Origin: Cladocopium goreaui
Lineage: Eukaryota; Sar; Dinophyceae; Suessiales; Symbiodiniaceae
Length of the DNA: 64,000 nucleotides
Direction of reading: 5' to 3'
NCBI GenBank assembly: GCA_947184155.2
Contig: CAMXCT020005112.1
Span: forward strand, 273,501-337,500
Shown here: piece by piece, positions 1-64,000 of the stretch
How the letters are laid out: the number at the start of each line of letters is the position of its first letter
How positions within the stretch are numbered: the first letter of the stretch is position 1
Translations under genes and position numbers: made by a program
The notes under the pieces: generated by a model
The model's input: the letters and a program-made list of their open reading frames with translations, nothing else
Told to the model about the DNA's origin: nothing
The model's database searches: none

Positions 1-135
1 ATAGATTTATTTTATCCACCCGGAATGGAAATGTCCTAGCAGTGCTTGATTCATGCGCGAACATGGCGTTCTTTTAGCTGTTTTCTCGATTTGTTTTTAT
101 CATCTTCCCTCACTGGATTTTGCCATTGTGGAGTA

Positions 136-239
136 TACCCTCTGGTAAATTAACATAACTATGGAAAATCACCATTTTTCATGGGAAAACTCACCATAAA
201 TGACCATTTTCAATAGCTATGTTAAATTACCAGAGAGTA
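136..239. mobile_element. Family A MITE
   Basis: Ends TACCCTCTGGTAA and TTACCAGAGAGTA, with an internal palindromic body (ATGGAAAATCACC / GACCATTTTCAATAGC). Confidence 0.85.
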
Positions 240-352
240 GAGAGTTCTTGGACAAACCCAAATCCAGAAATTCTCATGGTGACGTGCTCAAAATTTTGAT
301 GGGGATGAATCCAATTCACATCCCATTGATATCAACCAATCCACAGTATTTT

Positions 353-488
353 CAATGGCCATTTCAGGAACCGATTGATTGGAGATACCTACCATATATA
401 AAGCCTATTTTAGGCCTAAATTTCAGGGAATATCCCCACAAAATATGGCCAAACATATGGTTACCAACGTACCTCCATTTTAGGATCC
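353..488. mobile_element. Family D element
   Basis: Inverted ends: 'CAATGGCCATTTCAGGA..' and '..TACCTCCATTTTAGGATCC', with TACCATATATAAAGCC inside. Confidence 0.75.
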
Positions 489-793
489 CCTTGGGCCCCT
501 CTTGGGGCCCCAAGGATCGCACACGCATCGCTGAGTGATCTCGGGCAGTAGTTGCCCAATACCTGGGCGGAGGCTCCGCCAAAAAGGGGACTGGGTCATT
601 ACACAATCAAATCATTGGGACTGACATTGTATGACCATTGGATATGATTTAGAGATATTGAAAAAGTTTCCGATATGATTATCGTTTACCAAACAAAGTT
701 GTGGGGGTTAACGCCAGCCCTGATGTGGATAGAATGGGGATATCTAGCCCTTGGTCGTGCCCGGTTCGTTCATAAAGTCGGTTTATAACTTGG

Positions 794-895
794 CTGGTTG
801 GTGGTTTTAACCATCTTGAAAAATATGAGTTCGTCAATGGGAAGTATTATCCCATGTATTGTGGAAAACAAGAAATGTTTGAAACCACCAACCAG
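794..895. mobile_element. Family B MITE (CATCTTGAAAAA subtype)
   Basis: CTGGTTGGTGG and ACCACCAACCAG ends, 4-bp duplication TTGG. Confidence 0.88.
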
Positions 896-1470
896 TTGGG
901 TAATCTTGGATTATGCTGCTTATAACTTAAGCAAAAACCATAAATAATGGCTTGAATGGCTTGGATGGGTTTATACACCGACAAACTTCAGTGCCTCATG
1001 GCGAACGTTTTTGATGGTGCTTAAGACGGTGAAAAATGTTCAGCTGGGGGGCACCACCAACCGTAGGGATTCTTGTTGGCTGGATATACGAAAACGGAGA
1101 GGTGACCATTTTAGAACTGGGAAAACTTAACCATGTAGCTTGACCATGCCACCATGACGCCTGAAAAATGGATCAAGAGTAAATCAACAAAGTTCAACAA
1201 GAACTGCCGATATTTGAGGGTAAATGTTGCAAGGTCTTTCGTTTTTTTTCCACTTGAATCAATCCTCAAAGATATGCGGTATGGTCATCCAAGCACGAAT
1301 TCATGAAATCTGCGGTGTTGCCCCCCATCCTTTTGTCAAATCATTGGCAACACCCATCCTTTTGACAAATTTCATCATTCATGTTGGGTTTTTTTCTGGA
1401 TAGGTTAGATAGATGGATAGATAGATTGGATATATATATATACACCAAATCTATCATGTTGGGCTTTTAC

Positions 1471-1545
1471 AACAGGCATCGAATCCGAAGTTAGGGCGTC
1501 TTTCCCCGCTTGGATGGTTCCATTCGGTTCCATGGGATGTGAAAC
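1471..1545 (-). CDS. Candidate exon (75 nt)
   Basis: From CCAAG|GTT to CCTGTT|GTAAAA, phase 0. Reads VSHPMEPNGTIQAGKDALT, SDSMPV. AG|G acceptor. A second minus frame is also open, so frame is not certain. Confidence 0.38.
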
Positions 1546-1759
1546 CTTGGAGCCACAACTCACTGGAATGATCCTGCTGGGATCATTCCACAACCATAGA
1601 AAAACATAGAACAACCATAGGAAAACCATAGGAAATGGTTCATGATATATGTACCATCAAAAGTCCCATTGAAGACCAATGGTAAGTTAGCATAGTTCCA
1701 TTTAACCCAAAAAACACCCAAACAAAGCGTTTCTGGGTACAAATCAAACTTTTCTTCAC

Positions 1760-1846
1760 GCTACTCCATGCACGGGACGCCCAAGTTGCGCCCAAGTTGC
1801 CGTGTTTCACGCTGCGCTTCCACTTGAGATTTTCCGGCTGATCTGC
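1760..1846 (-). CDS. Candidate exon (87 nt)
   Basis: From GCAAG|GCA to AGTAGC|GTGAAG, phase 0. Reads ADQPENLKWKRSVKHGNLG, ATWASRAWSS. Basic and Trp-rich. AG|G acceptor. It includes a short internal direct repeat (CAACTTGGGCG twice). Confidence 0.4.
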
Positions 1847-2239
1847 CTTGCATTGGAACTTGGAATATTGGAACATCGGATTTTAGCTGGGAAGAATCAC
1901 GGACCATGGATGATTATATCATACTATATATATGTTATAAACTAGTGACACACACATATATATATATATATACTATGGATAATATATACTATGGATAATT
2001 AATTACCCTTCTGTAAACAATCGCATAGTTATGTCTTTCACTGCCACCGTGTGTAGATCATTTTCTGAAAAAAAAACACAGATTTTCCACAGAACATGCG
2101 ACTATTGCTCTCGGAATACAACAAGGCTATATATGTTATATGATGTTATTAATGGAACATCAGAAAAAATCTAGAAGATATTTCCACGAAAGCCGATTAT
2201 GCCATCTTTGATTAAGCCACAGGCAACATTTTGTGCGGC

Positions 2240-2400
2240 CCCCATTAAAACGAGAGCTAATAAAGAAGCCACCTGGACCTCTATCAGATTCTATCCGCTA
2301 TGTCCAGCCTTGGCCATGCCGCTGGCTGCCAGGGAAACCAAGGCCACGTGTTTGTCCTGGGCCACTGGGCCAGGCTCAGTGGGCTCCAGTGGGCACATGA
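2240..2400 (-). CDS. Coding-like island, unresolved
   Basis: The minus frame reads PGPVAQDKHVALVSLAASG then, after one in-frame stop, VQVASLLALVLMGAAQNVAC. Donor (CCTTG|GTTTCC) and acceptor signals occur inside, so it may be two short exons. The plus strand has an 88-codon frame. Not resolved. Confidence 0.25.
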
Positions 2401-2448
2401 TCGGATTCACCCCATCAATTCATGGTGATTTCATGGTGACCTGGTTGG

Positions 2449-2668
2449 TGATTAATGGTGGTTAATATTTGGTTATTATATGGTTATTATATGGTTATTA
2501 TATGGTTAATGGTGGTTAATGGTGGTTAATGGTGGTTAATGGTGGTTAATGGTGGTTAATGGTGGTTAATGGTGGTTAATAGTGATTAATAGTGATTGAT
2601 GCTGGTCAATGATGGTAAATGATGGTTAATAGTGATTAATAGTGACTAATGCTGGTTAATGATGGTTC
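2449..2668. repeat. Decamer array (GGTTAATGGT)
   Basis: About 20 units. Seven are perfect, flanked by TATGGTTATT and AGTGATTAAT variants. Ends 10 bp before a family-B copy. Confidence 0.92.
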
Positions 2669-2677
2669 ATTATATAA

Positions 2678-2792
2678 CTGGTTGGTGGTATACCTACCTA
2701 CCCCTCTGAAAAATGATGGAGTTCGTCAGTTGGGATGATGAAATTCCCAACTGGATGGAAAAAATAAAAATGTTCCAAACCACCACAACCAG
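2678..2792. mobile_element. Family B MITE
   Basis: CTGGTTGGTGG left end, ACCACCACAACCAG right end. Directly follows a decamer array. Confidence 0.85.
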
Positions 2793-2842
2793 ATATGATC
2801 AGCAAAAATCTATTTATCCTGATTTAACTACAACAGTTCAAC

Positions 2843-2955
2843 CGACTGCTTCCACTGTTGACGCCACTCTTCCTGTGGGTCTGACAGCCACGTCACTGTC
2901 CAAGCCCGGTACTCCTCAGTAGGAGGGCAGCCTTCCATTTCAATGCCGGCCCCAG
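2843..2955 (-). CDS. Candidate exon, acidic/Trp-rich
   Basis: From TCCTCAG|CT to CAGTCG|GTTGAA. Reads GAGIEMEGCPPTEEYRAW, TVTWLSDPQEEWRQQWKQS. If the donor is skipped it stops at 2828. Good coding composition, no family recognised. Two further open stretches lie upstream to 3150 (for example KMQRSKSL and ENAAEQVFGEAFQTRK). Confidence 0.42.
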
Positions 2956-3463
2956 CTGAGGAATCGAAGTCTATCGAAGTCGGTTACTGACGGCACCTGC
3001 CTCTGCCAGCAATATTCGTGCCAGCGCTCACTAATACCACGAGCTGCCGAAACTTGACAACCCCTGGCACTGGGAGCTGGTGGCTTTCTGGTTTGAAAGG
3101 CTTCACCAAAGACTTGCTCCGCTGCATTTTCTTGACAGTGCGATTCAACCACACAAAAATAGGATTTAACCACAAAAAATATGGAGGTAACTACCAAACA
3201 TGGCGATCTATATTGGATTTATGATAAGTTTCACTTCGCTGGAACAACTCCACAAACTGTTCGATTTATGGTGGATATATCTACACTTGAATGGGTGAGC
3301 ATATCAACCAACAAACATATCTGGGAGGCCCCGCTCTGCGTATATTACGACAGACACAGCGTAGTGTATTTATTTGCCAAGATGGATCAACACTGTCATT
3401 TATAGTACTGACGGTGATGACACATCCATGGGCATGTGTTCAGTTGGTTACCAATGGACCTAC

Positions 3464-3514
3464 AACGGTCATGCGCCCATCCGCTTTCTTGGGGTCCATT
3501 CTTGGAGATGCGAA
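3464..3514 (-). CDS. Candidate microexon (51 nt)
   Basis: From TGTGGAG| to ACCGTT|GTAGGT, phase 0. Reads FASPRMDPKKADGRMTV. Very strong donor, atypical acceptor (AG|T). The plus strand is also open (3291-3575). Confidence 0.33.
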
Positions 3515-3537
3515 CTCCACACAAAAAAAAACATGTC

Positions 3538-3644
3538 CTGGTTGGTGGTTGAGCCACCCCTCTGAAAAATATTAGTCAGTTGACAGTTGGAGTTACTATT
3601 CCCAACATATGGAAACATGAAAAATGTTTGAAAGCACCAAGCAG
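3538..3644. mobile_element. Family B MITE
   Basis: CTGGTTGGTGG left end, GCACCAAGCAG right end. Confidence 0.82.
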
Positions 3645-3841
3645 ACATTACTAATTATTCCATTACCAGACATTTAATCACCATTAAATCACCATTAATC
3701 AACATTAATATTCCATGTTCCTCACTTTTGACCCCAAACCCAAACCCTTTTCACGGTCCTCGCGACTAAAACATTTCACGGTCCTGGCCAAGCTGTTCGT
3801 GGAGCGCTTGGGATCAAGCTGTTCATGTCAGGTGAATATAT

Positions 3842-3936
3842 CCCATGACGGATCCATAGTGCTGGTATATTAATGCTAACATAACTGGGGTATATGGATG
3901 GGATCCATGTTACCATATATAACATACATGGATTCA
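3842..3936. mobile_element. Family C element, right end lost
   Basis: CCCATGACGGATCCATAG left side, TTACCATATATAACATACAT right side. Flanked by 14-bp direct repeats (3828-3841 and 3934-3947). Confidence 0.75.
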
Positions 3937-5164
3937 GGTGAATATATGGAATTCTCTGAAAATTATAACCCTAAATCCATTGGATTACTATCATATTCCC
4001 AATTAATTAATACGTAGCCATTTGGGGGTATAGCCTATTTTCAGACACACCCATATCAATATTGATCTATGTCTGGGTGGTTTACCAAGTCAGACGACCG
4101 GTGATTCAAACCAGCGATGGAACGGAGAAATGTTTCACCCTCTGACCATCGAGCATCGACGCCAAAAAATGCCAATATCCAACAGGATCCAATAGGAGAG
4201 TCAATCGAAATCCAACTTAGCTGGGGCTTCCACTATTCACCATTATTATGTATCATATATATATATATATCACTATTGTTCTAATTTACGCCATGTTCAA
4301 TTTTTGGCTGGCACACTGACTACAATCCAGCGATAAAATCTGATCCAGGGCATCAACTCTATCAACTCTTCCGGATTCAACAGTGATAAATTCCAAAAAA
4401 AACTAGCTATAGCAGTCAGTGAAGTTATAAACCAATAAACACCTATCATTCAACGGATTGGTTTGAGGGAAAATCTACAGGCAACACCGATTTTCCATGA
4501 TGTTCCCATTAAATATAGGGGTTTCCTGTAATGTTTCCGTGAAACCAATCCATTGACTATCATAAATCAACTATCAACATCCATCTCTTGGCGGTTATCT
4601 AATTCCCGGAAGGTCATGCCATGCTGGGTGTTTTCCCTGCCAGAAAGGATTTGCTTTGATCTGAGCAAGTGAATGTCCATTCATTAAACTATAATGATGA
4701 ATGATTATATTTAAAATAGAATATAGACTATGAAATATATTATGGCAAACATGTTGATGTTATGTAAGCCATCATATTGTTGATATGATCACATATTATG
4801 TCATCTATTTGCTTTTGCATGTTGGTGAGTATAAAAAACTCAACATATACCAACCATATATATATGTAGATAACCATACTGGACGTACATAAATCTAGAT
4901 CATTCACCAACTAAACTGACATCATTTATGGTGAGGTCCTGGTGATGTGCAATGCACACCCAGAGTTCATGGCAACAAAGACACCATGAGACAACAATTC
5001 CATCAATATAAACATGATCAACATATTCTTCATATTAGGTTTATATATAATATATCAACCTAATATACATATTATATATATATATATATTAAATATATAT
5101 GAAACATTATGGAACACCCCCCCCATTCAATGGGTCCCAAAGCTGTGATTTCATCCCCATCCAC

Positions 5165-5217
5165 CATCGGGAAACCGGATCCTGATCATGTACACGGCCT
5201 CATGGACCACACTGGAC
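5165..5217 (-). CDS. Candidate exon (53 nt)
   Basis: From TCCCAG|G to CCCGATG|GTGGAT. Reads SSVVHEAVYMIRIRFPD. The strand 'MIRIRFPDG' recalls the first strand of a UBX-type ubiquitin fold, but it is too short to assign. AG|G acceptor. Confidence 0.4.
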
Positions 5218-5230
5218 CTGGGAGTGGCAC

Positions 5231-5332
5231 CATGACTGACAGTTTGCGACATAGAAAATGGCCATAGAAATAGTAGATTTTCCCATTAATCTTGGTGATT
5301 TTCCATAGTTCTCTTGGTTTACCAGAGGGTAA
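5231..5332. mobile_element. Family A MITE, left end degraded
   Basis: Right end ACCAGAGGGTA intact. The left end is reduced to TGACTGACAGTTTGC. Confidence 0.7.
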
Positions 5333-5394
5333 ATGGCTTGGGTATCCCAACAGAATTTGGGTTTTCATAATTTGCAATAAATCAGTTACTTTAC

Positions 5395-5503
5395 TGGTAA
5401 ACTAAGAGTTTGCGAACTGGAAAGTGGCCATTGATTTATAGTTGATTTACCGAACATATTGATTTTCCAAAGTCATGCTAGATTGCCAGAGGCTACTTCC
5501 ATG
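5395..5503. mobile_element. Family A MITE, degraded copy
   Basis: Body motifs GTTGATTTACC and TGATTTTCCA remain. Ends are TGGTAAACTAA and TTGCCAGAGGCTA. Confidence 0.55.
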
Positions 5504-6018
5504 TTTGTTTTGCTTAGACCCGTAAAGCCAGTTATAGCCAATTAAAAGGGAGTGTTCAGCGCATCAGAAATTACAATACACATACCATGTGAGGTCAAGG
5601 ATCGTAAACCCACAACAAATTGTTGGTAGACATCCGCAACCTTTAACACGTCATCAACTGAGGTAGATAGAATATAGGATGTTCAACGATATTCTCATTA
5701 TCGTGGTGATATTTTAAAATCTCCATGTTCTATCTACTCCAGGATGACTATAATTGTCCACACCCACATCCTCGTTTCTATCGCTGACTATCCCCCCTTC
5801 GCCAGCCCGCCCAAAGGGGTTTGCCTGCATAGCTACGCCACCAAGGTACTCCCACATTCCCTCCGTATGAGTTATGATACTGGTTGATAAATAGGTATCC
5901 CATGGTATCTCATGAAGAATGAAGTATGGGCAGTAACCATCCTCAAGAAACCAGGTAGGAATAGCCATTCATAACCCCGCCATCAAGAGGAATATTTCTC
6001 ATGGCTCCAAATTCAGAC

Positions 6019-6087
6019 CCGAGGCGCGACATACTCTGCAAGCCGTTTTCGCGACGTGTCTGTGCTCGGAAACTTTGTCCGAAATAC
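6019..6087 (-). CDS. Candidate exon (69 nt)
   Basis: From GCTGCAG|GTA to CCTCGG|GTCTGA, phase 0. Reads VFRTKFPSTDTSRKRLAEYV then APR. Reading past the donor hits a stop at once, which supports splicing. AG|G acceptor. No family recognised. Confidence 0.45.
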
Positions 6088-6337
6088 CTGCAGCAGCGAC
6101 GGTGATATAATGTGATACCCCAGCTCCTTTAAAGAAGTCCTCAAACCTTTCTGTATCTGTGGTTACTAACAGGTTGCCAAGAAATTTGAATATGATATAA
6201 TATCCTAGGCCCTATGCCAGCTAACATTGTCTGACATAAGTCGAATTACCAGATGTAACCAGTTTCATGCAGTGAAGTGATCCTCCAAGAGAATCAACTT
6301 ATTTCCTGGCTTGTGGGAGTTGAAAGACCTACAATTG

Positions 6338-6435
6338 TACCCTCTGGTAAACTAACATAACTATGGAAAATCACAATTTTTCATGGGAAAATCCACTATT
6401 TCTATGGCCATTTTCTGTAGCATTACCAGAGGGTA
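6338..6435. mobile_element. Family A MITE
   Basis: Intact TACCCTCTGGTAA and TTACCAGAGGGTA ends. Confidence 0.88.
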
Positions 6436-6551
6436 TATTACGTGTATCAAATCTGACCATGTTTTTCGGTATGAACATCCATCAATGTCATGGGGATTTA
6501 GCTGCTAATTTAGCTATTATCATGGACATAACATGGGAGTATAATCGCGAT

Positions 6552-6649
6552 CTGGTTGGTGGTTTCAACCCCTCTGAAAAATATTAATCAGTTGGGATGA
6601 TTTTTCCCAATATATGGAAAAATAAAAAATGTTCCAAACCACCAACCAG
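6552..6649. mobile_element. Family B MITE
   Basis: Intact ends. Body CAACCCCTCTGAAAAATATT. Confidence 0.9.
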
Positions 6650-6787
6650 GTGATATAATTGGACTAGTGACTAGTGGGATATATCACCAACTTGATATGA
6701 TCAATATTGGGCCCCCTGTCCCTGGTCACACCAGCATCTTGAAGGATATGTACTGGGCGCCAGGTTTTTAACTCATAGCGATATGGT

Positions 6788-7021
6788 CAATGGGAATTCC
6801 AAGATCCTAAAATGGAGGTCCGTTAGTACCATTTAAGGCCATATTTTGAAGGTATATCCCCTTACATAGGCCTTATATATGGTACCCTCTGGTAAACTAA
6901 CATAGGTATTGAAAATGGTTATTTATAGTTGATTTACCCATTAAAAATTGTGATTTTCCATAGTTATGTAAACGTTTACCAGAGGGTAGGCTCCAATTTA
7001 GGTTCCTGAAATGGCCATTGA
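6788..7021. mobile_element. Family D element split by family A
   Basis: The left part runs to TATATGG at 6882 and the right part resumes at 6989 with CTCCAATTTAGG. The A element sits between. Confidence 0.85.
6883..6988. mobile_element. Family A MITE nested in family D
   Basis: Inserted at a TA in a family-D copy. The uninterrupted D at 48256-48397 shows the empty site (TATATGGTAGG), which fixes the target duplication as TA. Confidence 0.92.
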
Positions 7022-7049
7022 TATGGCTGAGTAATCCTGACCATGGCAC

Positions 7050-7118
7050 GCAATTTGGGTTTTCCCAAGGTGCGAAGTGGTAGATGCTAGCAGGGTGAGT
7101 GGCAGGGGCGTCTTGCAA
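7050..7118 (-). CDS. Candidate exon (69 nt)
   Basis: From TTTGAG| to AATTGC|GTGCCA, phase 0. Reads LQDAPATHPASIYHFAPWEN then PNC. Sits 30 bp beyond a family-D copy. Acceptor AG|T is atypical. Confidence 0.33.
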
Positions 7119-7434
7119 CTCAAAAACAACATGGCCAACCAACCGCTTGGGGGTGCAGTCTAACTATTGGGCTTAAAATTGGTTTTACCAAGTTAATTGG
7201 GTTAACTATTGGGTGTAAATGGGTTTAACCAAGTTTAAATGGTTGGGTTAAATGGGTTAACTATTGGGTTTCACCTCCATAAGTCCCCTTTGCCAATTTT
7301 CTAGAAGTTCCTGTTTTCTTGGTTTGACCATTCCCATGACTCGACCGGTTGTTTCCTTGGATCATGGGGATGCCGCGCAAGCCAACAATGACTGAAACAT
7401 GTCCCCAAAAATACGGGTGGAACCGAAGAAACAC

Positions 7435-7556
7435 CAGCTGCACTGCACCACATCTGAGCCCCGCCGATGACGTACGCCCAAAACCATCGGGAAGATATGG
7501 CATTAAGAACACAACTGCTCTCGACTGCTCTGCTCTTCTTGATGTCAAGGTCACGT
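7435..7556 (-). CDS. Candidate exon (122 nt)
   Basis: From TTTGAG|A to GCAGCTG|GTGTTT. Reads RDLDIKKSRAVESSCVLNAI, SSRWFWAYVIGGAQMWCSAA. All three minus frames are fairly open here, and the plus strand is open as well (7349-7567), so frame is uncertain. Confidence 0.38.
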
Positions 7557-7796
7557 CTCAAATTTGAAAGCCAAGGATAGGTACATAGAGACATCCGGCA
7601 TGGAACTATGTTTCCATTGCTGAAACATCGCCATTCACCAGCCATTGTTGTGGCCAAATCTTGCAGCAATCATAGATTCTGATCCTAGAATCCTAGATCC
7701 CAAACCATTGAGTCAAGGGTTTTTCTTTGGTTCAGGCACTTGCCTCTATCTGTGTTTTGGCACACGTCCAATGTTGTCCTCGATGTTGTAAGTGAT

Positions 7797-8222
7797 GTTG
7801 TGAATTTCTCGTTTTTTTTCCACGTAAATTTTGATGTTTTAAATTTGGCGTTTTTTTTCACGTAAATTTTGATGTTGTAAATTTGGCGGGGTTTTTTCTC
7901 ACGTAAATTTTGATGTTGTAAATTTGGCGTTTTTTTTTCTCACGTAAATTTTGATGTTTTAAATTTGGTGTTTTTTTCTCACGTATTTTTTGATGTTGTA
8001 GATTTGGTGTTTTTTTTCTCACGTAATTTTTGATGTTGTAAATTTGGCGTTTTTTTCTCATGTAAATATTGATATTGTAAATTTGGCATATTTTTTCTCG
8101 CGATTTCTCACGTAAATTTTGATGTTGTAAATTTGGTGTTTTTTTTCCTCACGTAAATTTTGTTGTAAATTTGGTGTTTTTTCCCGACGTAAATTTTGAT
8201 GCTGTAAATTTGGCATTTTTGA
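7797..8222. repeat. Left tandem array (about 10 units of about 40 bp)
   Basis: Unit: CACGTAAATTTTGATGTTGT, AAATTTGGCG, T-run. Units vary mainly in T-run length. Confidence 0.9.
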
Positions 8223-8432
8223 TTCATTATGATTACGAAGTTTTGATTCATTATTCTGATAAGTGATAAGTTAAGTTAAAGTATCTGTTTTTGTCAGCCC
8301 ACCAGTTGAAAGGTTGTTAAGTTATCAGTAAGTTATCCATGTCAATGGTGATAAAATTACATGTTTAAACACTAAGTTCAAGTTAAGTTCAAAAAATATA
8401 GAAAAATACTTTTTAAAACATGGCAAATTTCC

Positions 8433-8612
8433 GGTACATCCGAACGGTTCAGAACGGTTCAGGCGTATCAGTTTCTGATACATCCGAACGGTTCAGAACG
8501 GTTCAGGCGTCTCCGAACTATCCCGAACCATTCCGAACTATTCCGAACTATTCCGAACTAATCCGAACTCAGGCCTCCGATACATCCGAACGGTTCAGAA
8601 CGGTTCAAGCGT
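8433..8612. repeat. CCGAAC-rich direct repeats (left inner arm)
   Basis: Three copies of ACATCCGAACGGTTCAGAAC and five short TTCCGAACTA-like units. All three frames are repetitive. Confidence 0.85.
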
Positions 8613-8619
8613 ATCAGGT

Positions 8620-9065
8620 TTTTGCCTTAGATTCTAAGCTTAAAAGTTGGCAATTTTTACAACATATTATCATTTAAGTTAACAAGTTGAAGATGCATGA
8701 CTTGTAAGCAAGTAAAGGTTTTAAGCTATGAGGTTTTAAGTTAGTTACAAATTATAAGAGGAAGAAAAGTTGTAAGACAAGTGATGTCAGTTGCAAGTTG
8801 TGAGTTGTAAATTGCCATAAGCCAAGGTACTTCAAGTAAAACTTCGGTGAAGAAAAACATGTCTGAAAGTAACTTAGGCTGTGACACAAGTCGTGGCAGA
8901 ATGTTTTCCCAAAGAACGGGGCTGGAAGAAACTTAGGCTAAATTTCACAATCTTCTGACAAGTATATGTCACACCCAAACCCGTCTAAGGCAGGCAATCT
9001 TGTCACGTGAGCGGTCAGTGGCCCTCTGAGATCCATCCTGCATGGGGGCAAGGATGGGGAAAACG
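8620..9065. other. Spacer in foldback-like structure
   Basis: AAGTT/TTAAG-rich sequence to about 8.95 kb, then a GC-richer stretch. I see no gene. Confidence 0.6.
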
Positions 9066-9068
9066 GTG

Positions 9069-9152
9069 TGACACCTGAACCGTTCTGAACCGTTCGGATG
9101 CATTTCATATAGTTCGGAATAGTTCGGGATAGTTCGGGATAGTTCGGGACTG
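9069..9152. repeat. Inverted CCGAAC-rich block (right inner arm)
   Basis: ACCTGAACCGTTCTGAACCG then repeated ATAGTTCGGGATAG. The exact inverse of the 8.43-8.61-kb motifs. Confidence 0.85.
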
Positions 9153-9159
9153 TGTTTAT

Positions 9160-9957
9160 ATTAAGCTCTTGCCTCTATAATTTGCCTGTGTGTCATCACA
9201 CATTTGCCCATAAGTTTACAGCACTAGTCACACAGTACTTCAGTGAGATCGAATTTTGCGTGCGTACGTACGTGCGTGGACGTGCGTGCGTGCGTGCATC
9301 CTGATCGGACCTGCCTTTCTCGCAGGTGAGTCTTGTCTTGTTACCTGCCGTTACCTACCAGTTTTACTTGCCACAGCCTACCAGGATCTACCAGGTTTAA
9401 GGAAACGAATTAGTTCATCATTTATTCAGCATTATGCATTATGCAACACTTACAAGCAGGAAGTGACGATGTGACAACGCAACCATGTACCAATGTGTGA
9501 CAGTGACACACAAGCACGGTTATCACCAAGAACGGAGCAACGAGAACAAGAACAGGAAAGCAAAGAAAAAGAAGAAGAGCAACAACAACAACAACGACGA
9601 CGACGACGATGACGACGGCATAACCAACAAATGAAGGGCCAATGGAGGGACAAAAAGACAAGTTAAACACACCCACCAGCTTCAATGCCAGCTGAATTTC
9701 AAGAAACAAACAAAAACCAAAAACTGTAATCAGGAATCAGGAGTGTGACAATACAAAAAGAATTGACCCATCTCAACATCAAAACAATCATTGCAATAAC
9801 GACATGAACAAAAATGGGCGCGCATAGTAAATCATGAATCATGACTCATGACGCAAAAATCACAGGAAACAAAAAAATACCACTCACAATGTCAGTCATG
9901 ACTTGAAGCAAGAAAAGTTCGGGGTTGATAACATCAATCATGACATGAACAAGACTA
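9160..9957. other. Spacer with GTGC and CAA/ACG microsatellites
   Basis: GCGTGCGTACGTACGTGC around 9257-9298, and AACAACAACGACGACGACGA around 9581-9612. No convincing gene. Confidence 0.6.
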
Positions 9958-10440
9958 AAAGTGGCGTTTACAAGATCCAAATTTAAGAAAAAAATGGCGT
10001 TTATACAGCGTCAAAATGTACGTAAGGAAAAAAAATGGCGTTTACAACGTCAAAATTTACGTAAGACAAAAAAATCGGCGTTTACAACGTCAATATTTAC
10101 GTAAGAGAAAAAAATCGGCGTTTACAACGTCAATATTTACGTAAGAAAAAAATCGGCGTTTACAACGTCAAAATTTACGTAAGACAAAAAAAAATCGGCG
10201 TTTACAACGTCAAAATTTACGTAAGACAAAAAAAATCGGCGTTTACAACGTCAAAATTTACGTAAGACAAAAAAAAAATCGGCGTTTACAACGTCAAAAT
10301 TTACGTAAGACAAAAAAAATCGGCGTTTACAACGTCAAAATTTACGCAAGACAAAAAAATTGGCGTTTACAACGTCAAAATTTACGTAAGACAAACAAAA
10401 ATCGGCGTTTACAACGTCACCGACAACGTCAACCAGAACG
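9958..10440. repeat. Right tandem array (about 12 units of about 41 bp)
   Basis: Unit: GGCGTTTACAACGTCAAAAT, TTACGTAAGAC, A-run, ATC. More homogeneous than the left array. Confidence 0.9.
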
Positions 10441-10497
10441 GTACAAGTTATTCTTCACCAAATGATTTTCATTTTCTTGGTAAAGCATACCCCATAA

Positions 10498-10630
10498 TCA
10501 AATTGTGTTCGCAACCAAGAGCACTTGTTCCCCCTCAGTCATCCCTTGATGCCGCCTTCGAATTGATTGCTCCATGAGGGGCAACAGCACAGTGTAGGCG
10601 AGCCTCAGTAGCGCAGAGTATACAGCTTTT
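10498..10630 (-). CDS. Candidate terminal exon
   Basis: 43 codons to a stop at 10498: KAVYSALLRLAYTVLLPLME, QSIRRRHQGMTEGEQVLLVA. The acceptor is GCGAG|A, or the internal AG|G at CTGAG|GCTCGC. Lies 58 bp outside the right arm of the foldback-like structure. No family recognised. Confidence 0.4.
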
Positions 10631-10912
10631 CTCGCGGGGATAATGGGGAACAAAAATCAACGTTCCTGCCGTCCAAAATATGTGATGAAATATCAATCAG
10701 CTAAATCTATATTTATAGATATATACATTATATATCATTATATATATATACATACACAATATCTATACACTATAATGCAATATTCTACCATCTAAACAGA
10801 TATCTTCAAATAGCGCCAGGTTTTCCTACTAAGGCTGACCTTCAACTTGTGGACGACCTGCTGAGTCCCAACTGGTGGATTTCCCATAGATTTCCGTGAG
10901 AATTTATCGTAG

Positions 10913-11030
10913 AAGCCGGTAATTTAACATAGCTAGGAGAACAAAACATAATGTTAAATACAGTATATTAAAAACACATTCATTGGACTAAATTAGCAAT
11001 TTTCCAATGGCTATGCTAAATTTCTGGAGG
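10913..11030. mobile_element. Family A MITE, degraded copy
   Basis: GGTAATTTAACATAGCTA on the left, and GGCTATGCTAAATTTCTGGAGGG on the right in weakened form. Confidence 0.5.
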
Positions 11031-11092
11031 GTCATGGACTACTTTTACATTGTGCTCTGAGCAAAGAAACGCTGGAAAGTTGAGCAAAAATG

Positions 11093-11179
11093 TCAGTTGG
11101 ACTCCATTCTTTCGACAGCATCTTGGGGATTTGGGATGTCCAGCAGTACCCTGTCAGTTGGTAGGAGTTTCCCAGCTCG
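11093..11179 (-). CDS. Candidate terminal exon
   Basis: Open from CATTAG|CGA (11179) or from the AG|G site at 11150 (TGACAG|G) to a stop at 11093. Reads RAGKLLPTDRVLLDIPNPQD then AVERMESN. Good coding composition. No family recognised. Confidence 0.4.
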   Translation of the reverse strand, partial: RAGKLLPTDRVLLDIPNPQDAVERMESN

Positions 11180-11218
11180 CTAATGAGGTCTCAACATACT
11201 CCTGTATTTTAAAAAACA

Positions 11219-11332
11219 TACCCTCTGGTAATTTAACATAGCTATTGAAAATGGCCCAGTCGAAATAGTTGATTTTCCCATTACACATTAGGTGATTTTC
11301 CAGTTCGTTATGTAAACGTTTACCAGAGGGTA
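11219..11332. mobile_element. Family A MITE
   Basis: Intact ends. The right subterminal box is ACGTTTA and the left is ATTTAACATAG, so the two arms do not match there. Confidence 0.88.
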
Positions 11333-11413
11333 TTCTATGACTATCGCTTAAAGTTCTTGGAAATCCTGAACATGATCCCGTGGGTCCAGTCAGTTTCCCG
11401 AACTGGGCACATA

Positions 11414-11512
11414 TGGAGGTCTCCTAAAATGGAGGTGCCCCGAAATCATCCGTATTTTAAAAGGATTTTCCATCATAAAACATCCATTTTGCGGGGTACC
11501 GAAACCTCCATG
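11414..11512. mobile_element. Family E element
   Basis: GAGGTCTCCTAAAATGGAGG left and GGGGTACCGAAACCTCC right form inverted ends. Confidence 0.65.
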
Positions 11513-11601
11513 GATATTTCTATGGGCATCCGCCCTTGGCTGCCGCACGTCATCAACGGTGAAATGGCGAAGAGGAAAACCAGTTGCGTCGCCAATTTCA
11601 C

Positions 11602-11739
11602 CTGAGCAAAAAGCCAGCCGCCCAATGTTGCGATTGAAGCTGTGAACTGGTGAGTGATCTCAACAGGCAGCTCATTGATCGCGGACCGTTTGAAGTTGTT
11701 TGAACATGCGGAAAATTGATTCACATGTGCATTCATATG
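11602..11739 (-). CDS. Candidate exon (138 nt)
   Basis: From TGCTAG| to GCTCAG|GTGAAA, phase 0. Reads HMNAHVNQFSACSNNFKRSA, INELPVEITHQFTASIATLG, GWLFAQ. The donor is strong. The acceptor is AG|C. No family recognised. Confidence 0.4.
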
Positions 11740-12165
11740 CTAGCAGTTTTACAGGTGAAAACATGTTATAAAGCATGGAACTTAGGAAATACTATTTCCA
11801 TCTATTTCAGACAAACCCGTGTATAGCTAGAAGGGTCATGATTTTGAGGAACCCCGGTATCAACGAAATAATTTACTGTATTTAGTCTAATCATTGCCAA
11901 CTTTTTTGCAGAAACTCCGTAGAACCACAAAGAATCCAATCTATGGCTAGTTGTGGATCAAGATCCTCTGGTGAAAATGGTTGGGATGTTGACCGACGCA
12001 AATCATCTCGTTGCGATGTTGGAACTCCTCAAAATCAGTGGTGGCTCAAGTCATCCCAGGATCACTTTTCAATGGGGATCTAGTGGATATATTCAAACGT
12101 GGTTCGTGGATATCCCCATTGGGATCTATTGGTGGATATCCTCATCTACTACAGTAACAATAGAT

Positions 12166-12263
12166 CCCATGACGGATCCATGGTGCTGGTATATATGCTA
12201 ACATGACTGGGGTATATGGATGGGATCCATGTTACCATATATAACAGACATGGATCCTATGGG
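12166..12263. mobile_element. Family C element
   Basis: CCCATGACGGATCCATGG left, CATGGATCCTATGGG right. Same interior as the other two copies. Confidence 0.8.
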
Positions 12264-12299
12264 GATTGAAGTATCAAGGTGCCCATCTAGTGGGTGTAC

Positions 12300-12401
12300 C
12301 CAAAAATCAGTGCACTGCAGCGAGCTGGCTGGGTGCCCTTGGGTGCCCTGAAAGGGTGCCCGCGCCGTGTCTGCCGCAACGCCCCAAACCCATTCAGTGA
12401 C
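12300..12401 (-). CDS. Candidate exon (102 nt)
   Basis: Phase 0 from TCCCAG|GTC to TTTTGG|GTACAC. Reads VTEWVWGVAADTARAPFQGT, QGHPASSLQCTDFW. GC-rich island next to a family-C element. AG|G acceptor. No family recognised. Confidence 0.45.
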
Positions 12402-12947
12402 CTGGGAAGCCGTCAGGCGACCTGGGTAGGTACCACAGCCATTTTAAGTTGGCTAATCAATGTTGTTCGTCGTCAAAATGAACATGAACAAAAATAACAA
12501 ACCTGGATTGAACCAAGCAAAAGCATGGGGCTTTTACAAAAATGCAAAGGTGTAATTAACAGAAGAGGTTTATCCGGCGATCAGTATAACTCAACATCAC
12601 TGACATCAGTGTCAGGATATGATAATTGCAACATGTATAGCTCAACTTTCACTGACCTAGCCCGTCCGACCAAGGTTTTTTGTATATGAATTAAACATAG
12701 TCTGTGCTTCGCAAAAGGACAACATCCTGAATGTGTAGCTTACTCTTGGTGGAGATGGCTAGGGATCCCATATATATATAAATATATAAGGAAGTTTCAG
12801 AAAAGTTAGTCTTTTCAGATTTTGGTTCTTTGACGTTCTTTGGGTCAATGCTCAAGATGCCAAGTATCTATGAAAGTATATCATCTCCACAAACACTACC
12901 ATCAGAACATCATTGACCACAATCGTCAAAGTGCATCTTCAGTAAAC

Positions 12948-13049
12948 CGGTGAAGGGGGGTCCTTGTGGAAGTTTGTGAGCCTTTTGGTGCGCGTTTTTC
13001 CGCAAGTTTCTGACCCTACGACCACAAAACCATTAGTTTCAGCCTTCAC
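12948..13049 (-). CDS. Candidate exon (102 nt)
   Basis: Phase 0 from CCAAG|GTG to TCACCG|GTTTAC. Reads VKAETNGFVVVGSETCGKT, RTKRLTNFHKDPPSP. If the donor is not used it stops four codons later. AG|G acceptor. Also inside the 12.79-13.74-kb inverted-repeat unit, so it could be element-encoded. Confidence 0.42.
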
Positions 13050-13143
13050 CTTGGAACAAGTCTATATACACTTCCAGTAACGACACTTTTTAGGTGTCTC
13101 GTGCTGGACAAAAAATCCCAAACTATGTGCTCCTGAAAATTGG

Positions 13144-13222
13144 AGAGGGGCGGCGAGTTATTAAGGCTAGTGGGGGCGGCGAGCTGTTGAGGTCTTGGGG
13201 GGCGGCGAGCTCTTCCTAGAAG
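13144..13222. repeat. Triple direct repeat, about 26 bp
   Basis: GGGGCGGCGAG followed by TTATTAAGG, CTGTTGAGG or CTCTTCC, three times. Open on the minus strand (RRPPRPQQLAAPTS). Confidence 0.75.
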
Positions 13223-13508
13223 AGCTCTCCACTTCAAGTTCGATTTTTTCCCTGTACAGCGGACAGATCCCCAGTGAATGCGACTTAAAAACCTGGCTTC
13301 ACTCAAACTCCAAAATTGGTGGATCAATTTTCCATTTTGAGGTCATTGTCCATTTGGTTTTGGCATGTTCTGACCATTGATCAGGCTTCACTTGTCTCTT
13401 CACGCTTTCCATGTCTAAAATCCCCCAATTTGCTGGACACTCTCTCTAATTTAAATTGAGTTCAATTTGCAGCACAACTCGATTTGTCAGATCCCACATA
13501 GGTAATAC

Positions 13509-13573
13509 CACTTTGGAGATAAATAGGTACGAATTCCTGGGCCACAAATTCTGTTCTGGCGTTCGGTCGTTTC
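13509..13573 (-). CDS. Candidate exon
   Basis: Acceptor CACCAG|GAA, reads ETTERQNRICGPGIRTYLS then PK, donor AGTG|GTATTA. Lies inside the 12.79-13.74-kb inverted-repeat unit. Both other frames are partly open. Weak. Confidence 0.28.
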
Positions 13574-13946
13574 CTGGTGTTGTGTTTGATTTCTTCCAAA
13601 AGGCTTGAAACCAAAAGGTTGTGGTGCAAATTAATGAAGACAAAGGCTTCAGGATTCATCCAGCCAAACCCTTCCGGGAAACCAAAGAACCGGTTTATCT
13701 GAAAAGACTAACATTTCTGAAACGTCCAAAAATATATGAAAACGTGAGGAGAACATATCCATTTTTTTGGATTGCTATATCAACACAACCATTCTATACA
13801 TAGCGCATTTATAGTTACAGTTATATTATATAATATCTATGTGTGGTTGTGAGCAACATATTCATCAACATATATTGTTTAAAAATGTAGGCCCCAGAGG
13901 GGCCGCTAAGCATATATATATATATTCTGTTGTGGATCCCACAAAC

Positions 13947-14021
13947 CTTGGAGGACCATCCAACCGGCCAGCCGTAGCCGTCACTTCCAAGCTGTTTAAA
14001 ATTTATGGGACCGACGACGAC
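13947..14021 (-). CDS. Candidate exon (57 or 75 nt)
   Basis: Acceptor CCACAG|GTC, reads VVVGPINFKQLGSDGYGWP (VGWSSK). Two phase-0 donors are possible: CCG|GTTGGA at 13965 or AAG|GTTTGT at 13947. AG|G acceptor. No family recognised. Confidence 0.4.
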
Positions 14022-14364
14022 CTGTGGATTTACCACCCGGGCCCCAAGCTAGAAGTTGCCTGACAAAACCATCTACAGTACGTTATATTCTCTATAAACC
14101 CGTTATTGTTACTGCAGGTACCTAATCAACTAGCAACATTCTTTCCAATCTTTGGTTGGTTAAAATTCAAGTCAAATCCTGTTTATGTCCCATTATATCC
14201 CCATTGTGGCTGGATTGAAACCCCCAAGAACTTTATTCGGTAGAGATCCAAGTCCCTAGATTGTTCAATACCTGATGCTTAATAACTATAATCCCAGTAT
14301 AATCCCCACTCACACCAACTTCGACTTCAATTTCCGCGCTGATTCTACACTTCTCAGTAATGAC

Positions 14365-14432
14365 CTTGACATGGCAGGCCCTCTTCTGGGCGCAAAAGTA
14401 GGCTTCGATGCCCTGGGGGCACTTGCCATTCG
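14365..14432 (-). CDS. Exon with Cys-rich segment
   Basis: From ACGCTAG|CG to GTCAAG|GTCATT. Reads NGKCPQGIEAYFCAQKRACH then VK, with three Cys. Phase-compatible with the preceding exon. The three cysteines suggest a disulphide or metal-binding patch. No family recognised. Confidence 0.5.
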
Positions 14433-14472
14433 CTAGCGTGGTAACTATCAGTGAAAATGGGTAAAAATCAAC

Positions 14473-14793
14473 CGGCCGTCCTTGTCGGTGCGCTGCTGTG
14501 CTGCCATTGTGTGGCCGCAGGAGGAAGGAAACATGGATGAAACTGGTGTGCGGGCAAAGTATACCAGGTGATCAAACATTTGCCGGGGCCATATGGCATC
14601 GCGGAAAACGACCTCACCAAAGGTGTTCCTTCCTTGATGTAGCTGCATTGCGTCACCAAATCTTGTCCAAGCTCATGCCTTCGGAACACCTTGACACAAG
14701 CGTAAAGCGAATCTCTGTGAGACTTCGCTCGCACGTCCAAGCCCAGCTTGGTTGCCACTAGCTCCACCAAGCTGTCGGTGGCCAGTGATTCCA
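14473..14793 (-). CDS. Exon, unknown protein (321 nt)
   Basis: From AATAATAG|TG to GGCCG|GTTGAT. Segments: ESLATDSLVELVATKLGLDV, RAKSHRDSLYACVKVFRRHE, LGQDLVTQCSYIKEGTPL. It ends in one base (G) that combines with CG of the next exon to make Ala, so the phases match exactly. An internal GTGAGG after GTPL is an alternative donor. In the 3' half a second minus frame is also open. No domain recognised. Confidence 0.55.
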
Positions 14794-14864
14794 CTATTAT
14801 TTTGCATATATTCTCTAACTTGGTGGGAAAAAATCGTTGAACACCCCAGGAAAACTCTGGACAC

Positions 14865-14991
14865 CCCGCAACGGATCCGAATCTGCGGGTGCCGCACCTC
14901 GCTCATTGCGCGAAGTTCCACCTTCTGCACCAGATCTCGTTGTCGCAGGGTGTCATACAACGCCTGCGGTTCGATGGTGGGGGATTGAGCT
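14865..14991 (-). CDS. Candidate exon, unknown protein
   Basis: From GTTTGAG| to TGCGGG|GTGTCC, 42 codons: AQSPTIEPQALYDTLRQRDL, VQKVELRAMSEVRHPQIRIR. GC-rich, charged and helical. The frame stays open downstream, so the donor could be later. It precedes the 14.47-14.79-kb exon. Confidence 0.5.
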
Positions 14992-15159
14992 CTCAAACCA
15001 TGGTGATTCAATCGAGATATGCAAGCACCAATATGATATGGGTGTGAGGGAAAACGTAATTTAATGGGATATAATGGCACAGTGTTGACAGACTAATTGG
15101 GGAAATTGGAATGTCATGGGATATCATGTGATATCAATAACTGTATGTATATATATATA

Positions 15160-15265
15160 TACACCCCGTGGTAGACGAACATAACTATGGAAATTCACCA
15201 TTTTTAATGAGGAAACCAACTATAAATGGCAATGTTCAATAGCTATGTTAGTTTACCAGATGGTA
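15160..15265. mobile_element. Family A MITE
   Basis: Slightly mutated ends (ACCCCGTGGTAGACG, TTTACCAGATGGTA), next to the AT satellite. Confidence 0.8.
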
Positions 15266-15680
15266 TAATATATTATTTTATATTATATTTTATTTTACTA
15301 TATTATATTATATTATATTATATAATTTATAGTATATTATATGATATTATCTGATATTATATTATATTATATTATATTACATTATATTCTATTATATTAC
15401 ATTATATTACATTATATTACATTATATTACATTATATTATGTTATATTACATTATATTATATTATATATTGTATTATATTATATTATATTATTTATAATA
15501 TATTATATTATATTATATATAATATATTAAATTATTTATAATATATTATATTACATTATATATTATATATTATATATTATATAATATATAATATAGTATA
15601 TATTATATAATATAATATATTATATATTACATTATATTATATTATATTATATTGTGTTATATTATATTATATTATATATA
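15266..15680. repeat. AT-rich satellite (TATTATATTA)
   Basis: 415 bp almost purely A/T with TTACATTATA interruptions. The frames in it are not genes. Confidence 0.95.
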
Positions 15681-15689
15681 TGTAAATCA

Positions 15690-16520
15690 TATAGTGTCAC
15701 ATACATCTCAAGGATATGCATGTTGAGGCTACTCTCGCTAGCTGCCGCTCATTGTCACTTCTCATCTACACAACATCCTTGTTGTACAGCTGTTTAACGC
15801 AGGTTTGCCTTGCATGGCTAGTGGTCGTGCACAGCTAGGACACAACCGGTAGCCAGGGTCACCCGCTGGCTAGGATGTGAAGCTGCCCACTCAGCTTCAG
15901 ACCTGTCACGCGCGTCCCACCTGCTACTCCCTGTAACTCAGAGGTCAGAGGTCCCATGAAGTCCCTAAACTCTAGGCTCCCATAACCCACTCGCAGAGGA
16001 TGGCTTAAGAGCAGTAATTATGGAGCAGTCCATGATAGTCTATGTGAGAACCGGCCTTTTGACCGGGGAGTGGAGGGGTGGTACATAGATGGTCTGGGAC
16101 GGGGCTGGAACGGGTATGAAACGGGGTCTGGAACGACACCTGACTCCAGCACAGCATAGCACAGCACTACCACCGCAGCACATCTTTGTCAAAATTGGCA
16201 GTTTTGAGCGAGAGGTATAAAAGCAATTCTTAGACTGCCAGCTGGCAGCAGCCAAGCGCATCGCTACCATCAAACAGCACAGCTGTGCCACAGCCGGCAG
16301 CAACTGTGAGTGGTGCAGGCACCGACCTGCCACAGGTTGAGAGGGAGGGAGGGTCACAAGCAATCCATTCTTACCTACCAACGCACAGCAAAGTAGGTAG
16401 CAGCTCCAAGTGCAGCACAGACTTGCCAACACAATCACAGGGCTGGGGCATAGTAAACGCATTCTTGCATGTATGCGCTGATGTATGTATGTGCGCTCAT
16501 GCATGTGCATTCACATGTTG
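15690..16520. other. GC-rich island, status unknown
   Basis: Non-repetitive GC-rich stretch, open on both strands (minus 16040-16510, plus 16285-16521). It contains GGTATAAAAGC at about 16212-16222. A plus-strand exon is conceivable (TTCTTAG|AC to CAACT|GTGAGT, including AAAKRIATIKQH). Unresolved. Confidence 0.35.
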
Positions 16521-16539
16521 AATCAGATTCCACGTGTTC

Positions 16540-16700
16540 AAATATATATATAAATATTATTATATATGTAGACGTGTAGTGTATGTATATGTATATATAT
16601 ATTTATTTATTTATGTGTGTGAACACATATATACGTGCGTATATATTTATATATATATATGTATACATATATATATATGTATCATAACGTCTAGATAGGA
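16540..16700. repeat. AT/GT microsatellite
   Basis: TATATATGTA-type sequence. Confidence 0.9.
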
Positions 16701-16907
16701 GATATGGAACAGAGGTATGCAACATTATGGGACAGATCCTTCAAACAGATATGGAAATTCCGGACTTTATAGTTTGACTTGCACCCATTTGCGGAACTTT
16801 CCTGAATTATTCCGATATCCAAGGCACGAATTTCCTTCACATTTCCGCCCTTGTCGGGGTGTGATTCTTTTGCTCTTTTGCGATAGGCCTTCTCCTCAGT
16901 ATGGGAC

Positions 16908-17042
16908 CCTGCAGGAAGGTTATCCAGTCATCCTGCAGATCATGCTTCCCACCAAGATGCTTGCCGAGGTGGGCGAACTCGAAGTCGTACTGTTGACGAG
17001 TACCTGCATTCACGAGAGTGTCCTTCGCCTCCAAAACCGCGC
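16908..17042 (-). CDS. J-domain (DnaJ) helix III/IV exon
   Basis: 135 nt from GCTAAG|GC to CTGCAGG|GTCCCA. Reads AVLEAKDTLVNAGTRQQYD then FEFAHLGKHLGGKH, DLQDDWITFLQ. The first part matches the end of a J domain (usual pattern 'EAYETLSDPEKRRQYD'), the part after the HPD motif that contacts Hsp70 partners. The HPD-bearing exon should lie at higher coordinates and was not found. The acceptor is AG|G. Identification rests on this short motif. Confidence 0.55.
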
Positions 17043-17159
17043 CTTAGCTAGAGAAGCATGTCCATGTATGAATTGCCATATGGCTGTGAATCAAAATTGT
17101 GTATGGAATGTTCCGTGGTGTTCCAGACGTATGGAACGTGATGACATGTAGGCTGTACA

Positions 17160-18390
17160 TAAGTTTAAAAGAAATAAGTAAATAAACAAATATATATATA
17201 TAATAACAAAAAACAATAATAATAAGAATAATAATAACAATATATATATATACTAATATTTTTTTTTAAAAAATGTATATAGTAATAAATATATATATAT
17301 AAATAAATAAAATATAAAATATATTATAATATATTGTAATATATCAAATTATATTATATTATGTTATTATATATTATATTATATTATATTATATTTTATA
17401 CATTATATTATATTATATTATATTTTATATATATGGGAACATATATAATCAACTATATCCAGTGCGTGTGTGTGTGTGATCTGTGTGTGTCTGCAAAAAA
17501 AACAAAATGGACAATTAGAAACAATGAAAATGTTTCCATTTCCTAAGTACTGACCTACTCCTAACATGATAACTAGGTCCAAAACCAAACCAGGATTTCG
17601 TTCTTGAGATATCTAATATTAAAGGGAAGGGTTTACTGTAACGGTTCTCATCCTAAGAAACAAAATTGGAAATAAACATATGGGCAACTTCTAAACCCAA
17701 GTGGTTAAGGACTGATTTCCAACACGATCAATCATGTTGGATGAATACCATTACCATCTGGAGACATATCCAAATTGATTAACTACGATCAAGGCATGTC
17801 GTTGGTAATACCATCATATATCCCATTGACATCCTCATGTTTTTTTTAACGTTTTTGTTGTTATTTTCTATTGTATCTTTTCGACGATCCACTTTTTGCT
17901 GGCCAATTCACTTTGTTTCCATGTTTTTCTCATATTAGTTGCGATCTTTACATGCGAGATCACAAAAGAATGACAAACTGACAAACCCATTTTTTTTGCA
18001 TTTGGTTTATCCCCATTGTGTTTACATTAACCACGGTTGATGCATTCACGATTAAATTCACAATTGAACTAAATCCAAACACATGCATTTCAATCAAATG
18101 AAAATTCCCATTCCTGAGAATCGAATCAAACATTCTGGTGAAATTCCGAAATTGTTTTTGGACAATACATCACCCTAGCCTTTTTTCTGTCTGATGCTTA
18201 GTAGGGAATGGGGGAATGGCCCATCCAAACCATTAACACTCATCCAATTCCCTCATTCCCTACTAAGCACAAGTAAATTTATAATTACATGGTTAATGTA
18301 ATCCCATTAGACATCATTAAACTATCAGTTATTCAACTTACACGTTGTTTTGGAACACTCCAGATCACCCCAGTCGTTTTTGTTCCCCCG
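17160..18390. other. AT-rich stretch, no gene seen
   Basis: TA/TTA microsatellites to 17460, then AT-rich unique sequence. It contains the hairpin at 18195-18269. Confidence 0.7.
18195..18269. repeat. Hairpin, about 23-bp arms
   Basis: TGCTTAGTAGGGAATG and GGGGAAT on the left pair with ATTCCCTCATTCCC and TACTAAGCA on the right. Confidence 0.85.
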
Positions 18391-18397
18391 GTGGTAC

Positions 18398-18466
18398 CTG
18401 GTCTTGTGACAACAAATGTTCGAACATCGCGATGCGCAACTCGGTGTTTTGCCGCTCGCGCATGGC
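18398..18466 (-). CDS. Candidate exon, coiled-coil-like
   Basis: Acceptor CGCCAG|GCC, donor GACCAG|GTACCA, phase 0, 23 codons: AMRERQNTELRIAMFEHLL then SQDQ. A charged amphipathic helix. Upstream (in minus order) of the J-domain exon, and could belong to the same gene. Confidence 0.45.
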
Positions 18467-18571
18467 CTGGCGCTAGGAAGAGATTCAGCGGTTGAACCGA
18501 GCACAGCCGCCATAGGTGTCACCGGCCCAGGCCAAATAATGATATCATGACGGGACTTGGAACCAGTGAAA

Positions 18572-18676
18572 AATGGAGGTTTCCATAAATGGGGGTATTC
18601 CAAAGTAGGATGGTTTATATTGGAAAACCCAACTAAAATGGATGATTTGGGGGTACCCCTATTTTAGGAAACCCTC
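18572..18676. mobile_element. Family E element
   Basis: GGAGGTTTCCATAAATGGGG left, GTACCCCTATTTTAGGAAAC right. Confidence 0.7.
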
Positions 18677-19179
18677 AAATGGCGATTCAATGCAAATAAA
18701 GAACACATGACATATTGGACAACTCAAGGATTTTAGTCTTTTACCATCAAGAATTGGGAGGTAATGGGGTCTAATGGGACTTTAAGAGAACAATAATACA
18801 ATGTGGGGTTCCCAATCGATAGATTTCGGTTTCTTGGAATAACTCCGACATCTGTTGGAATTCGACTTTTTAGTGGGGAGTGGCACTTTGTTTGCATAAA
18901 ATAATCATTATATATATATCATTAGTTAAATATGATTATTATTCTCTATTTATGGGTTGGTTTTCTAAATGTTTGGTTCCAATATCCAGAGGTATATACT
19001 CGTGGAAAGTTCATATACCCCAACAACTCGAAACACCTTGGTTTGGCGGGTCCACATGCCTTCTTGGCTGTTACTTGGAACACTAGGGGATGGAAAAGGA
19101 ATGAAGGGTTGGTATAGGTGGGTGATTATCAAACGCGTCAGAAAACAACAGCAGCATCAGCATCAGCAACAACAACCAC

Positions 19180-19500
19180 AACCACAACCACAACCACCAC
19201 AACCACCACAACAACCACAAACACAAACACAAACACACACAAACACAAACACAACACACACAAAAACAAACGCACACAAACACAAACACACGCACACACA
19301 CAAACACACACACAAACACAACAAACACAAGAAACAAAACAAACACAACAAACACAACAAACACACCAAACACAACAAACACGACAAACACACCAAACAC
19401 AACAAACACAACAAACACAAACACAACAAACACAACAAACACAACAAACACAACAAAGACAACCAGCACAACCAGCACAACCAGCACAACCAGCACAGCC
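19180..19500. repeat. A/C-only microsatellite
   Basis: About 320 bp of CAA/CACAA/ACC words with almost no G or T on the plus strand. The long frames here (up to 178 codons) are artefacts. Confidence 0.95.
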
Positions 19501-19805
19501 CATAATAATTAATAATTACAGGATATTATTGTTATAGGGGTAACTGTGAAATTCAAACCTCTAAATTCAAAGGCTGGAAGTGAAAGCAGGGCTCGACAAG
19601 ATTATTTTACGATTGTACTGGATGTGACCCTTTTGGGGTCTCATGTTAATCATTCAGTGGGATAATGTTTCCATATGTTTCCGATGGATCCATGGTGAAT
19701 TGGATGCTGTTTGGGATGTCAAGGGTCATGAAAGGGGCAACACAAATCCGTAGGGTTTGGATGCGTGGTAAGCAAATCTACTTATATACAGCTCTCCAAA
19801 ACACA

Positions 19806-19906
19806 TACCATCTAGTTATTTAACATAGCCATGGAAAATCACAATGTTTAATAGGTAAACCATCTATAATTGGGTCATTTTCCATGTTGAATATAACCAA
19901 AGGGTA
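19806..19906. mobile_element. Family A MITE, GTTATTT subtype
   Basis: TACCATCTAGTTATTTAACATAGCC left end, in mutated form. Right end ATAACCAAAGGGTA. Confidence 0.75.
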
Positions 19907-20192
19907 CAAGTAAATCTATATACTGCATGCTGTAACTGAATGGTTCGATACTCAGTGTGGGAATGGTGAGAAAAACTTGTTCCCTCTAGGCCAAATCAAA
20001 ATTGCTGTTGCATAGCTGGATGTTCATCCCCTCACATACGGTATTGTAGATTTCAACCCCATGAAATGGGACAAATGTTTGATTTCATGGTGATTTTTTA
20101 GATACCTGCATGTTTTTGGTTGGTGTATATGCTACCCTTTAAAAGTCGAGATCTAAAGTATCCATCCAATCGGTTTCCAATCAGCATGCTAC

Positions 20193-20318
20193 CCGCAAGA
20201 AAAAGGAAACTCCAAGGCTGGTTTTGCGGCTGAGCCATGTTGAGCTCATCACTTTGGATCACAATGAAACAATCAATCTGGTGTCGTGACGTGCCCAGAG
20301 CACACGCACTAATTGTGT
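20193..20318 (-). CDS. Candidate exon
   Basis: Between TCCTAG|AC and TGCGG|GTAGCA, 41 codons: TISACALGTSRHQIDCFIVI, QSDELNMAQPQNQPWSFLFL. The frame is open beyond both ends (20098-20385). The acceptor is AG|A. No family recognised. Confidence 0.38.
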
Positions 20319-20649
20319 CTAGGAGAAGGCCACAGCAATCTTTAGTTTTTGCAGAACGGCTTTGGGACGCAATTGGATCTGTCAATTCCGAATATTTTCA
20401 TGTTGCATGGTCTTCAACTGAACATTGAATGGTTTCAGGACCAAGTTCGATTTTGGTTCTTCAACAGACATAAACCAGAGCTTCCGAAACTAACTTTTGG
20501 ATTCAAGAATTTGATGCATCTTTTCGGTTTGACATGAGTATAGTGAAAGAATGATCATTTTGAGCAGGTCATGAACCGTTCGACATGCAGCATGCGTATC
20601 TGCCACAGATGTGTGAAACCTTTAGTTATCTAACAGCAACAAACTTAGC

Positions 20650-20805
20650 AGTGTGTAGCAAGAAGTGTGCTTGCAAGTGCATGAGGGCATCCCAGAGCGT
20701 AGCATGAAGTGTGCCTGCAAGTGCAAGAGAAGATCCCGGAGCTAAGCATGACGTGTGTGTGTGTGAAACTGTGCCAGAGAAGATCCCAGAGTGTAGCATG
20801 AACTT
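20650..20805. repeat. Imperfect tandem repeat, about 47 bp
   Basis: TAGCAWGAAGTGTGCYTGCA, AGTGCA, AGATCCCRGAGC, three to four times. Confidence 0.75.
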
Positions 20806-20915
20806 AAATATATGAGTTCCATGATAGGTCCAAACCCGTTGTTTTCTATGCGTTTCTCAGGTCAGTATTCGCACCCGCAGGTGAGCTACGTTCAAGGAAG
20901 GAAAGAGAATCACAC

Positions 20916-21154
20916 CTGCCGAAGCCCCTGACCTGCCTGCGCCTGGCTCACCATTGCGGAACTTTGGTTTGAAGTCATAAGGGTCTGGTTTCGCCCTCTG
21001 TAGCTTTACAATGTGCCCGCTCGCTCTTGCGATGACCCACTGCAATGCGTTGCAAGCAGAAAGTTGGGCCGCCCACCATTTCCGATCTTCCTGCCATTTC
21101 CCAACGGCAATAGCTGCGACATTTTTGAACAAAACCAAGGTCTTGTAGAAGGCG
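20916..21154 (-). CDS. Candidate exon, unknown protein
   Basis: 79 codons between GCCAG|C and GGCAG|GTGTGA. An internal AG|G start at GGCAG|GAAGAT is possible. Segments: FYKTLVLFKNVAAIAVGKW, QEDRKWWAAQLSACNALQW, VIARASGHIVKLQRAKPDP, YDFKPKFRNGEPGAGRSG. Codon-like composition. The downstream end is confidently a GT donor. No domain recognised. Confidence 0.5.
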
Positions 21155-21219
21155 CTGGCATGTTGAAATTGACATGAACGCTACCCGAACCCATCCCCAC
21201 CCGCATAACAAAAACGCAT

Positions 21220-22050
21220 AGTATATTGCTGGTTTCTACATATGTGCATGGTTTTAGGGACGTAATTCATGCAGGCTATGTGATACATCCATTCAATCAA
21301 CAAGACCAAAAAGACAAGTATAGAACAAAAAACAAGCACCTGGCTCTGGATGTGCTTTGTGGCATGTCTACTTCAGAACCTTATAGGAGCCACAACTGGG
21401 TTCGTCGTGCTTGGTAGTTGCGATTTGAATTCTCGCTGGGCTCATTCTGGGTGATTTTATTGGTTAATTACTTAGGATGGTAGGTTGGGCATTGATCCGC
21501 AAGATATGCTCTCAGAAACTGGTCACAAAAAGACAATCATATAATATCAATATGACCTGCAGTGGTCAAGGTGCCGAATGTACTTGCACTTGACCGAAAA
21601 ACAATGGGCCTAAAAATGACATTGGGACGCATGTCTATACAATATATGTAAAATAATTATATGTGCATATTTGTATTCATTTTCTATTTTTGCATCGGAT
21701 GAATTATCCCAGTGGTTGATTCAAAGAATGTCACAAAAACATATCTACAGCAACCCCCAAAAAGATGCCGAAAAGTGTGCCACCAGGATGGCAGTTCGAT
21801 GAATTTATCCACATATTTTCATATATTTCCAGCTTTCTCACTTTTCTGCATCTATGACTGGGGGTTGCTATGTCCATTTGTTCTACTTCCGTTGCCAACT
21901 TTAACCAATCAACCATGGCAATGTTTAACCATTTAGTAGTGACTACTAACCATTTAAAATTCAAACAGTTACCAACCACTATTAAACCATTATTAAACCA
22001 TGACTGACCACTATTAACCACCAATATTCCGTTTCAACATCAAAGGCATT
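21220..22050. other. No convincing gene
   Basis: AT-rich unique sequence. AACCATTTAA/AACCACTATT words at 21.9-22.02 kb. Confidence 0.6.
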
Positions 22051-22055
22051 GAAAC

Positions 22056-22100
22056 CCGGCGCGCCTTCTTGATGCCATCGCCCAGCACCTTGCAGTCTTT
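22056..22100 (-). CDS. Candidate microexon (45 nt)
   Basis: Acceptor GGCTAG|A, reads KDCKVLGDGIKKARR, donor GCCGG|GTTTCA, phase 0. It sits alone in AT-rich DNA. The acceptor is AG|A. No family recognised. Confidence 0.38.
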
Positions 22101-22679
22101 CTAGCCGCTTCTAGCCCATGGATATGGACGCCGGGGAGTAAATACATGATGCTGGTAAAAAAAAACTGTATATGCAATAGGAATCAAAAATAATACACAC
22201 ACATATATATATATGTCCTATATTAATAAAACATAGTAATCTAGTTATACCAAACAAAAACACACACACATATATATATATATATGTGTAAATACATACA
22301 TAGAGTCAATTATATTTAGATAATTTATGTGTCATCATGAACATATATGATATGTCACTGTGGTTATGCAAGGCTAATTGTGTATATATATATAGTTTGG
22401 ATATTGCTGCTGCAATAATTGGCGATGCTGCAAATGCAAATGTGGCATCATCTGTTTATCATCTAGTCGGTTGTGTCCCATGATATTCCTGTAGATACCA
22501 CTAAATCACCCTTGTTCCCACTAAAATCCCCAGTTGTAGCATTCTTTCTGGAAATCCCATTTTTTGGGTGGACAAAGAAAAGCAAATCCCATGAACCCCA
22601 TTAAGATCATCATTGTTTCTACTTAAATCACCTTTTTCATGGGAACACCACCATGTTCTCCCGGGCCCCAGCATCACAC

Positions 22680-22744
22680 CGAGACACTCGCGCGAGGCCC
22701 TGTACAAGGGCAGCCAACATGAGCCCCAGAATCACGGAGCGCGC
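22680..22744 (-). CDS. Candidate exon with hydrophobic segment
   Basis: Acceptor CCTTAG|GCG, reads ARSVILGLMLAALVQGLARV and continues open. Donor GTCTCG|GTGTGA, or a stop further on at about 22630. The hydrophobic core suggests a membrane or signal segment. Confidence 0.35.
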
Positions 22745-22759
22745 CTAAGGGGGGTGCAA

Positions 22760-24660
22760 CTGGTGGCTTAACTCATGGGGAATATATGGGAAATTCGAAG
22801 TGTCAACATGTTTACACTAATGGTGGCTTACTCTAGTGGGTTTGACAAATGGTGGAACACCTGTGATATAATGGGATATGTTCATTGGATTATAGCAAAT
22901 CCTATGGATTTGACCATCAACCTTTGGGATTTCGGCTATGAATCTGGGGTGAAACCTGTTTGGGATTTGGCTAGGGAAAAAATAAATGGATATTTATGTA
23001 TTTATGGTATATAGATAATATAGATAGTCATTGCCTTGGATTGGATATGATATAACTCAGAAGACAAACATTGACAACATGAGGATATCGTGTGAATTTC
23101 ATCTACAAAATGGTGGTAACGAACATATACCGGGATATGATGGATCTACAATGACACTTAGTGGTGAACATGTTAACTATCAATGTTGTGGGAGCTTAAC
23201 TAGCAAATGCAGGCACATTTCATGAGATATATTTCCAACGATATGGACACCATTTGGGGTGGATCAAATATTACCACATTTGGGGGGATGAACATCTATT
23301 TACCCTCTTGTAGTTCAACATAGCGATTGAACATGGCCATTTATAACTGAATTACCCAGAAAAATGGTGATTTTCCAAAGCAAACTGCTAGTTTACGAGA
23401 GGGTACTGTTCTTTTGGCGCTCACCAAGGTACCAAGACTTTGACTCGTACCCGTGTCTGCGCCAACAAAAGATATTGAAAGGAAAAACACATTGACACAA
23501 CCTTGTGTAACATGTTTTAAACATATAAAAACACATCCAAAGGCAAGACTTGGATTAGATACATGAAATTAGTAGTGTACCAGAAAGGTGCAACAGGTCC
23601 CCTTTTGGAAGAAAATTAACCCACACATTCCTCTTGCTGCATTATCTCTTTTCACCGACCAGAAGATGGTTGCGGATGGTTTTGGCACAAAATCCCTTGC
23701 AACCATCATCTATGGTGACGTTGGCCAGGTTGTTGTACTTCGCCCGAATCATTTCTATGATATGTCTTTTTGTCAAAATCGCACTTGTTACTGTTACTAA
23801 CCCCATCTAACCCCCATTTCGATTGACCAAATCACCATCTCAGCTGGTTAAATTCCGATTTCGCTGCTTAAGTAGCATTTTGTCCCACATTCTCCATGTG
23901 TTCCCGTGAGTTTGAGCCCACCCGGGTAACCTCCCCAGGTCTCGTTCACATCTCGAGTGGCTAAAGGCAAACGGCCGCTACATCCGAAGGTCCAAGAGCA
24001 CAAGAAATGCCTAGGCCGCGTCTTGGGGATGAACATATTCGGGTAAAGGGGCTTTAATCACGAATGCAGGTTCCACGACATAGAAATATAATAGCAATAT
24101 ATATATAATTATATAATAGGCATTATATATATATTATATATAACAAAACATATAGAAACCAATTATTTTGCTTCTGATACGCTATGAAATCCCAAAAGTG
24201 TCATTATATATATAATGTTGAATAATAAGTAAATAAATAAATAAAAAATAAATAAATAAATAAATAAATAATATATATATATACATATAAGTTAAAAGAG
24301 AATATTGGCAGTATTGCGGCAGAATGGCAAAACCGTCCATTCAACTACGTTTATTGAGTTTTTTTTGTTTTTTTTTAAGGGGTCCTTAACGAATATTTCG
24401 AAGATGTCATGTTCCTTGGGGGATGGTGGATGTCCAAGGTCCATCTTGATTGAGATGAACCCGAGTACTGGTGCGTTTTGCGTAGGGCATGGGTGGGTTG
24501 CTGGGGGTTGCTGGGATGATTATTATTAGTGATGAAATGGATCATTCCCGCAAATTCCCTGCGTAAAACGCACCGGTAAGAGATGGTAAGTCCAAAAAAA
24601 GCATTAGTCATGAACCACAATGCGCCTCGGCCTGTCGCTTCTGCTTCGTCGGCGCTGCGT
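22760..24660. other. Mostly AT-rich, no convincing gene
   Basis: Contains a family-A copy, AAAT microsatellites around 24.2 kb, and a possible 30-nt exon at 23931-23960 (TRDVNETWG), too short to support. Confidence 0.5.
23301..23405. mobile_element. Family A MITE
   Basis: Ends TACCCTCTTGTAG and TTTACGAGAGGGTA. Family-I-like sequence abuts its left side. Confidence 0.75.
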
Positions 24661-24665
24661 CTCAC

Positions 24666-24714
24666 ATGGACAACGTTCTTCGAGTTTGGCATGGTTTTGA
24701 AACGGTTGTGCATC
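24666..24714 (-). CDS. Candidate microexon, weakly PPR-like
   Basis: Acceptor CTTGTAG|G, reads MHNRFKTMPNSKNVVH, donor CCAT|GTGAGA. The 'RFKTMP...NVVH' pattern resembles the second half of a PPR repeat. Neighbouring sequence is open on both strands: minus ALWFMTNA-side, and plus 24666-25013. Confidence 0.35.
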
Positions 24715-25849
24715 CTACAAGCTTCCAAGAGCAGAGCTCAGGTCAAGGCATATGGCCATTGTCAGGCCCGCCAATGCGGGCTCTTGCTCACTCATCTTCT
24801 CTACTCCCATGGGGATGTTGGAAGCCAAGAGCCCTGCCCACTGGGGCACCTCCCTTGATGTCTCGCAGGGAAACAACATCTAGCACTGGCACTGCAATGC
24901 TCTTTGTCGCTCATTGTTGGTTGAGATGCGCTTACAAACCAAATTCTACCTCGGGGGGTGCACTGTATACTACATTGAACATTTCGGTATTAGGTATTAG
25001 TTCAAATTTATGAGAATTTCCTTGAAGGGTATATATACACCCTACTCCTTAACAAAATCAGTTGGCAGTGGATCAAACACATGCAAACCCCAGAATCACA
25101 TGATTTTGACCACGTGCAGGCAGCGAAGGCATGCAACCAGATTTGCAAATATTTAAGTCAACAAACTGTTGTTATGTATTCTTTGCAGAAGGGTGAATGA
25201 ACATGGCGGGCAAATGGGCATTCCAATTTGCATCCTGGGTATGGTTCAGAAAGGAGAATCGGCAAAAAACAACGACAACTTGGCTGGGAAACTCATTTCT
25301 TTTTAAAATCGAAAATCCTAATAATTCAGCAAAAACAACCAAAGGCCTTAGGTATCTCGAGATATCCATTGCTTCATCATGCATGTGACTGCATGTATGA
25401 CACACACACATGGGGCTGTGGAAAGCATGTCGCAGACACAAAACAACCCATGAAACAAATGTGTTTTAATTACATAGTTGTTCAAACTCTTTTCATGGGT
25501 TTGTTGTAGTTTCACGTTTGTTTGAGGTAAATCCTCCCAACATATTTTGAAATTGTGATGGGCATAGTATATTTGGGGTGAAATGTTGATCGGACCAAAA
25601 CAACGAATCAATTTGACAATATGTGGGTGCGAAACAACGCCCATTTTATAGATACCAACCACAAAAAACTTACAAGGTCAGGGTATGCTGAAAGCGATCG
25701 CAACGACATATCCAGATTGCATGGATGGTAGTGCCGGTAGTCGTGCCCCGAAGCTTTTAGGTAAAACAAAATCAACCTTAAAAGAAAACAATGTTGAATT
25801 ATAAACATATAAACACAGAGTTCTGGATGCTCACAAACAGATGTAATTA

Positions 25850-26095
25850 TCAAAAACCCAAGTCATTATCGTTGGCTGTTTTTCGCAAACCTTTTTTGGC
25901 AACTCCCACGTGGGTTTCAATTTGCAGGCGTGTCCCTTCGCCCACTACTTGTTTTGCCCAGACACAAAAAATGTGATTCGCGTTCAACCTGGCAAAGTGG
26001 GGTTCTGCATTCAGGTTTCTGTCAAACGCTACGTGCTGACCAGTTGAATACCTCAGTTCAAACCTATTTCGCGTTTGCCCTCCGAATTGCGGGTC
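25850..26095 (-). CDS. Candidate terminal exon
   Basis: 82 codons with no Met, from acceptor TGCTTTTAG|GAC to a stop at 25850. Segments: DPQFGGQTRNRFELRYSTGQ, HVAFDRNLNAEPHFARLNAN, HIFCVWAKQVVGEGTRLQIE, THVGVAKKGLRKTANDNDLG. Balanced composition and an AG|G acceptor favour coding. An antisense 66-codon frame exists at 25930-26130. No family recognised. Confidence 0.42.
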   Translation of the reverse strand, partial: DPQFGGQTRNRFELRYSTGQHVAFDRNLNAEPHFARLNANHIFCVWAKQVVGEGTRLQIETHVGVAKKGLRKTANDNDLGF

Positions 26096-26431
26096 CTAAA
26101 AGCAAAGTATATGGGCCATCTGCAGTCTAAAACAATGTATCTACTTGAATTCCCCCGTTGGCTGGAACCAAACCAGACTTGACTACCCGCAGACTTGACT
26201 ACCCGCGATCTCAAAATACTTGCCAAATACACAAACGGGATGCTTAATGCCGAGGACTACCCTGGTCGATGTTGATCAGGGTCTGCTACAAACACCGCCC
26301 ACAAAGGGACCTGCATAACCTGTCCCGACAATCTTTTATTGATTAGGCTTTCGACCATCACACTTGGAACTAGCATGGAAAGCGCCTCTTTGCCCCTGAG
26401 CCCCCAACCATTCGAAACACCAAAATCCCAG

Positions 26432-26542
26432 TCAACTACGCCACCGCTTTCCCGCGCAGAACCGAGCCTCGTGCTGGTCCCCGTTCACCAAATTGAAAAC
26501 TGCCCCTGTCAAGACCTCACGATTCACGGGTGCGAACATGCT
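26432..26542 (-). CDS. Candidate exon (possibly terminal)
   Basis: After CTCACAG| it reads SMFAPVNREVLTGAVF, NLVNGDQHEARFCAG, KRWRS then stop. A donor at AATTTG|GTGAAC is also possible. The plus strand is open too (26339-26548, 69 codons), so the strand is inferred from the neighbours. Confidence 0.35.
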   Translation of the reverse strand, partial: SMFAPVNREVLTGAVFNLVNGDQHEARFCAGKRWRS

Positions 26543-26569
26543 CTGTGAGCAGTTTCAAGCACCTGTTTG

Positions 26570-27600
26570 CCTTTCCTGTTGACTCGTATATACATTTCTT
26601 TCGCAGCTATTTTTGCGCGTCTTTCGCGGCCTCCGTTTTGGTTTGCAGCGACTGGTTTCGCTAAGGTGCTGCTTTGCCTTCCGCAGCTACTTTGATTTAC
26701 TTTGGTGGCTATACTTTGCGATTCTGAGCGCGTAGCAGAATTACAATGATTTGCAAATTAAAAGTCCTTTCATGAAGGATTTTGAAGCTGCTCATACTTG
26801 GATCTTCACTTAGCACTTTTTTCTGCTCATAGCAGTTTTCGCTTGAATTTACGCTCTTTTTGACTTTTTATGCTCACTTGAACTAGAAAACGCGCATTTG
26901 TTTCTTGACGGACAGGTATTTGCGCTTTTTTCCCAGGTATTTACGCTTATTTCCCGGTAAAATACGCTCATAATTTTGGCTTCAAAATGCACAATGTGCA
27001 AAGATGCCAAAAGTGGTGCAATTACGCTCATGTGGCGAAAAAGAGCTCAGAAAGCAGAAATCTTTCAAATGAGCATTTATTTGTGCTTTTTCGAGGATAC
27101 AGGTATGGGCAAGCGCGCTGTGTCATTGACGAAGCCGTAGACCGCCTTTTTTAACAAATGTGATGTGGTGGGTCACCTGAACACTGCCTGGCCCACAATG
27201 TGCATGAGCAACATGAATGCACAGTGTACGAACAACGCCAAAATGTTGCGTGAAGGTTGACCCAGTGCAGTGGGCAAAACGCATAGATAATCACCAGAAC
27301 ATTGATTCAGACAGGAATACCACCACGGAGAATGAGGATGTCAACTAATTATATATCGTACATACATGAAACAGAAGAGCATCGCCAAACGGGCAATGAA
27401 TCAAACCATGCTTCTCTGTCCCGTCCTACAAAGTCGGTCAGATATTATATTAGGTCAGTATTAGGTCAGTAGTTATATCCCAAACTCTGGAGCCTGTAAG
27501 CATTGCTCCGCCATGGTTCCCGCTGTAGACGTAACCCCAAATGCAATGCCCAAACAGTTTGGAATTAAAAGCCAAGCAGACTCCGCAGGAAAAAAAATGG
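26570..27600. other. T/C-rich stretch, no gene assigned
   Basis: Recurrent TTTGCGC, ACGCTCAT and TTTTTGC words on the plus strand between 26.57 and 27.10 kb. No supportable exon. Confidence 0.5.
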
Positions 27601-27611
27601 ACCACTGTGGA

Positions 27612-28190
27612 CTATGGGGTCAGTGGGAAGGTACAACAAATAGTCTTCTGTAATCTGTGAACTTTGGATGGATAAACATGGATAAATCTATGGATCCTGA
27701 AAATAAATAAAAACAAATTCTCACTAAAACGGTAATGCATTGCCTTTTCTATCCTTTTTCTCCTTTTAGGGGTTGCCATAAATATATTCATACCCTTCCT
27801 ATGCAGCCCATCGGAACTTTGAATTGGTCTTGGATCCCAGTATCCACGACTGAGGTTTTCAGCAATTGGGTGCATTGAATGTGAACAGGGGATGGGTTGC
27901 TGTTTGGAAGAGATTCTGCTATCTGGAACCCCCGCAATATAGCAAAATCCGGAAACAGGGTTTCCAGAACTAAACATATCAAAAACGATATCCAGATCTT
28001 CAGTATAGTACAATAGACATATACCCAAACAAAAATCGTCACAAAATTCAGGCTGTTGGATGCGCATAGCTCCATTGGATTGCACGAAAATTTGTGGTTG
28101 AACCACCCATAAATTGGGATAGAACCCCCTACAGCTATGGTTATATATATATACCCTCTGGTTATTTAACATAGCCATGGAACAGCCCAC
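27612..28190 (-). CDS. Long open frame of unknown status (192 codons)
   Basis: The longest non-repetitive open frame. Its first 14 codons are family-A element sequence, so the annotated Met is an artefact. The middle (about 27788-28090) includes EFCDDFCLGICLLYYTEDLD and SSKQQPIPCSHSMHPIAENL. Composition is AT-rich like an intron and no domain is recognisable. It may contain an exon, or be chance. Confidence 0.25.
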   Translation of the reverse strand: MGCSMAMLNNQRVYIYNHSCRGFYPNLWVVQPQIFVQSNGAMRIQQPEFCDDFCLGICLLYYTEDLDIVFDMFSSGNPVSGFCYIAGVPDSRISSKQQPIPCSHSMHPIAENLSRGYWDPRPIQSSDGLHRKGMNIFMATPKRRKRIEKAMHYRFSENLFLFIFRIHRFIHVYPSKVHRLQKTICCTFPLTP

Positions 28191-28264
28191 TTATAGATGA
28201 TTTTCCCATTAAAACCTCCATTTATAAGGGATTTTCCATGGCTATGTTAAATAACCAGAGGGTA
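28152..28264. mobile_element. Family A MITE, GTTATTT subtype
   Basis: Both arms carry CTCTGGTTATTTAACATAGCC, a nearly perfect palindrome. Confidence 0.88.
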
Positions 28265-28431
28265 AATAATATCTCAAGTTAAGCCCCAAATGAACTTGGT
28301 ACCTTTCTGTTCATCCCAAAAGTTAGTTTAGGTTTGATGTTCAGCCTTGCCCAGCTAAACTGGTGACCAGTGGTGAGTAGCTGATGTGAATATCTGATGT
28401 ACGCGACAAACCATCCCCAATAGTAGTGGTT

Positions 28432-28541
28432 TACCCTCTGGTAAACTAACATAATAACTATTGAACATCACCACTTTTAATTGGTAAATCAACGATAACT
28501 GGGCAATTTCCCACAGCTATGTTAGTCATTACCAGAGGGTA
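28432..28541. mobile_element. Family A MITE
   Basis: Intact ends. The right subterminal box is AATGACTAACATAGC, reverse orientation. Confidence 0.88.
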
Positions 28542-29245
28542 TCACATTGTGCTACCCCTGAAACGATCATATCTTTGGTGAAACCTGCATTATTTTTCTG
28601 TTGGGGATAAGTAAATTACGCCACTGTTGTTTGTATATGCCTGTATATCTCACTACAGTCCTCTATATCTACATTCTATCCCATAAAATATCCCATGCTT
28701 TGTTGAGCATTTGGGATGTTTCTTTGAAGGTTCACTGAAACAGCCTGTGGCAGCCGTTTGATCATGGATGTCCCTCTTCTGTTGTGGGTTGACAACAAGT
28801 CATGATGTCAATAGCTCCTCTCAAAGTTGAGTGCAACAAAGCGAACTGATTGTATGCGATATATCTATCTGCACATACACATCTACGTGGGGAGAATCAC
28901 CGCAATGTGATAAACACCTACCATTCGATGTTTCTTAGCACCTGGTATAATTATATTGGGGATAGTTGATGATTGTGTTTGAGCCACATATCTATGGGAT
29001 GATTGGTTAAAGGTCGGCAAAACTTGAAAAACAAAAAGTATTTTTGGCGATTGCTGACACTTACTTTAGGATGCAGCTTCTTTGAAGTATTACCAACGGG
29101 GTGTCCACAAAAAAAACAACTTAATCCTTATACGGTTCTTTCTTCCCTTATAGGTTCGGAAATGTGCTTCTCAATTCGGATACGTTTTTTTTTTCTTCTG
29201 TTTTGTATGTCTGAGTATGGAAACTGAACATGTGCCAACATATAT

Positions 29246-29345
29246 CTGCTTGATGGTTTCAACCCTTCTGAAAATATGGAGTCAGTTGGGATTCTTATTC
29301 CCAATATATGGAAAAAATAAGTTAATGTTCCAAACCACCAACCAG
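29246..29345. mobile_element. Family B MITE
   Basis: CTGCTTGATGG left end, intact right end, then TAACCATCAT decamers. Confidence 0.85.
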
Positions 29346-29529
29346 TAACCATCATTAATAACCATCATTAATAGCCATCATGAACCATTTCCTATGGTTT
29401 TCCTATGGTTTTCCTATGGTTCTCCAATGGTTTTCCTATGTATATTGGGCTTGTGATTAAACCCATTGAACCACCACCCAGCTTGCAACTGGCTTTCCTA
29501 ATGTTTTACATACTAGTTTTCTTCGGGCC

Positions 29530-29990
29530 TAAATGTGTGTAAACATGTGTATAGACATATATATATATATATATACGTATTTGTGCATATATGTAGGTGT
29601 ATGTATATATATATTATGCACATATATATATATACACATTGTGTATATATATATATACGTCATATGTATATTATGTTAATATATATATATATACTCATTG
29701 TGTATACATATATATATAATGTATATATATATTATGTATATATATATATTATGTATATATATATTATGTATATATATATTCTGTGTATATATATATATAT
29801 TATGTATATGTATATATATATTATGTATATATATATTATGTATATATATATTCTGTGTATATATATATATTATGTATATGTATATATATTATGTGTATAT
29901 GTATATTATGTATAATATGTAAATATAATGTGCATATATATATGACTTATATGTATAAATACTTGTACATATATAAAATATGGAATAATC
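29530..29990. repeat. TATG/TATA microsatellite
   Basis: Long TATATATATTATGTATATAT runs. The YIYIM-type frames are artefacts. Confidence 0.95.
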
Positions 29991-30228
29991 CCAAATAAAT
30001 TTTATAGGCAATGTTAAACATCGGGTACCTACGAGATGAAGGCCAGTACTAAACATGACAAGTCCATCTGCAGTCCCCTGAGGCTTAAACTATTACACAG
30101 TTGCCAAGCGAGCAGCGTTCAAAATCATCTGCCATTCACAAATAGAGATATTGACAAATAGAAATCCTAACTCCATGGATTATGATAGTCCCGAATATAC
30201 CGGATAGTAAAATGATAGTAAAATGACC

Positions 30229-30335
30229 TACCCTCTGGTAATTTAACATAGCTATTGAAAATGGCCCATGTATAGTTGATTTACCTATTAAAAATGGTGA
30301 TTTTCCATAGTTGCTTGTACGTTTACCAGAGGGTA
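30229..30335. mobile_element. Family A MITE
   Basis: Intact TACCCTCTGGTAA and TTTACCAGAGGGTA ends. Confidence 0.88.
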
Positions 30336-30848
30336 AAACCATCAGGAGGTGAACAAAATGGTTGTATCCCAACAAACTAGGCTAATAGAAAAAACGAATT
30401 GAACACCAATCTTACATCACTTATCAACTCATTACATCTAGTTTTGTGGTAGACATATAATAGCTATTATATGAGGTTTCAACCACCAAAACCATCAATT
30501 TTACTAGAGGTTTCAAGCCATTTTCAGTCTTACTAATTCTTTGTGGTTAAACGTTCGAAACATTTAACTGTGATGCTAAAATCCCACATGTCTGTTGCTT
30601 AAACCCTGCAAATAATGAGTCAATTGAGCGGTGTTGAATCTCCACAGTGAATCTTAGATACCTGCCAAAACATCTTTCATGTTTATCTGGTTAGGACAAA
30701 TTTTACCATTGCTAAAGATTATAAAGGACTAAAGTATCTCACAAAGGTTGACCCAGTATTTATGCATCCATTCAAATCCATTAAACAAGTCCATGGACAT
30801 CCATTAACATCCATGAAAATCCGTGAAAACCCCTATGAATTACCCCAC

Positions 30849-30908
30849 CGGGCTGACCAATGGGAGCTAAGAAGCAGGTTGCCACGCATCGCAGGCTGAC
30901 CTTAGGAG
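30849..30908 (-). CDS. Candidate exon (60 nt)
   Basis: Acceptor TCTCAG|CT, donor CAGCCCG|GTGGGG. Reads PKVSLRCVATCFLAPIGQP. GC-rich island in AT-rich sequence. Acceptor AG|C is atypical. Confidence 0.3.
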
Positions 30909-30993
30909 CTGAGAATGCTACCGCCTGGTATCCGAATGGTACTCCCAAATGGATGGTTTTGGGCTACCCCTCCATATGACACTAATATATAAT

Positions 30994-31102
30994 CTGGTTG
31001 GTGGTATACCTACTCCTCTGAAAAACATGAAAGTCAGTTGGGATCATTATTCCCAATATATACTGTAGAAAAATAAAAATCCTGTTCCAAATCACCAACC
31101 AG
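30994..31102. mobile_element. Family B MITE
   Basis: Intact ends. Body ACCTACTCCTCTGAAAAAC. Confidence 0.88.
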
Positions 31103-31514
31103 TCATAATAGGGTAGACTGACCCATCCCCACATTTTTGTTGGTAAAAAATAGACCTGTTCATTCATCAGGGGTTTAAGGGAAACTAGGCATCAGTTCTA
31201 GAGGTGTTGGCCATAAAACAGGGATATTGACATTGATACAATCCAGAAATCACCAGAAATTCTGGTCGTCTACGACAACAAGTTTTATGGGTGATGTTCG
31301 AAAAAAAAATGATCAGACCATAGGACCATAATATCATATAATATCTAATGTATATAGGAACATATAATTACCATAGTAAGAAACCAGATCAGACCATTAG
31401 GAAACAATGAGGATCATGGGTATGATCATCGAGTGGACAACCACAAACGGCACTTCGCATAGTAACAGGATGCATAAGAAACATGATGTATAGATGTTCA
31501 ATGGATGAATGATA

Positions 31515-31605
31515 CAGTAAAATATGATATGATATGATATGATATAGTATGATATAGTATGATATAATATGATAAGATATAATATGATATAATAAGAAGT
31601 CGATC
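31515..31605. repeat. GATAT microsatellite
   Basis: ATATGATATGATATGATATA. Confidence 0.9.
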
Positions 31606-31676
31606 AACATCATGAATACTGGGAATATGTTGGATATGATGTATAATTTTGATGTAATATTATTCATGTCAATTAT

Positions 31677-31784
31677 TACCCTCTGGTAAACATACAAAAA
31701 ACTATGGAAAATCACCATTTATTATGGGTAAATCCACTATTTCTATGGCCATTTTCAATAGCCATGTTAGTTTACCAGAGGGTA
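31677..31784. mobile_element. Family A MITE
   Basis: Intact ends. The left box is ACATACAAAAA and the right box is GTTAGTTT. Ends 19 bp from the donor of a candidate exon. Confidence 0.88.
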
Positions 31785-31803
31785 TATGAATCTAGATATT
31801 CAC

Positions 31804-31865
31804 CTCGAACATCTGCCTCAATTCGTGCAATTCGGAAAACTGAGATATCCCGTGGCATCCGATTT
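31804..31865 (-). CDS. Candidate exon (62 nt)
   Basis: Acceptor GCCCAG|A, donor TTCGAG|GTGAAT. Reads NRMPRDISVFRIARIEADVR. A family-A element ends only 19 bp beyond the donor. Phase 1 in and out. No family recognised. Confidence 0.4.
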
Positions 31866-32086
31866 CTGGGCTAACCTCACCGCACCACTATGCATAGGCC
31901 AACCTTGGAGATCTTGGAGCGAGTTTCATGGCGACCAGAACTGGGGTACCTTTTTTGGACCGGACATTGCTCATTTTTAGGATCTTACCATCAGAAAACG
32001 GGTCAAATCGGGTCTTGCTCATTTTAAAGCATAGCCACTTTGGAATCACATATCACAATATTATGATGATTGCCCCCCAAACAGCA

Positions 32087-32190
32087 CTGGTTGGTGGTTT
32101 CAACCCCTCTGAAAAATATTAGTCAGTTGGGATTATTATTCCCAAATTGGATGGAAAAAAATCATCCAAATGTTCCAAACCACCAACCAG
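32087..32190. mobile_element. Family B MITE
   Basis: Intact ends, 4-bp duplication AGCA. Confidence 0.92.
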
Positions 32191-32580
32191 AGCAATACGC
32201 TTTACGCAAGTGCACCCTAGTTGGGGTAGGGCTAAGCCATGGTTGGCTTGTCATGGAAGATCATCCCAAGCCATCGCCGAACAGATCGGATTTTTGCCAT
32301 CTTGGGCCCTCCTAAAAGGCCAGGAGCTGATACTTCGATTTGCTGATTCCCTATAGATTCCCCAAGTGGATCCAAATGGTGGATTTTCCATGGGAAGAAT
32401 AAACATGACCTTAAACAAAGCTAGGAAGATCATGATGATATCAACTAACCATTCATATTCCGCGACAAAGATGGGGATACGAACCGGTTTCACCTCACAA
32501 ACTCAGATCTTTGCAAAACAACGGATACATCATCATGTCGGGAATAGAAAACATTCAATGTTCAGACCCTACAAGGAGTT

Positions 32581-32752
32581 TACCCTCTGGTAAACTAACA
32601 GTTCGCTATTGAAAATGGCCCAGTCGAAATAGTGGATTTACCCATTAATAGCATGGTGATTTTCCATAGTTATGTTAGTTTGCCATTTATAGTGGATTTA
32701 CCCATTAAAAATGGTGATTTTCCATAATTTTTTGTATGCTTACCAGAGGGTA
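32581..32752. mobile_element. Family A MITE, compound (172 bp)
   Basis: Normal outer ends, but the right arm is partly repeated: 'TAGTGGATTTACCCATTAA..ATGGTGATTTTCC' appears twice in tandem. Confidence 0.85.
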
Positions 32753-32776
32753 TTGGTAATGAAACCCAACTACCAC

Positions 32777-32848
32777 GTTGATCCTCCCAGCTCCAGTATG
32801 TCGCTGCATTTTTTGTCAGCATCCCAGGCGCAGCGGCGAATTGCATGG
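32777..32848 (-). CDS. Candidate exon
   Basis: 72 nt between GCTGAG| and CAAC|GTGGTA. Reads MQFAAAPGMLTKN, AATYWSWEDQ in a GC-rich patch. A compound family-A element ends 25 bp downstream. The acceptor is AG|C, so the boundary is uncertain. No family recognised. Confidence 0.35.
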
Positions 32849-33271
32849 CTCAGCACAGCGAATTCCACACATCAAGACCCACGGCAGGGCGTTGAACCAA
32901 CATACAAAGACCATTCAATTTACACATCATTACCAATATCAAGTACAGATAATAAAAACAAATCACTTGGAACCCAAGGATTACAACCAACAAAAGCATG
33001 TCTGGAAGATGATTTTCCCAGCCTGGGAAGGGGAACATCCTAATGCCTCCTAATGGCTCCTCATTTAGAAACATGGATACCCCCTGGCTCCTTAGCTTAA
33101 CCACTGGACAGTTGTAATATGTCACCAAACTTTGGTTACTTTACGTATTTTCAGGGTAGGGATACCTTGCAAAGTCAAGCTGCAAGCAAGACTTGCCTTG
33201 GAACCGCGGGACTGTTTATGACTTTTTAGCATTGAAACCCATGGTTCTGGGATTTCAAAAAACAAAAAACA

Positions 33272-33375
33272 TACCCTCTGGTAAATTAACATAGCTATGG
33301 AAAATCACCATTTTTAATGGGAAAATCCACTATTAATGGCCATTTTCAATAGCTACGTTAAATTACCAGAGGGTA
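33272..33375. mobile_element. Family A MITE
   Basis: Intact ends flanked by TA on each side. Confidence 0.9.
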
Positions 33376-33738
33376 TATCCCAGCTTCATTAGAGGTTCCT
33401 TGGAATGGGAAAATGTCAAGCCCTCAATAATAGGGGAGATGACCAACCTCTCGGGTGTGTTTATCCAGAAACAATGTGCCCTGCCTCAAGTGGTGATTCA
33501 AGCTATAGTTAGGTGGGTGAACATAAACCAGCTTAGTTCACTTTTCAAGGTTTCACACCATTCAACAGATATTCGGATATTCGTCAATTGGATTGATCGT
33601 CCACTTTCAACGGATGGAGTCTTGCAAAAATAAAACTATCTACACCAAACAATAGACTTCACTACCTCTCGATACTTTGGTCTCCGAAGCAAATGGCTTC
33701 GAACGTGATAATATCCCACTGCTAAGTGGTTCTCACAG

Positions 33739-33831
33739 TTAGGGTCATTTATTAGTTATAACTGGTTATAAGCGAGATCATACATTCCATAAATGGGGTT
33801 TTGTTAGTACTTATAACTGGTATTCCGGGAC
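33739..33831. repeat. Family H dispersed repeat
   Basis: TTTATTAGTTATAACTGGTT, then TACATTCCATAAATGGGG, then GTTAGTACTTATAACTGGTA, matching 44013-44111. Confidence 0.65.
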
Positions 33832-33840
33832 ATGGGCCAC

Positions 33841-33879
33841 ATGTCCAACGCCCATCAGGTCAGGGATGGCTTTTTGTCC
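33841..33879 (-). CDS. Candidate microexon (39 nt)
   Basis: Acceptor TTTCAG|GGA, reads GQKAIPDLMGVGH, donor GACAT|GTGGCC, phase 0. A family-H repeat begins right after the donor. No homologue recognised. It could be the next exon of the PPR gene or of a following gene. Confidence 0.4.
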
Positions 33880-33952
33880 CTGAAAGAAACGTCCTGGCCC
33901 TGGTGGATTAGTAGTTTGAACTAGGGATAGCACCAAGTGATAATGTTCATAT

Positions 33953-34062
33953 CTGGGGTTTCCATATATGGGATTGCCCCAAAAAGGATGGTATATAATG
34001 GAAAATCCCAAAATAAAATGGATGAGAACTGGGGGTACCCTTATTTTAGGAAACCCTCATAT
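33953..34062. mobile_element. Family E element
   Basis: GGGGTTTCCATATATGGG left, GTACCCTTATTTTAGGAAAC right. Body GGATGGTATATAATGGAAAA matches the 18.6-kb copy. Confidence 0.7.
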
Positions 34063-34371
34063 GTTCATATTGAGTTATCATGAATCCACACCTACACAAA
34101 TCACTTACCTGTTGAATGACTGTGATAATTCGAAACACACCTGAGAACAATGACTGCCCGCATTGCAAGTAGGGTCTGATGCGGCGATGTTTTGATTAAC
34201 CACCCAAGCCACATTGCAAGTGAGCACCTTGTGATCATTACATCATTGTTTTGGTTGTTTTGCTTGATCTTCCCAGCGGGAAAAAAACAAAAAAAAGTGA
34301 TGGAACTGGAACTACCCAAGTCATGGGACATTTGCCAACCCTGAGGTTGATTCAACTAATTTCGAAAGCAC

Positions 34372-34464
34372 ATGGCATTTCGATGCCTCGAATAACATCA
34401 AGGCCTGCTGCAAACGACCTCCCCGTTCACAGGAGCTGATCGCCAGAAAGTACGTGATGATATC
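34372..34464 (-). CDS. PPR exon, most 3' one recognised
   Basis: Acceptor CCTGAG|GAT. Reads DIITYFLAISSCERGGRLQQ, ALMLFEASKCH. Possible ends are the WQQ-like position (CAGCAG|GCCTTG), a GT donor at 34372 (CCAT|GTGCTT), or straight on to an in-frame stop at 34321-34323, in which case it is the C-terminal exon. Confidence 0.65.
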
Positions 34465-37400
34465 CTCAGGGACCCAGTTTAGCCAGGCAGGGCCTTTCAT
34501 CAATGTGGATTTGTCCAACGAGAAGGGGATTAATTTTTAATAGACGACAACTTAAATGGGTAAAATATAGAATCTGGTTGGTGGTTGAGCCCTACCGCTC
34601 TGAAAAAAATGATGGAGTTCGTCAGTTAAATTCCCAACTGGATGGAAAAATCATCCAGCCATGTTCCAAACCACCAACCAGGAATACATTAGCCGTTAGA
34701 ATTGGTGGTAACTTTGAAAAAAAAGGTGTCCCACGACGGAAAAAAAATGTGAATTCGCAGGTCTATTGTCCCAACATTGGTGCCACCCCAGTTTCTGGTC
34801 CCAACTGTGTGGAAATTCCCAACAAAAAAACATGGTTTCGCAACGAACGAGGGTTTCGTATCATATTTTTGCATCACCAGATTCAAAAATCCAAGTTTGC
34901 CTTTTTTGGTATAGTATACACCATTTCTGGAAATACCCATGGTTAATGAACACAACCACCACAGGAAGGAGTTTGCCAGTGATGAGTTCTTTGTTCAATA
35001 GATCCACATAAAAAATCAAGTCACCAGCCTAGTTACAAACCAACCGAAATGGATCATCATCAATCAACTATAAAGGTAAACTAACATGGCATCATGACTA
35101 TGATTTAATAGCAACAATCAACTATAAATGGGCGAGTTTCTATTTCTATGTTAAATTACCAGAGGGTATATTCCATTAAATCCCATTAGATCCCATTAAA
35201 CCACCATAAATTCCCATGAAACCACCATTCCCATTAGATCCGTTTCTATGTTAAATTCCCAGAGGGTATCGATCCGAGTTTTTGGGTGGGCTTCCCTTCC
35301 CTTAGGATCCCAAGTCTCTGGTTGGATGTGGCAGCAATTCATCTCTTCAAACAACTGGAGCGCCTGTGTTTCGCCGTTGGCCACATGTGCCATGGTCAAG
35401 TTAGCTGGGATTAGTGGATGTCAATCACTGGTTGGTGGTGCAATCAATAACCATCTTGAAAAATATGATTGGTTAATGATGGTTAATGGTGGTTAATGAT
35501 GGTTAATGATGGTTAATAATAATCTGGTTGGTGGTGCAATAACCATCTTGGAAACTATTAGTCAATGGGAAGGATGACATCCCATATATGAAATGGAATT
35601 CATAAAAGTCATGTTTGAAACCACCAAGCAGTAATGGTTTATGGTCCTCTTATCATAAGCAGGAATTCCTGACTTAACGGATATGTTGAACCCTGACCTT
35701 GGATTGATGACAGACACCCTACTATGGGCATATAATCCAACTGTTCACTGTGCCACACATATTTGGCATTGATCTCCAATGTATGGATGTAATCAAACTG
35801 ATGTGACAGTAATCTTATGTATCCTCCTCCACGCATGGCCAAAATATATATAACCATTGTCCTTGCAAAACCACTTCACCTCAACCTCTGATGTACCAGT
35901 GACAACCGATATATCTGGGTAAATTACAATAATTCACAAACCTGAATTAAGGTACTAACCATGATTCCAGGGCTCGGTTGCAGTGAGGTCGTTATAATTT
36001 GCCCAGATATATGATTGATATATGTACACAAGGCCAATGTTCAGATTCTGCATTTCTTTTGGCAGGTTAGGTTCATACATCCTTATGAACAGCATTTTTT
36101 TCTGGGTGCATCTGATGGGATATACTCCAATAAATCCATGGGGATACTAGTGATGAATCAATGGATTGTGGGTACCCTACTTGGTGGCTCATCCCACGGC
36201 TCGTAAGTGGGTTATAACCCCAGTTATAAATGGGATAAGTAGGGTTAATCCACTTATCACTGGGGTTATAACCCACTTACTAAGTGGGATGAGCCACCAA
36301 GTACTTTCAGACCTTATAGCCCTGAACACAACCGGGTATTTCTTATATATGTCATTGCTTTTGGCTAACGTCTTTACCAGGGAGATGAAGTGATGATGGC
36401 CCCAAGCATCATCTATGGCATCTATGGTGACGGTCCTAATTGATCATCATTTATCGCTATGATTTTCATGTATATAATATATATATATATAATTATATAT
36501 ATATACATATATATACATATATATATAATATACATACATATATTAAATATATATACATATATATGTACCATAGCTACTTCATGCCCTTTTGAATGCCATT
36601 TCGATGCACAGAAAGATGCCGTTCTCCGCACGGCCCAGGAATTTCTCCGCGCCTGCGGCCAATGCTTCAGCCGTTGGCAGGAGGTGATCGCACTGTTGAA
36701 GCTGATCTGATCTCCTCAGCTCCCCACCTCCCTGGGGCCCAACAAAAAGGGAGTTGATGGTAGGATTTGATGATTTGGGTGTCAAGCATGGTTGATGTGA
36801 ACATCAAATTTCAGCAACATAGAATACACAGATAGGAATTTAAGGCAACAATAGGGATTGATACAGTAGCTTGGATTGATATGAATTAGGTACGTGGTTT
36901 ACACCTACTGTGAAAAAATATGTTGAGGGTGAGGTGTTGGTACCCCTAACATACCCCAACCATAGACCATAGGGCAAACACCGTTTAACTCGCAGCGATT
37001 TCTCAGCTACTAGGTGTTTGTAATATTTTATAAGTATTTCCTACGGTTGGACAATCTGAGATACCTCAAAGATAGGTAAGCTCACCCAGAACAGCGGGAG
37101 TGTGGTTCGACACCAGCTTTGGGGACACACACCGAAAAAGTTGATAGCTATATAGTCATTTGTTGGTAAGGGCCGCTTGCCTACATGTGCCTACCATACT
37201 TGAAGGTGATGCTCTGAAACCATAGTAAGGATGCTTGCGCCAAATCCCAGTGCCTTGGGGACAAAGCTGAGCTAACGGCCAAAACTAAGGATGACTGTGC
37301 TAGTATTGTTTCTAATACAAAATGACTATCAAAGTATATCAAAGTACTGAATTCCGAAAGAGACGACATAATATTGGCTGTCGATTTGGGCAAAATCCAT

Positions 37401-40400
37401 CAAAATCCTTAGTATTTTGCCGGGGCAACCATGATTGGCAGCGGCCATAGTGTCAACAAAGGCCATTGGCATTACTGGAAATTTTCCGTGCCATTCGGTC
37501 TTGAGACTCTGGCGATTCGTATTGTCTCTACTACAGCAGGAAGGGCCCTCCTAGTTTCAGGTCAGTTTATAACCCCCATCTAAACTCATCCACCATAAGT
37601 CCAATCGTTGACCTACACTAGCCGACTTAAACTTACCCATCATAATTCGCCATCAATCCCAACATTTGTTGATTACCATCTGGTTATGACTAACAGTTTG
37701 CCATGGAGAATCACCATTTTTAATAGGTAAACCATCTATAAATGGGCCATTTTCCATGGCTATGTTAAATTACCAGAGGGTAAGTCCGCCTTTCCAAAAA
37801 CTCATTTCCTCTCTCGAGTAAGGGTCGTCGCACGGAGGACTGCACCATCAGCGACATCAGATGCAGAGCTTCTTGCCAGCGGCCGGCCTTTTCCTAGGAG
37901 TCAGCTTGAAGGGGAGAGACACCACAACAATATCAACATAGATCAACATAATATCATCATAACACTTCCCAACAAAAATCGAAACTAGAAACGTGTTTCC
38001 AAGAAGTTATAGATGTTGTTTAATACATATTTCCAGGCTTCCCACTCTTATATCAATTTTGGGGTTGCCATGATATCACGGGCATAAGAACTGATGATGT
38101 GATATGTTTATAGATATATAGGACAGTGAATCAACAGCCAGACAAGAGATTATCAACAAATAGTAGAAACACCACTTTTACTAGGTAACTAAACACAACA
38201 TGTTTGTTGCTTAAAACAATAGAATCATTGTAGTTCTACTCACAAATTTCCCCATGTGTTCTTGCCGAAGTTCCTTCAATCCGCATCTTACTCATGAAAA
38301 ACATATTAGTTCCTTAGGCAAAACCCATAATAGATCCCTAAACTTCCTCAAGTTCCTTACAATGTGGGGCCCCCGGAATATAAGTTGGTTTATAAACCCC
38401 ATTAACTATAGCTATACGTATCATAAACTATAGTTATTGAAGTGAGTAGTGCACCAACTTAGCTATCAAAAGTCAGATATACATAAATCATCATCAATCT
38501 CATTAAATCCCTTTTGTTCTTGGTTTAGTCACCATTTTCCTATGGTTTTGCTTAGCTATCGTAAACTTAGCCATCATAAATCTCACTAAGTCCATCTTTG
38601 TTTTTTGCTTTATAGAAATCACCATTTTCCTTTGGAGTTTCCTTACTTTCGTTTGGGGTCCCCACCAAACCCCTCTATGAATTAGCCAACCAATGGGAAA
38701 AGGACATCTATGGACATGGGACATATTATAATTAGTGGAAGATCCCATTTACAATCTTATGATCTTCCATTGGATATTGAATAATCCTATTCATACCTGG
38801 GTGGTGGTTTGAACCCCTCTCAAAAATATGAAAGTCAGTTGGGGTTATTATTCCCAATATTTGGAAAAAATCAAAATGTTCCAACCCACCAACCAGAATA
38901 TATATATATTAATATTGCCAATGGATCTCAATTCTTGGATTCAACATTGTAAGTGTCAACCAAACTCCCCCATGTCATCCTTTGTTTCCTCACCGAGACG
39001 CGCATGAACTGATCAACGCGTTGAAACTGAAGTCGTTGGAACACGAAACCGTCAGCTGAGAGAAGAGCTGTAAGGCCTGGTGGCATGCAATGGTCACCCA
39101 CCACCAACCATGTTAGATGTATGTTATAGTAAACAAAGATATATTAGGTATATATAATAATAATAAAATATTAATAATAATAATAAAATAATAATAGATA
39201 TATATGTATAAAATATGTAATTATCGTATTCAATTGAATATCAGTTGAAATAGAAGGACATTACTCTGAAAAATGGGAAACCATTCATGTATTAGTCATC
39301 CTGAGGTTAATAGAATATGGATTAAAACCAAAAAAAACACTACCAAAATGGGAATATTGAAAATTCCCCCCATGTCTCCACAGTTTCATGAACAAAAAAA
39401 AAACACTGTTGGGGGATTGGCCCCATGTCGTTTTACTTGATGTTAGCATTGATGCTTGGCATCATTCCAGTGATGCCGTAGTGAGGCCGTCATGATTAAA
39501 CTCATATTTGGTGATCGTTATATATATCCTGTCTGACAAACATTCTGATAGCTTCTGTGACATTCTATCTGACGTTTTATTTGGCATTCTTTCTGACAGT
39601 CTATCTGGAATTCTATCTGACATTCTATCTGGCATTCTTACGTTTGCTGTCTATGGTCTTATTCCCCTATTCATGGGAATATCCGCCATTTTTCACCACT
39701 ATTCTCCCATGAAATCCCTTTTTCATGGCCACATACTAGAGTTTTCGCATTGCTTAGTTTGAACTACTCATTGGTTAAATCTCAATATGTTGATGGTTGA
39801 ATCAAATCACATCAAATCCCCTAAATTGGTCGGTACAAAATCCCATTTGACTCCCATCATTAGTAATATCCATTAATTTATCCAGACCAGACAACAATTT
39901 CTCATATATACCATATATGGTTATTTAACATAGCCATGGAAAATGGCCCATTTATGTTCTTTGATAAAATTACCTATTAATAGCATGGTGGATTCTCCAG
40001 TTCGCTACGTGAATAATCACCAGAGAGTTATCGTTGTTTCAAATCACACATCCCATAGAAACCCCTCGATTTCAAATGCAAACATCGTCTGAGTTCGTGA
40101 AATCCAATGCAAACATCCCATTGAATCAGTTCCACCTCCAAAATCAGCTTGTAACCACCATCATAGCAAATATATGGGATATCATATATCCGCCGACCCC
40201 GGCTGCGCAAGGGGGAGCGCGTTAGGGAATAAGACAGCAGCACCCAGCCAGTAGCCAGCAGTCAATATCCGCCGACCCCGGCAGACGCAAGGGGGAGCGT
40301 GCCAGGGAATAATACTTTTGACTCTTGTTTCGGACTACTACTACTACTACTACTACTACTACTGCCATGGTGTTTTCCCATCCGGCAGGTGCCTTTTGAA

Positions 40401-43400
40401 CAGAAGGAGTCACAGGAGCAGGAGCAGCAGCAGCAGGAGGAAATAGAAGGTGTTTGACAAGACGGTTATCATCACAAAGGCAATTCTTTTTTTTTCTAGG
40501 ATTTCAGAAGGGACGTTAGGCACTTTTTGGGCTCGATTTTGGGGCGTTTTGGGCACGAAATTAGGTGGCGTTTCAGCGTTTCAAGTGGTGGCCATGAGCA
40601 GCAGCAGCAACAGGAGGGTTCTATGTCTCATTACACAAACAGTGGTATAAACATTGGTCGAAAACTATAAACATTGGTATATTATTGTGATTGATTTTGC
40701 GTCATGTTCGGCACGAAATTAGGTGTCTGGCTGCTGGTTTCTTACTTTATTAGAGGCAGTAGCAGCAATCAAAATTAGAGATCAAATTGGACAAAATTAG
40801 ATTTCTATTGGACAAAGTTGGATTTCTAGTAGGATTTCAGAAGGGACGTTTCGGCCCCCGAAAACCTATTCTTGTGATTGATTTTGCGTCATGTTCGGCA
40901 GGAAATTAGGTGGTGTTTTGCTGTTTCGGCTGTGTTTTAAAAAAGGTGTCTGGCTGCTGGTTTCTTGCTTTATTATAGGCAGCAGCAGCAGTCAAAATTA
41001 GAGATCAAAATTGGATAAAATTGGATTTCTAGTAGGAGTTCAGAAGGGACGTTTCGGCCCCCGAAAACCTAATATTGTGATTGATTTTCCGTCATGTTCG
41101 GCACGAAATTGGGTGGTGTTTTGCTGTTTCGGCTGTGTTTTAAAAAAGGTGTCTGGCTGCTGGTTTCTTGCTTTATTAGAGGTAGCAGCAGCAATCAAAA
41201 TTAGCGATCAATCAAATTTGACTAAAATTAGATTTCTATTGGACAAAATTGGATTTCTAGTAGGATTTCAGAAGGGACGTTTCGGCCCCCGAAAACCTAT
41301 TATTGTGATTGATTTTGCGTTATGTTCGGCACGAAATTAGGTGGTGTTTTGCTGTTTCGGCTGTGTTTTACAAAAGGTGTCTGGCTGCTGGTTTCTTGCT
41401 TTATTATAGGTAGCAGCAGCAGTCAAAATTAGAGATCAAAATTGGACAAAATTGGATTTCTAGTAGGATTTCAGAAGGGACGTTTCGGCCCCCGAAAACT
41501 TAATATTGTGATTGATTTTCCGTCATGTTCGGCACGAAATTGGGTGGTGTTTTGCTGTTTCGGCTGTGTTTTAAAAAAGGTGTCTGGCTGCTGGTTTCTC
41601 GCTTTATTAGAGGCAGCAGCAGCAATCAAAATTAGAGATCAAATTTGACTAAAATTAGATTTCTATTGGACAAAATTGGATTTCTAGTAGGATTTCAGAA
41701 GGGACGTTTCGGCCCCCGAAAACCTATTATTGTGATTGATTTTGCGTTATGTTCGTCACGAAATTAGGTGGTGTTTTGCTGTTTCGGCTGTGTTTTAAAA
41801 AAGGTGTCTGGCTGCTGGTTTCTTGCTTTATTATAGGTAGCAGCAGCAGTCAAAATTAGAGATCAAAATTGGACAAAATTGGATTTCTAGTAGGATTTCA
41901 GAAGGGACGTTTCGGCCCCCGAAAACTTAATATTGTGATTGATTTTCCGTCATGTTCGGCACGAAATTGGGTGGTGTTTTGCTGTTTCGGCTGTGTTTTA
42001 AAAAAGGTGTCTGGCTGCTGGTTTCTCGCTTTATTAGAGGCAGCAGCAGCAATCAAAATTAGAGATCAAATTTGATTAAAATTAGAGATTTCTATTGGAC
42101 AAAATTGGATTTCTAGTAGGAGTTCAGAAGGGACGTTTCGGCCCCCGAAAACCTAATATTGTGATTGATTTTCCGTCATGTTCGGCACGAAATTGGGTGG
42201 TGTTTTGCTGTTTCGGCTGTGTTTTAAAAAAGGTGTCTGGCTGCTGGTTTCTTGCTTTATTAGAGGCAGCAGCAGCAATCAAAATTAGAGATCAATCAAA
42301 TTTGACTAAAATTAGATTTCTATTGGACAAAATTGGATTTCTAGTAGGATTTCAGAAGGGACGTTTCGGCCCCCGAAAACCTATTATTGTGATTGATTTT
42401 GCGTTATGTTCGGCACGAAATTAGGTGGTGTTTTGCTGTTTCGGCTGTGTTTTACAAAAGGTGTCTGGCTGCTGGTTTCTTGCTTTATTATAGGTAGCAG
42501 CAGCAGTCAAAATTAGAGATCAAAATTGGACAAAATTGGATTCTAGTAGGATTTCAGAAGGGACGTTTCGGCCCCCGAAAACTTAATATTGTGATTGATT
42601 TTCCGTCATGTTCGGCACGAAATTGGGTGGTGTTTTGCTGTTTCGGCTGTGTTTTAAAAAAGGTGTCTGGCTGCTGGTTTCTCGCTTTATTAGAGGCAAC
42701 AGCAGCAACAAACAGTGGTATAAACATTGGTCGAAAACTATAAACATTGGTATATTATTGTGATTGATTTTGCGTCATGTTCGGCACGAAATTAGGTGTC
42801 TGGCTGCTGGTTTCTTACTTTATTAGAGGCAGTAGCAGCAATCAAAATTAGAGATCAAATTGGACAAAATTAGATTTCTATTGGACAAAGTTGGATTTCT
42901 AGTAGGATTTCAGAAGGGACGTTTCGGTCCCCGAAAACCTATTCTTGTGATTGATTTTGCGTCATGTTCGGCAGGAAATTAGGTGGTGTTTTGCTGTTTC
43001 GGCTGTGTTTTAAAAAAGGTGTCTGGCTGCTGGTTTCTTGCTTTATTATAGGCAGCAGCAGCAGTCAAAATTAGAGATCAAATTGGATAAAATTGGATTT
43101 CTAGTAGGAGTTCAGAAGGGACGTTTCGGCCCCCGAAAACCTAATATTGTGATTGATTTTCCGTCATGTTCGGCACGAAATTGGGTGGTGTTTTGCTGTT
43201 TCGGCTGTGTTTTAAAAAAGGTGTCTGGCTGCTGGTTTCTTGCTTTATTAGAGGTAGCAGCAGCAATCAAAATTAGCGATCAATCAAATTTGACTAAAAT
43301 TAGATTTCTATTGGACAAAATTGGATTTCTAGTAGGATTTCAGAAGGGACGTTTCGGCCCCCGAAAACCTATTATTGTGATTGATTTTGCGTTATGTTCG

Positions 43401-46400
43401 GCACGAAATTAGGTGGTGTTTTGCTGTTTCGGTTGTGTTTTACAAAAGGTGTCTGGCTGCTGGTTTCTTGCTTGTGATAATGCATTTGCCAAAGTTTCTC
43501 GTCACACAGCTTGCCTGTTTCACCAGCAATCCCCGATTCTTTACCGGGGTCGGCGGCAGGGGCGGCAGCCCTTAAATAATTTCCAGTATAATACGGCAGG
43601 TTTCTGGTAAATATGGCTATCATAGCAACTGGTCGGTGGTTGAGCCCTACTCCTCTGAAAAATGATGGAGTTCGTCAGTTGGGATGATGAAATTCCCAAT
43701 ATTTGGAAAAAATCATCCAAATGTTCCAAACCACCAACCAGTTTAGTTCCTATTCATCTCAAGTATTCCTCGAAGATGTAAGCTATTCAAAACATGGATC
43801 CAGGAATCCCCGCAAATGTGGGATGAGCCACTTCTTTATTGTGAAATCCCATGATAATCCCATGAAACCATTCTTTGTCCATTTTTTGGTCTTTACAATG
43901 TGGCGCCCCCACTTATAAGTTGGGTTATAAACCCCATGAATAATTACTATAGTTATGAATATCATAAACCATATTATTGAAGTTATAAACCAACTTAGCT
44001 ATCTATCTACAGTTTTGGCAATTTATTAGTTTTAACTTGTTATTTCTATGGGATTATACATTTCATACATGGGGTTTTTGTTAGTACTTGTAACTGGTAT
44101 TTCGGGCCATAACTGTAGTCAATGTGGGTAACGCAATAGGATCCACCATCCCCAAGTTTACCATTTTTATGGGTGGTATAAACTATCAATGTATATGGCT
44201 GGTTTATGACATTCTTTAACGAACATTACCATGAAAACCATAAAATCACCCCCATGAATACTAGTTCGTTAAATCTACCATAAACCATAGTTCATTCAGC
44301 CACTTATAAGATTTATAAGGCAACGGTTCACGCTATCCAACTTAAGCCACTTATAAGGCACTTAAGCAACTGAACGCGACCACCGTTGCGGGGGCCCCAT
44401 CCAATGTCCACGCCATGCGCCTGCTGCCACTGCCCCATCTTCTCGCAGGAGCTGATGGCAGCGCTGAAACTCACCACATCGGGCTGCAACTTCATCGTTG
44501 GCATCAGCGCAAAGACATACCTCCGGTCGAATCCCTGGGAAATTGACCTGGATTTCACTGGGATTTTCTTGGCAAATACCGGGCAAATACCGGGAGAATG
44601 GTGGTTTTTTAACTGATTTTAACTGGGAAACACATGGAAAAACGTGAATTTCCTTAGGAAAATTGGGAACGTCACTGGGAAACATGGTGAATTTGGGAAA
44701 ATCTTGGGAAAATGATGGATTTCACTGGACACAATTGGGATTTCACTGGATTTCACTGGCAAACATGGTGAATTGAACTGGAACAGATGTTGGATCTCAA
44801 ACAAAAATAATAACTGAGAACAGATGCGCATTGAACCATGGTTTACCCAACTTAATTAAACCAGGACACATTGGGATTTGCTCTTAGCAAACATGGGGAT
44901 TTACGCGTGGAGGACGTCGCTTTGAGGCCACCAGATGGTTGGAGGCAGCGTCAAAACCCATGGAGAAAAGTGGTGGGGATGGGTCAAAACCCTATCCCCC
45001 TGTAGTTCACATCAAAATAGCTGGGATTTATGGATGTTCATCCCCCTAAAAATGGTATCTATAGGTATTGATCCATAGCCAAGTAACTTGTTGGTACTTG
45101 TGGGCTGAGTTTCCCCTATGTTTTTGTATTGGTTAAGCCCCGGGAATCGGGAACTTAGCTTCCCCAAGGTTTTCTGTTCCCTGTCTTTCGCCATAGGAGC
45201 CCATTGTATACCGGGTTGCCCAAAGAGAACCGGCCGGCATTGAACAACAAACACGAGACTCTACGTACCCAGCACATATTATAGAAACACGGCAATTCTT
45301 GTGACTCATCAAAATGGCCATTTCATGGCTTCACCATGGCTAGCCCTGTGAATGTCACCGCTAGCCTTTAAAAATATTTCAGGGCTATGCAATACCTCCA
45401 GTGGATTGGTATACCCTCTGGTAATGACTAACATAGCGAACTGGAAAATCACCATGCTATTAATGGGAAAATCCACTATTTCTATGGGCAATTTTCAATA
45501 GCTATGTTAAATTACCAGAGGGTACCTGAAATGGCCAGTGGTTGATGCTTGATCCAATGCTGCGAATCGCCAAGAAACAAGGCATGTTCCCATCGTAGCG
45601 CCTTTTCGCAAGAACTGATGGCCGCATTGAAACCTCAGCCGTGCGGCCCGCCGTGCAAATCACGGGTTGATCATCCCAAACTCCTCATGAAAACTCGCAA
45701 GATCAAGATAGATATTCCCTCTGGTAAACAAACAGTTTGCTATTGAAAATGGTGATTTATAGTGGATTTACCCATTGAAAATGGTGATGTTCCATAGTTT
45801 TTTGTAAACGTTTACCAGAGGGTACCCAATTTTTGGGGCAGATCAAATTGCATGAAATTGCTAGCCACATCCAAAGATGCAGTGACGCCTGTTGAATCAT
45901 ACCAGGAAGAAACAAGCAAACTTGATGGCCATGTGTACTGCTTTTAGACGCAAATCTACAATTATATTAACATTTGGCAGATATCCCAACTCTAGTTCCT
46001 TTCATCAGCTATTAACCTGGCCTTTCAAACTACGTGGTTTGCAAACTCAATTCGTAGCTCCAATCGGCTCCTCGTTATTTTTTGGGAAATGTCGATCACC
46101 GCTCCAAACTGCTCCCAGCATTCACCACTGGATAGCTAAAAAAACACGCGAGCAGTGTTCAAAACCTTGTTTGTTGATGATCGGGGATTGTAGTAACCAA
46201 TGTATGTCACAATCCATTTTTAGAAAATCCTTATCAACCAACAATTTGATATCATCAATTCACTGGTAATTACCCTCTGGTAAACTAACATAACTATGGA
46301 AAACCACCATTTTAAATAGGTAAATCAACTATAAATCGTCATTTTCAATAGCAAACACTGTTTATTTACCAGAGGGTATCTATCAATATTCGAATTCTCC

Positions 46401-49400
46401 AATAGTACCAATCGGTCAATCCAATGATCTATCAATTTGATACTGGAACCCACCAACCATCGATATCCATTTATCATAATCCAATATAATCCAATTATTG
46501 TTGTAATCCCAGTATAATCCATATTCATATCCAGCATGTTTTCCATGATCATTGTTATTATTGATATTATATCTCATTATGATACCACAATCACTATCAT
46601 CACATACTGTCACAATAGTTGTTAATATCAATGGGAATTTCAGAATCCTAAAATGGAGGTACCTACCATATATAAGGCATATGTAAGGCCTATGTAAGGG
46701 AATATCCCCACAAAATATGGCTTTACAGGGAATATGGTTTTTTTTGGATCTTGGAATTTCGATAATATGAAATATGTGATAACCCAGCATCGAGCGACTG
46801 ATCACATCCGGCCAGATCTGCTTCTGCGGCATCTGGAAGATCAGCTGCAACGCCAGGAGCCACTGACGACCCTTCTCGCAAGCGCTGATGGCGGCATTGA
46901 AACTCACCTGGTTCCTGAGATCTGACGTATGGTGAAACAACCATGGGAAATCATGAAACATGGGGAACGAACAGAAATCTGATTTTTTGGTGGATATCAC
47001 ATTATTCATCACTATAGTATACTATAGTATACTATAGTCATATAACTTGTTGGATTTCAATGGAATTACAACTTGTTGGAATACAATACAATAAGTCAAT
47101 GTGTCTGAAAATGGGATCCCACGAAATGGCCACAATTCTATTGGGGAACACGTGGTGATTTTCTCGGATGGATTTAGAGGCACCATATGTTCACCGAAAC
47201 CCAGATGTGCCACATGTTTTTTTTAGTAAGGCATGTTTTCCTTCGAAGTGCAGCAAAGGTTGGACATTTGAATGCTATCTGCTATGCACATATGAGCACT
47301 CATATGAACATAGAAATATACTATATGATACTAATATGCAAATATACATACTTGCCATTGAAAAAATCAATCTTTGCTGAACTATGGGAGATTCCTGGAT
47401 GAAGAATGATAGCAAATCCCCCAATCCTTATCAATTCACCATTCAAGCCATTCGCCAAGATTTACCGCCTGGTTAGGGCTAACACTTGCCAATATCTTCC
47501 CAAAGAATGGGTTCCTGGGCCTTACATCGCGACCCTGAATTACCCAATTCAGTATAGGTCAAAACTATCAAGTCCCCAAAACCCCCAAATGGGCGGTTTT
47601 TTCCACCAAACATGACGTCTTTTCTGGATCCATGATCCATGTACAGCTTTTTTACATATACAGGAAGGGTTCCAAATCAACGGTTAGTCAAATACGCATC
47701 CACTTTACAAGTATCCATTAGAAGCCCCAATGAACCTATCTATAAGCCAACTCACCTACTATAAATCAACCATAAATCACAACATTGTGCTAATTAAATC
47801 CACCTTTTTAGATGTTGAAAGTTCCAATTGACCCATCGTATCCTATCATTCCCAGGGGCACCTCCTGTGCTCATTTCTGCCCACCCCTGCCCTTCACCAA
47901 AGCTTCGGTTCAACCTTGGCCCAGAGCATCTTTTCGAAGAAACATAAGGCCTAAAGACAGCGAGCAGCTGTCTAATCTGTGAAACATCAGGATTATTAAT
48001 ATGCATTTAACGAAGCATACCCTCTGGTAAACTAACATAACTATGGAAAATCACTAATTTTTATGGGAAAATCCACTATAAATGGTCATGTTCAATAGCA
48101 AACTGTTAGTTTACCAGAGGGTATGTGTTCCATATTTGTCCATCTTTTTTTCCAGCCTTCATCATTCCTCCCGCCCATCTCGGCCTGCTGCCATTGCCCT
48201 ACCTTCTCGCAGCAACTTATCACCGCGCTGTAGCTGATCACCTGAAAAGAATGATCAATGGGAGATCTCCAGGATCCAAAAATGGAGGTACTGCACCATG
48301 CAAAGCCATATTTTGCTGGGATATTCACTTACATAGGCCTTACATAGGCCTTATATATGGTAGGTACCTCCAATCTAGGATCCTGAAATGGCCATTGAAA
48401 TGAATTGAAGGATCATTTCCAGCTACAATTAGTGGGCCTTTGCCAGAAACATAAGTGGTATATAAAGTTATAGCAATCCACAAATGGATAGGATAATCAT
48501 ATAAAGAAAACACCATTTATATTCATGTATGACATCCTGGAAGCACGGTTCTGTTTGGGAGCTACTATAGTGTATAACCAATCAAACAGGGAGATCATAG
48601 AGAATTCTGATCCCCTATTCCTGGGGTTATCCCAGTAACCAAAAGACTCGATGCTAGTTTGCTACCGTCACTAGCCTTCCTGGTTGGTGTTTGAGCCCTA
48701 CCCCTCTGAAAAATGATGGAGTGAGTAACAGTTGGGATCATGAAATTCCCAATAGATGGAACGTCATAATCCATTCATTCCAAACCACCAACCAGGCCAT
48801 CTCTATTAAATTGGGACATGTTTTTCCAAGTTGGGTGACTTCAAACCAATGATGGGAGGATGGGTGTTTTGACATTGTCATAAGGTCAGCAAAAATCCAA
48901 TGGCTTGTACTGTGGCTCATGATACCCAACCTGGTTATGACTAACAGTTCGCCATGGGATTTCGATGGCCCATAGAAATAGATGGTTTACCGTTCTTAAT
49001 AGCATGGTGATTTTTCCGTGGCTATGTAAAATAACCAGATGGTAATTTTCCTATTTCTAAATGGCAATAAGCTGGACTTGTATTTTTGGACAAACCATGA
49101 CAACCGCAAAAAACAGATACCTTCAATGGGCTAAAATCGTCCAGAACAATAATGATTACTGCACAACATCCATGCGATATGTAATCAATGGTGTTGGTTT
49201 TGTCGGGAAATTTGGCCGAATCCCGTGTATGATTTTACTGTTGAAAATTTTGGTTCCCTATAAATGTCGCCTTTAATTCTAGGATGCAACAAAAACATGG
49301 AACGCTATGATCAACAAAAATAGAAACCTAATTTAAAAAGGACGTTGTGAATTAAAAGAAATGGAGATATTCCGGAGTAAGTCGTCTAAATATGGCTTGT

Positions 49401-52400
49401 TGATCCCTGCTCAAAGGTTAGGTCTATATGAAGTCAGTTGGGGTTACTATTATTACTATTCCCAATACATGGAAAAATAAAAGCTGTTCCAAACCACCAA
49501 CCAGTAACATACTGTGGATGAAAGAAATCCTGCACCATCAAAAGGATGGTTCAGAGCCTATAAATACTGGGATGTTGATCACATATCAACTGGTGCAGGA
49601 CATTTTGTTTCATCAACAGTATCACGGGTTGGTGGTATACCTACCCCTCTGAAAAATATGACTTCGTCAGTTGGGAGTATGAAATTCCCAACTGGATGGA
49701 ACAAAATTCATTCTTGTTCCAAACCACCAATCAAGTATTGTACCATAGATTATTATAGATTATTAACCATTATTATAAACCAGTTATGTTATTATAATCA
49801 TGTACCAAACCACCCACCAAATCATGTAGTCAGTGCCCATCCAGTAGTTTTGCCCCTTTTTGCGGGTTCAAACCTGCCACCCTGTAGCCTGTGGCCTGTG
49901 GCCAAGGGGCATTCGCTGGGACCTGTGCCAAAGACATCTGCTCAAACAATTCCAGGGCCTTGGCACGGCTTTGTTTGACTGATTGACATTGGGATATATA
50001 TATATATTCATTTTTGAAATGATGATGTAATTTGAGAATCAGAATTGGATTCACACAAATTGGAATTTAATATGTGGGTTTGTGGAGACCATATCAGAAT
50101 GATTTGGGTTTGATTTCTGGGCTCTTCTAATATGTTATAAAATCAAACACGTGGATTTCGCGAGGGGATTCAACCAACATTTAGTGAAGACTTACTCTCT
50201 GGTAATTTAACATAGCTATGGAAAATCACCATTATTATATAATGGGTAGTCATCAACTATTTCTATGGGTCATTTTCTATGTCGCAAACTGTTAGTCATT
50301 ACCAGAGGGTAGACCACCATTAATTCACTATTACCCATTAATAACCCCCATTAATCACCATTAATCACCATTTTCCACTGGTGAAATCAAATTTAGTGAA
50401 GACGTAGAAAACAGCATGTCAATGTTGGATTGACTCAGCGAACATGCAGATTCGATTATTTTTTTTTGATAAAAAAACAACTGCCATTTTGTTGTCTCAA
50501 ATCCACCAGGCATCACATGGATCTACCAGGTTTAACCTGTTCAATCAACAAAGAAATTGGATATATATATATATTTATATTATATTATTATATATATAAT
50601 TATATATAATTATTTATACACATTATATATACCTGATATATCCTGATATCACCAGCAAGAAAGTTGCTTGTAGACATGAACATACAAAAGTAACAAACGT
50701 AAATTGTACCTGGAACAATGCTGTAGCCCGCAAAAAGGGGAAATTCAACAACAGTGGATCATCATTTACCTATCATGTTGGTCAAAAGATGGAGAGAAAA
50801 CCATCGGATAAAACAACCGGAGGGAACAGGACATCTCGATATATAAATTGAAATACTTCACCAACCTGAACACTTTGACGAGCCACATTCGCTCTCGTGG
50901 CCTCTCCCCGGCAGAAAAAAAGGGTGACAAATTATTTCTCAATTGTCTGTATAAACTATATCTGGTTGGTGGTATACCTACCCCTCTGACAAATATGAAA
51001 GTCAGTTGCGATCATTATTCCCAATAATTATATGGAAAGTCAAAAAAATCATGTTCCAAACCACCAACCAGATATGACAGTTCACTAACCTGGACTCGGC
51101 CATTTTGGAATAGTCACCCTTCCTAACCATCCCAGTGACTTCCCGACAGGGCGTTGCTTTAATAAATCGCCAAGCTGCAAGCTGCAATTGCTCACCCTTC
51201 TCACAGGCACTGATAGCAGCACTATAACTGTAGACGTTGGGATGCACCTGGTGTCATCCATCCCCAGTCGAAAGTCACAACGTGAAAAGCAAGTCCTGTT
51301 TTCGATGCCGTGCCACATATCCACATGAAGGCATAATTTTCACGATAAGGCTGCCTATCGGAGTTCAAACTTGCCAACGATACGTTAACGCGTGGCATGT
51401 TTCTTCACTGCAAAAATAGTTATGGACGATCATCCGAGAGGGATGGAACGTTCTGAAAGATATAAAGATACCGTTCACCACTCAAATGGATATCAACCCA
51501 GGATTCATAAATCCCCAATAGAGCCCGGCGCCCACTTGGAATATCCTTCACTAATCAAAGTCCCACCAAGCTAAGGCCACATCATGGAGACGCAGTAGCA
51601 ATATTCAACAGTCTTTTTGGGGATTTCAACATTTAAATCATGTTAAATCCCCAGTTTCTAATGATCAAATCAAGTCTCTGAATCTGTCCCCACACAATTC
51701 CCCATGTTTGGGCTTTGTCTGAAATAGGGTCCAGCAAATCACCACTTTCCCTATGAACAGAACTGTTCTGGGGGTATACACCATTTTCAGACACACCAGC
51801 ATCATATTGTAGTTGGTTATGTATCCTATAAAAAAAAATCCCATTCAACTCGATGATTTCCCCAAAACACATCTCAGAAGCCCATAGAATCCCAGTTTTT
51901 ATCCACACAGAATCCCATTCTATCCCCGATTTTTTGCTGCTTTTTTTTAAAACCCTGTATTCGAGTTTCTCTGAACATCGGCGTTTTTTTTCGCGCACCT
52001 CGCGTCCCGGCATGTCCCGCAGCAAACTCAGCGCACGCTGCCACTGCTCGCCCTTCTGACAGGCGCTGATCGTGGCGCTGTAGCTGATGACGTTGGGTGA
52101 AAGGTCCTTGGTGGGAAGGGGGACCCAGGATAGGTAAGATGGACAACCAAAAATGACTGTTCATAACTAAACATATTGTTAGTTTTGATCAACAAACATG
52201 AGAAGTTATATTCATCTCAACACTTAGCTAAGATGTTAAAAGAACTAGTCTAATCAACATTTTATGATGAATATATCTAGAGCCGCATGGGATTTGTTCA
52301 ACCGACTCATGACTGGGGCCACTTTGTTGCTATGGGACAACTGGGGTCATCCAAGCATCACCAGACTGGGTCATCCATGCTGCACGAGGAAAAAGGACTG

Positions 52401-55400
52401 TGACTCAATGGATTGCTTCAAAATCTGATAAATCTGTAAGAAACCATAGTTTTCACCCTTAGGCACCTTAGGTATAGGATGATACCAGGTCCCATCATCC
52501 ACTTCAGCCATTGACCAGTAGAAAATCTGAAAAACATCAGAGCCACTTTTCTCTCAGTAAAGGCGCGCGATAAAGCGCTACGGTACAGGGACCCAATATT
52601 TGAGTGACTGATTTCAAATACATTCATCAAATACAATGTTATATTACCCTCTGGTTATTTAACATAGCCATGGAAAATGGTTCATTTATAGATGGTTTAT
52701 ATACCCATTAAAAATGGTGATTTTCCATGGCTATGTTAAATAACCAAAGGGTATCTACCCAGCCTAAAGTCTCGGATGAAAGAAATCATTGCTATCATGG
52801 CCAAAGTGTCTGCAGCACGCATGGCATCGAAGAGGAACAAGGCGCATGGCCACTGTTCGCCCTTCTCACAGGAACTGATTGCTGCGTTGTAGCTGACAAC
52901 TTCACGCTGAACGCTTGCCTCATTTTGGAGCATGACATTTGGAGCACAACTAATTGGATTGAAGAGGATTTGAATGGAGAAACATGGGATTCATGGGAAA
53001 ATCATGGAAAAAATGTCAGAGAACAAACATCGATGCTGATTGGGGATCTGTCATAATACTATATACACAAAACTACCGGCCCCGGGACCTTGCTTGACAT
53101 GTTGGGAAAGCAAACAGGTCCCGTATTGGATTAGATCGCAATCCCTTCAAACCAGTTACTGTGGTATAACATGGTATAACCAAAAAAACATCAAAAAACA
53201 CCAAAACACAACATGCTTGGGCATGTTTGGTCTAAGTACCAATGTATACTTGTTGCTGAAAATCGCCGCTGTTGATGTTCACCAGAAAAAAAAAACCACC
53301 AGGAATCAAACCTCTGAGTTGCTGTGGCCATCTGTTTGCCCAACTATTTCCAACTGTTCTTGAAGTCTCTAGTCTTTTACCATCACCCTATTCTCACTGG
53401 ATACCCCGTGTTTTTTTCCCTTTAACCTCCCCATTGTTCCAAGGATCTCTAGCCATCTGCTGGAAAATCTGCAGCGCCTGCTGCCATTCCCCGGCCTTTT
53501 CGCAGGCGCTGATGGTGGCGTTGAAGCTGATGCTGTTGCCCTCCACTCTCGACCGCTGTAGCGTCTGAAACAACCCCAGCGCCTGGCGCCAAAAATCTAC
53601 TTGGTAGAAGTGGGATCAGCAAATGTTACACATGGGATCATCATCTTAGGGTAACAAAAGGATACAAATGGGATAATGGATGGTTAATGGGATCATCAAT
53701 CCTAATATCTTAGGTAGAGTTGACAGTCAAAACTCTTACAAATTGATTGAAACCACTAATTAGTTGATGTCAAGCCGCAGCAAATGAACAAAAAATCATC
53801 AAGTTTGGCTCAGAGAAGGGACGGAGCGGAAATGTACCAGAGAAGTGACAAGCAAAATTGGATTTGGATTGTAATTCACCAGACAAGCGGAAATGGTGAT
53901 ATCATGCTAGGCTGAGGCCCCAGGCCCAGGAAATGAATGGAAGTGACATGAATGACTTGCACAACTGGGGATACAATATGATCAAACATGATCAAACAAG
54001 ATCCAACAATGAGTTATTAGTCACGCCTGGAGAAGTTCACCAAACTTGATGAACCACACATTTACCCTCTGGTAGACGTTTACAGTTTGCTATGAAAAAA
54101 TCAATTGTTTGTTTTTGTTTTATTAATCAACTATTTCAATGGGCTATTTTCAATAGCTATGTTAGTCATTACCAGAGGGTACATGGACATAGAAGCAGCA
54201 ACCATGACTGCAAAAGAGAAAACCGTCACAAGAACAAACTGGGTAACTGGACTTGGCAAGAAGACAACGGGGAAGGTGAAGTGGCTTTCAAATCGTGAAC
54301 TGCAACTTGGAGTTCCCGACTCTAAAGAACAAATGAACAAGTCAGTCTAAGTACAATAGAGCATACATGTGTATATATATATAATATGTATATACATATA
54401 TATATATGTAATATGTATAATATATATATATAAAAATAATACATATGTAATGTACATATATATATATATATATCATGCAATATCCCATATTTCAAGCAAC
54501 ACTTCCCTCTGGCTCACCCAGCGCCTGCTGCCATTGTCCTGTCTTCTCACAGGCACTGATCGCAGCGCTGTAGCCTTGTAATGTGAGGAGCCAGCCACGG
54601 CTCATAACGCGACGTTTTCACCGGGAAAACCACGGGGTAACACTCGGCTGGACACCGAACAGAAGCTACTGAACAGAAGATAACAGCACACTAATTGGAT
54701 TCAAAGTATCAGAGAAGTAGTCATACAAATATCGCAAAAATTGGGATAGGAGAAACAAAAGATGATTGTCACGAACTGCTGAAACATTCGAAAACCCAAG
54801 GGTTTATCAAGAATTTCTCTCTTATGACTGGCATTTTGAAGTACACAATGTATCCAACCCATGTTCGAACGGTCAATACTGTCAAATTTGTTATCATTAC
54901 TCTCCGGTAAACATACAAAAAAACATGGAAAAACACAATTCTTGATGGGTAATTCCACTATTTCTATGGCCATGATCAATAGCTTTTTGTATGTTTACCA
55001 GAGGGTAGTTAATAATATGGGATCCATTGTGTGGATGTACAATTCCATCACCGAATTTCCCATGGTTGATCGTTGAATCTGGATAAATTAGAAGCTTTTA
55101 ACGGTCACAGAAAAACTGGGGATGGACAAACCCTTGATCTTCCTCACATATGGGTGAGTCCCTCTCACAAGTTTCAAAGTTTCATGGGCAAATGTTTACT
55201 TGCCAAATCCTCATGAAGCTACATTTGCCCGAATCAAACTGATTGAACCAAAATCATCTTTTTAGATCTCTTCACTGACATGGGTATGGATCAATAAGGG
55301 GAATGAACATCCATTTACCAGCTATTTTGATGTTCACCAGGGGTACCAGGTTTTGACACACTGCCACATTTCTGCCCGGTTTTCCCTGTCTTCTTCGGGT

Positions 55401-58400
55401 TCCCAGTCACTGAAGATGTTCGCTCGGATGGTCTGGGAAGGCATGGCTGCGAGAAGGATCAGGGCATCTTGCCATCGATTGCCCTTCCTAACATTTTTTT
55501 TGAGGCTCTCACGAAGGAACAAAAAACCAAACATGTCCAATACCATCCAGTAAACCATGGGGTTTGTTATTCCGAAATAACAATAGCCATGGATTACCAT
55601 CCAAACATGTCCAATACAGCTATGGAAATCCATGGGTTTGTGCTGGAGGATCCCATCTAAAACCAAAGGTTTTTAGTGGTGTCAGTGTTTTACGACATTT
55701 ATTGACCAAACATAGGGATATCATATCTAAATGGAACCATAATAAATGTTTGGTGTTTACAACCATTTATTGTTTACAACATATCATATCTAATCAACAA
55801 CCAAATAATTTGAACATTTCCCTGAGTGGATTTGCCCAAATGCTTTATGATAATACCTAAACGTCCTAAACAAACAGAATCGAACAGCTTCCAGTCAGGG
55901 TTCTTTCAGTTGGATTATAAAAGTCGTCTGGTGCCGGGGGGGTGGAACCCCTAGAAAAAAAAAATGAAATGCAGGGGCCTAAGGACAAAATGCCAATAAA
56001 ATGAGAGGGCATAAGGTACTGTAAGATAGGAAAACCCAAGCAAAATACAATGGACAGGTACAAAAAAAATATGACGTCAGGCCCCCTCCACCTGGCAACT
56101 GTTGGACCTCGGGCTCCGGCATTTTCTTTTGGGTTGATCTTGGTTAGTCTTGTTTCCTTATCTGATTGGTTTTAATAATCTTTGAAGGAAAACCACCCAA
56201 AATGGCAAGACCTAACCTCCAACATACAAATAAATATAATTGGTTCCAATATGTTCCAATTCTGACATCTGGATGGTTTCTAGAAAACATACAAATAAAA
56301 TCAAAGAAATATACTGTAAATAAATTGAACAAATCTCATTGGCTGCTGTGAGCTGCCCGTGTGTCTTTTGTTGGCCAAGGGAGGCAATAGAAAATGAGGG
56401 GGGCCAACCCATTTTCGAATTTTCCATTTTCACAGCACGCACTCCTGCTAGCATCAATTTGGATCGACAACAACTGCTGTTTCAGTTCATATGCTACAAA
56501 ATGATCAGACCGTTCACAGCTGTGCATCTTTGCTATCATGCTATCTCTGTCAGTTAACTTGATGGGTTGGGCACCTCAAAAAATAAAATGCACCCACAAA
56601 ATAAAATGCTGGAGTCTGACCCCATAGTATTTTCAGATGTGCTTTATTTGTTTATTTTTTAAGGGGCTCCTGCCCCCTCATTCTCTTTAGTTACACCGAA
56701 CGGCTGTGATTATATGTTTCTATCTTTTTGGGCGTTGCGAACGTTAATCAAACGTGGACATCAAATGGCTATGGATCAATACCTATTAATACCATTTTTA
56801 GGGGGATGGACATCCATTTACCAGCTACACCCATACGCCAAAGTCCTTGCAATGTTTGCGTTTGACAGCTATTCCCAATCAAAACGCTCGCCACGACCCC
56901 TGTCCCGGCACAGACCTTGCAAAACCCCTTTCCCCATTGGAAACGCTAGCTTTAACAAGCCTTGACCAAACTATCATGGTTCTATTCGTTTTTGACCGAA
57001 TCCCATCGGAACGCCGGTTTCCAACGGGCCTTTTTTCGTGGGTACTGTTGACGCCCACAAACAAAAACGCGAAGCAGGCCCTTTTCCTAGTTTGTATACT
57101 GCAGGATGGGTTCTGATAAAGGAAAAAACGAGGTCCAAAACGAGGTACGGAAAAAGCCCCGCATCTACACACATGGACTTTGGCCCGCAAGCCGCAAACC
57201 TGCCCTTCCTTGGACCACTGGTAGCGAAACAATGACAATTTGCAGAATCCCAGCACACCGCCATGGCAGTGTAGAGATGATAATCCCAGCGTTGTGTAGA
57301 AGTACCCGGAAACAGCAACAGCAGCAGCCGTCGAACCAGCAGCCGCAGCAACAGCAAGACGCCAGTAGCTGCAGAACCCAACAGCAACCATCCCAAACAC
57401 AATGAGAACGCAACTAGCAAGATTAAAGCACTATGCTAATAGTAAAACAACGCCCTACCCCAAACACAACCTAAACGCCGCTTCGCCACTTTAGGTCTAC
57501 ATGAGATAGTAAAACAGCAACCTACCCTAAACTCTAAACACAAGCTAAACGCCGCATCGCCACGACTTCCACAAAAGCCTTCCCCCAAGCTAATTTCAAG
57601 ATTTTTGGGATTTCGCCACGACTTGGGCAGTTGGGAGTATTTTGATGTGAACTACAGGGGTACAAGGTTTTGACACACTGCCAAATGACTTGGCAGCTGC
57701 CAAGCTTCTCACATGCAGTGATGGCCGCACTGTATGTGAACACGTTCTGTTGGGCTTTCGCAGCTGGAATGCGGTGGAACAAACCTGGCCGGTGAAAAAT
57801 CCCGGCAAAGCCTCTGGGATTTTGGTGGCTAATGGTGAATTAATGGTGGTTAATAGTGAATTAATGGTGGTTAATGGAGGTTCATGGAGTTTATTAATGG
57901 CTAATAGTGAATTAATGGTGGTTTACCCTCTGGTAAAGACTAACAGTTCGCTATTGAAGCCATGGCCCATTGAAATAGTTGATTTACCTCTCAAAAGATA
58001 ACGATTTTTCCAGTTCGCAAGCTGTTAGTCAACCAGAGGCTAAATTCGGATTAGTTTCAAGATGCTTCAAGGACTTGGGGGGTCATGTTCCACTGAAAAT
58101 AAGTTGGTATATTATTAGTCCACGTGGTCAATCTTTGGTCCGCAGAACATGGTCATCTTTTGGTCTTTTGGGTAGCAACAAACTACCCAGGATTACTTTT
58201 ACCCGTCGAATGTTGGTATATGTCCCTCGTAACCACATGACCACATATCCAATCCAAAATCCAATGATTTCATCTATATAATTACTGTATCCCATTGTAA
58301 AAATTCTCAATCATTGGGTTTATAATTGTCAATTTCCCAATAGTGTGGTAAATTATACTATTTCACTCACCTGAAATGTTGGGCCATGAATGGGGATGAT

Positions 58401-61400
58401 TTCCCTTATTAGCCATGATTCCAGGTTTCTGTCGCAGTGCGGTCGTGATCAAATTTACCTACATTATCTGGTTGGTGGTTTCAACCCTTCTGAAAAATGA
58501 TGGAGTTCGTCAGTTGGGATGATTTTTCATTCCCAACTGAATGGAAAGTCATAATCCATTCATGTTCCAAACCACCAACCAATCACTCATATTCCATTAC
58601 CAGAGGGTTAATCACCATTAAATCACCATTAATATCCCTATTAAATTTATTAAATCATCATTAAATCATGTTCCAAACCACCAACCAGTTGCTATAATTG
58701 TCCCTTCATACCTCGTTAGCGCCAAGAAAGCCAAGAAACTCAGGGCCGCCTGCCACATCTTTGCAGCGGCACAGCAGGACATGCCCAGGTTGTAATCTGG
58801 TGGATCGAGTTGGAAGATCTGGTCATGCCTGGGTCCAAAGTGAAAAAAAATCGTCGTTTTTTTGGCCTGAACCATCGGTTAATGATGGTTAATAATGGTT
58901 AATGATGGTTAATGATGGTCAACGATAGTTAATGATGGTTATATGATAGTCATATTGGATGTGAAATTATTGGTTAATGATGGTTAATGATGGTTAATGA
59001 TAGTTATATGTGTGGCCAATTCTTGGTGATCCATTAAGCATCATATCATCCATAAGCATCAATAATTTCTCAGTAATAATCATGGTGAGGGGGATCACTG
59101 GTATTAATCTTTTAAAGGTACCATAAGATGATAATAAACATGGTGATCTACGTACTCAATGGTGTTAAAGATGGTGATCACTGGTACTTTTAAAACCATG
59201 GTGATTCTACCAGCAGTGATGTTTCTGTGACATACATGGAGATCTAATAGAGCACACATGCTGATTTGAAATGATTTACCCTCTGGTAAATGTTTACATA
59301 ACTATGGAAAATCACAATTTTCAATGGGTAAATCAACTAGTTCCATGGCAATTTTTGGCTGTGTTAGTCATTACCAGAGGGTAACCAGCACACATGGTGA
59401 TCAGCAGGCGCCTAGGGGTCACCCTGTTTATCATCAAAGAGTGTAGGATGCAACGTTTTAACGTTAACAATGATAAGGATCCACCACATTTTTCTACAAT
59501 CTAACTCCCTTGTTATTTACATTGATGGTCTGGTTGGTGGTGCAATAACCATCTTGAAAAATATGAAAGTCAATGGGAAGGATTCTCCCATATGTTATGG
59601 AAAAAACATGTTTGAAACCACCAAACAGTGGTTAAATCCTACTAAAATATACTAAAATCAAATTTCGACAGTTCAATCCCCTCGTTCCTGTCAACTCCCC
59701 GATGAAACACCATTGTTACAATCTGTTTCGTGGTGGCTCCTGATTATAACTTGGTTGATAAACCCATCTGACCATGGTTATGATCACCAGGACCATGACC
59801 ATCATTGACCCTAAATTAGTCCAGCTTTAAGCCATCTGAGCTAAATATGGTGAGCATATGTTAGAATAATCCATTCCGTTGCTTATTTATATCTATAAAA
59901 TGATATATATATATATGTATATTATATATATATATTATTTATATATATAGAAGCAAATATAAATATTATAAATAATATATCCATGTAATTCCATGTACAT
60001 CCCACTAAATTAGTGGTTTTAAGTTTAAATCACCCCTAACGACCTGGGGTAGCCACCAGCGGCTGGTGTCCCTGTCGGTGGCCAAGTGGCTGAATGATCT
60101 CTAGAGACCTGAAGAGCAGGCCTCAAAGCGACGACACGGGCATGAAGAAACTATGGCTTGAGAATGGCTCTTAAGAACTTTTAGTAACGGTTGCTTAGTG
60201 GTTATCAATATTGATTATCATTACACTATTATCATGAACTATATAAATAAGATTGGTTCTTAATATTGGTTCGTGACAATAGTAATGATAATAGCAATGA
60301 TACTGGTTCCAATAAGAATAATGATATTGGTTCCAATAGTAATGATAATGGTTAGTAATAAATAATAGTAATAATAAGCCATGGTTAAGTTGGTTATATT
60401 AATGGCTATATTAATGTGGTTATAATCTGGTTGGTTATATAAATAGCTCAATATACGCATAATAATACGACTTCATAATGGTAGTGGCAATTATCCCATT
60501 ATGGAATAGGTGGGATATTATAATATCGGATGAATAATTAATTCCGATTGAATAGTGGTTCATGATAATAAAAACCAATAAGAATAATGATCATTGTAAT
60601 GGTAATAATATATATGTATATGAAAATCAATAGACTGGTTCATAGGAATTAATAAAACGAATAATAGTAATAAGTCTAGCAATAATAATAACATATGATA
60701 ATCAATCATGGATAATAATGGCTAGTCATGATGGATAATCACCCTATTAATGGATATAAATTGAGGTTTTCATGGGGAAATCAGCTGTAAATCGAATCCT
60801 TTGCATTGCCATGTTTGATTACCAGAGGGTAAATCCAAATCATTACCAGATCTTCGGGCTGGGGAACCACAAAAAAATCTGTGTGTGAACAAATTCCAGA
60901 AAACAATGTCAGGATCCCATCTTAAGTTCCACTTCTAGATAAATGATATACATATATATATATATTATCCCATATATGTTAATCCCATCTAGATAGTCTA
61001 CATATATATATATATCTATATATATATAGCTATATATATACTCCAGATCTCATACAATTATATATATACACATTTACATATATTTCCCAGAAACCTGCCA
61101 ACAAAAATACTGGAAAGTAGTAGCACTGTATTTTAGCTTTCTGTTGGTCTGTGGATTTCACAAACGCTTTGGATCAATCAGCAGACCACCTCTCGAAATC
61201 AGCTTGTAACCAGCCCCATCATAGCAAATATATCCCATAGGATCCATGTATGGTATATATGCTAACATTTGGGGTATATGGATGGTAAATGTTACCATAT
61301 ATAACATACATGGATCCTATGGGTATGGGATATTATATATATCTATTTCTATATAATTGCCAGTATAATATGTCAGGTTTCTGGGAAATATTCTGGGAAA

Positions 61401-63518
61401 TATATGGCTATCATATAGCAACTGCTTGGTGGTTTCAACCTACCTATCCCTCTGAAAAATGATGGGGTTCATCAGTTTGGATGATGAAATTCCCAACTGG
61501 ATGGAAAAACAAAAAATGTTCCAAACCACCAACCGGGCAAATAAAACTATCAAAACACCCGTATCCAATTTTTGAATTCATGTTTTTTCACGCTTAACAT
61601 GGTTTTTTTCTTCACACACCCTTCATATCTGATTGTATCCGGCTGAATTATACACTAACCTATACTAACCTGATAACAGCTGAAAGTTGCGGGCATTTCG
61701 GAATGATTCCTCTATACATTCACCATTATTCCAATGAGGTCACACTGAGGTCGCTATACTTCAGCCAAATGTGTATATACATAATTCACCATTAATTCAC
61801 CAGCAAATCCCATTCAATGCCTATGTTGTTGGTTAAATCTCAATTTTCCCACTACTGTATATTCCAATTATGGCATTAAGATGTTAAACCGTCAGTGTTG
61901 TATATCCCATCATATCACCATTAAATCCCATTAAATGACATTAAGAACCCATTGTTTCCCATAGATTTCGATAGGTTTTCCATAGGTTGCACCAAGGATC
62001 TGGCGCGTTTCTCCTCCACCAACCCTTTCAACTCCCTTCGCAGCGCCGCCGGCGAGCACGGCGACCCGTGATTTCGTCGCAGAGTTTCTCGGAGCTGGGC
62101 GTCGCTGGCATCCTGAGAAATGGAACCCTCGAATATTGTTGTTCTTGAAAGGAAAATCCATGGTTTGGAAAAAACAACATCTCCATGAATCGAACATTTT
62201 TGGGATGGGCATGAACATAGCCAGCATTTTTTTGCAGCTTAAATTTTACGTGACAATAGGAAATCATCAAATAGACTGCCTCATGAAAATGACAGTCGCA
62301 TAGATGATGCAAGCCATTTTTCTAATAATCCAAATGTCACATCGTTACTAACGTACAAAAATATCAATTCTGGAGTGGGATATATCTGGGTAAATTAAAA
62401 TATTTCACTAACCTGAATCTTGCGGCCATGAATGGGGATGATTTCCCTTATTAACCCAGATATATAACAGAAATTCCTCCATTTGTGGCTTCACCGAAGA
62501 GCAAAATAAACATGGTCCAAGACGCCCTGCTGGTAGGATGTAAAGGCCCAATATATATACATCAGGGAATTCTCCCTATCTCCAAAGCCTAAAAGCCTGA
62601 ACTGGCTGCTTCCAATTTGGGACTGATTCTTAATACTGCTTGGTGGTGCAATAACCATCTTGAAAAATATGAGTTCGTCAGATTGGATCATCATCCCAAC
62701 TATTAGGGAAAATAAAGAATGTTTGAAACCACCAACCAGTTATTAGGTTGCTTCCCAATAGTTCAAACTTCCGCATTACTTGGATCTGAGTCTTTTCGTC
62801 TTGGCAACTTGGGTGCTTTAGGTCCATTTTGGAAATTTATTGTTCCTATCATCCACATCTGGTTGGTGGTTTTCAACCCCTCTGAAAAATATTAGTCAGT
62901 TGGGATCATTATTCCCAATATATGGAAAAATGTTCCAAACCAACAACCAGACATTGTTATTCATTGTTACCCTCTGGTAATGACCAACATAGCTATTGAA
63001 CATATAAACAATTTATAGTTGATTTACCCCAGCCATAAAATGCTGATTTTCCATAGTTATGTTAGTTTATTGGAGGGTAATCACGCAAATCACCATAAAT
63101 AGGTAGTATAAACCATTCCCAGGCATGGGTGGTTTATGGCATTGTTTTACTCACATTATCATTATGTTCCATTTCTTCTCCCTGCTGACAGACCTTATGC
63201 CCTCTGGTAAACATACAAAAATCTATGGAAAATCACCATGCTATTTATGGGTAAATCAACTATTTCTATGACCATTTTCCAGTTCGCAAACTGTAAACGT
63301 TTACCAGAGGGTAAGTTCTATCATGATATCCCCACAATTTCTACATTTATACATGGTTTACCTATTAAACATGGTGATTTTCCATAGCAAACTGTAAACG
63401 TTTACCAGGCCGGGTAGAAGCCACCGCTGGCCCTGCAAGTTTCGGCTTTCAGTTTCCTCAGCATCGACGTCTCGACAAGAACGACCGAAGCGCGCCGCTG
63501 GCTCGAGCAAGAAACGGC
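34372..63518 (-). CDS. PPR-repeat protein gene, multi-exon (whole span)
   Basis: A pentatricopeptide repeat protein spread over about 22 tiny exons on the minus strand. PPR proteins are helical-repeat RNA-binding proteins that usually act on organelle transcripts; the actual target here is unknown. The exons between 58.83 and 34.37 kb splice in silico into consecutive 35-residue repeats with the signature S-Y/F-N-A-A-I-S-A-C-E-K-G-x-Q-W-Q-Q-A-L-x-L-F-x-x-M. In nearly every repeat exactly 15 residues run from the F/L after 'AL.L' to the Ser before Y/F-N, which fixes the splice sites. Introns are AT-rich, 0.2-5 kb, and full of MITE-like elements. One repeat-half between 36.65 and 35.40 kb was not located. 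The N-terminus may lie beyond 63.5 kb. The C-terminal end is uncertain: the 34.4-kb exon can run to a stop at 34321. I am confident of family and strand, less so of the gene's ends. Confidence 0.8.
34574..34681. mobile_element. Family B MITE
   Basis: Intact ends, 4-bp duplication GAAT. Confidence 0.92.
35075..35168. mobile_element. Family A MITE, left end lost
   Basis: Left starts GGTAAACTAACATGG. Right end TTACCAGAGGGTA is intact. A second right-end fragment is at 35241-35270. Confidence 0.65.
35319..35404 (-). CDS. PPR exon, GA donor
   Basis: 86 nt. Acceptor ATCCCAG|CT, the only AG|C in the set. Reads NLTMAHVANGETQALQLF, EEMNCCHIQP. The intron begins GAGACT. Joined to DIITYFLAIS of the next exon, it gives H-I-Q-P-D-I-I-T with exact spacing. 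No GT or GC site gives this join. Confidence 0.7.
35428..35473. mobile_element. Family B MITE, left part only
   Basis: CTGGTTGGTGGTGCAATC, body CATCTTGAAAAATATG, then breaks into a decamer array. Confidence 0.7.
35461..35520. repeat. Decamer array between two B copies
   Basis: GGTTAATGAT/GGTTAATGGT units directly fused to a broken B element. Confidence 0.88.
35524..35631. mobile_element. Family B MITE (CATCTTG subtype)
   Basis: Intact left end, CACCAAGCAG right end, 4-bp duplication TAAT. Confidence 0.9.
35909..36013. repeat. Family J element
   Basis: Inverted ends ATATATCTGGGTAAATTA and TAATTTGCCCAGATATAT. Confidence 0.7.
36178..36303. mobile_element. Family F large palindrome (126 bp)
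   Basis: Arms of about 55 bp: TACTTGGTGGCTCATCCCA left, TGGGATGAGCCACCAAGTA right, plus GTGGGTTATAACCCCAG and CTGGGGTTATAACCCAC inside. Confidence 0.85.
36653..36714 (-). CDS. PPR exon, GC donor
   Basis: 62 nt. Acceptor GCTGAG|GA. Reads DQISFNSAITSCQRLKHWPQ, ending at the WQQ-equivalent position with intron GCGCGG. The frame remains open to 36578 (GAA|GTAGCT), but that reading loses the repeat. The exon expected next was not found. Confidence 0.7.
37674..37782. mobile_element. Family A MITE
   Basis: TACCATCTGGTTATGACTAACAG left end, in mutated form, and intact right end. Lies in the intron just after the 37.83-kb PPR exon. Confidence 0.85.
37827..37893 (-). CDS. PPR exon, GA donor
   Basis: 67 nt. 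Acceptor TCCTAG|GAAAAG. Reads EKAGRWQEALHLMSLM, VQSSVR plus C. Ending there with intron GACCCT, the C plus GA of the next exon makes Arg (V-R-R-D-Q-I-S-F-N) with exact 15-residue spacing. A family-A element starts 45 bp downstream. Confidence 0.75.
38363..38475. repeat. Family G dispersed repeat
   Basis: Shares ACAATGTGG, TATAAGTTGG, TATAAACCCCAT and CCAACTTAGCTATC in order with 43897-44005. Confidence 0.65.
38797..38896. mobile_element. Family B MITE
   Basis: CTGGGTGGTGG and CCCACCAACCAG ends. Confidence 0.87.
39002..39076 (-). CDS. PPR exon (75 nt), GC donor
   Basis: 25 codons, phase 0. Acceptor CACCAG|GCC. Reads ALQLFSQLTVSCSNDF, SFNALISSC. The intron begins GCGTCTCGG. The next exon opens with EKAGRW, so the C-E-K motif is rebuilt across a GC-AG intron. 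The inter-helix spacing is two residues short here, the only such repeat. Confidence 0.75.
39531..39642. repeat. Tandem repeat, about 15 bp
   Basis: TCTATCTGACATTC-like units. Encodes SDILSGI-type repeats on the plus strand, not a gene. Confidence 0.85.
39909..40029. mobile_element. Family A MITE, mutated
   Basis: TACCATATATGGTTATTT left end. CACCAGAGAGTTA right end. The loop contains the TTAATAGCATGG variant. Confidence 0.7.
40188..40311. repeat. 45-bp direct repeat pair
   Basis: ATATCCGCCGACCCCGGC, then CGCAAGGGGGAGCG, then AGGGAATAA, at 40186-40231 and 40264-40310. Function unknown. Confidence 0.8.
40334..40364. repeat. (CTA)n microsatellite
   Basis: About ten CTA units. Confidence 0.95.
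40480..43480. repeat. Satellite, alternating 203/226-bp monomers
   Basis: The marker GGGACGTTTCGG occurs at 40843, 41046, 41274, 41477, 41701, 41904, 42130, 42358, 42560, 42916, 43118 and 43346. Steps alternate about 203 and about 226 bp, with one 356-bp irregular step. A diverged monomer begins the array. Lies inside a PPR-gene intron. Confidence 0.92.
43475..43575 (-). CDS. Coding-like island, unresolved
   Basis: GC-rich patch just past the satellite. The minus frame reads AAAPAADPGKESGIAG, ETGKLCDEKLWQMHYH, with AG and GT signals inside. It does not fit the PPR register and lies within the intron between the 44.4- and 39.0-kb exons. It may be an unused or alternative exon, or chance. Confidence 0.25.
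43578..43628. repeat. Shared flank of two B copies
   Basis: CCAGTATAATACGGCAGGTT and ATGGCTATCATAGCAACT also precede the B copy at 61432 (61355-61431). Confidence 0.75.
43629..43741. mobile_element. Family B MITE
   Basis: CTGGTCGGTGG left end, intact right end. Its left flank is shared with the copy at 61432. Confidence 0.88.
43897..44005. repeat. Family G dispersed repeat
   Basis: Second copy, same orientation. Immediately followed by a family-H copy. Confidence 0.65.
44013..44111. repeat. Family H dispersed repeat
   Basis: Second copy with the same order of blocks. Sits beside family G here but not at 33.7 kb. Confidence 0.65.
44421..44520 (-). CDS. PPR exon, GC donor
   Basis: 100 nt. 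Acceptor CCGGAG|G. Reads YVFALMPTMKLQPDVVSF, SAAISSCEKMGQWQQ. The end at CAGCAG with intron GCGCATG joins ALQLFSQL 5.3 kb away. That intron contains the 40.5-43.5-kb satellite. Confidence 0.8.
44961..45080. repeat. Family I dispersed repeat (inverted copy)
   Basis: Reverse complement carries TATGGATCAATACCTAT, AGGGGGATGAACATCCAT, AGCTATTTTGATGTGAACTA and GGGTTTTGAC. Confidence 0.65.
45412..45524. mobile_element. Family A MITE
   Basis: Intact ends, with the TTAATAGCATGG-type loop. Lies 55 bp downstream of a PPR exon. Confidence 0.88.
45579..45633 (-). CDS. PPR exon (55 nt)
   Basis: Acceptor GCTGAG|GT. Reads FNAAISSCEKALRWEHA plus TT, donor GCCTT|GTTTCT. TT plus G of the next exon is Leu, giving W-E-H-A-L-Y-V-F-A-L-M. 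Family-A copies lie on both sides (45412-45524 and 45715-45824). Confidence 0.85.
45715..45824. mobile_element. Family A MITE
   Basis: TTCCCTCTGGTAAAC left end and intact right end. Lies 80 bp upstream of a PPR exon. Confidence 0.85.
46271..46378. mobile_element. Family A MITE
   Basis: Intact ends. Confidence 0.88.
46629..46745. mobile_element. Family D element, right end lost
   Basis: CAATGGGAATTTCAGAATCC left end and ATATCCCCACAAAATATGG interior. Abuts a PPR exon's 3' intron. Confidence 0.7.
46799..46914 (-). CDS. PPR exon
   Basis: 116 nt. Acceptor TCTCAG|G. Reads NQVSFNAAISACEKGRQW, LLALQLIFQMPQKQIWPDVI plus A before GT (ATCA|GTCGCT). The A plus GT of the next exon gives Ser. A family-D remnant lies immediately downstream. 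Confidence 0.85.
47907..47950 (-). CDS. PPR microexon (44 nt), GA donor
   Basis: Acceptor CTTTAG|GCC. Reads ALCFFEKMLWAKVE plus CC. The intron starts GAAGCT. CC plus the first G of the next exon makes Pro, giving V-E-P-N-Q-V-S-F-N with exact spacing. A GT at +7 (CTTTG|GTGAAG) inserts extra residues. Confidence 0.8.
48018..48123. mobile_element. Family A MITE
   Basis: Intact ends. Lies inside the intron between the 48.2- and 47.9-kb PPR exons. Confidence 0.88.
48185..48241 (-). CDS. PPR exon (57 nt), GC donor
   Basis: 19 codons, phase 0: VISYSAVISCCEKVGQWQQ. Acceptor TTTTCAG|GTG, donor CAGCAG|GCCGAG. Ends at the same WQQ position as the 54.5-, 51.2- and 44.4-kb exons. A family-A element begins about 60 bp downstream inside the intron. 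Confidence 0.85.
48256..48397. mobile_element. Family D element, intact
   Basis: CAATGGGAGATCTCCAGGATCC left, GGATCCTGAAATGGCCATTG right, in near-palindromic form. Lies just upstream of a PPR exon. Confidence 0.8.
48680..48795. mobile_element. Family B MITE
   Basis: CTGGTTGGTGTTTGAGCCC left end, intact right end. Confidence 0.87.
48923..49044. mobile_element. Family A MITE, mutated
   Basis: TACCCAACCTGGTTATGAC left end, ATAACCAGATGGTA right end. Confidence 0.75.
49418..49504. mobile_element. Family B MITE, left end lost
   Basis: Body GTCAGTTGGGGTTAC and right end CCAAACCACCAACCAG. Confidence 0.75.
49625..49735. mobile_element. Family B MITE
   Basis: CGGGTTGGTGG and ACCACCAATCAAG ends. Confidence 0.8.
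49911..49958 (-). CDS. PPR microexon (48 nt), GC donor
   Basis: Exactly 16 codons: ALELFEQMSLAQVPAN, the second helix of a repeat. Acceptor TGCCAAG|GCC, donor GCGAAT|GCCCCT. Flanked by exons ending '..EQLQL' and beginning VISYS, which gives 15-residue spacing. Confidence 0.8.
50193..50311. mobile_element. Family A MITE
   Basis: TACTCTCTGGTAA left end and intact right end. The right box is GCAAACTGTTAGTCA. Confidence 0.85.
50313..50382. repeat. Decamer-like array (inverted)
   Basis: CACCATTAAT, CCCATTAATA and CACCATTAAT units directly after a family-A copy. Confidence 0.8.
50962..51071. mobile_element. Family B MITE
   Basis: Intact ends, 4-bp duplication ATAT. Lies about 110 bp past a PPR exon. 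Confidence 0.9.
51179..51247 (-). CDS. PPR exon, GC donor
   Basis: 69 nt, phase 0. Starts CAG|GTGCATCCC. Reads VHPNVYSYSAAISACEK, GEQLQL. The end at CAGCTT with intron GCAGCTT joins ALELFEQM of the next exon and keeps the helix. The frame stays open further (to about 51090, donor CCAG|GTTAGT), but that reading destroys the repeat. Confidence 0.8.
51999..52106 (-). CDS. PPR exon
   Basis: 108 nt, phase 0. Starts CCAAG|GAC. Reads DLSPNVISYSATISACQK, GEQWQRALSLLRDMPGRE. Donor GAG|GTGCGC is canonical. Joined to VHPNVYS of the next exon, the repeat spacing is exact. Confidence 0.85.
52645..52753. mobile_element. Family A MITE, GTTATTT subtype
   Basis: TACCCTCTGGTTATT left end and AATAACCAAAGGGTA right end. 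Lies 58 bp from a PPR exon. Confidence 0.88.
52811..52918 (-). CDS. PPR exon, GA donor
   Basis: 108 nt, phase 0. Starts AATGAG|GCA. Reads ASVQREVVSYNAAISSCEK, GEQWPCALFLFDAMRAA. The end at GCTGCA with intron GACACT joins DLSPNVIS of the next exon with the 15-residue spacing. A GC donor three bases earlier would shorten the repeat by one residue. A family-A element lies 58 bp downstream. Confidence 0.85.
53448..53582 (-). CDS. PPR exon, GA donor
   Basis: 135 nt, phase 0. Starts CGCCAG|GCGCTG. Reads ALGLFQTLQRSRVEG, NSISFNATISACEKAGEWQQ, ALQIFQQMAR: one full repeat plus the start of the next. The end after GCTAGA (intron GATCCT) joins ASVQREVVS of the next exon with exact 15-residue spacing. 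Confidence 0.85.
54063..54181. mobile_element. Family A MITE
   Basis: TACCCTCTGGTAGACG left end and intact right end. The loop holds a T-rich insert. Confidence 0.83.
54525..54574 (-). CDS. PPR microexon (50 nt), GC donor
   Basis: Acceptor TACAAG|GC. Reads YSAAISACEKTGQWQQ, the complete first helix. It ends exactly at WQQ, and the intron begins GCGCTGG. The following exon starts GCGCTG (A-L), so the repeat closes. A GT four bases downstream (GCTGG|GTGAGC) breaks the phase with the next exon. Confidence 0.8.
54898..55007. mobile_element. Family A MITE, ACATACAAAA subtype
   Basis: TACTCTCCGGTAAAC left end. Right end TTTTTGTATGTTTACCAGAG is the matching subtype on the other arm. Confidence 0.85.
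55281..55366. repeat. Family I dispersed repeat
   Basis: TATGGATCAATAAGGGG, CATCCATTTACCAGCTATTT, TACCAGGTTTTGACACACTG. Just inside the intron of the 55.4-kb PPR exon. Confidence 0.7.
55411..55487 (-). CDS. PPR exon
   Basis: Acceptor TGTTAG|G, then KGNRWQDALILLAAMPSQTI and RANIF, ending with A before GT (TTCA|GTGACT). The A joins GC of the next exon to give Ser. L1-to-S15 spacing holds. A family-I fragment lies about 45 nt downstream in the intron. Confidence 0.8.
56480..57530. other. PPR-gene intron with long open frames
   Basis: Minus frames of 173 and 148 codons (56879-57420) overlap each other and a plus-strand CAG/CAA-rich stretch (57310-57400). Neither fits the PPR register. The 148-codon frame starts with a Leu-rich hydrophobic run. 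Probably not exons, but not excluded. Confidence 0.35.
56767..56827. repeat. Family I fragment
   Basis: TATGGATCAATACCTATTAA then GGGGGATGGACATCCATTTA. Confidence 0.6.
57636..57683. repeat. Family I fragment
   Basis: TATTTTGATGTGAACTACAG then GTACAAGGTTTTGACACACT. Just inside the intron of the 57.7-kb PPR exon. Confidence 0.65.
57709..57784 (-). CDS. PPR exon, GA donor
   Basis: Acceptor GCCAG|GT. Reads LFHRIPAAKAQQNVFTYSAA then ITAC plus two bases, GA. The next exon begins with G, making Glu, so the C-E-K motif is kept only if the intron starts GAAGCT (TGTGA|GAAGCT). The F-to-S spacing is exactly 15. A family-I repeat fragment starts about 26 nt into the intron. Confidence 0.8.
57826..57922. 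repeat. Decamer-like array
   Basis: GAATTAATGGTGGTTAATAG repeated, directly before a family-A copy. Confidence 0.85.
57924..58042. mobile_element. Family A MITE
   Basis: Intact left end, right end CAACCAGAGGCTA. Preceded by a decamer array. Confidence 0.8.
58346..58459. repeat. Family J composite copy
   Basis: Shares CATGAATGGGGATGATTTCC with 62.4 kb and CCATGATTCCAGG plus the following CAGTG.GGTCGT with 35.95 kb. Confidence 0.6.
58468..58582. mobile_element. Family B MITE
   Basis: Intact left end, right end ACCACCAACCAA. A loose right-end fragment follows at 58669-58688. Confidence 0.85.
58740..58828 (-). CDS. PPR exon (first-half repeat, divergent)
   Basis: Starts ACCCAG|G and reads HDQIFQLDPPDYNLGM then SCCAAAKMWQAAL, ending in an 'A' before a GT donor (CTGA|GTTTCT). 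That A plus GT from the next exon makes Ser and restores W-Q-x-A-L-S-L-F across the join. The helix is a degenerate 'SACEKG.WQQAL'. Confidence 0.7.
58874..59008. repeat. Decamer array
   Basis: GGTTAATGATGGTTAATAAT and variants. Confidence 0.9.
59277..59383. mobile_element. Family A MITE
   Basis: Intact ends. The left box is TGTTTACATAAC. Confidence 0.87.
59530..59628. mobile_element. Family B MITE (CATCTTG subtype)
   Basis: Intact left end, CACCAAACAG right end, 4-bp duplication TGGT. Confidence 0.9.
59880..60000. repeat. AT microsatellite
   Basis: TATATATATATGTATATTAT and similar. Confidence 0.9.
60044..60100 (-). CDS. Candidate exon, PPR gene
   Basis: 57 nt between CTCTAG| and CCCCAG|GTCG. 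In the frame that leaves two bases (AG) it reads DHSATWPPTGTPAAGGYP. The two bases plus the first G of the 58.8-kb exon make an Arg codon, so the phases join. The acceptor is AG|A, not the usual AG|G, so confidence is moderate. Confidence 0.4.
60180..60740. other. AATAAT-rich intron, no gene
   Basis: Recurrent GTAATGATAATGG and TTGGTTC words. Low complexity. Confidence 0.7.
60741..60831. mobile_element. Family A MITE, degraded left end
   Basis: The right end GATTACCAGAGGGTA is clear. The left half is eroded. Confidence 0.55.
61234..61323. mobile_element. Family C element, intact (90 bp)
   Basis: 19-bp perfect inverted ends (CCCATAGGATCCATGTATG). The empty site survives at about 40165-40185 within a shared flank. 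Confidence 0.88.
61432..61536. mobile_element. Family B MITE
   Basis: CTGCTTGGTGG and ACCACCAACCGG ends, 4-bp duplication GCAA. Confidence 0.88.
61993..62112 (-). CDS. Candidate upstream exon of the PPR gene
   Basis: A 120-nt phase-0 exon: acceptor TCTCAG|GAT, donor TCCTTG|GTGCAA. It reads DASDAQLRETLRRNHG, SPCSPAALRRELKGLV, EEKRARSL, a charged helical segment with no PPR signature. Composition is far more GC-rich than its flanks. Phase to the next exon fits only with a GC donor two bases further on, or if another exon intervenes. Confidence 0.55.
62378..62466. repeat. Family J element
   Basis: GGATATATCTGGGTAAATTA left, TTAACCCAGATATATAAC right. Confidence 0.7.
62636..62739. mobile_element. 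Family B MITE (CATCTTG subtype)
   Basis: CTGCTTGGTGG left end, intact right end. Confidence 0.87.
62859..62950. mobile_element. Family B MITE
   Basis: Intact left end, ACCAACAACCAG right end, 4-bp duplication ACAT. Confidence 0.9.
62968..63079. mobile_element. Family A MITE
   Basis: Intact left end, right end TTATTGGAGGGTA. Confidence 0.8.
63198..63313. mobile_element. Family A MITE, mixed arms
   Basis: The left box is AACATACAAAAATC. The right box is CAAACTGTAAACGTTTACC. The two arms come from different subtypes. Confidence 0.85.
63351..63409. mobile_element. Family A MITE, right half only
   Basis: Runs from TTTACCTATTAAACATGG to CGTTTACCAGG, truncated before AGGGTA. Overlaps the possible donor of the 63.4-kb exon. 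Confidence 0.7.
63406..63518 (-). CDS. Candidate upstream exon of the PPR gene
   Basis: Open frame in a GC-rich island, preceded by ATGCAG|G. It reads AVSCSSQRRASVVLVE then TSMLRKLKAETCRASG, basic and non-repeat, so it could be N-terminal or transit-like sequence. The only strong GT donor (CCTG|GTAAAC) is supplied by the end of a truncated family-A element. A GC donor at TGCAGG|GCCAGC would instead give phase 0 and fit the next exon. End uncertain. Confidence 0.5.
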
Positions 63519-63529
63519 CTGCATTGAGA

Positions 63530-64000
63530 TGTATATAGTCATAGCAATAGTCACAGTAATAGTAATATAACCAAATAAGTATAATAAATTTAAGTACAAT
63601 AAATTACTATAGTAATATATATATATAATGAATAAAGTCATAGTAAAATAGCCAAATAAGATCAAATTAATATACATTAAGATGAGTATCTGCTTGAATT
63701 TATATAAAATACCAGTAGTGCCGCACAAGGCGGTGGCGGAAGTTTCAGAATAGGAAACCTATAGGAGACGTTGGTTGTTGTGAATCACGGATGGCAGAGC
63801 GAATGCACTGATTGAACGAAAGGTGGTTGGAGTTGTGTTTGCTGGAGTGGTTGCAATGGTTGCAGTGGTCACCTCACCCACAACTGCTGGATGTAGTGTG
63901 ATGTACTGCTAACTGTAGTTGTAGTTGTAGCGTAGTGGAGTTGTAGTTGTGGTGTAATGTAATTAGTGTAGTGTAGTTGCAGTCATATAGTTGTAGTTGT
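63530..64000. other. AT-rich then GTAGTTGTAGTTG microsatellite
   Basis: No supportable exon. Ends in TAGTTGTAGTTGT repeats that continue past the window. Confidence 0.6.

What the first reader, a model, noticed from the sequence alone, without database searches (positions are those of the whole stretch)
34372..58828. A PPR gene cut into 44-135-nt exons that can be rebuilt from repeat periodicity alone
Nineteen minus-strand fragments join in phase so that nearly every repeat has exactly 15 residues from the helix hinge F/L to the Ser of S-Y/F-N. Examples: the 47.9- and 46.8-kb exons join as V-E-P-N-Q-V-S-F-N; the 45.6- and 44.5-kb exons as W-E-H-A-L-Y-V-F-A-L-M. Several exons (44-62 nt) are too short for ordinary gene finders. 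The fit of phase and spacing together is hard to get by chance.
Basis: partly seen in the sequence, partly recalled or inferred. Interest (0 to 1): 0.85.

Follow-up and report, generated by a model that had tools for sequence, protein, structure and literature searches.

The report
Intron-shredded dinoflagellate PPR gene
A dinoflagellate gene for an RNA-binding repeat protein is cut into about twenty very small exons; the gene looks real and its layout is normal for this group, but its introns look like old mobile-element insertions that carry an unusual signal just inside the intron.

Summary
A splice search with the donor left free (only AG required at intron ends) and a repeat profile taken from other genes of this genome finds nineteen minus-strand exons (44-135 nt): 683 bits against at most 21.9 in 12 dinucleotide shuffles and 18.9 on the other strand. 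The 476-residue product is a P-type PPR protein (PPR_2 E 4.3e-77); 11 of 12 counted repeat spacings are 35 residues. The genome is a dinoflagellate's (172 exact spliced-leader copies, control 0); many small exons are ordinary there (PMC9412976, PMC4083563). Less ordinary are the introns. All 18 start with G (7 GC, 6 GA, 5 GT), all 18 are followed by G, and their first four bases tend to repeat those of the next exon, like a 4-bp target-site duplication. CTTGG then sits at +5 to +9: at least 4 of 5 letters in 11 of 18 introns, and in 10 of 17 filtered (11 of 26 unfiltered) dynein introns; background 1.6%. Three U1 copies read keep the canonical 5' end. I read the introns as fossil introners; that origin, expression, and a splicing role of CTTGG are inferred.

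The parts
62001..62112 (-). tentative N-terminal exon (..SPAALRRELKGLVEEKRA), donor |GATCCTTGG
   Evidence: the profile hit that led to it is at chance level (4.4 bits; higher chance hits are in the same list); support comes from AG|G and the donor motif seen in the sequence and from the in-frame join
60091..60121 (-). tentative 31-nt exon (SLLFRSLEIIQ), donor |GCCACTTGG
   Evidence: best of 40 phase-compatible candidates by N-terminal profile, 40.6 bits (next 38.5 and 38.3) against 28.6 for joining without it; the candidates were pre-selected with the donor motif, so this is no independent support for the motif
58740..58828 (-). exon 1 of the finding, entry repeat of the PPR array
   Evidence: (58740-58794), extended to AG|G at 58828
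57709..57784 (-). exon
55411..55487 (-). exon
54525..54574 (-). exon
53448..53582 (-). exon, longest (135 nt)
52811..52918 (-). exon
51999..52106 (-). exon
51179..51247 (-). exon
49911..49958 (-). exon
48185..48241 (-). exon
47907..47950 (-). exon, shortest of the nineteen (44 nt)
46799..46914 (-). exon
45579..45633 (-). exon
44421..44520 (-). exon
39002..39076 (-). exon with the one 33-residue spacing
37827..37893 (-). exon
36653..36714 (-). exon
35319..35363 (-). exon
34384..34464 (-). last exon found; its 3' limit is uncertain
39077..44420 (-). longest intron (5344 nt), holds a tandem array

Best explanation
A nuclear gene of a Symbiodiniaceae-like dinoflagellate encodes a P-type pentatricopeptide-repeat protein (13 counted repeats plus an entry repeat), which by family most likely binds organelle RNA about one base per repeat. 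Its coding sequence was interrupted many times by small DNA elements that duplicated a 4-bp target beginning with G. Each intron now consists of the upstream copy of that target (GNNN), then the remains of the element starting with CTTGG, up to an AG; the exon resumes with the downstream copy. Splicing removes one target copy plus the element, so the reading frame is restored exactly. Shown: the exon chain, the protein family, the G start, AG|G, the tendency of the first four bases to be repeated, and CTTGG at +5. Inferred: origin from introners, that the gene is expressed and functional, and that CTTGG helps to mark the 5' splice site.
For: Exon chain 683 bits against 21.9 at most in 12 shuffles. 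PPR_2 E 4.3e-77, PPR E 1.7e-63; designer PPRs E 3.6e-61 and PPR10 E 1.1e-57 in the PDB. The 476-codon chain needs no stop or frameshift (the search has no frameshift state and charges 60 bits for a stop). 18 of 18 introns start with G and 18 of 18 are followed by G though neither was required; donors GC 7, GA 6, GT 5. Intron bases +2, +3, +4 equal the next exon's in 14, 8 and 8 of 18 (permutation P 0.0004, 0.06, 0.045) and are at background from +5; summed common prefix 49 against a permutation mean of 27.3, never reached in 20000 permutations. CTTGG (4 of 5 letters or better) at +5 in 11 of 18 PPR and 10 of 17 filtered dynein introns, 1.6% of 26404 background positions. CCA at -5..-3 is matched more often than at 271 random AG|G sites (mean 1.09 against 0.63 of 3). 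172 exact dinoflagellate spliced-leader copies, control 0. The same architecture (4-bp TSD, 5' splice site taken from the TSD, 3' splice site and TIRs carried by the element) is described for Symbiodinium microadriaticum introners (PMC9860276, passages).
Against: No transcript was available. The introns show no end-to-end similarity to one another; what they share are inner MITE-like repeats, so no introner family is demonstrated. The 3' arm expected of an inverted repeat (CCAAG) is incomplete: C, C, A at -5, -4, -3 in 16, 17 and 5 of 35 introns. In dynein introns the 4-base repeat is faint (+1: 17 of 17 against 15.1, P 0.06; +2: 9 of 17, P 0.04; +3 and +4 not significant). Pairs of CTTGG..CCAAG with an identical 4-base flank in 315 kb: 16 rows over both strands, that is 8 distinct pairs, four of them one tandem series, where about 9 rows are expected; five control end pairs gave 2 to 20 rows against 1.0 to 23.1 expected, so no clear excess of young copies. 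The remaining excess of CTTGG relative to the 4-base repeat is about what neutral decay alone would give (my estimate), so its use in splicing is not proven.
Confidence: 0.83

Rival explanations
1. The exon chain is a chance fit of repeat periodicity to noncoding DNA.
For: A cheap intron cost does create spurious tiny exons: 91 exons (971 bits) on the minus and 86 (160 bits) on the plus strand of 104 kb at cost 8.
Against: At a higher cost the chain keeps 683 bits while 12 shuffles give at most 21.9 and the other strand 18.9; splice letters that the search did not require are uniform.
Confidence: 0.01
2. It is a real but dead copy (pseudogene) of a PPR gene.
For: No expression evidence; the genome holds many relatives in single long open frames; one spacing is 2 residues short.
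Against: The chain needs no stop or frameshift over 476 codons and has AG|G and a G donor at all 18 introns, although the introns have taken up many repeats.
Confidence: 0.1
3. The introns arose by another route; GNNN and CTTGG are only the splice-site preference of this lineage.
For: CTTGG also marks dynein introns whose 4-base repeat is weak; the 3' arm of the supposed inverted repeat is incomplete; introns share no family sequence; five PPR introns sit at the same place of the repeat unit, before the last Ala (four directly, one after allowing for the short repeat), which a preference for AG|GC sites could give.
Against: The intron-specific match to the following exon is lost when introns are permuted, which a fixed consensus does not explain.
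Confidence: 0.25
4. Splicing is guided by pairing of each intron's own two ends, as proposed for Amoebophrya introners (PMC7789003) and, from recall, for Euglena nonconventional introns.
For: CTTGG and CC(A)AG could pair in principle.
Against: No excess pairing of an intron's own ends over permuted ends (in-register P 0.34 for 18 PPR and 0.25 for 31 introns; six other offsets 0.16 to 0.80); own best stems 4.55 against 4.52.
Confidence: 0.04

Closest known systems
P-class PPR proteins of dinoflagellates
   Same: 35-residue tandem repeats, Pfam PPR_2/PPR, large family in the same genome; about 620 PPR genes are reported in Symbiodinium minutum (PMC4079212, passages)
   Different: The 20 best matches given as loci (some share a gene) lie in open frames of 454-823 codons without stops; this one is in about twenty pieces
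Symbiodiniaceae spliceosomal introns
   Same: GT/GC/GA donors, AG|G acceptors, many small exons (PMC4083563, section 25; PMC9412976, Table 1 passage)
   Different: The legend in PMC4083563 speaks of weak 5' splice-site signals; here an extra signal CTTGG is seen at +5..+9
Introners of Symbiodinium microadriaticum (Gozashti et al. 2022)
   Same: 4-bp duplication, 5' splice site taken from it, 3' splice site at the element's end (PMC9860276, legend of Fig. 2)
   Different: No similar family copies among the introns and only a partial 3' inverted-repeat arm here; the published element's letters were not visible to me
Amoebophrya introner elements (Farhat et al. 2021)
   Same: Direct repeats of 3-5 nt at intron ends (PMC7789003, passages)
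   Different: There splice dinucleotides are variable, hairpin arms are 8-20 nt and U1 was not detected (PMC7789003, passages and section 10); here G..AG is fixed, no end pairing is seen and a canonical U1 exists

Membership tests
P-class PPR protein | tandem degenerate 35-residue repeats | tested here: met
   11 of 12 spacings are 35; PPR_2 E 4.3e-77 with 12 stretches
P-class PPR protein | no editing or cleavage domain at the C terminus (E, DYW, SMR) | tested here: inconclusive
   none among the 15 families listed for the 476 residues, but the 3' end of the gene is not settled
P-class PPR protein | binds RNA, organelle targeting | not testable with these tools
   needs the full N terminus and binding assays
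Dinoflagellate spliceosomal intron | GT, GC or GA at the start, AG followed by G | tested here: met
   18 of 18 PPR introns; among 26 unfiltered dynein introns 20 start with G and 21 are followed by G
Introner (TSD/TIR type) | intron start repeats the start of the next exon (target-site duplication) | tested here: met
   PPR: prefix sum 49 against 27.3, 0 of 20000 permutations; dynein weak
Introner (TSD/TIR type) | terminal inverted repeats | tested here: inconclusive
   5' CTTGG present; 3' C, C, A in 16, 17 and 5 of 35 introns
Introner (TSD/TIR type) | many similar copies of the whole intron in the genome | tested here: not met
   no end-to-end similarity among the 18 introns; no clear excess of young copies in 315 kb. 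A whole-genome copy search was not done, so copies outside this gene are untested
Euglena-like nonconventional intron | the two intron ends pair (feature recalled) | tested here: not met
   P 0.34 (18 PPR introns) and 0.25 (31 introns)

The most novel reading that the evidence does not exclude
In this dinoflagellate the 5' splice site is set mainly from inside the intron: a mobile-element-derived CTTGG at +5..+9 fixes cleavage four bases upstream, at any G of the duplicated target, while U1 keeps the canonical ACUUACCUG that fits GTAAGT and not these donors. Element insertion at a G in a coding sequence would then make a working intron at once, which would explain both the intron wealth and the so-called weak donors.
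Probability: 0.3. Interest if true: 0.75.

Novelty: new member of a known kind. Interest (0 to 1): 0.42.

Why it matters
It shows that protein repeat periodicity can serve as an internal ruler for splice junctions where no RNA data are at hand, and the junctions found this way carry a signature of how the introns may have arisen. The CTTGG observation offers a concrete, testable answer to how dinoflagellates recognise donors that lack GTAAGT.

Tried and rejected
A cheap-intron run of the splice search gave 91 exons on the minus strand, many of them spurious tiny ones; it was replaced by a costlier intron. Three other short-frame PPR regions (55 kb, both strands) gave chains of 1-3 exons at 29-67 bits and no usable intron set. 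A first filter for dynein introns (flanking exons of at least 40 nt) kept 13 of 26 and showed CTTGG in 5 of 13; a second filter (flanking exon similarity) kept 17 of 26 with 10 of 17, one of which starts CC and not G; unfiltered it is 11 of 26, with 20 of 26 starting with G and 21 of 26 followed by G. The second filter was chosen after seeing the first, so all three are given. Pairing of intron ends: none. Duplex of U1 with the 35 donors: -6.0 kcal/mol against -4.65 at random intronic G sites (z -3.2) and -14.2 for a canonical site; U5 loop -5.63 against -4.43 (z -2.8); U6 no difference: small effects that I do not interpret. Spliced-leader relics in the loci held by then and in 104 kb around the gene: the only partial match was in L046, which is not one of the long-frame PPR loci; flanks of those loci are short.
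Full report
Check of the observation. Simple scans place the PPR fragments between 58.8 and 34.4 kb, the strong ones all on the minus strand; the seed profile used there contained letters from the window, so it served only as a first look. The real test used a 35-residue profile from 164 units of 13 long open frames elsewhere in the genome, no requirement on the donor, and only AG at intron ends. It returns nineteen exons, 58794 to 34384, with 683 bits on the 24.6-kb gene segment; 12 dinucleotide shuffles reach 16.4-21.9 and the reverse strand 18.9. Exons are 44-135 nt (mean 75), introns 234-5344 nt (mean 1277).

What it encodes. The spliced 476 residues match PPR_2 (E 4.3e-77), PPR (1.7e-63) and PPR_3 (1.5e-44) in Pfam, and designer PPRs and PPR10 in the PDB. 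Successive S/T-[YF] sites are 35 residues apart in 11 of 12 cases and 33 in one. The first exon probably continues to 58828, where its residues follow the conserved start of sister proteins (24.7 bits, top hit in 104 kb). A chance-level profile hit (4.4 bits) drew attention to a possible exon at 62001-62112 that ends at |GATCCTTGG; between the two, a 31-nt exon at 60091-60121 is the best of 40 phase-compatible candidates and gives an N-terminal stretch of the same length as in a sister protein (my comparison). That last search used the donor motif and is not independent evidence for it; both exons are tentative. By the two-residue PPR code (positions 5 and 35, recalled), the repeats listed read roughly A A N Y A A A U U N U U; this is a prediction only.

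What organism. The exact dinoflagellate spliced leader occurs 172 times, its reversed control 0 times. The genome holds 1.17 Gb in 6202 contigs. A published Cladocopium goreaui assembly has 17.2 exons per gene, exons of 120 bp, introns of 839 bp, donors GT 36.6, GC 43.6, GA 19.8% and AGG acceptors 96.1% (PMC9412976, Table 1 passage). Symbiodinium minutum averages 19.6 exons per gene and uses GC and GA beside GT, with AG frequently followed by G (PMC4083563, section 25 read). The gene therefore follows the norm of its group. The species is not identified; Symbiodiniaceae is an inference from size and donors.

The introns. All 18 start with G (GC 7, GA 6, GT 5) and all 18 are followed by G; the last exon base is not fixed (A 7, G 5, C 3, T 3). 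Positions +2, +3 and +4 of an intron equal those of the following exon in 14, 8 and 8 of 18 cases (permutation means 6.1, 4.6, 4.4; P 0.0004, 0.06, 0.045), and the match is at background from +5; the summed common prefix is 49 against 27.3, never reached in 20000 permutations. From +5 to +9 the letters C T T G G occur in 13, 14, 10, 13 and 12 of 18 introns; 11 of 18 have at least four of the five. To see whether this is peculiar to one gene, dynein AAA_6 genes on four contigs were spliced against two uninterrupted dynein frames of the same genome. CTTGG at +5 is found in 11 of all 26 inferred introns, 10 of 17 after filtering by exon similarity, 5 of 13 after a length filter; at the 15 other offsets looked at, at most 3 of 26; background 1.6% of 26404 intronic positions. 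In the dynein introns the 4-base repeat is faint.

Interpretation. A 4-base repeat that begins with G, followed at once by a constant five-base end, is the anatomy given for Symbiodinium microadriaticum introners: 4-bp TSDs, TIRs, 3' splice site carried, 5' splice site taken from the TSD (PMC9860276, passages). I take the introns as old insertions of that kind. The limits: no intron resembles another end to end, the 3' arm is incomplete, and no clear excess of young copies was seen in 315 kb. If the intron's CTTGG decays alone while the duplicated bases decay in two copies, the remaining excess of CTTGG (about 0.59 in PPR and 0.47 in dynein introns, taking 1.2 of 5 letters as background, my choice) predicts about 0.35 and 0.22 for the repeat, close to the 0.38 and 0.14 that I compute; so selection on CTTGG is not needed, though not excluded.

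The splicing machinery. U1 has 22 matches, 14 over the family's cut-off. In the loci read, L057 and L058 carry SRP, U1, U2, U5, U4 and U6 in one unit; the shorter L059 shows SRP, U1 and a cut U6. The three U1 copies read start with AAACUUACCUGG, the canonical end, and the L058 copies of U6 and U5 have ACAGAGA and GCCUUUUAC. The 35 donors match GTAAGT at only 1 to 4 of 6 places. A cluster of all five snRNAs is already known in Symbiodinium minutum (PMC4083563, section 25). How a canonical U1 handles these donors is open; the figure legend there speaks of weak 5' splice-site signals. Search of the held papers for CTTGG with dinoflagellate and intron lists two papers, by title on PCR identification of Gymnodiniaceae and on fungal rDNA primers (listing only); Roy et al. 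2023, the most relevant one, is not held, so I cannot say that the motif is unpublished.

Verdict. The gene model is well supported; the layout is ordinary for dinoflagellates; the fossil-introner signature and CTTGG at +5 are the parts worth a specialist's time.

Noticed in passing
L057, L058, L059: A unit carries SRP, U1, U2, U5, U4 and U6 RNA genes (L057, L058 complete; L059 shorter); U1 recurs about every 2.8 kb on contig C4692 and every 2.7-4.8 kb on C5084. An snRNA cluster is known in Symbiodinium minutum (PMC4083563).
   Followed up: partly
window 52645-52753 and 48016-48125, and other introns: MITE-like repeat of about 110 bp with inverted ends TACCCTCTGGTAA..TTACCAGAGGGTA; 12 copies in 11 of the 18 introns were read.
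   Followed up: partly
introns I0, I7, I8, I13, I14, I17 of the gene: A second repeat of about 112 bp with ends CTGGTTGGTGGTTTGGAAC..ACCACCAACCAG, 7 copies in 6 introns read.
   Followed up: partly
window 57209-57708: The second intron starts GAAGCTTGG; 500 nt further in stands CCAAG followed by GAAGGGCA, the first eight letters of the next exon (55487). It may be a younger insertion border or chance.
   Followed up: partly
window 40635-43473: Tandem array of similar units inside the longest intron, where the GC skew is raised.
   Followed up: no
window 18969-19537: Long low-complexity stretch open in several frames on both strands.
   Followed up: no
G000, e.g. C2557, C4079, C1624, C298: Many PPR matches in long open frames, several per contig, beside which this intron-rich gene stands out (lists capped at the best candidates).
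   Followed up: partly
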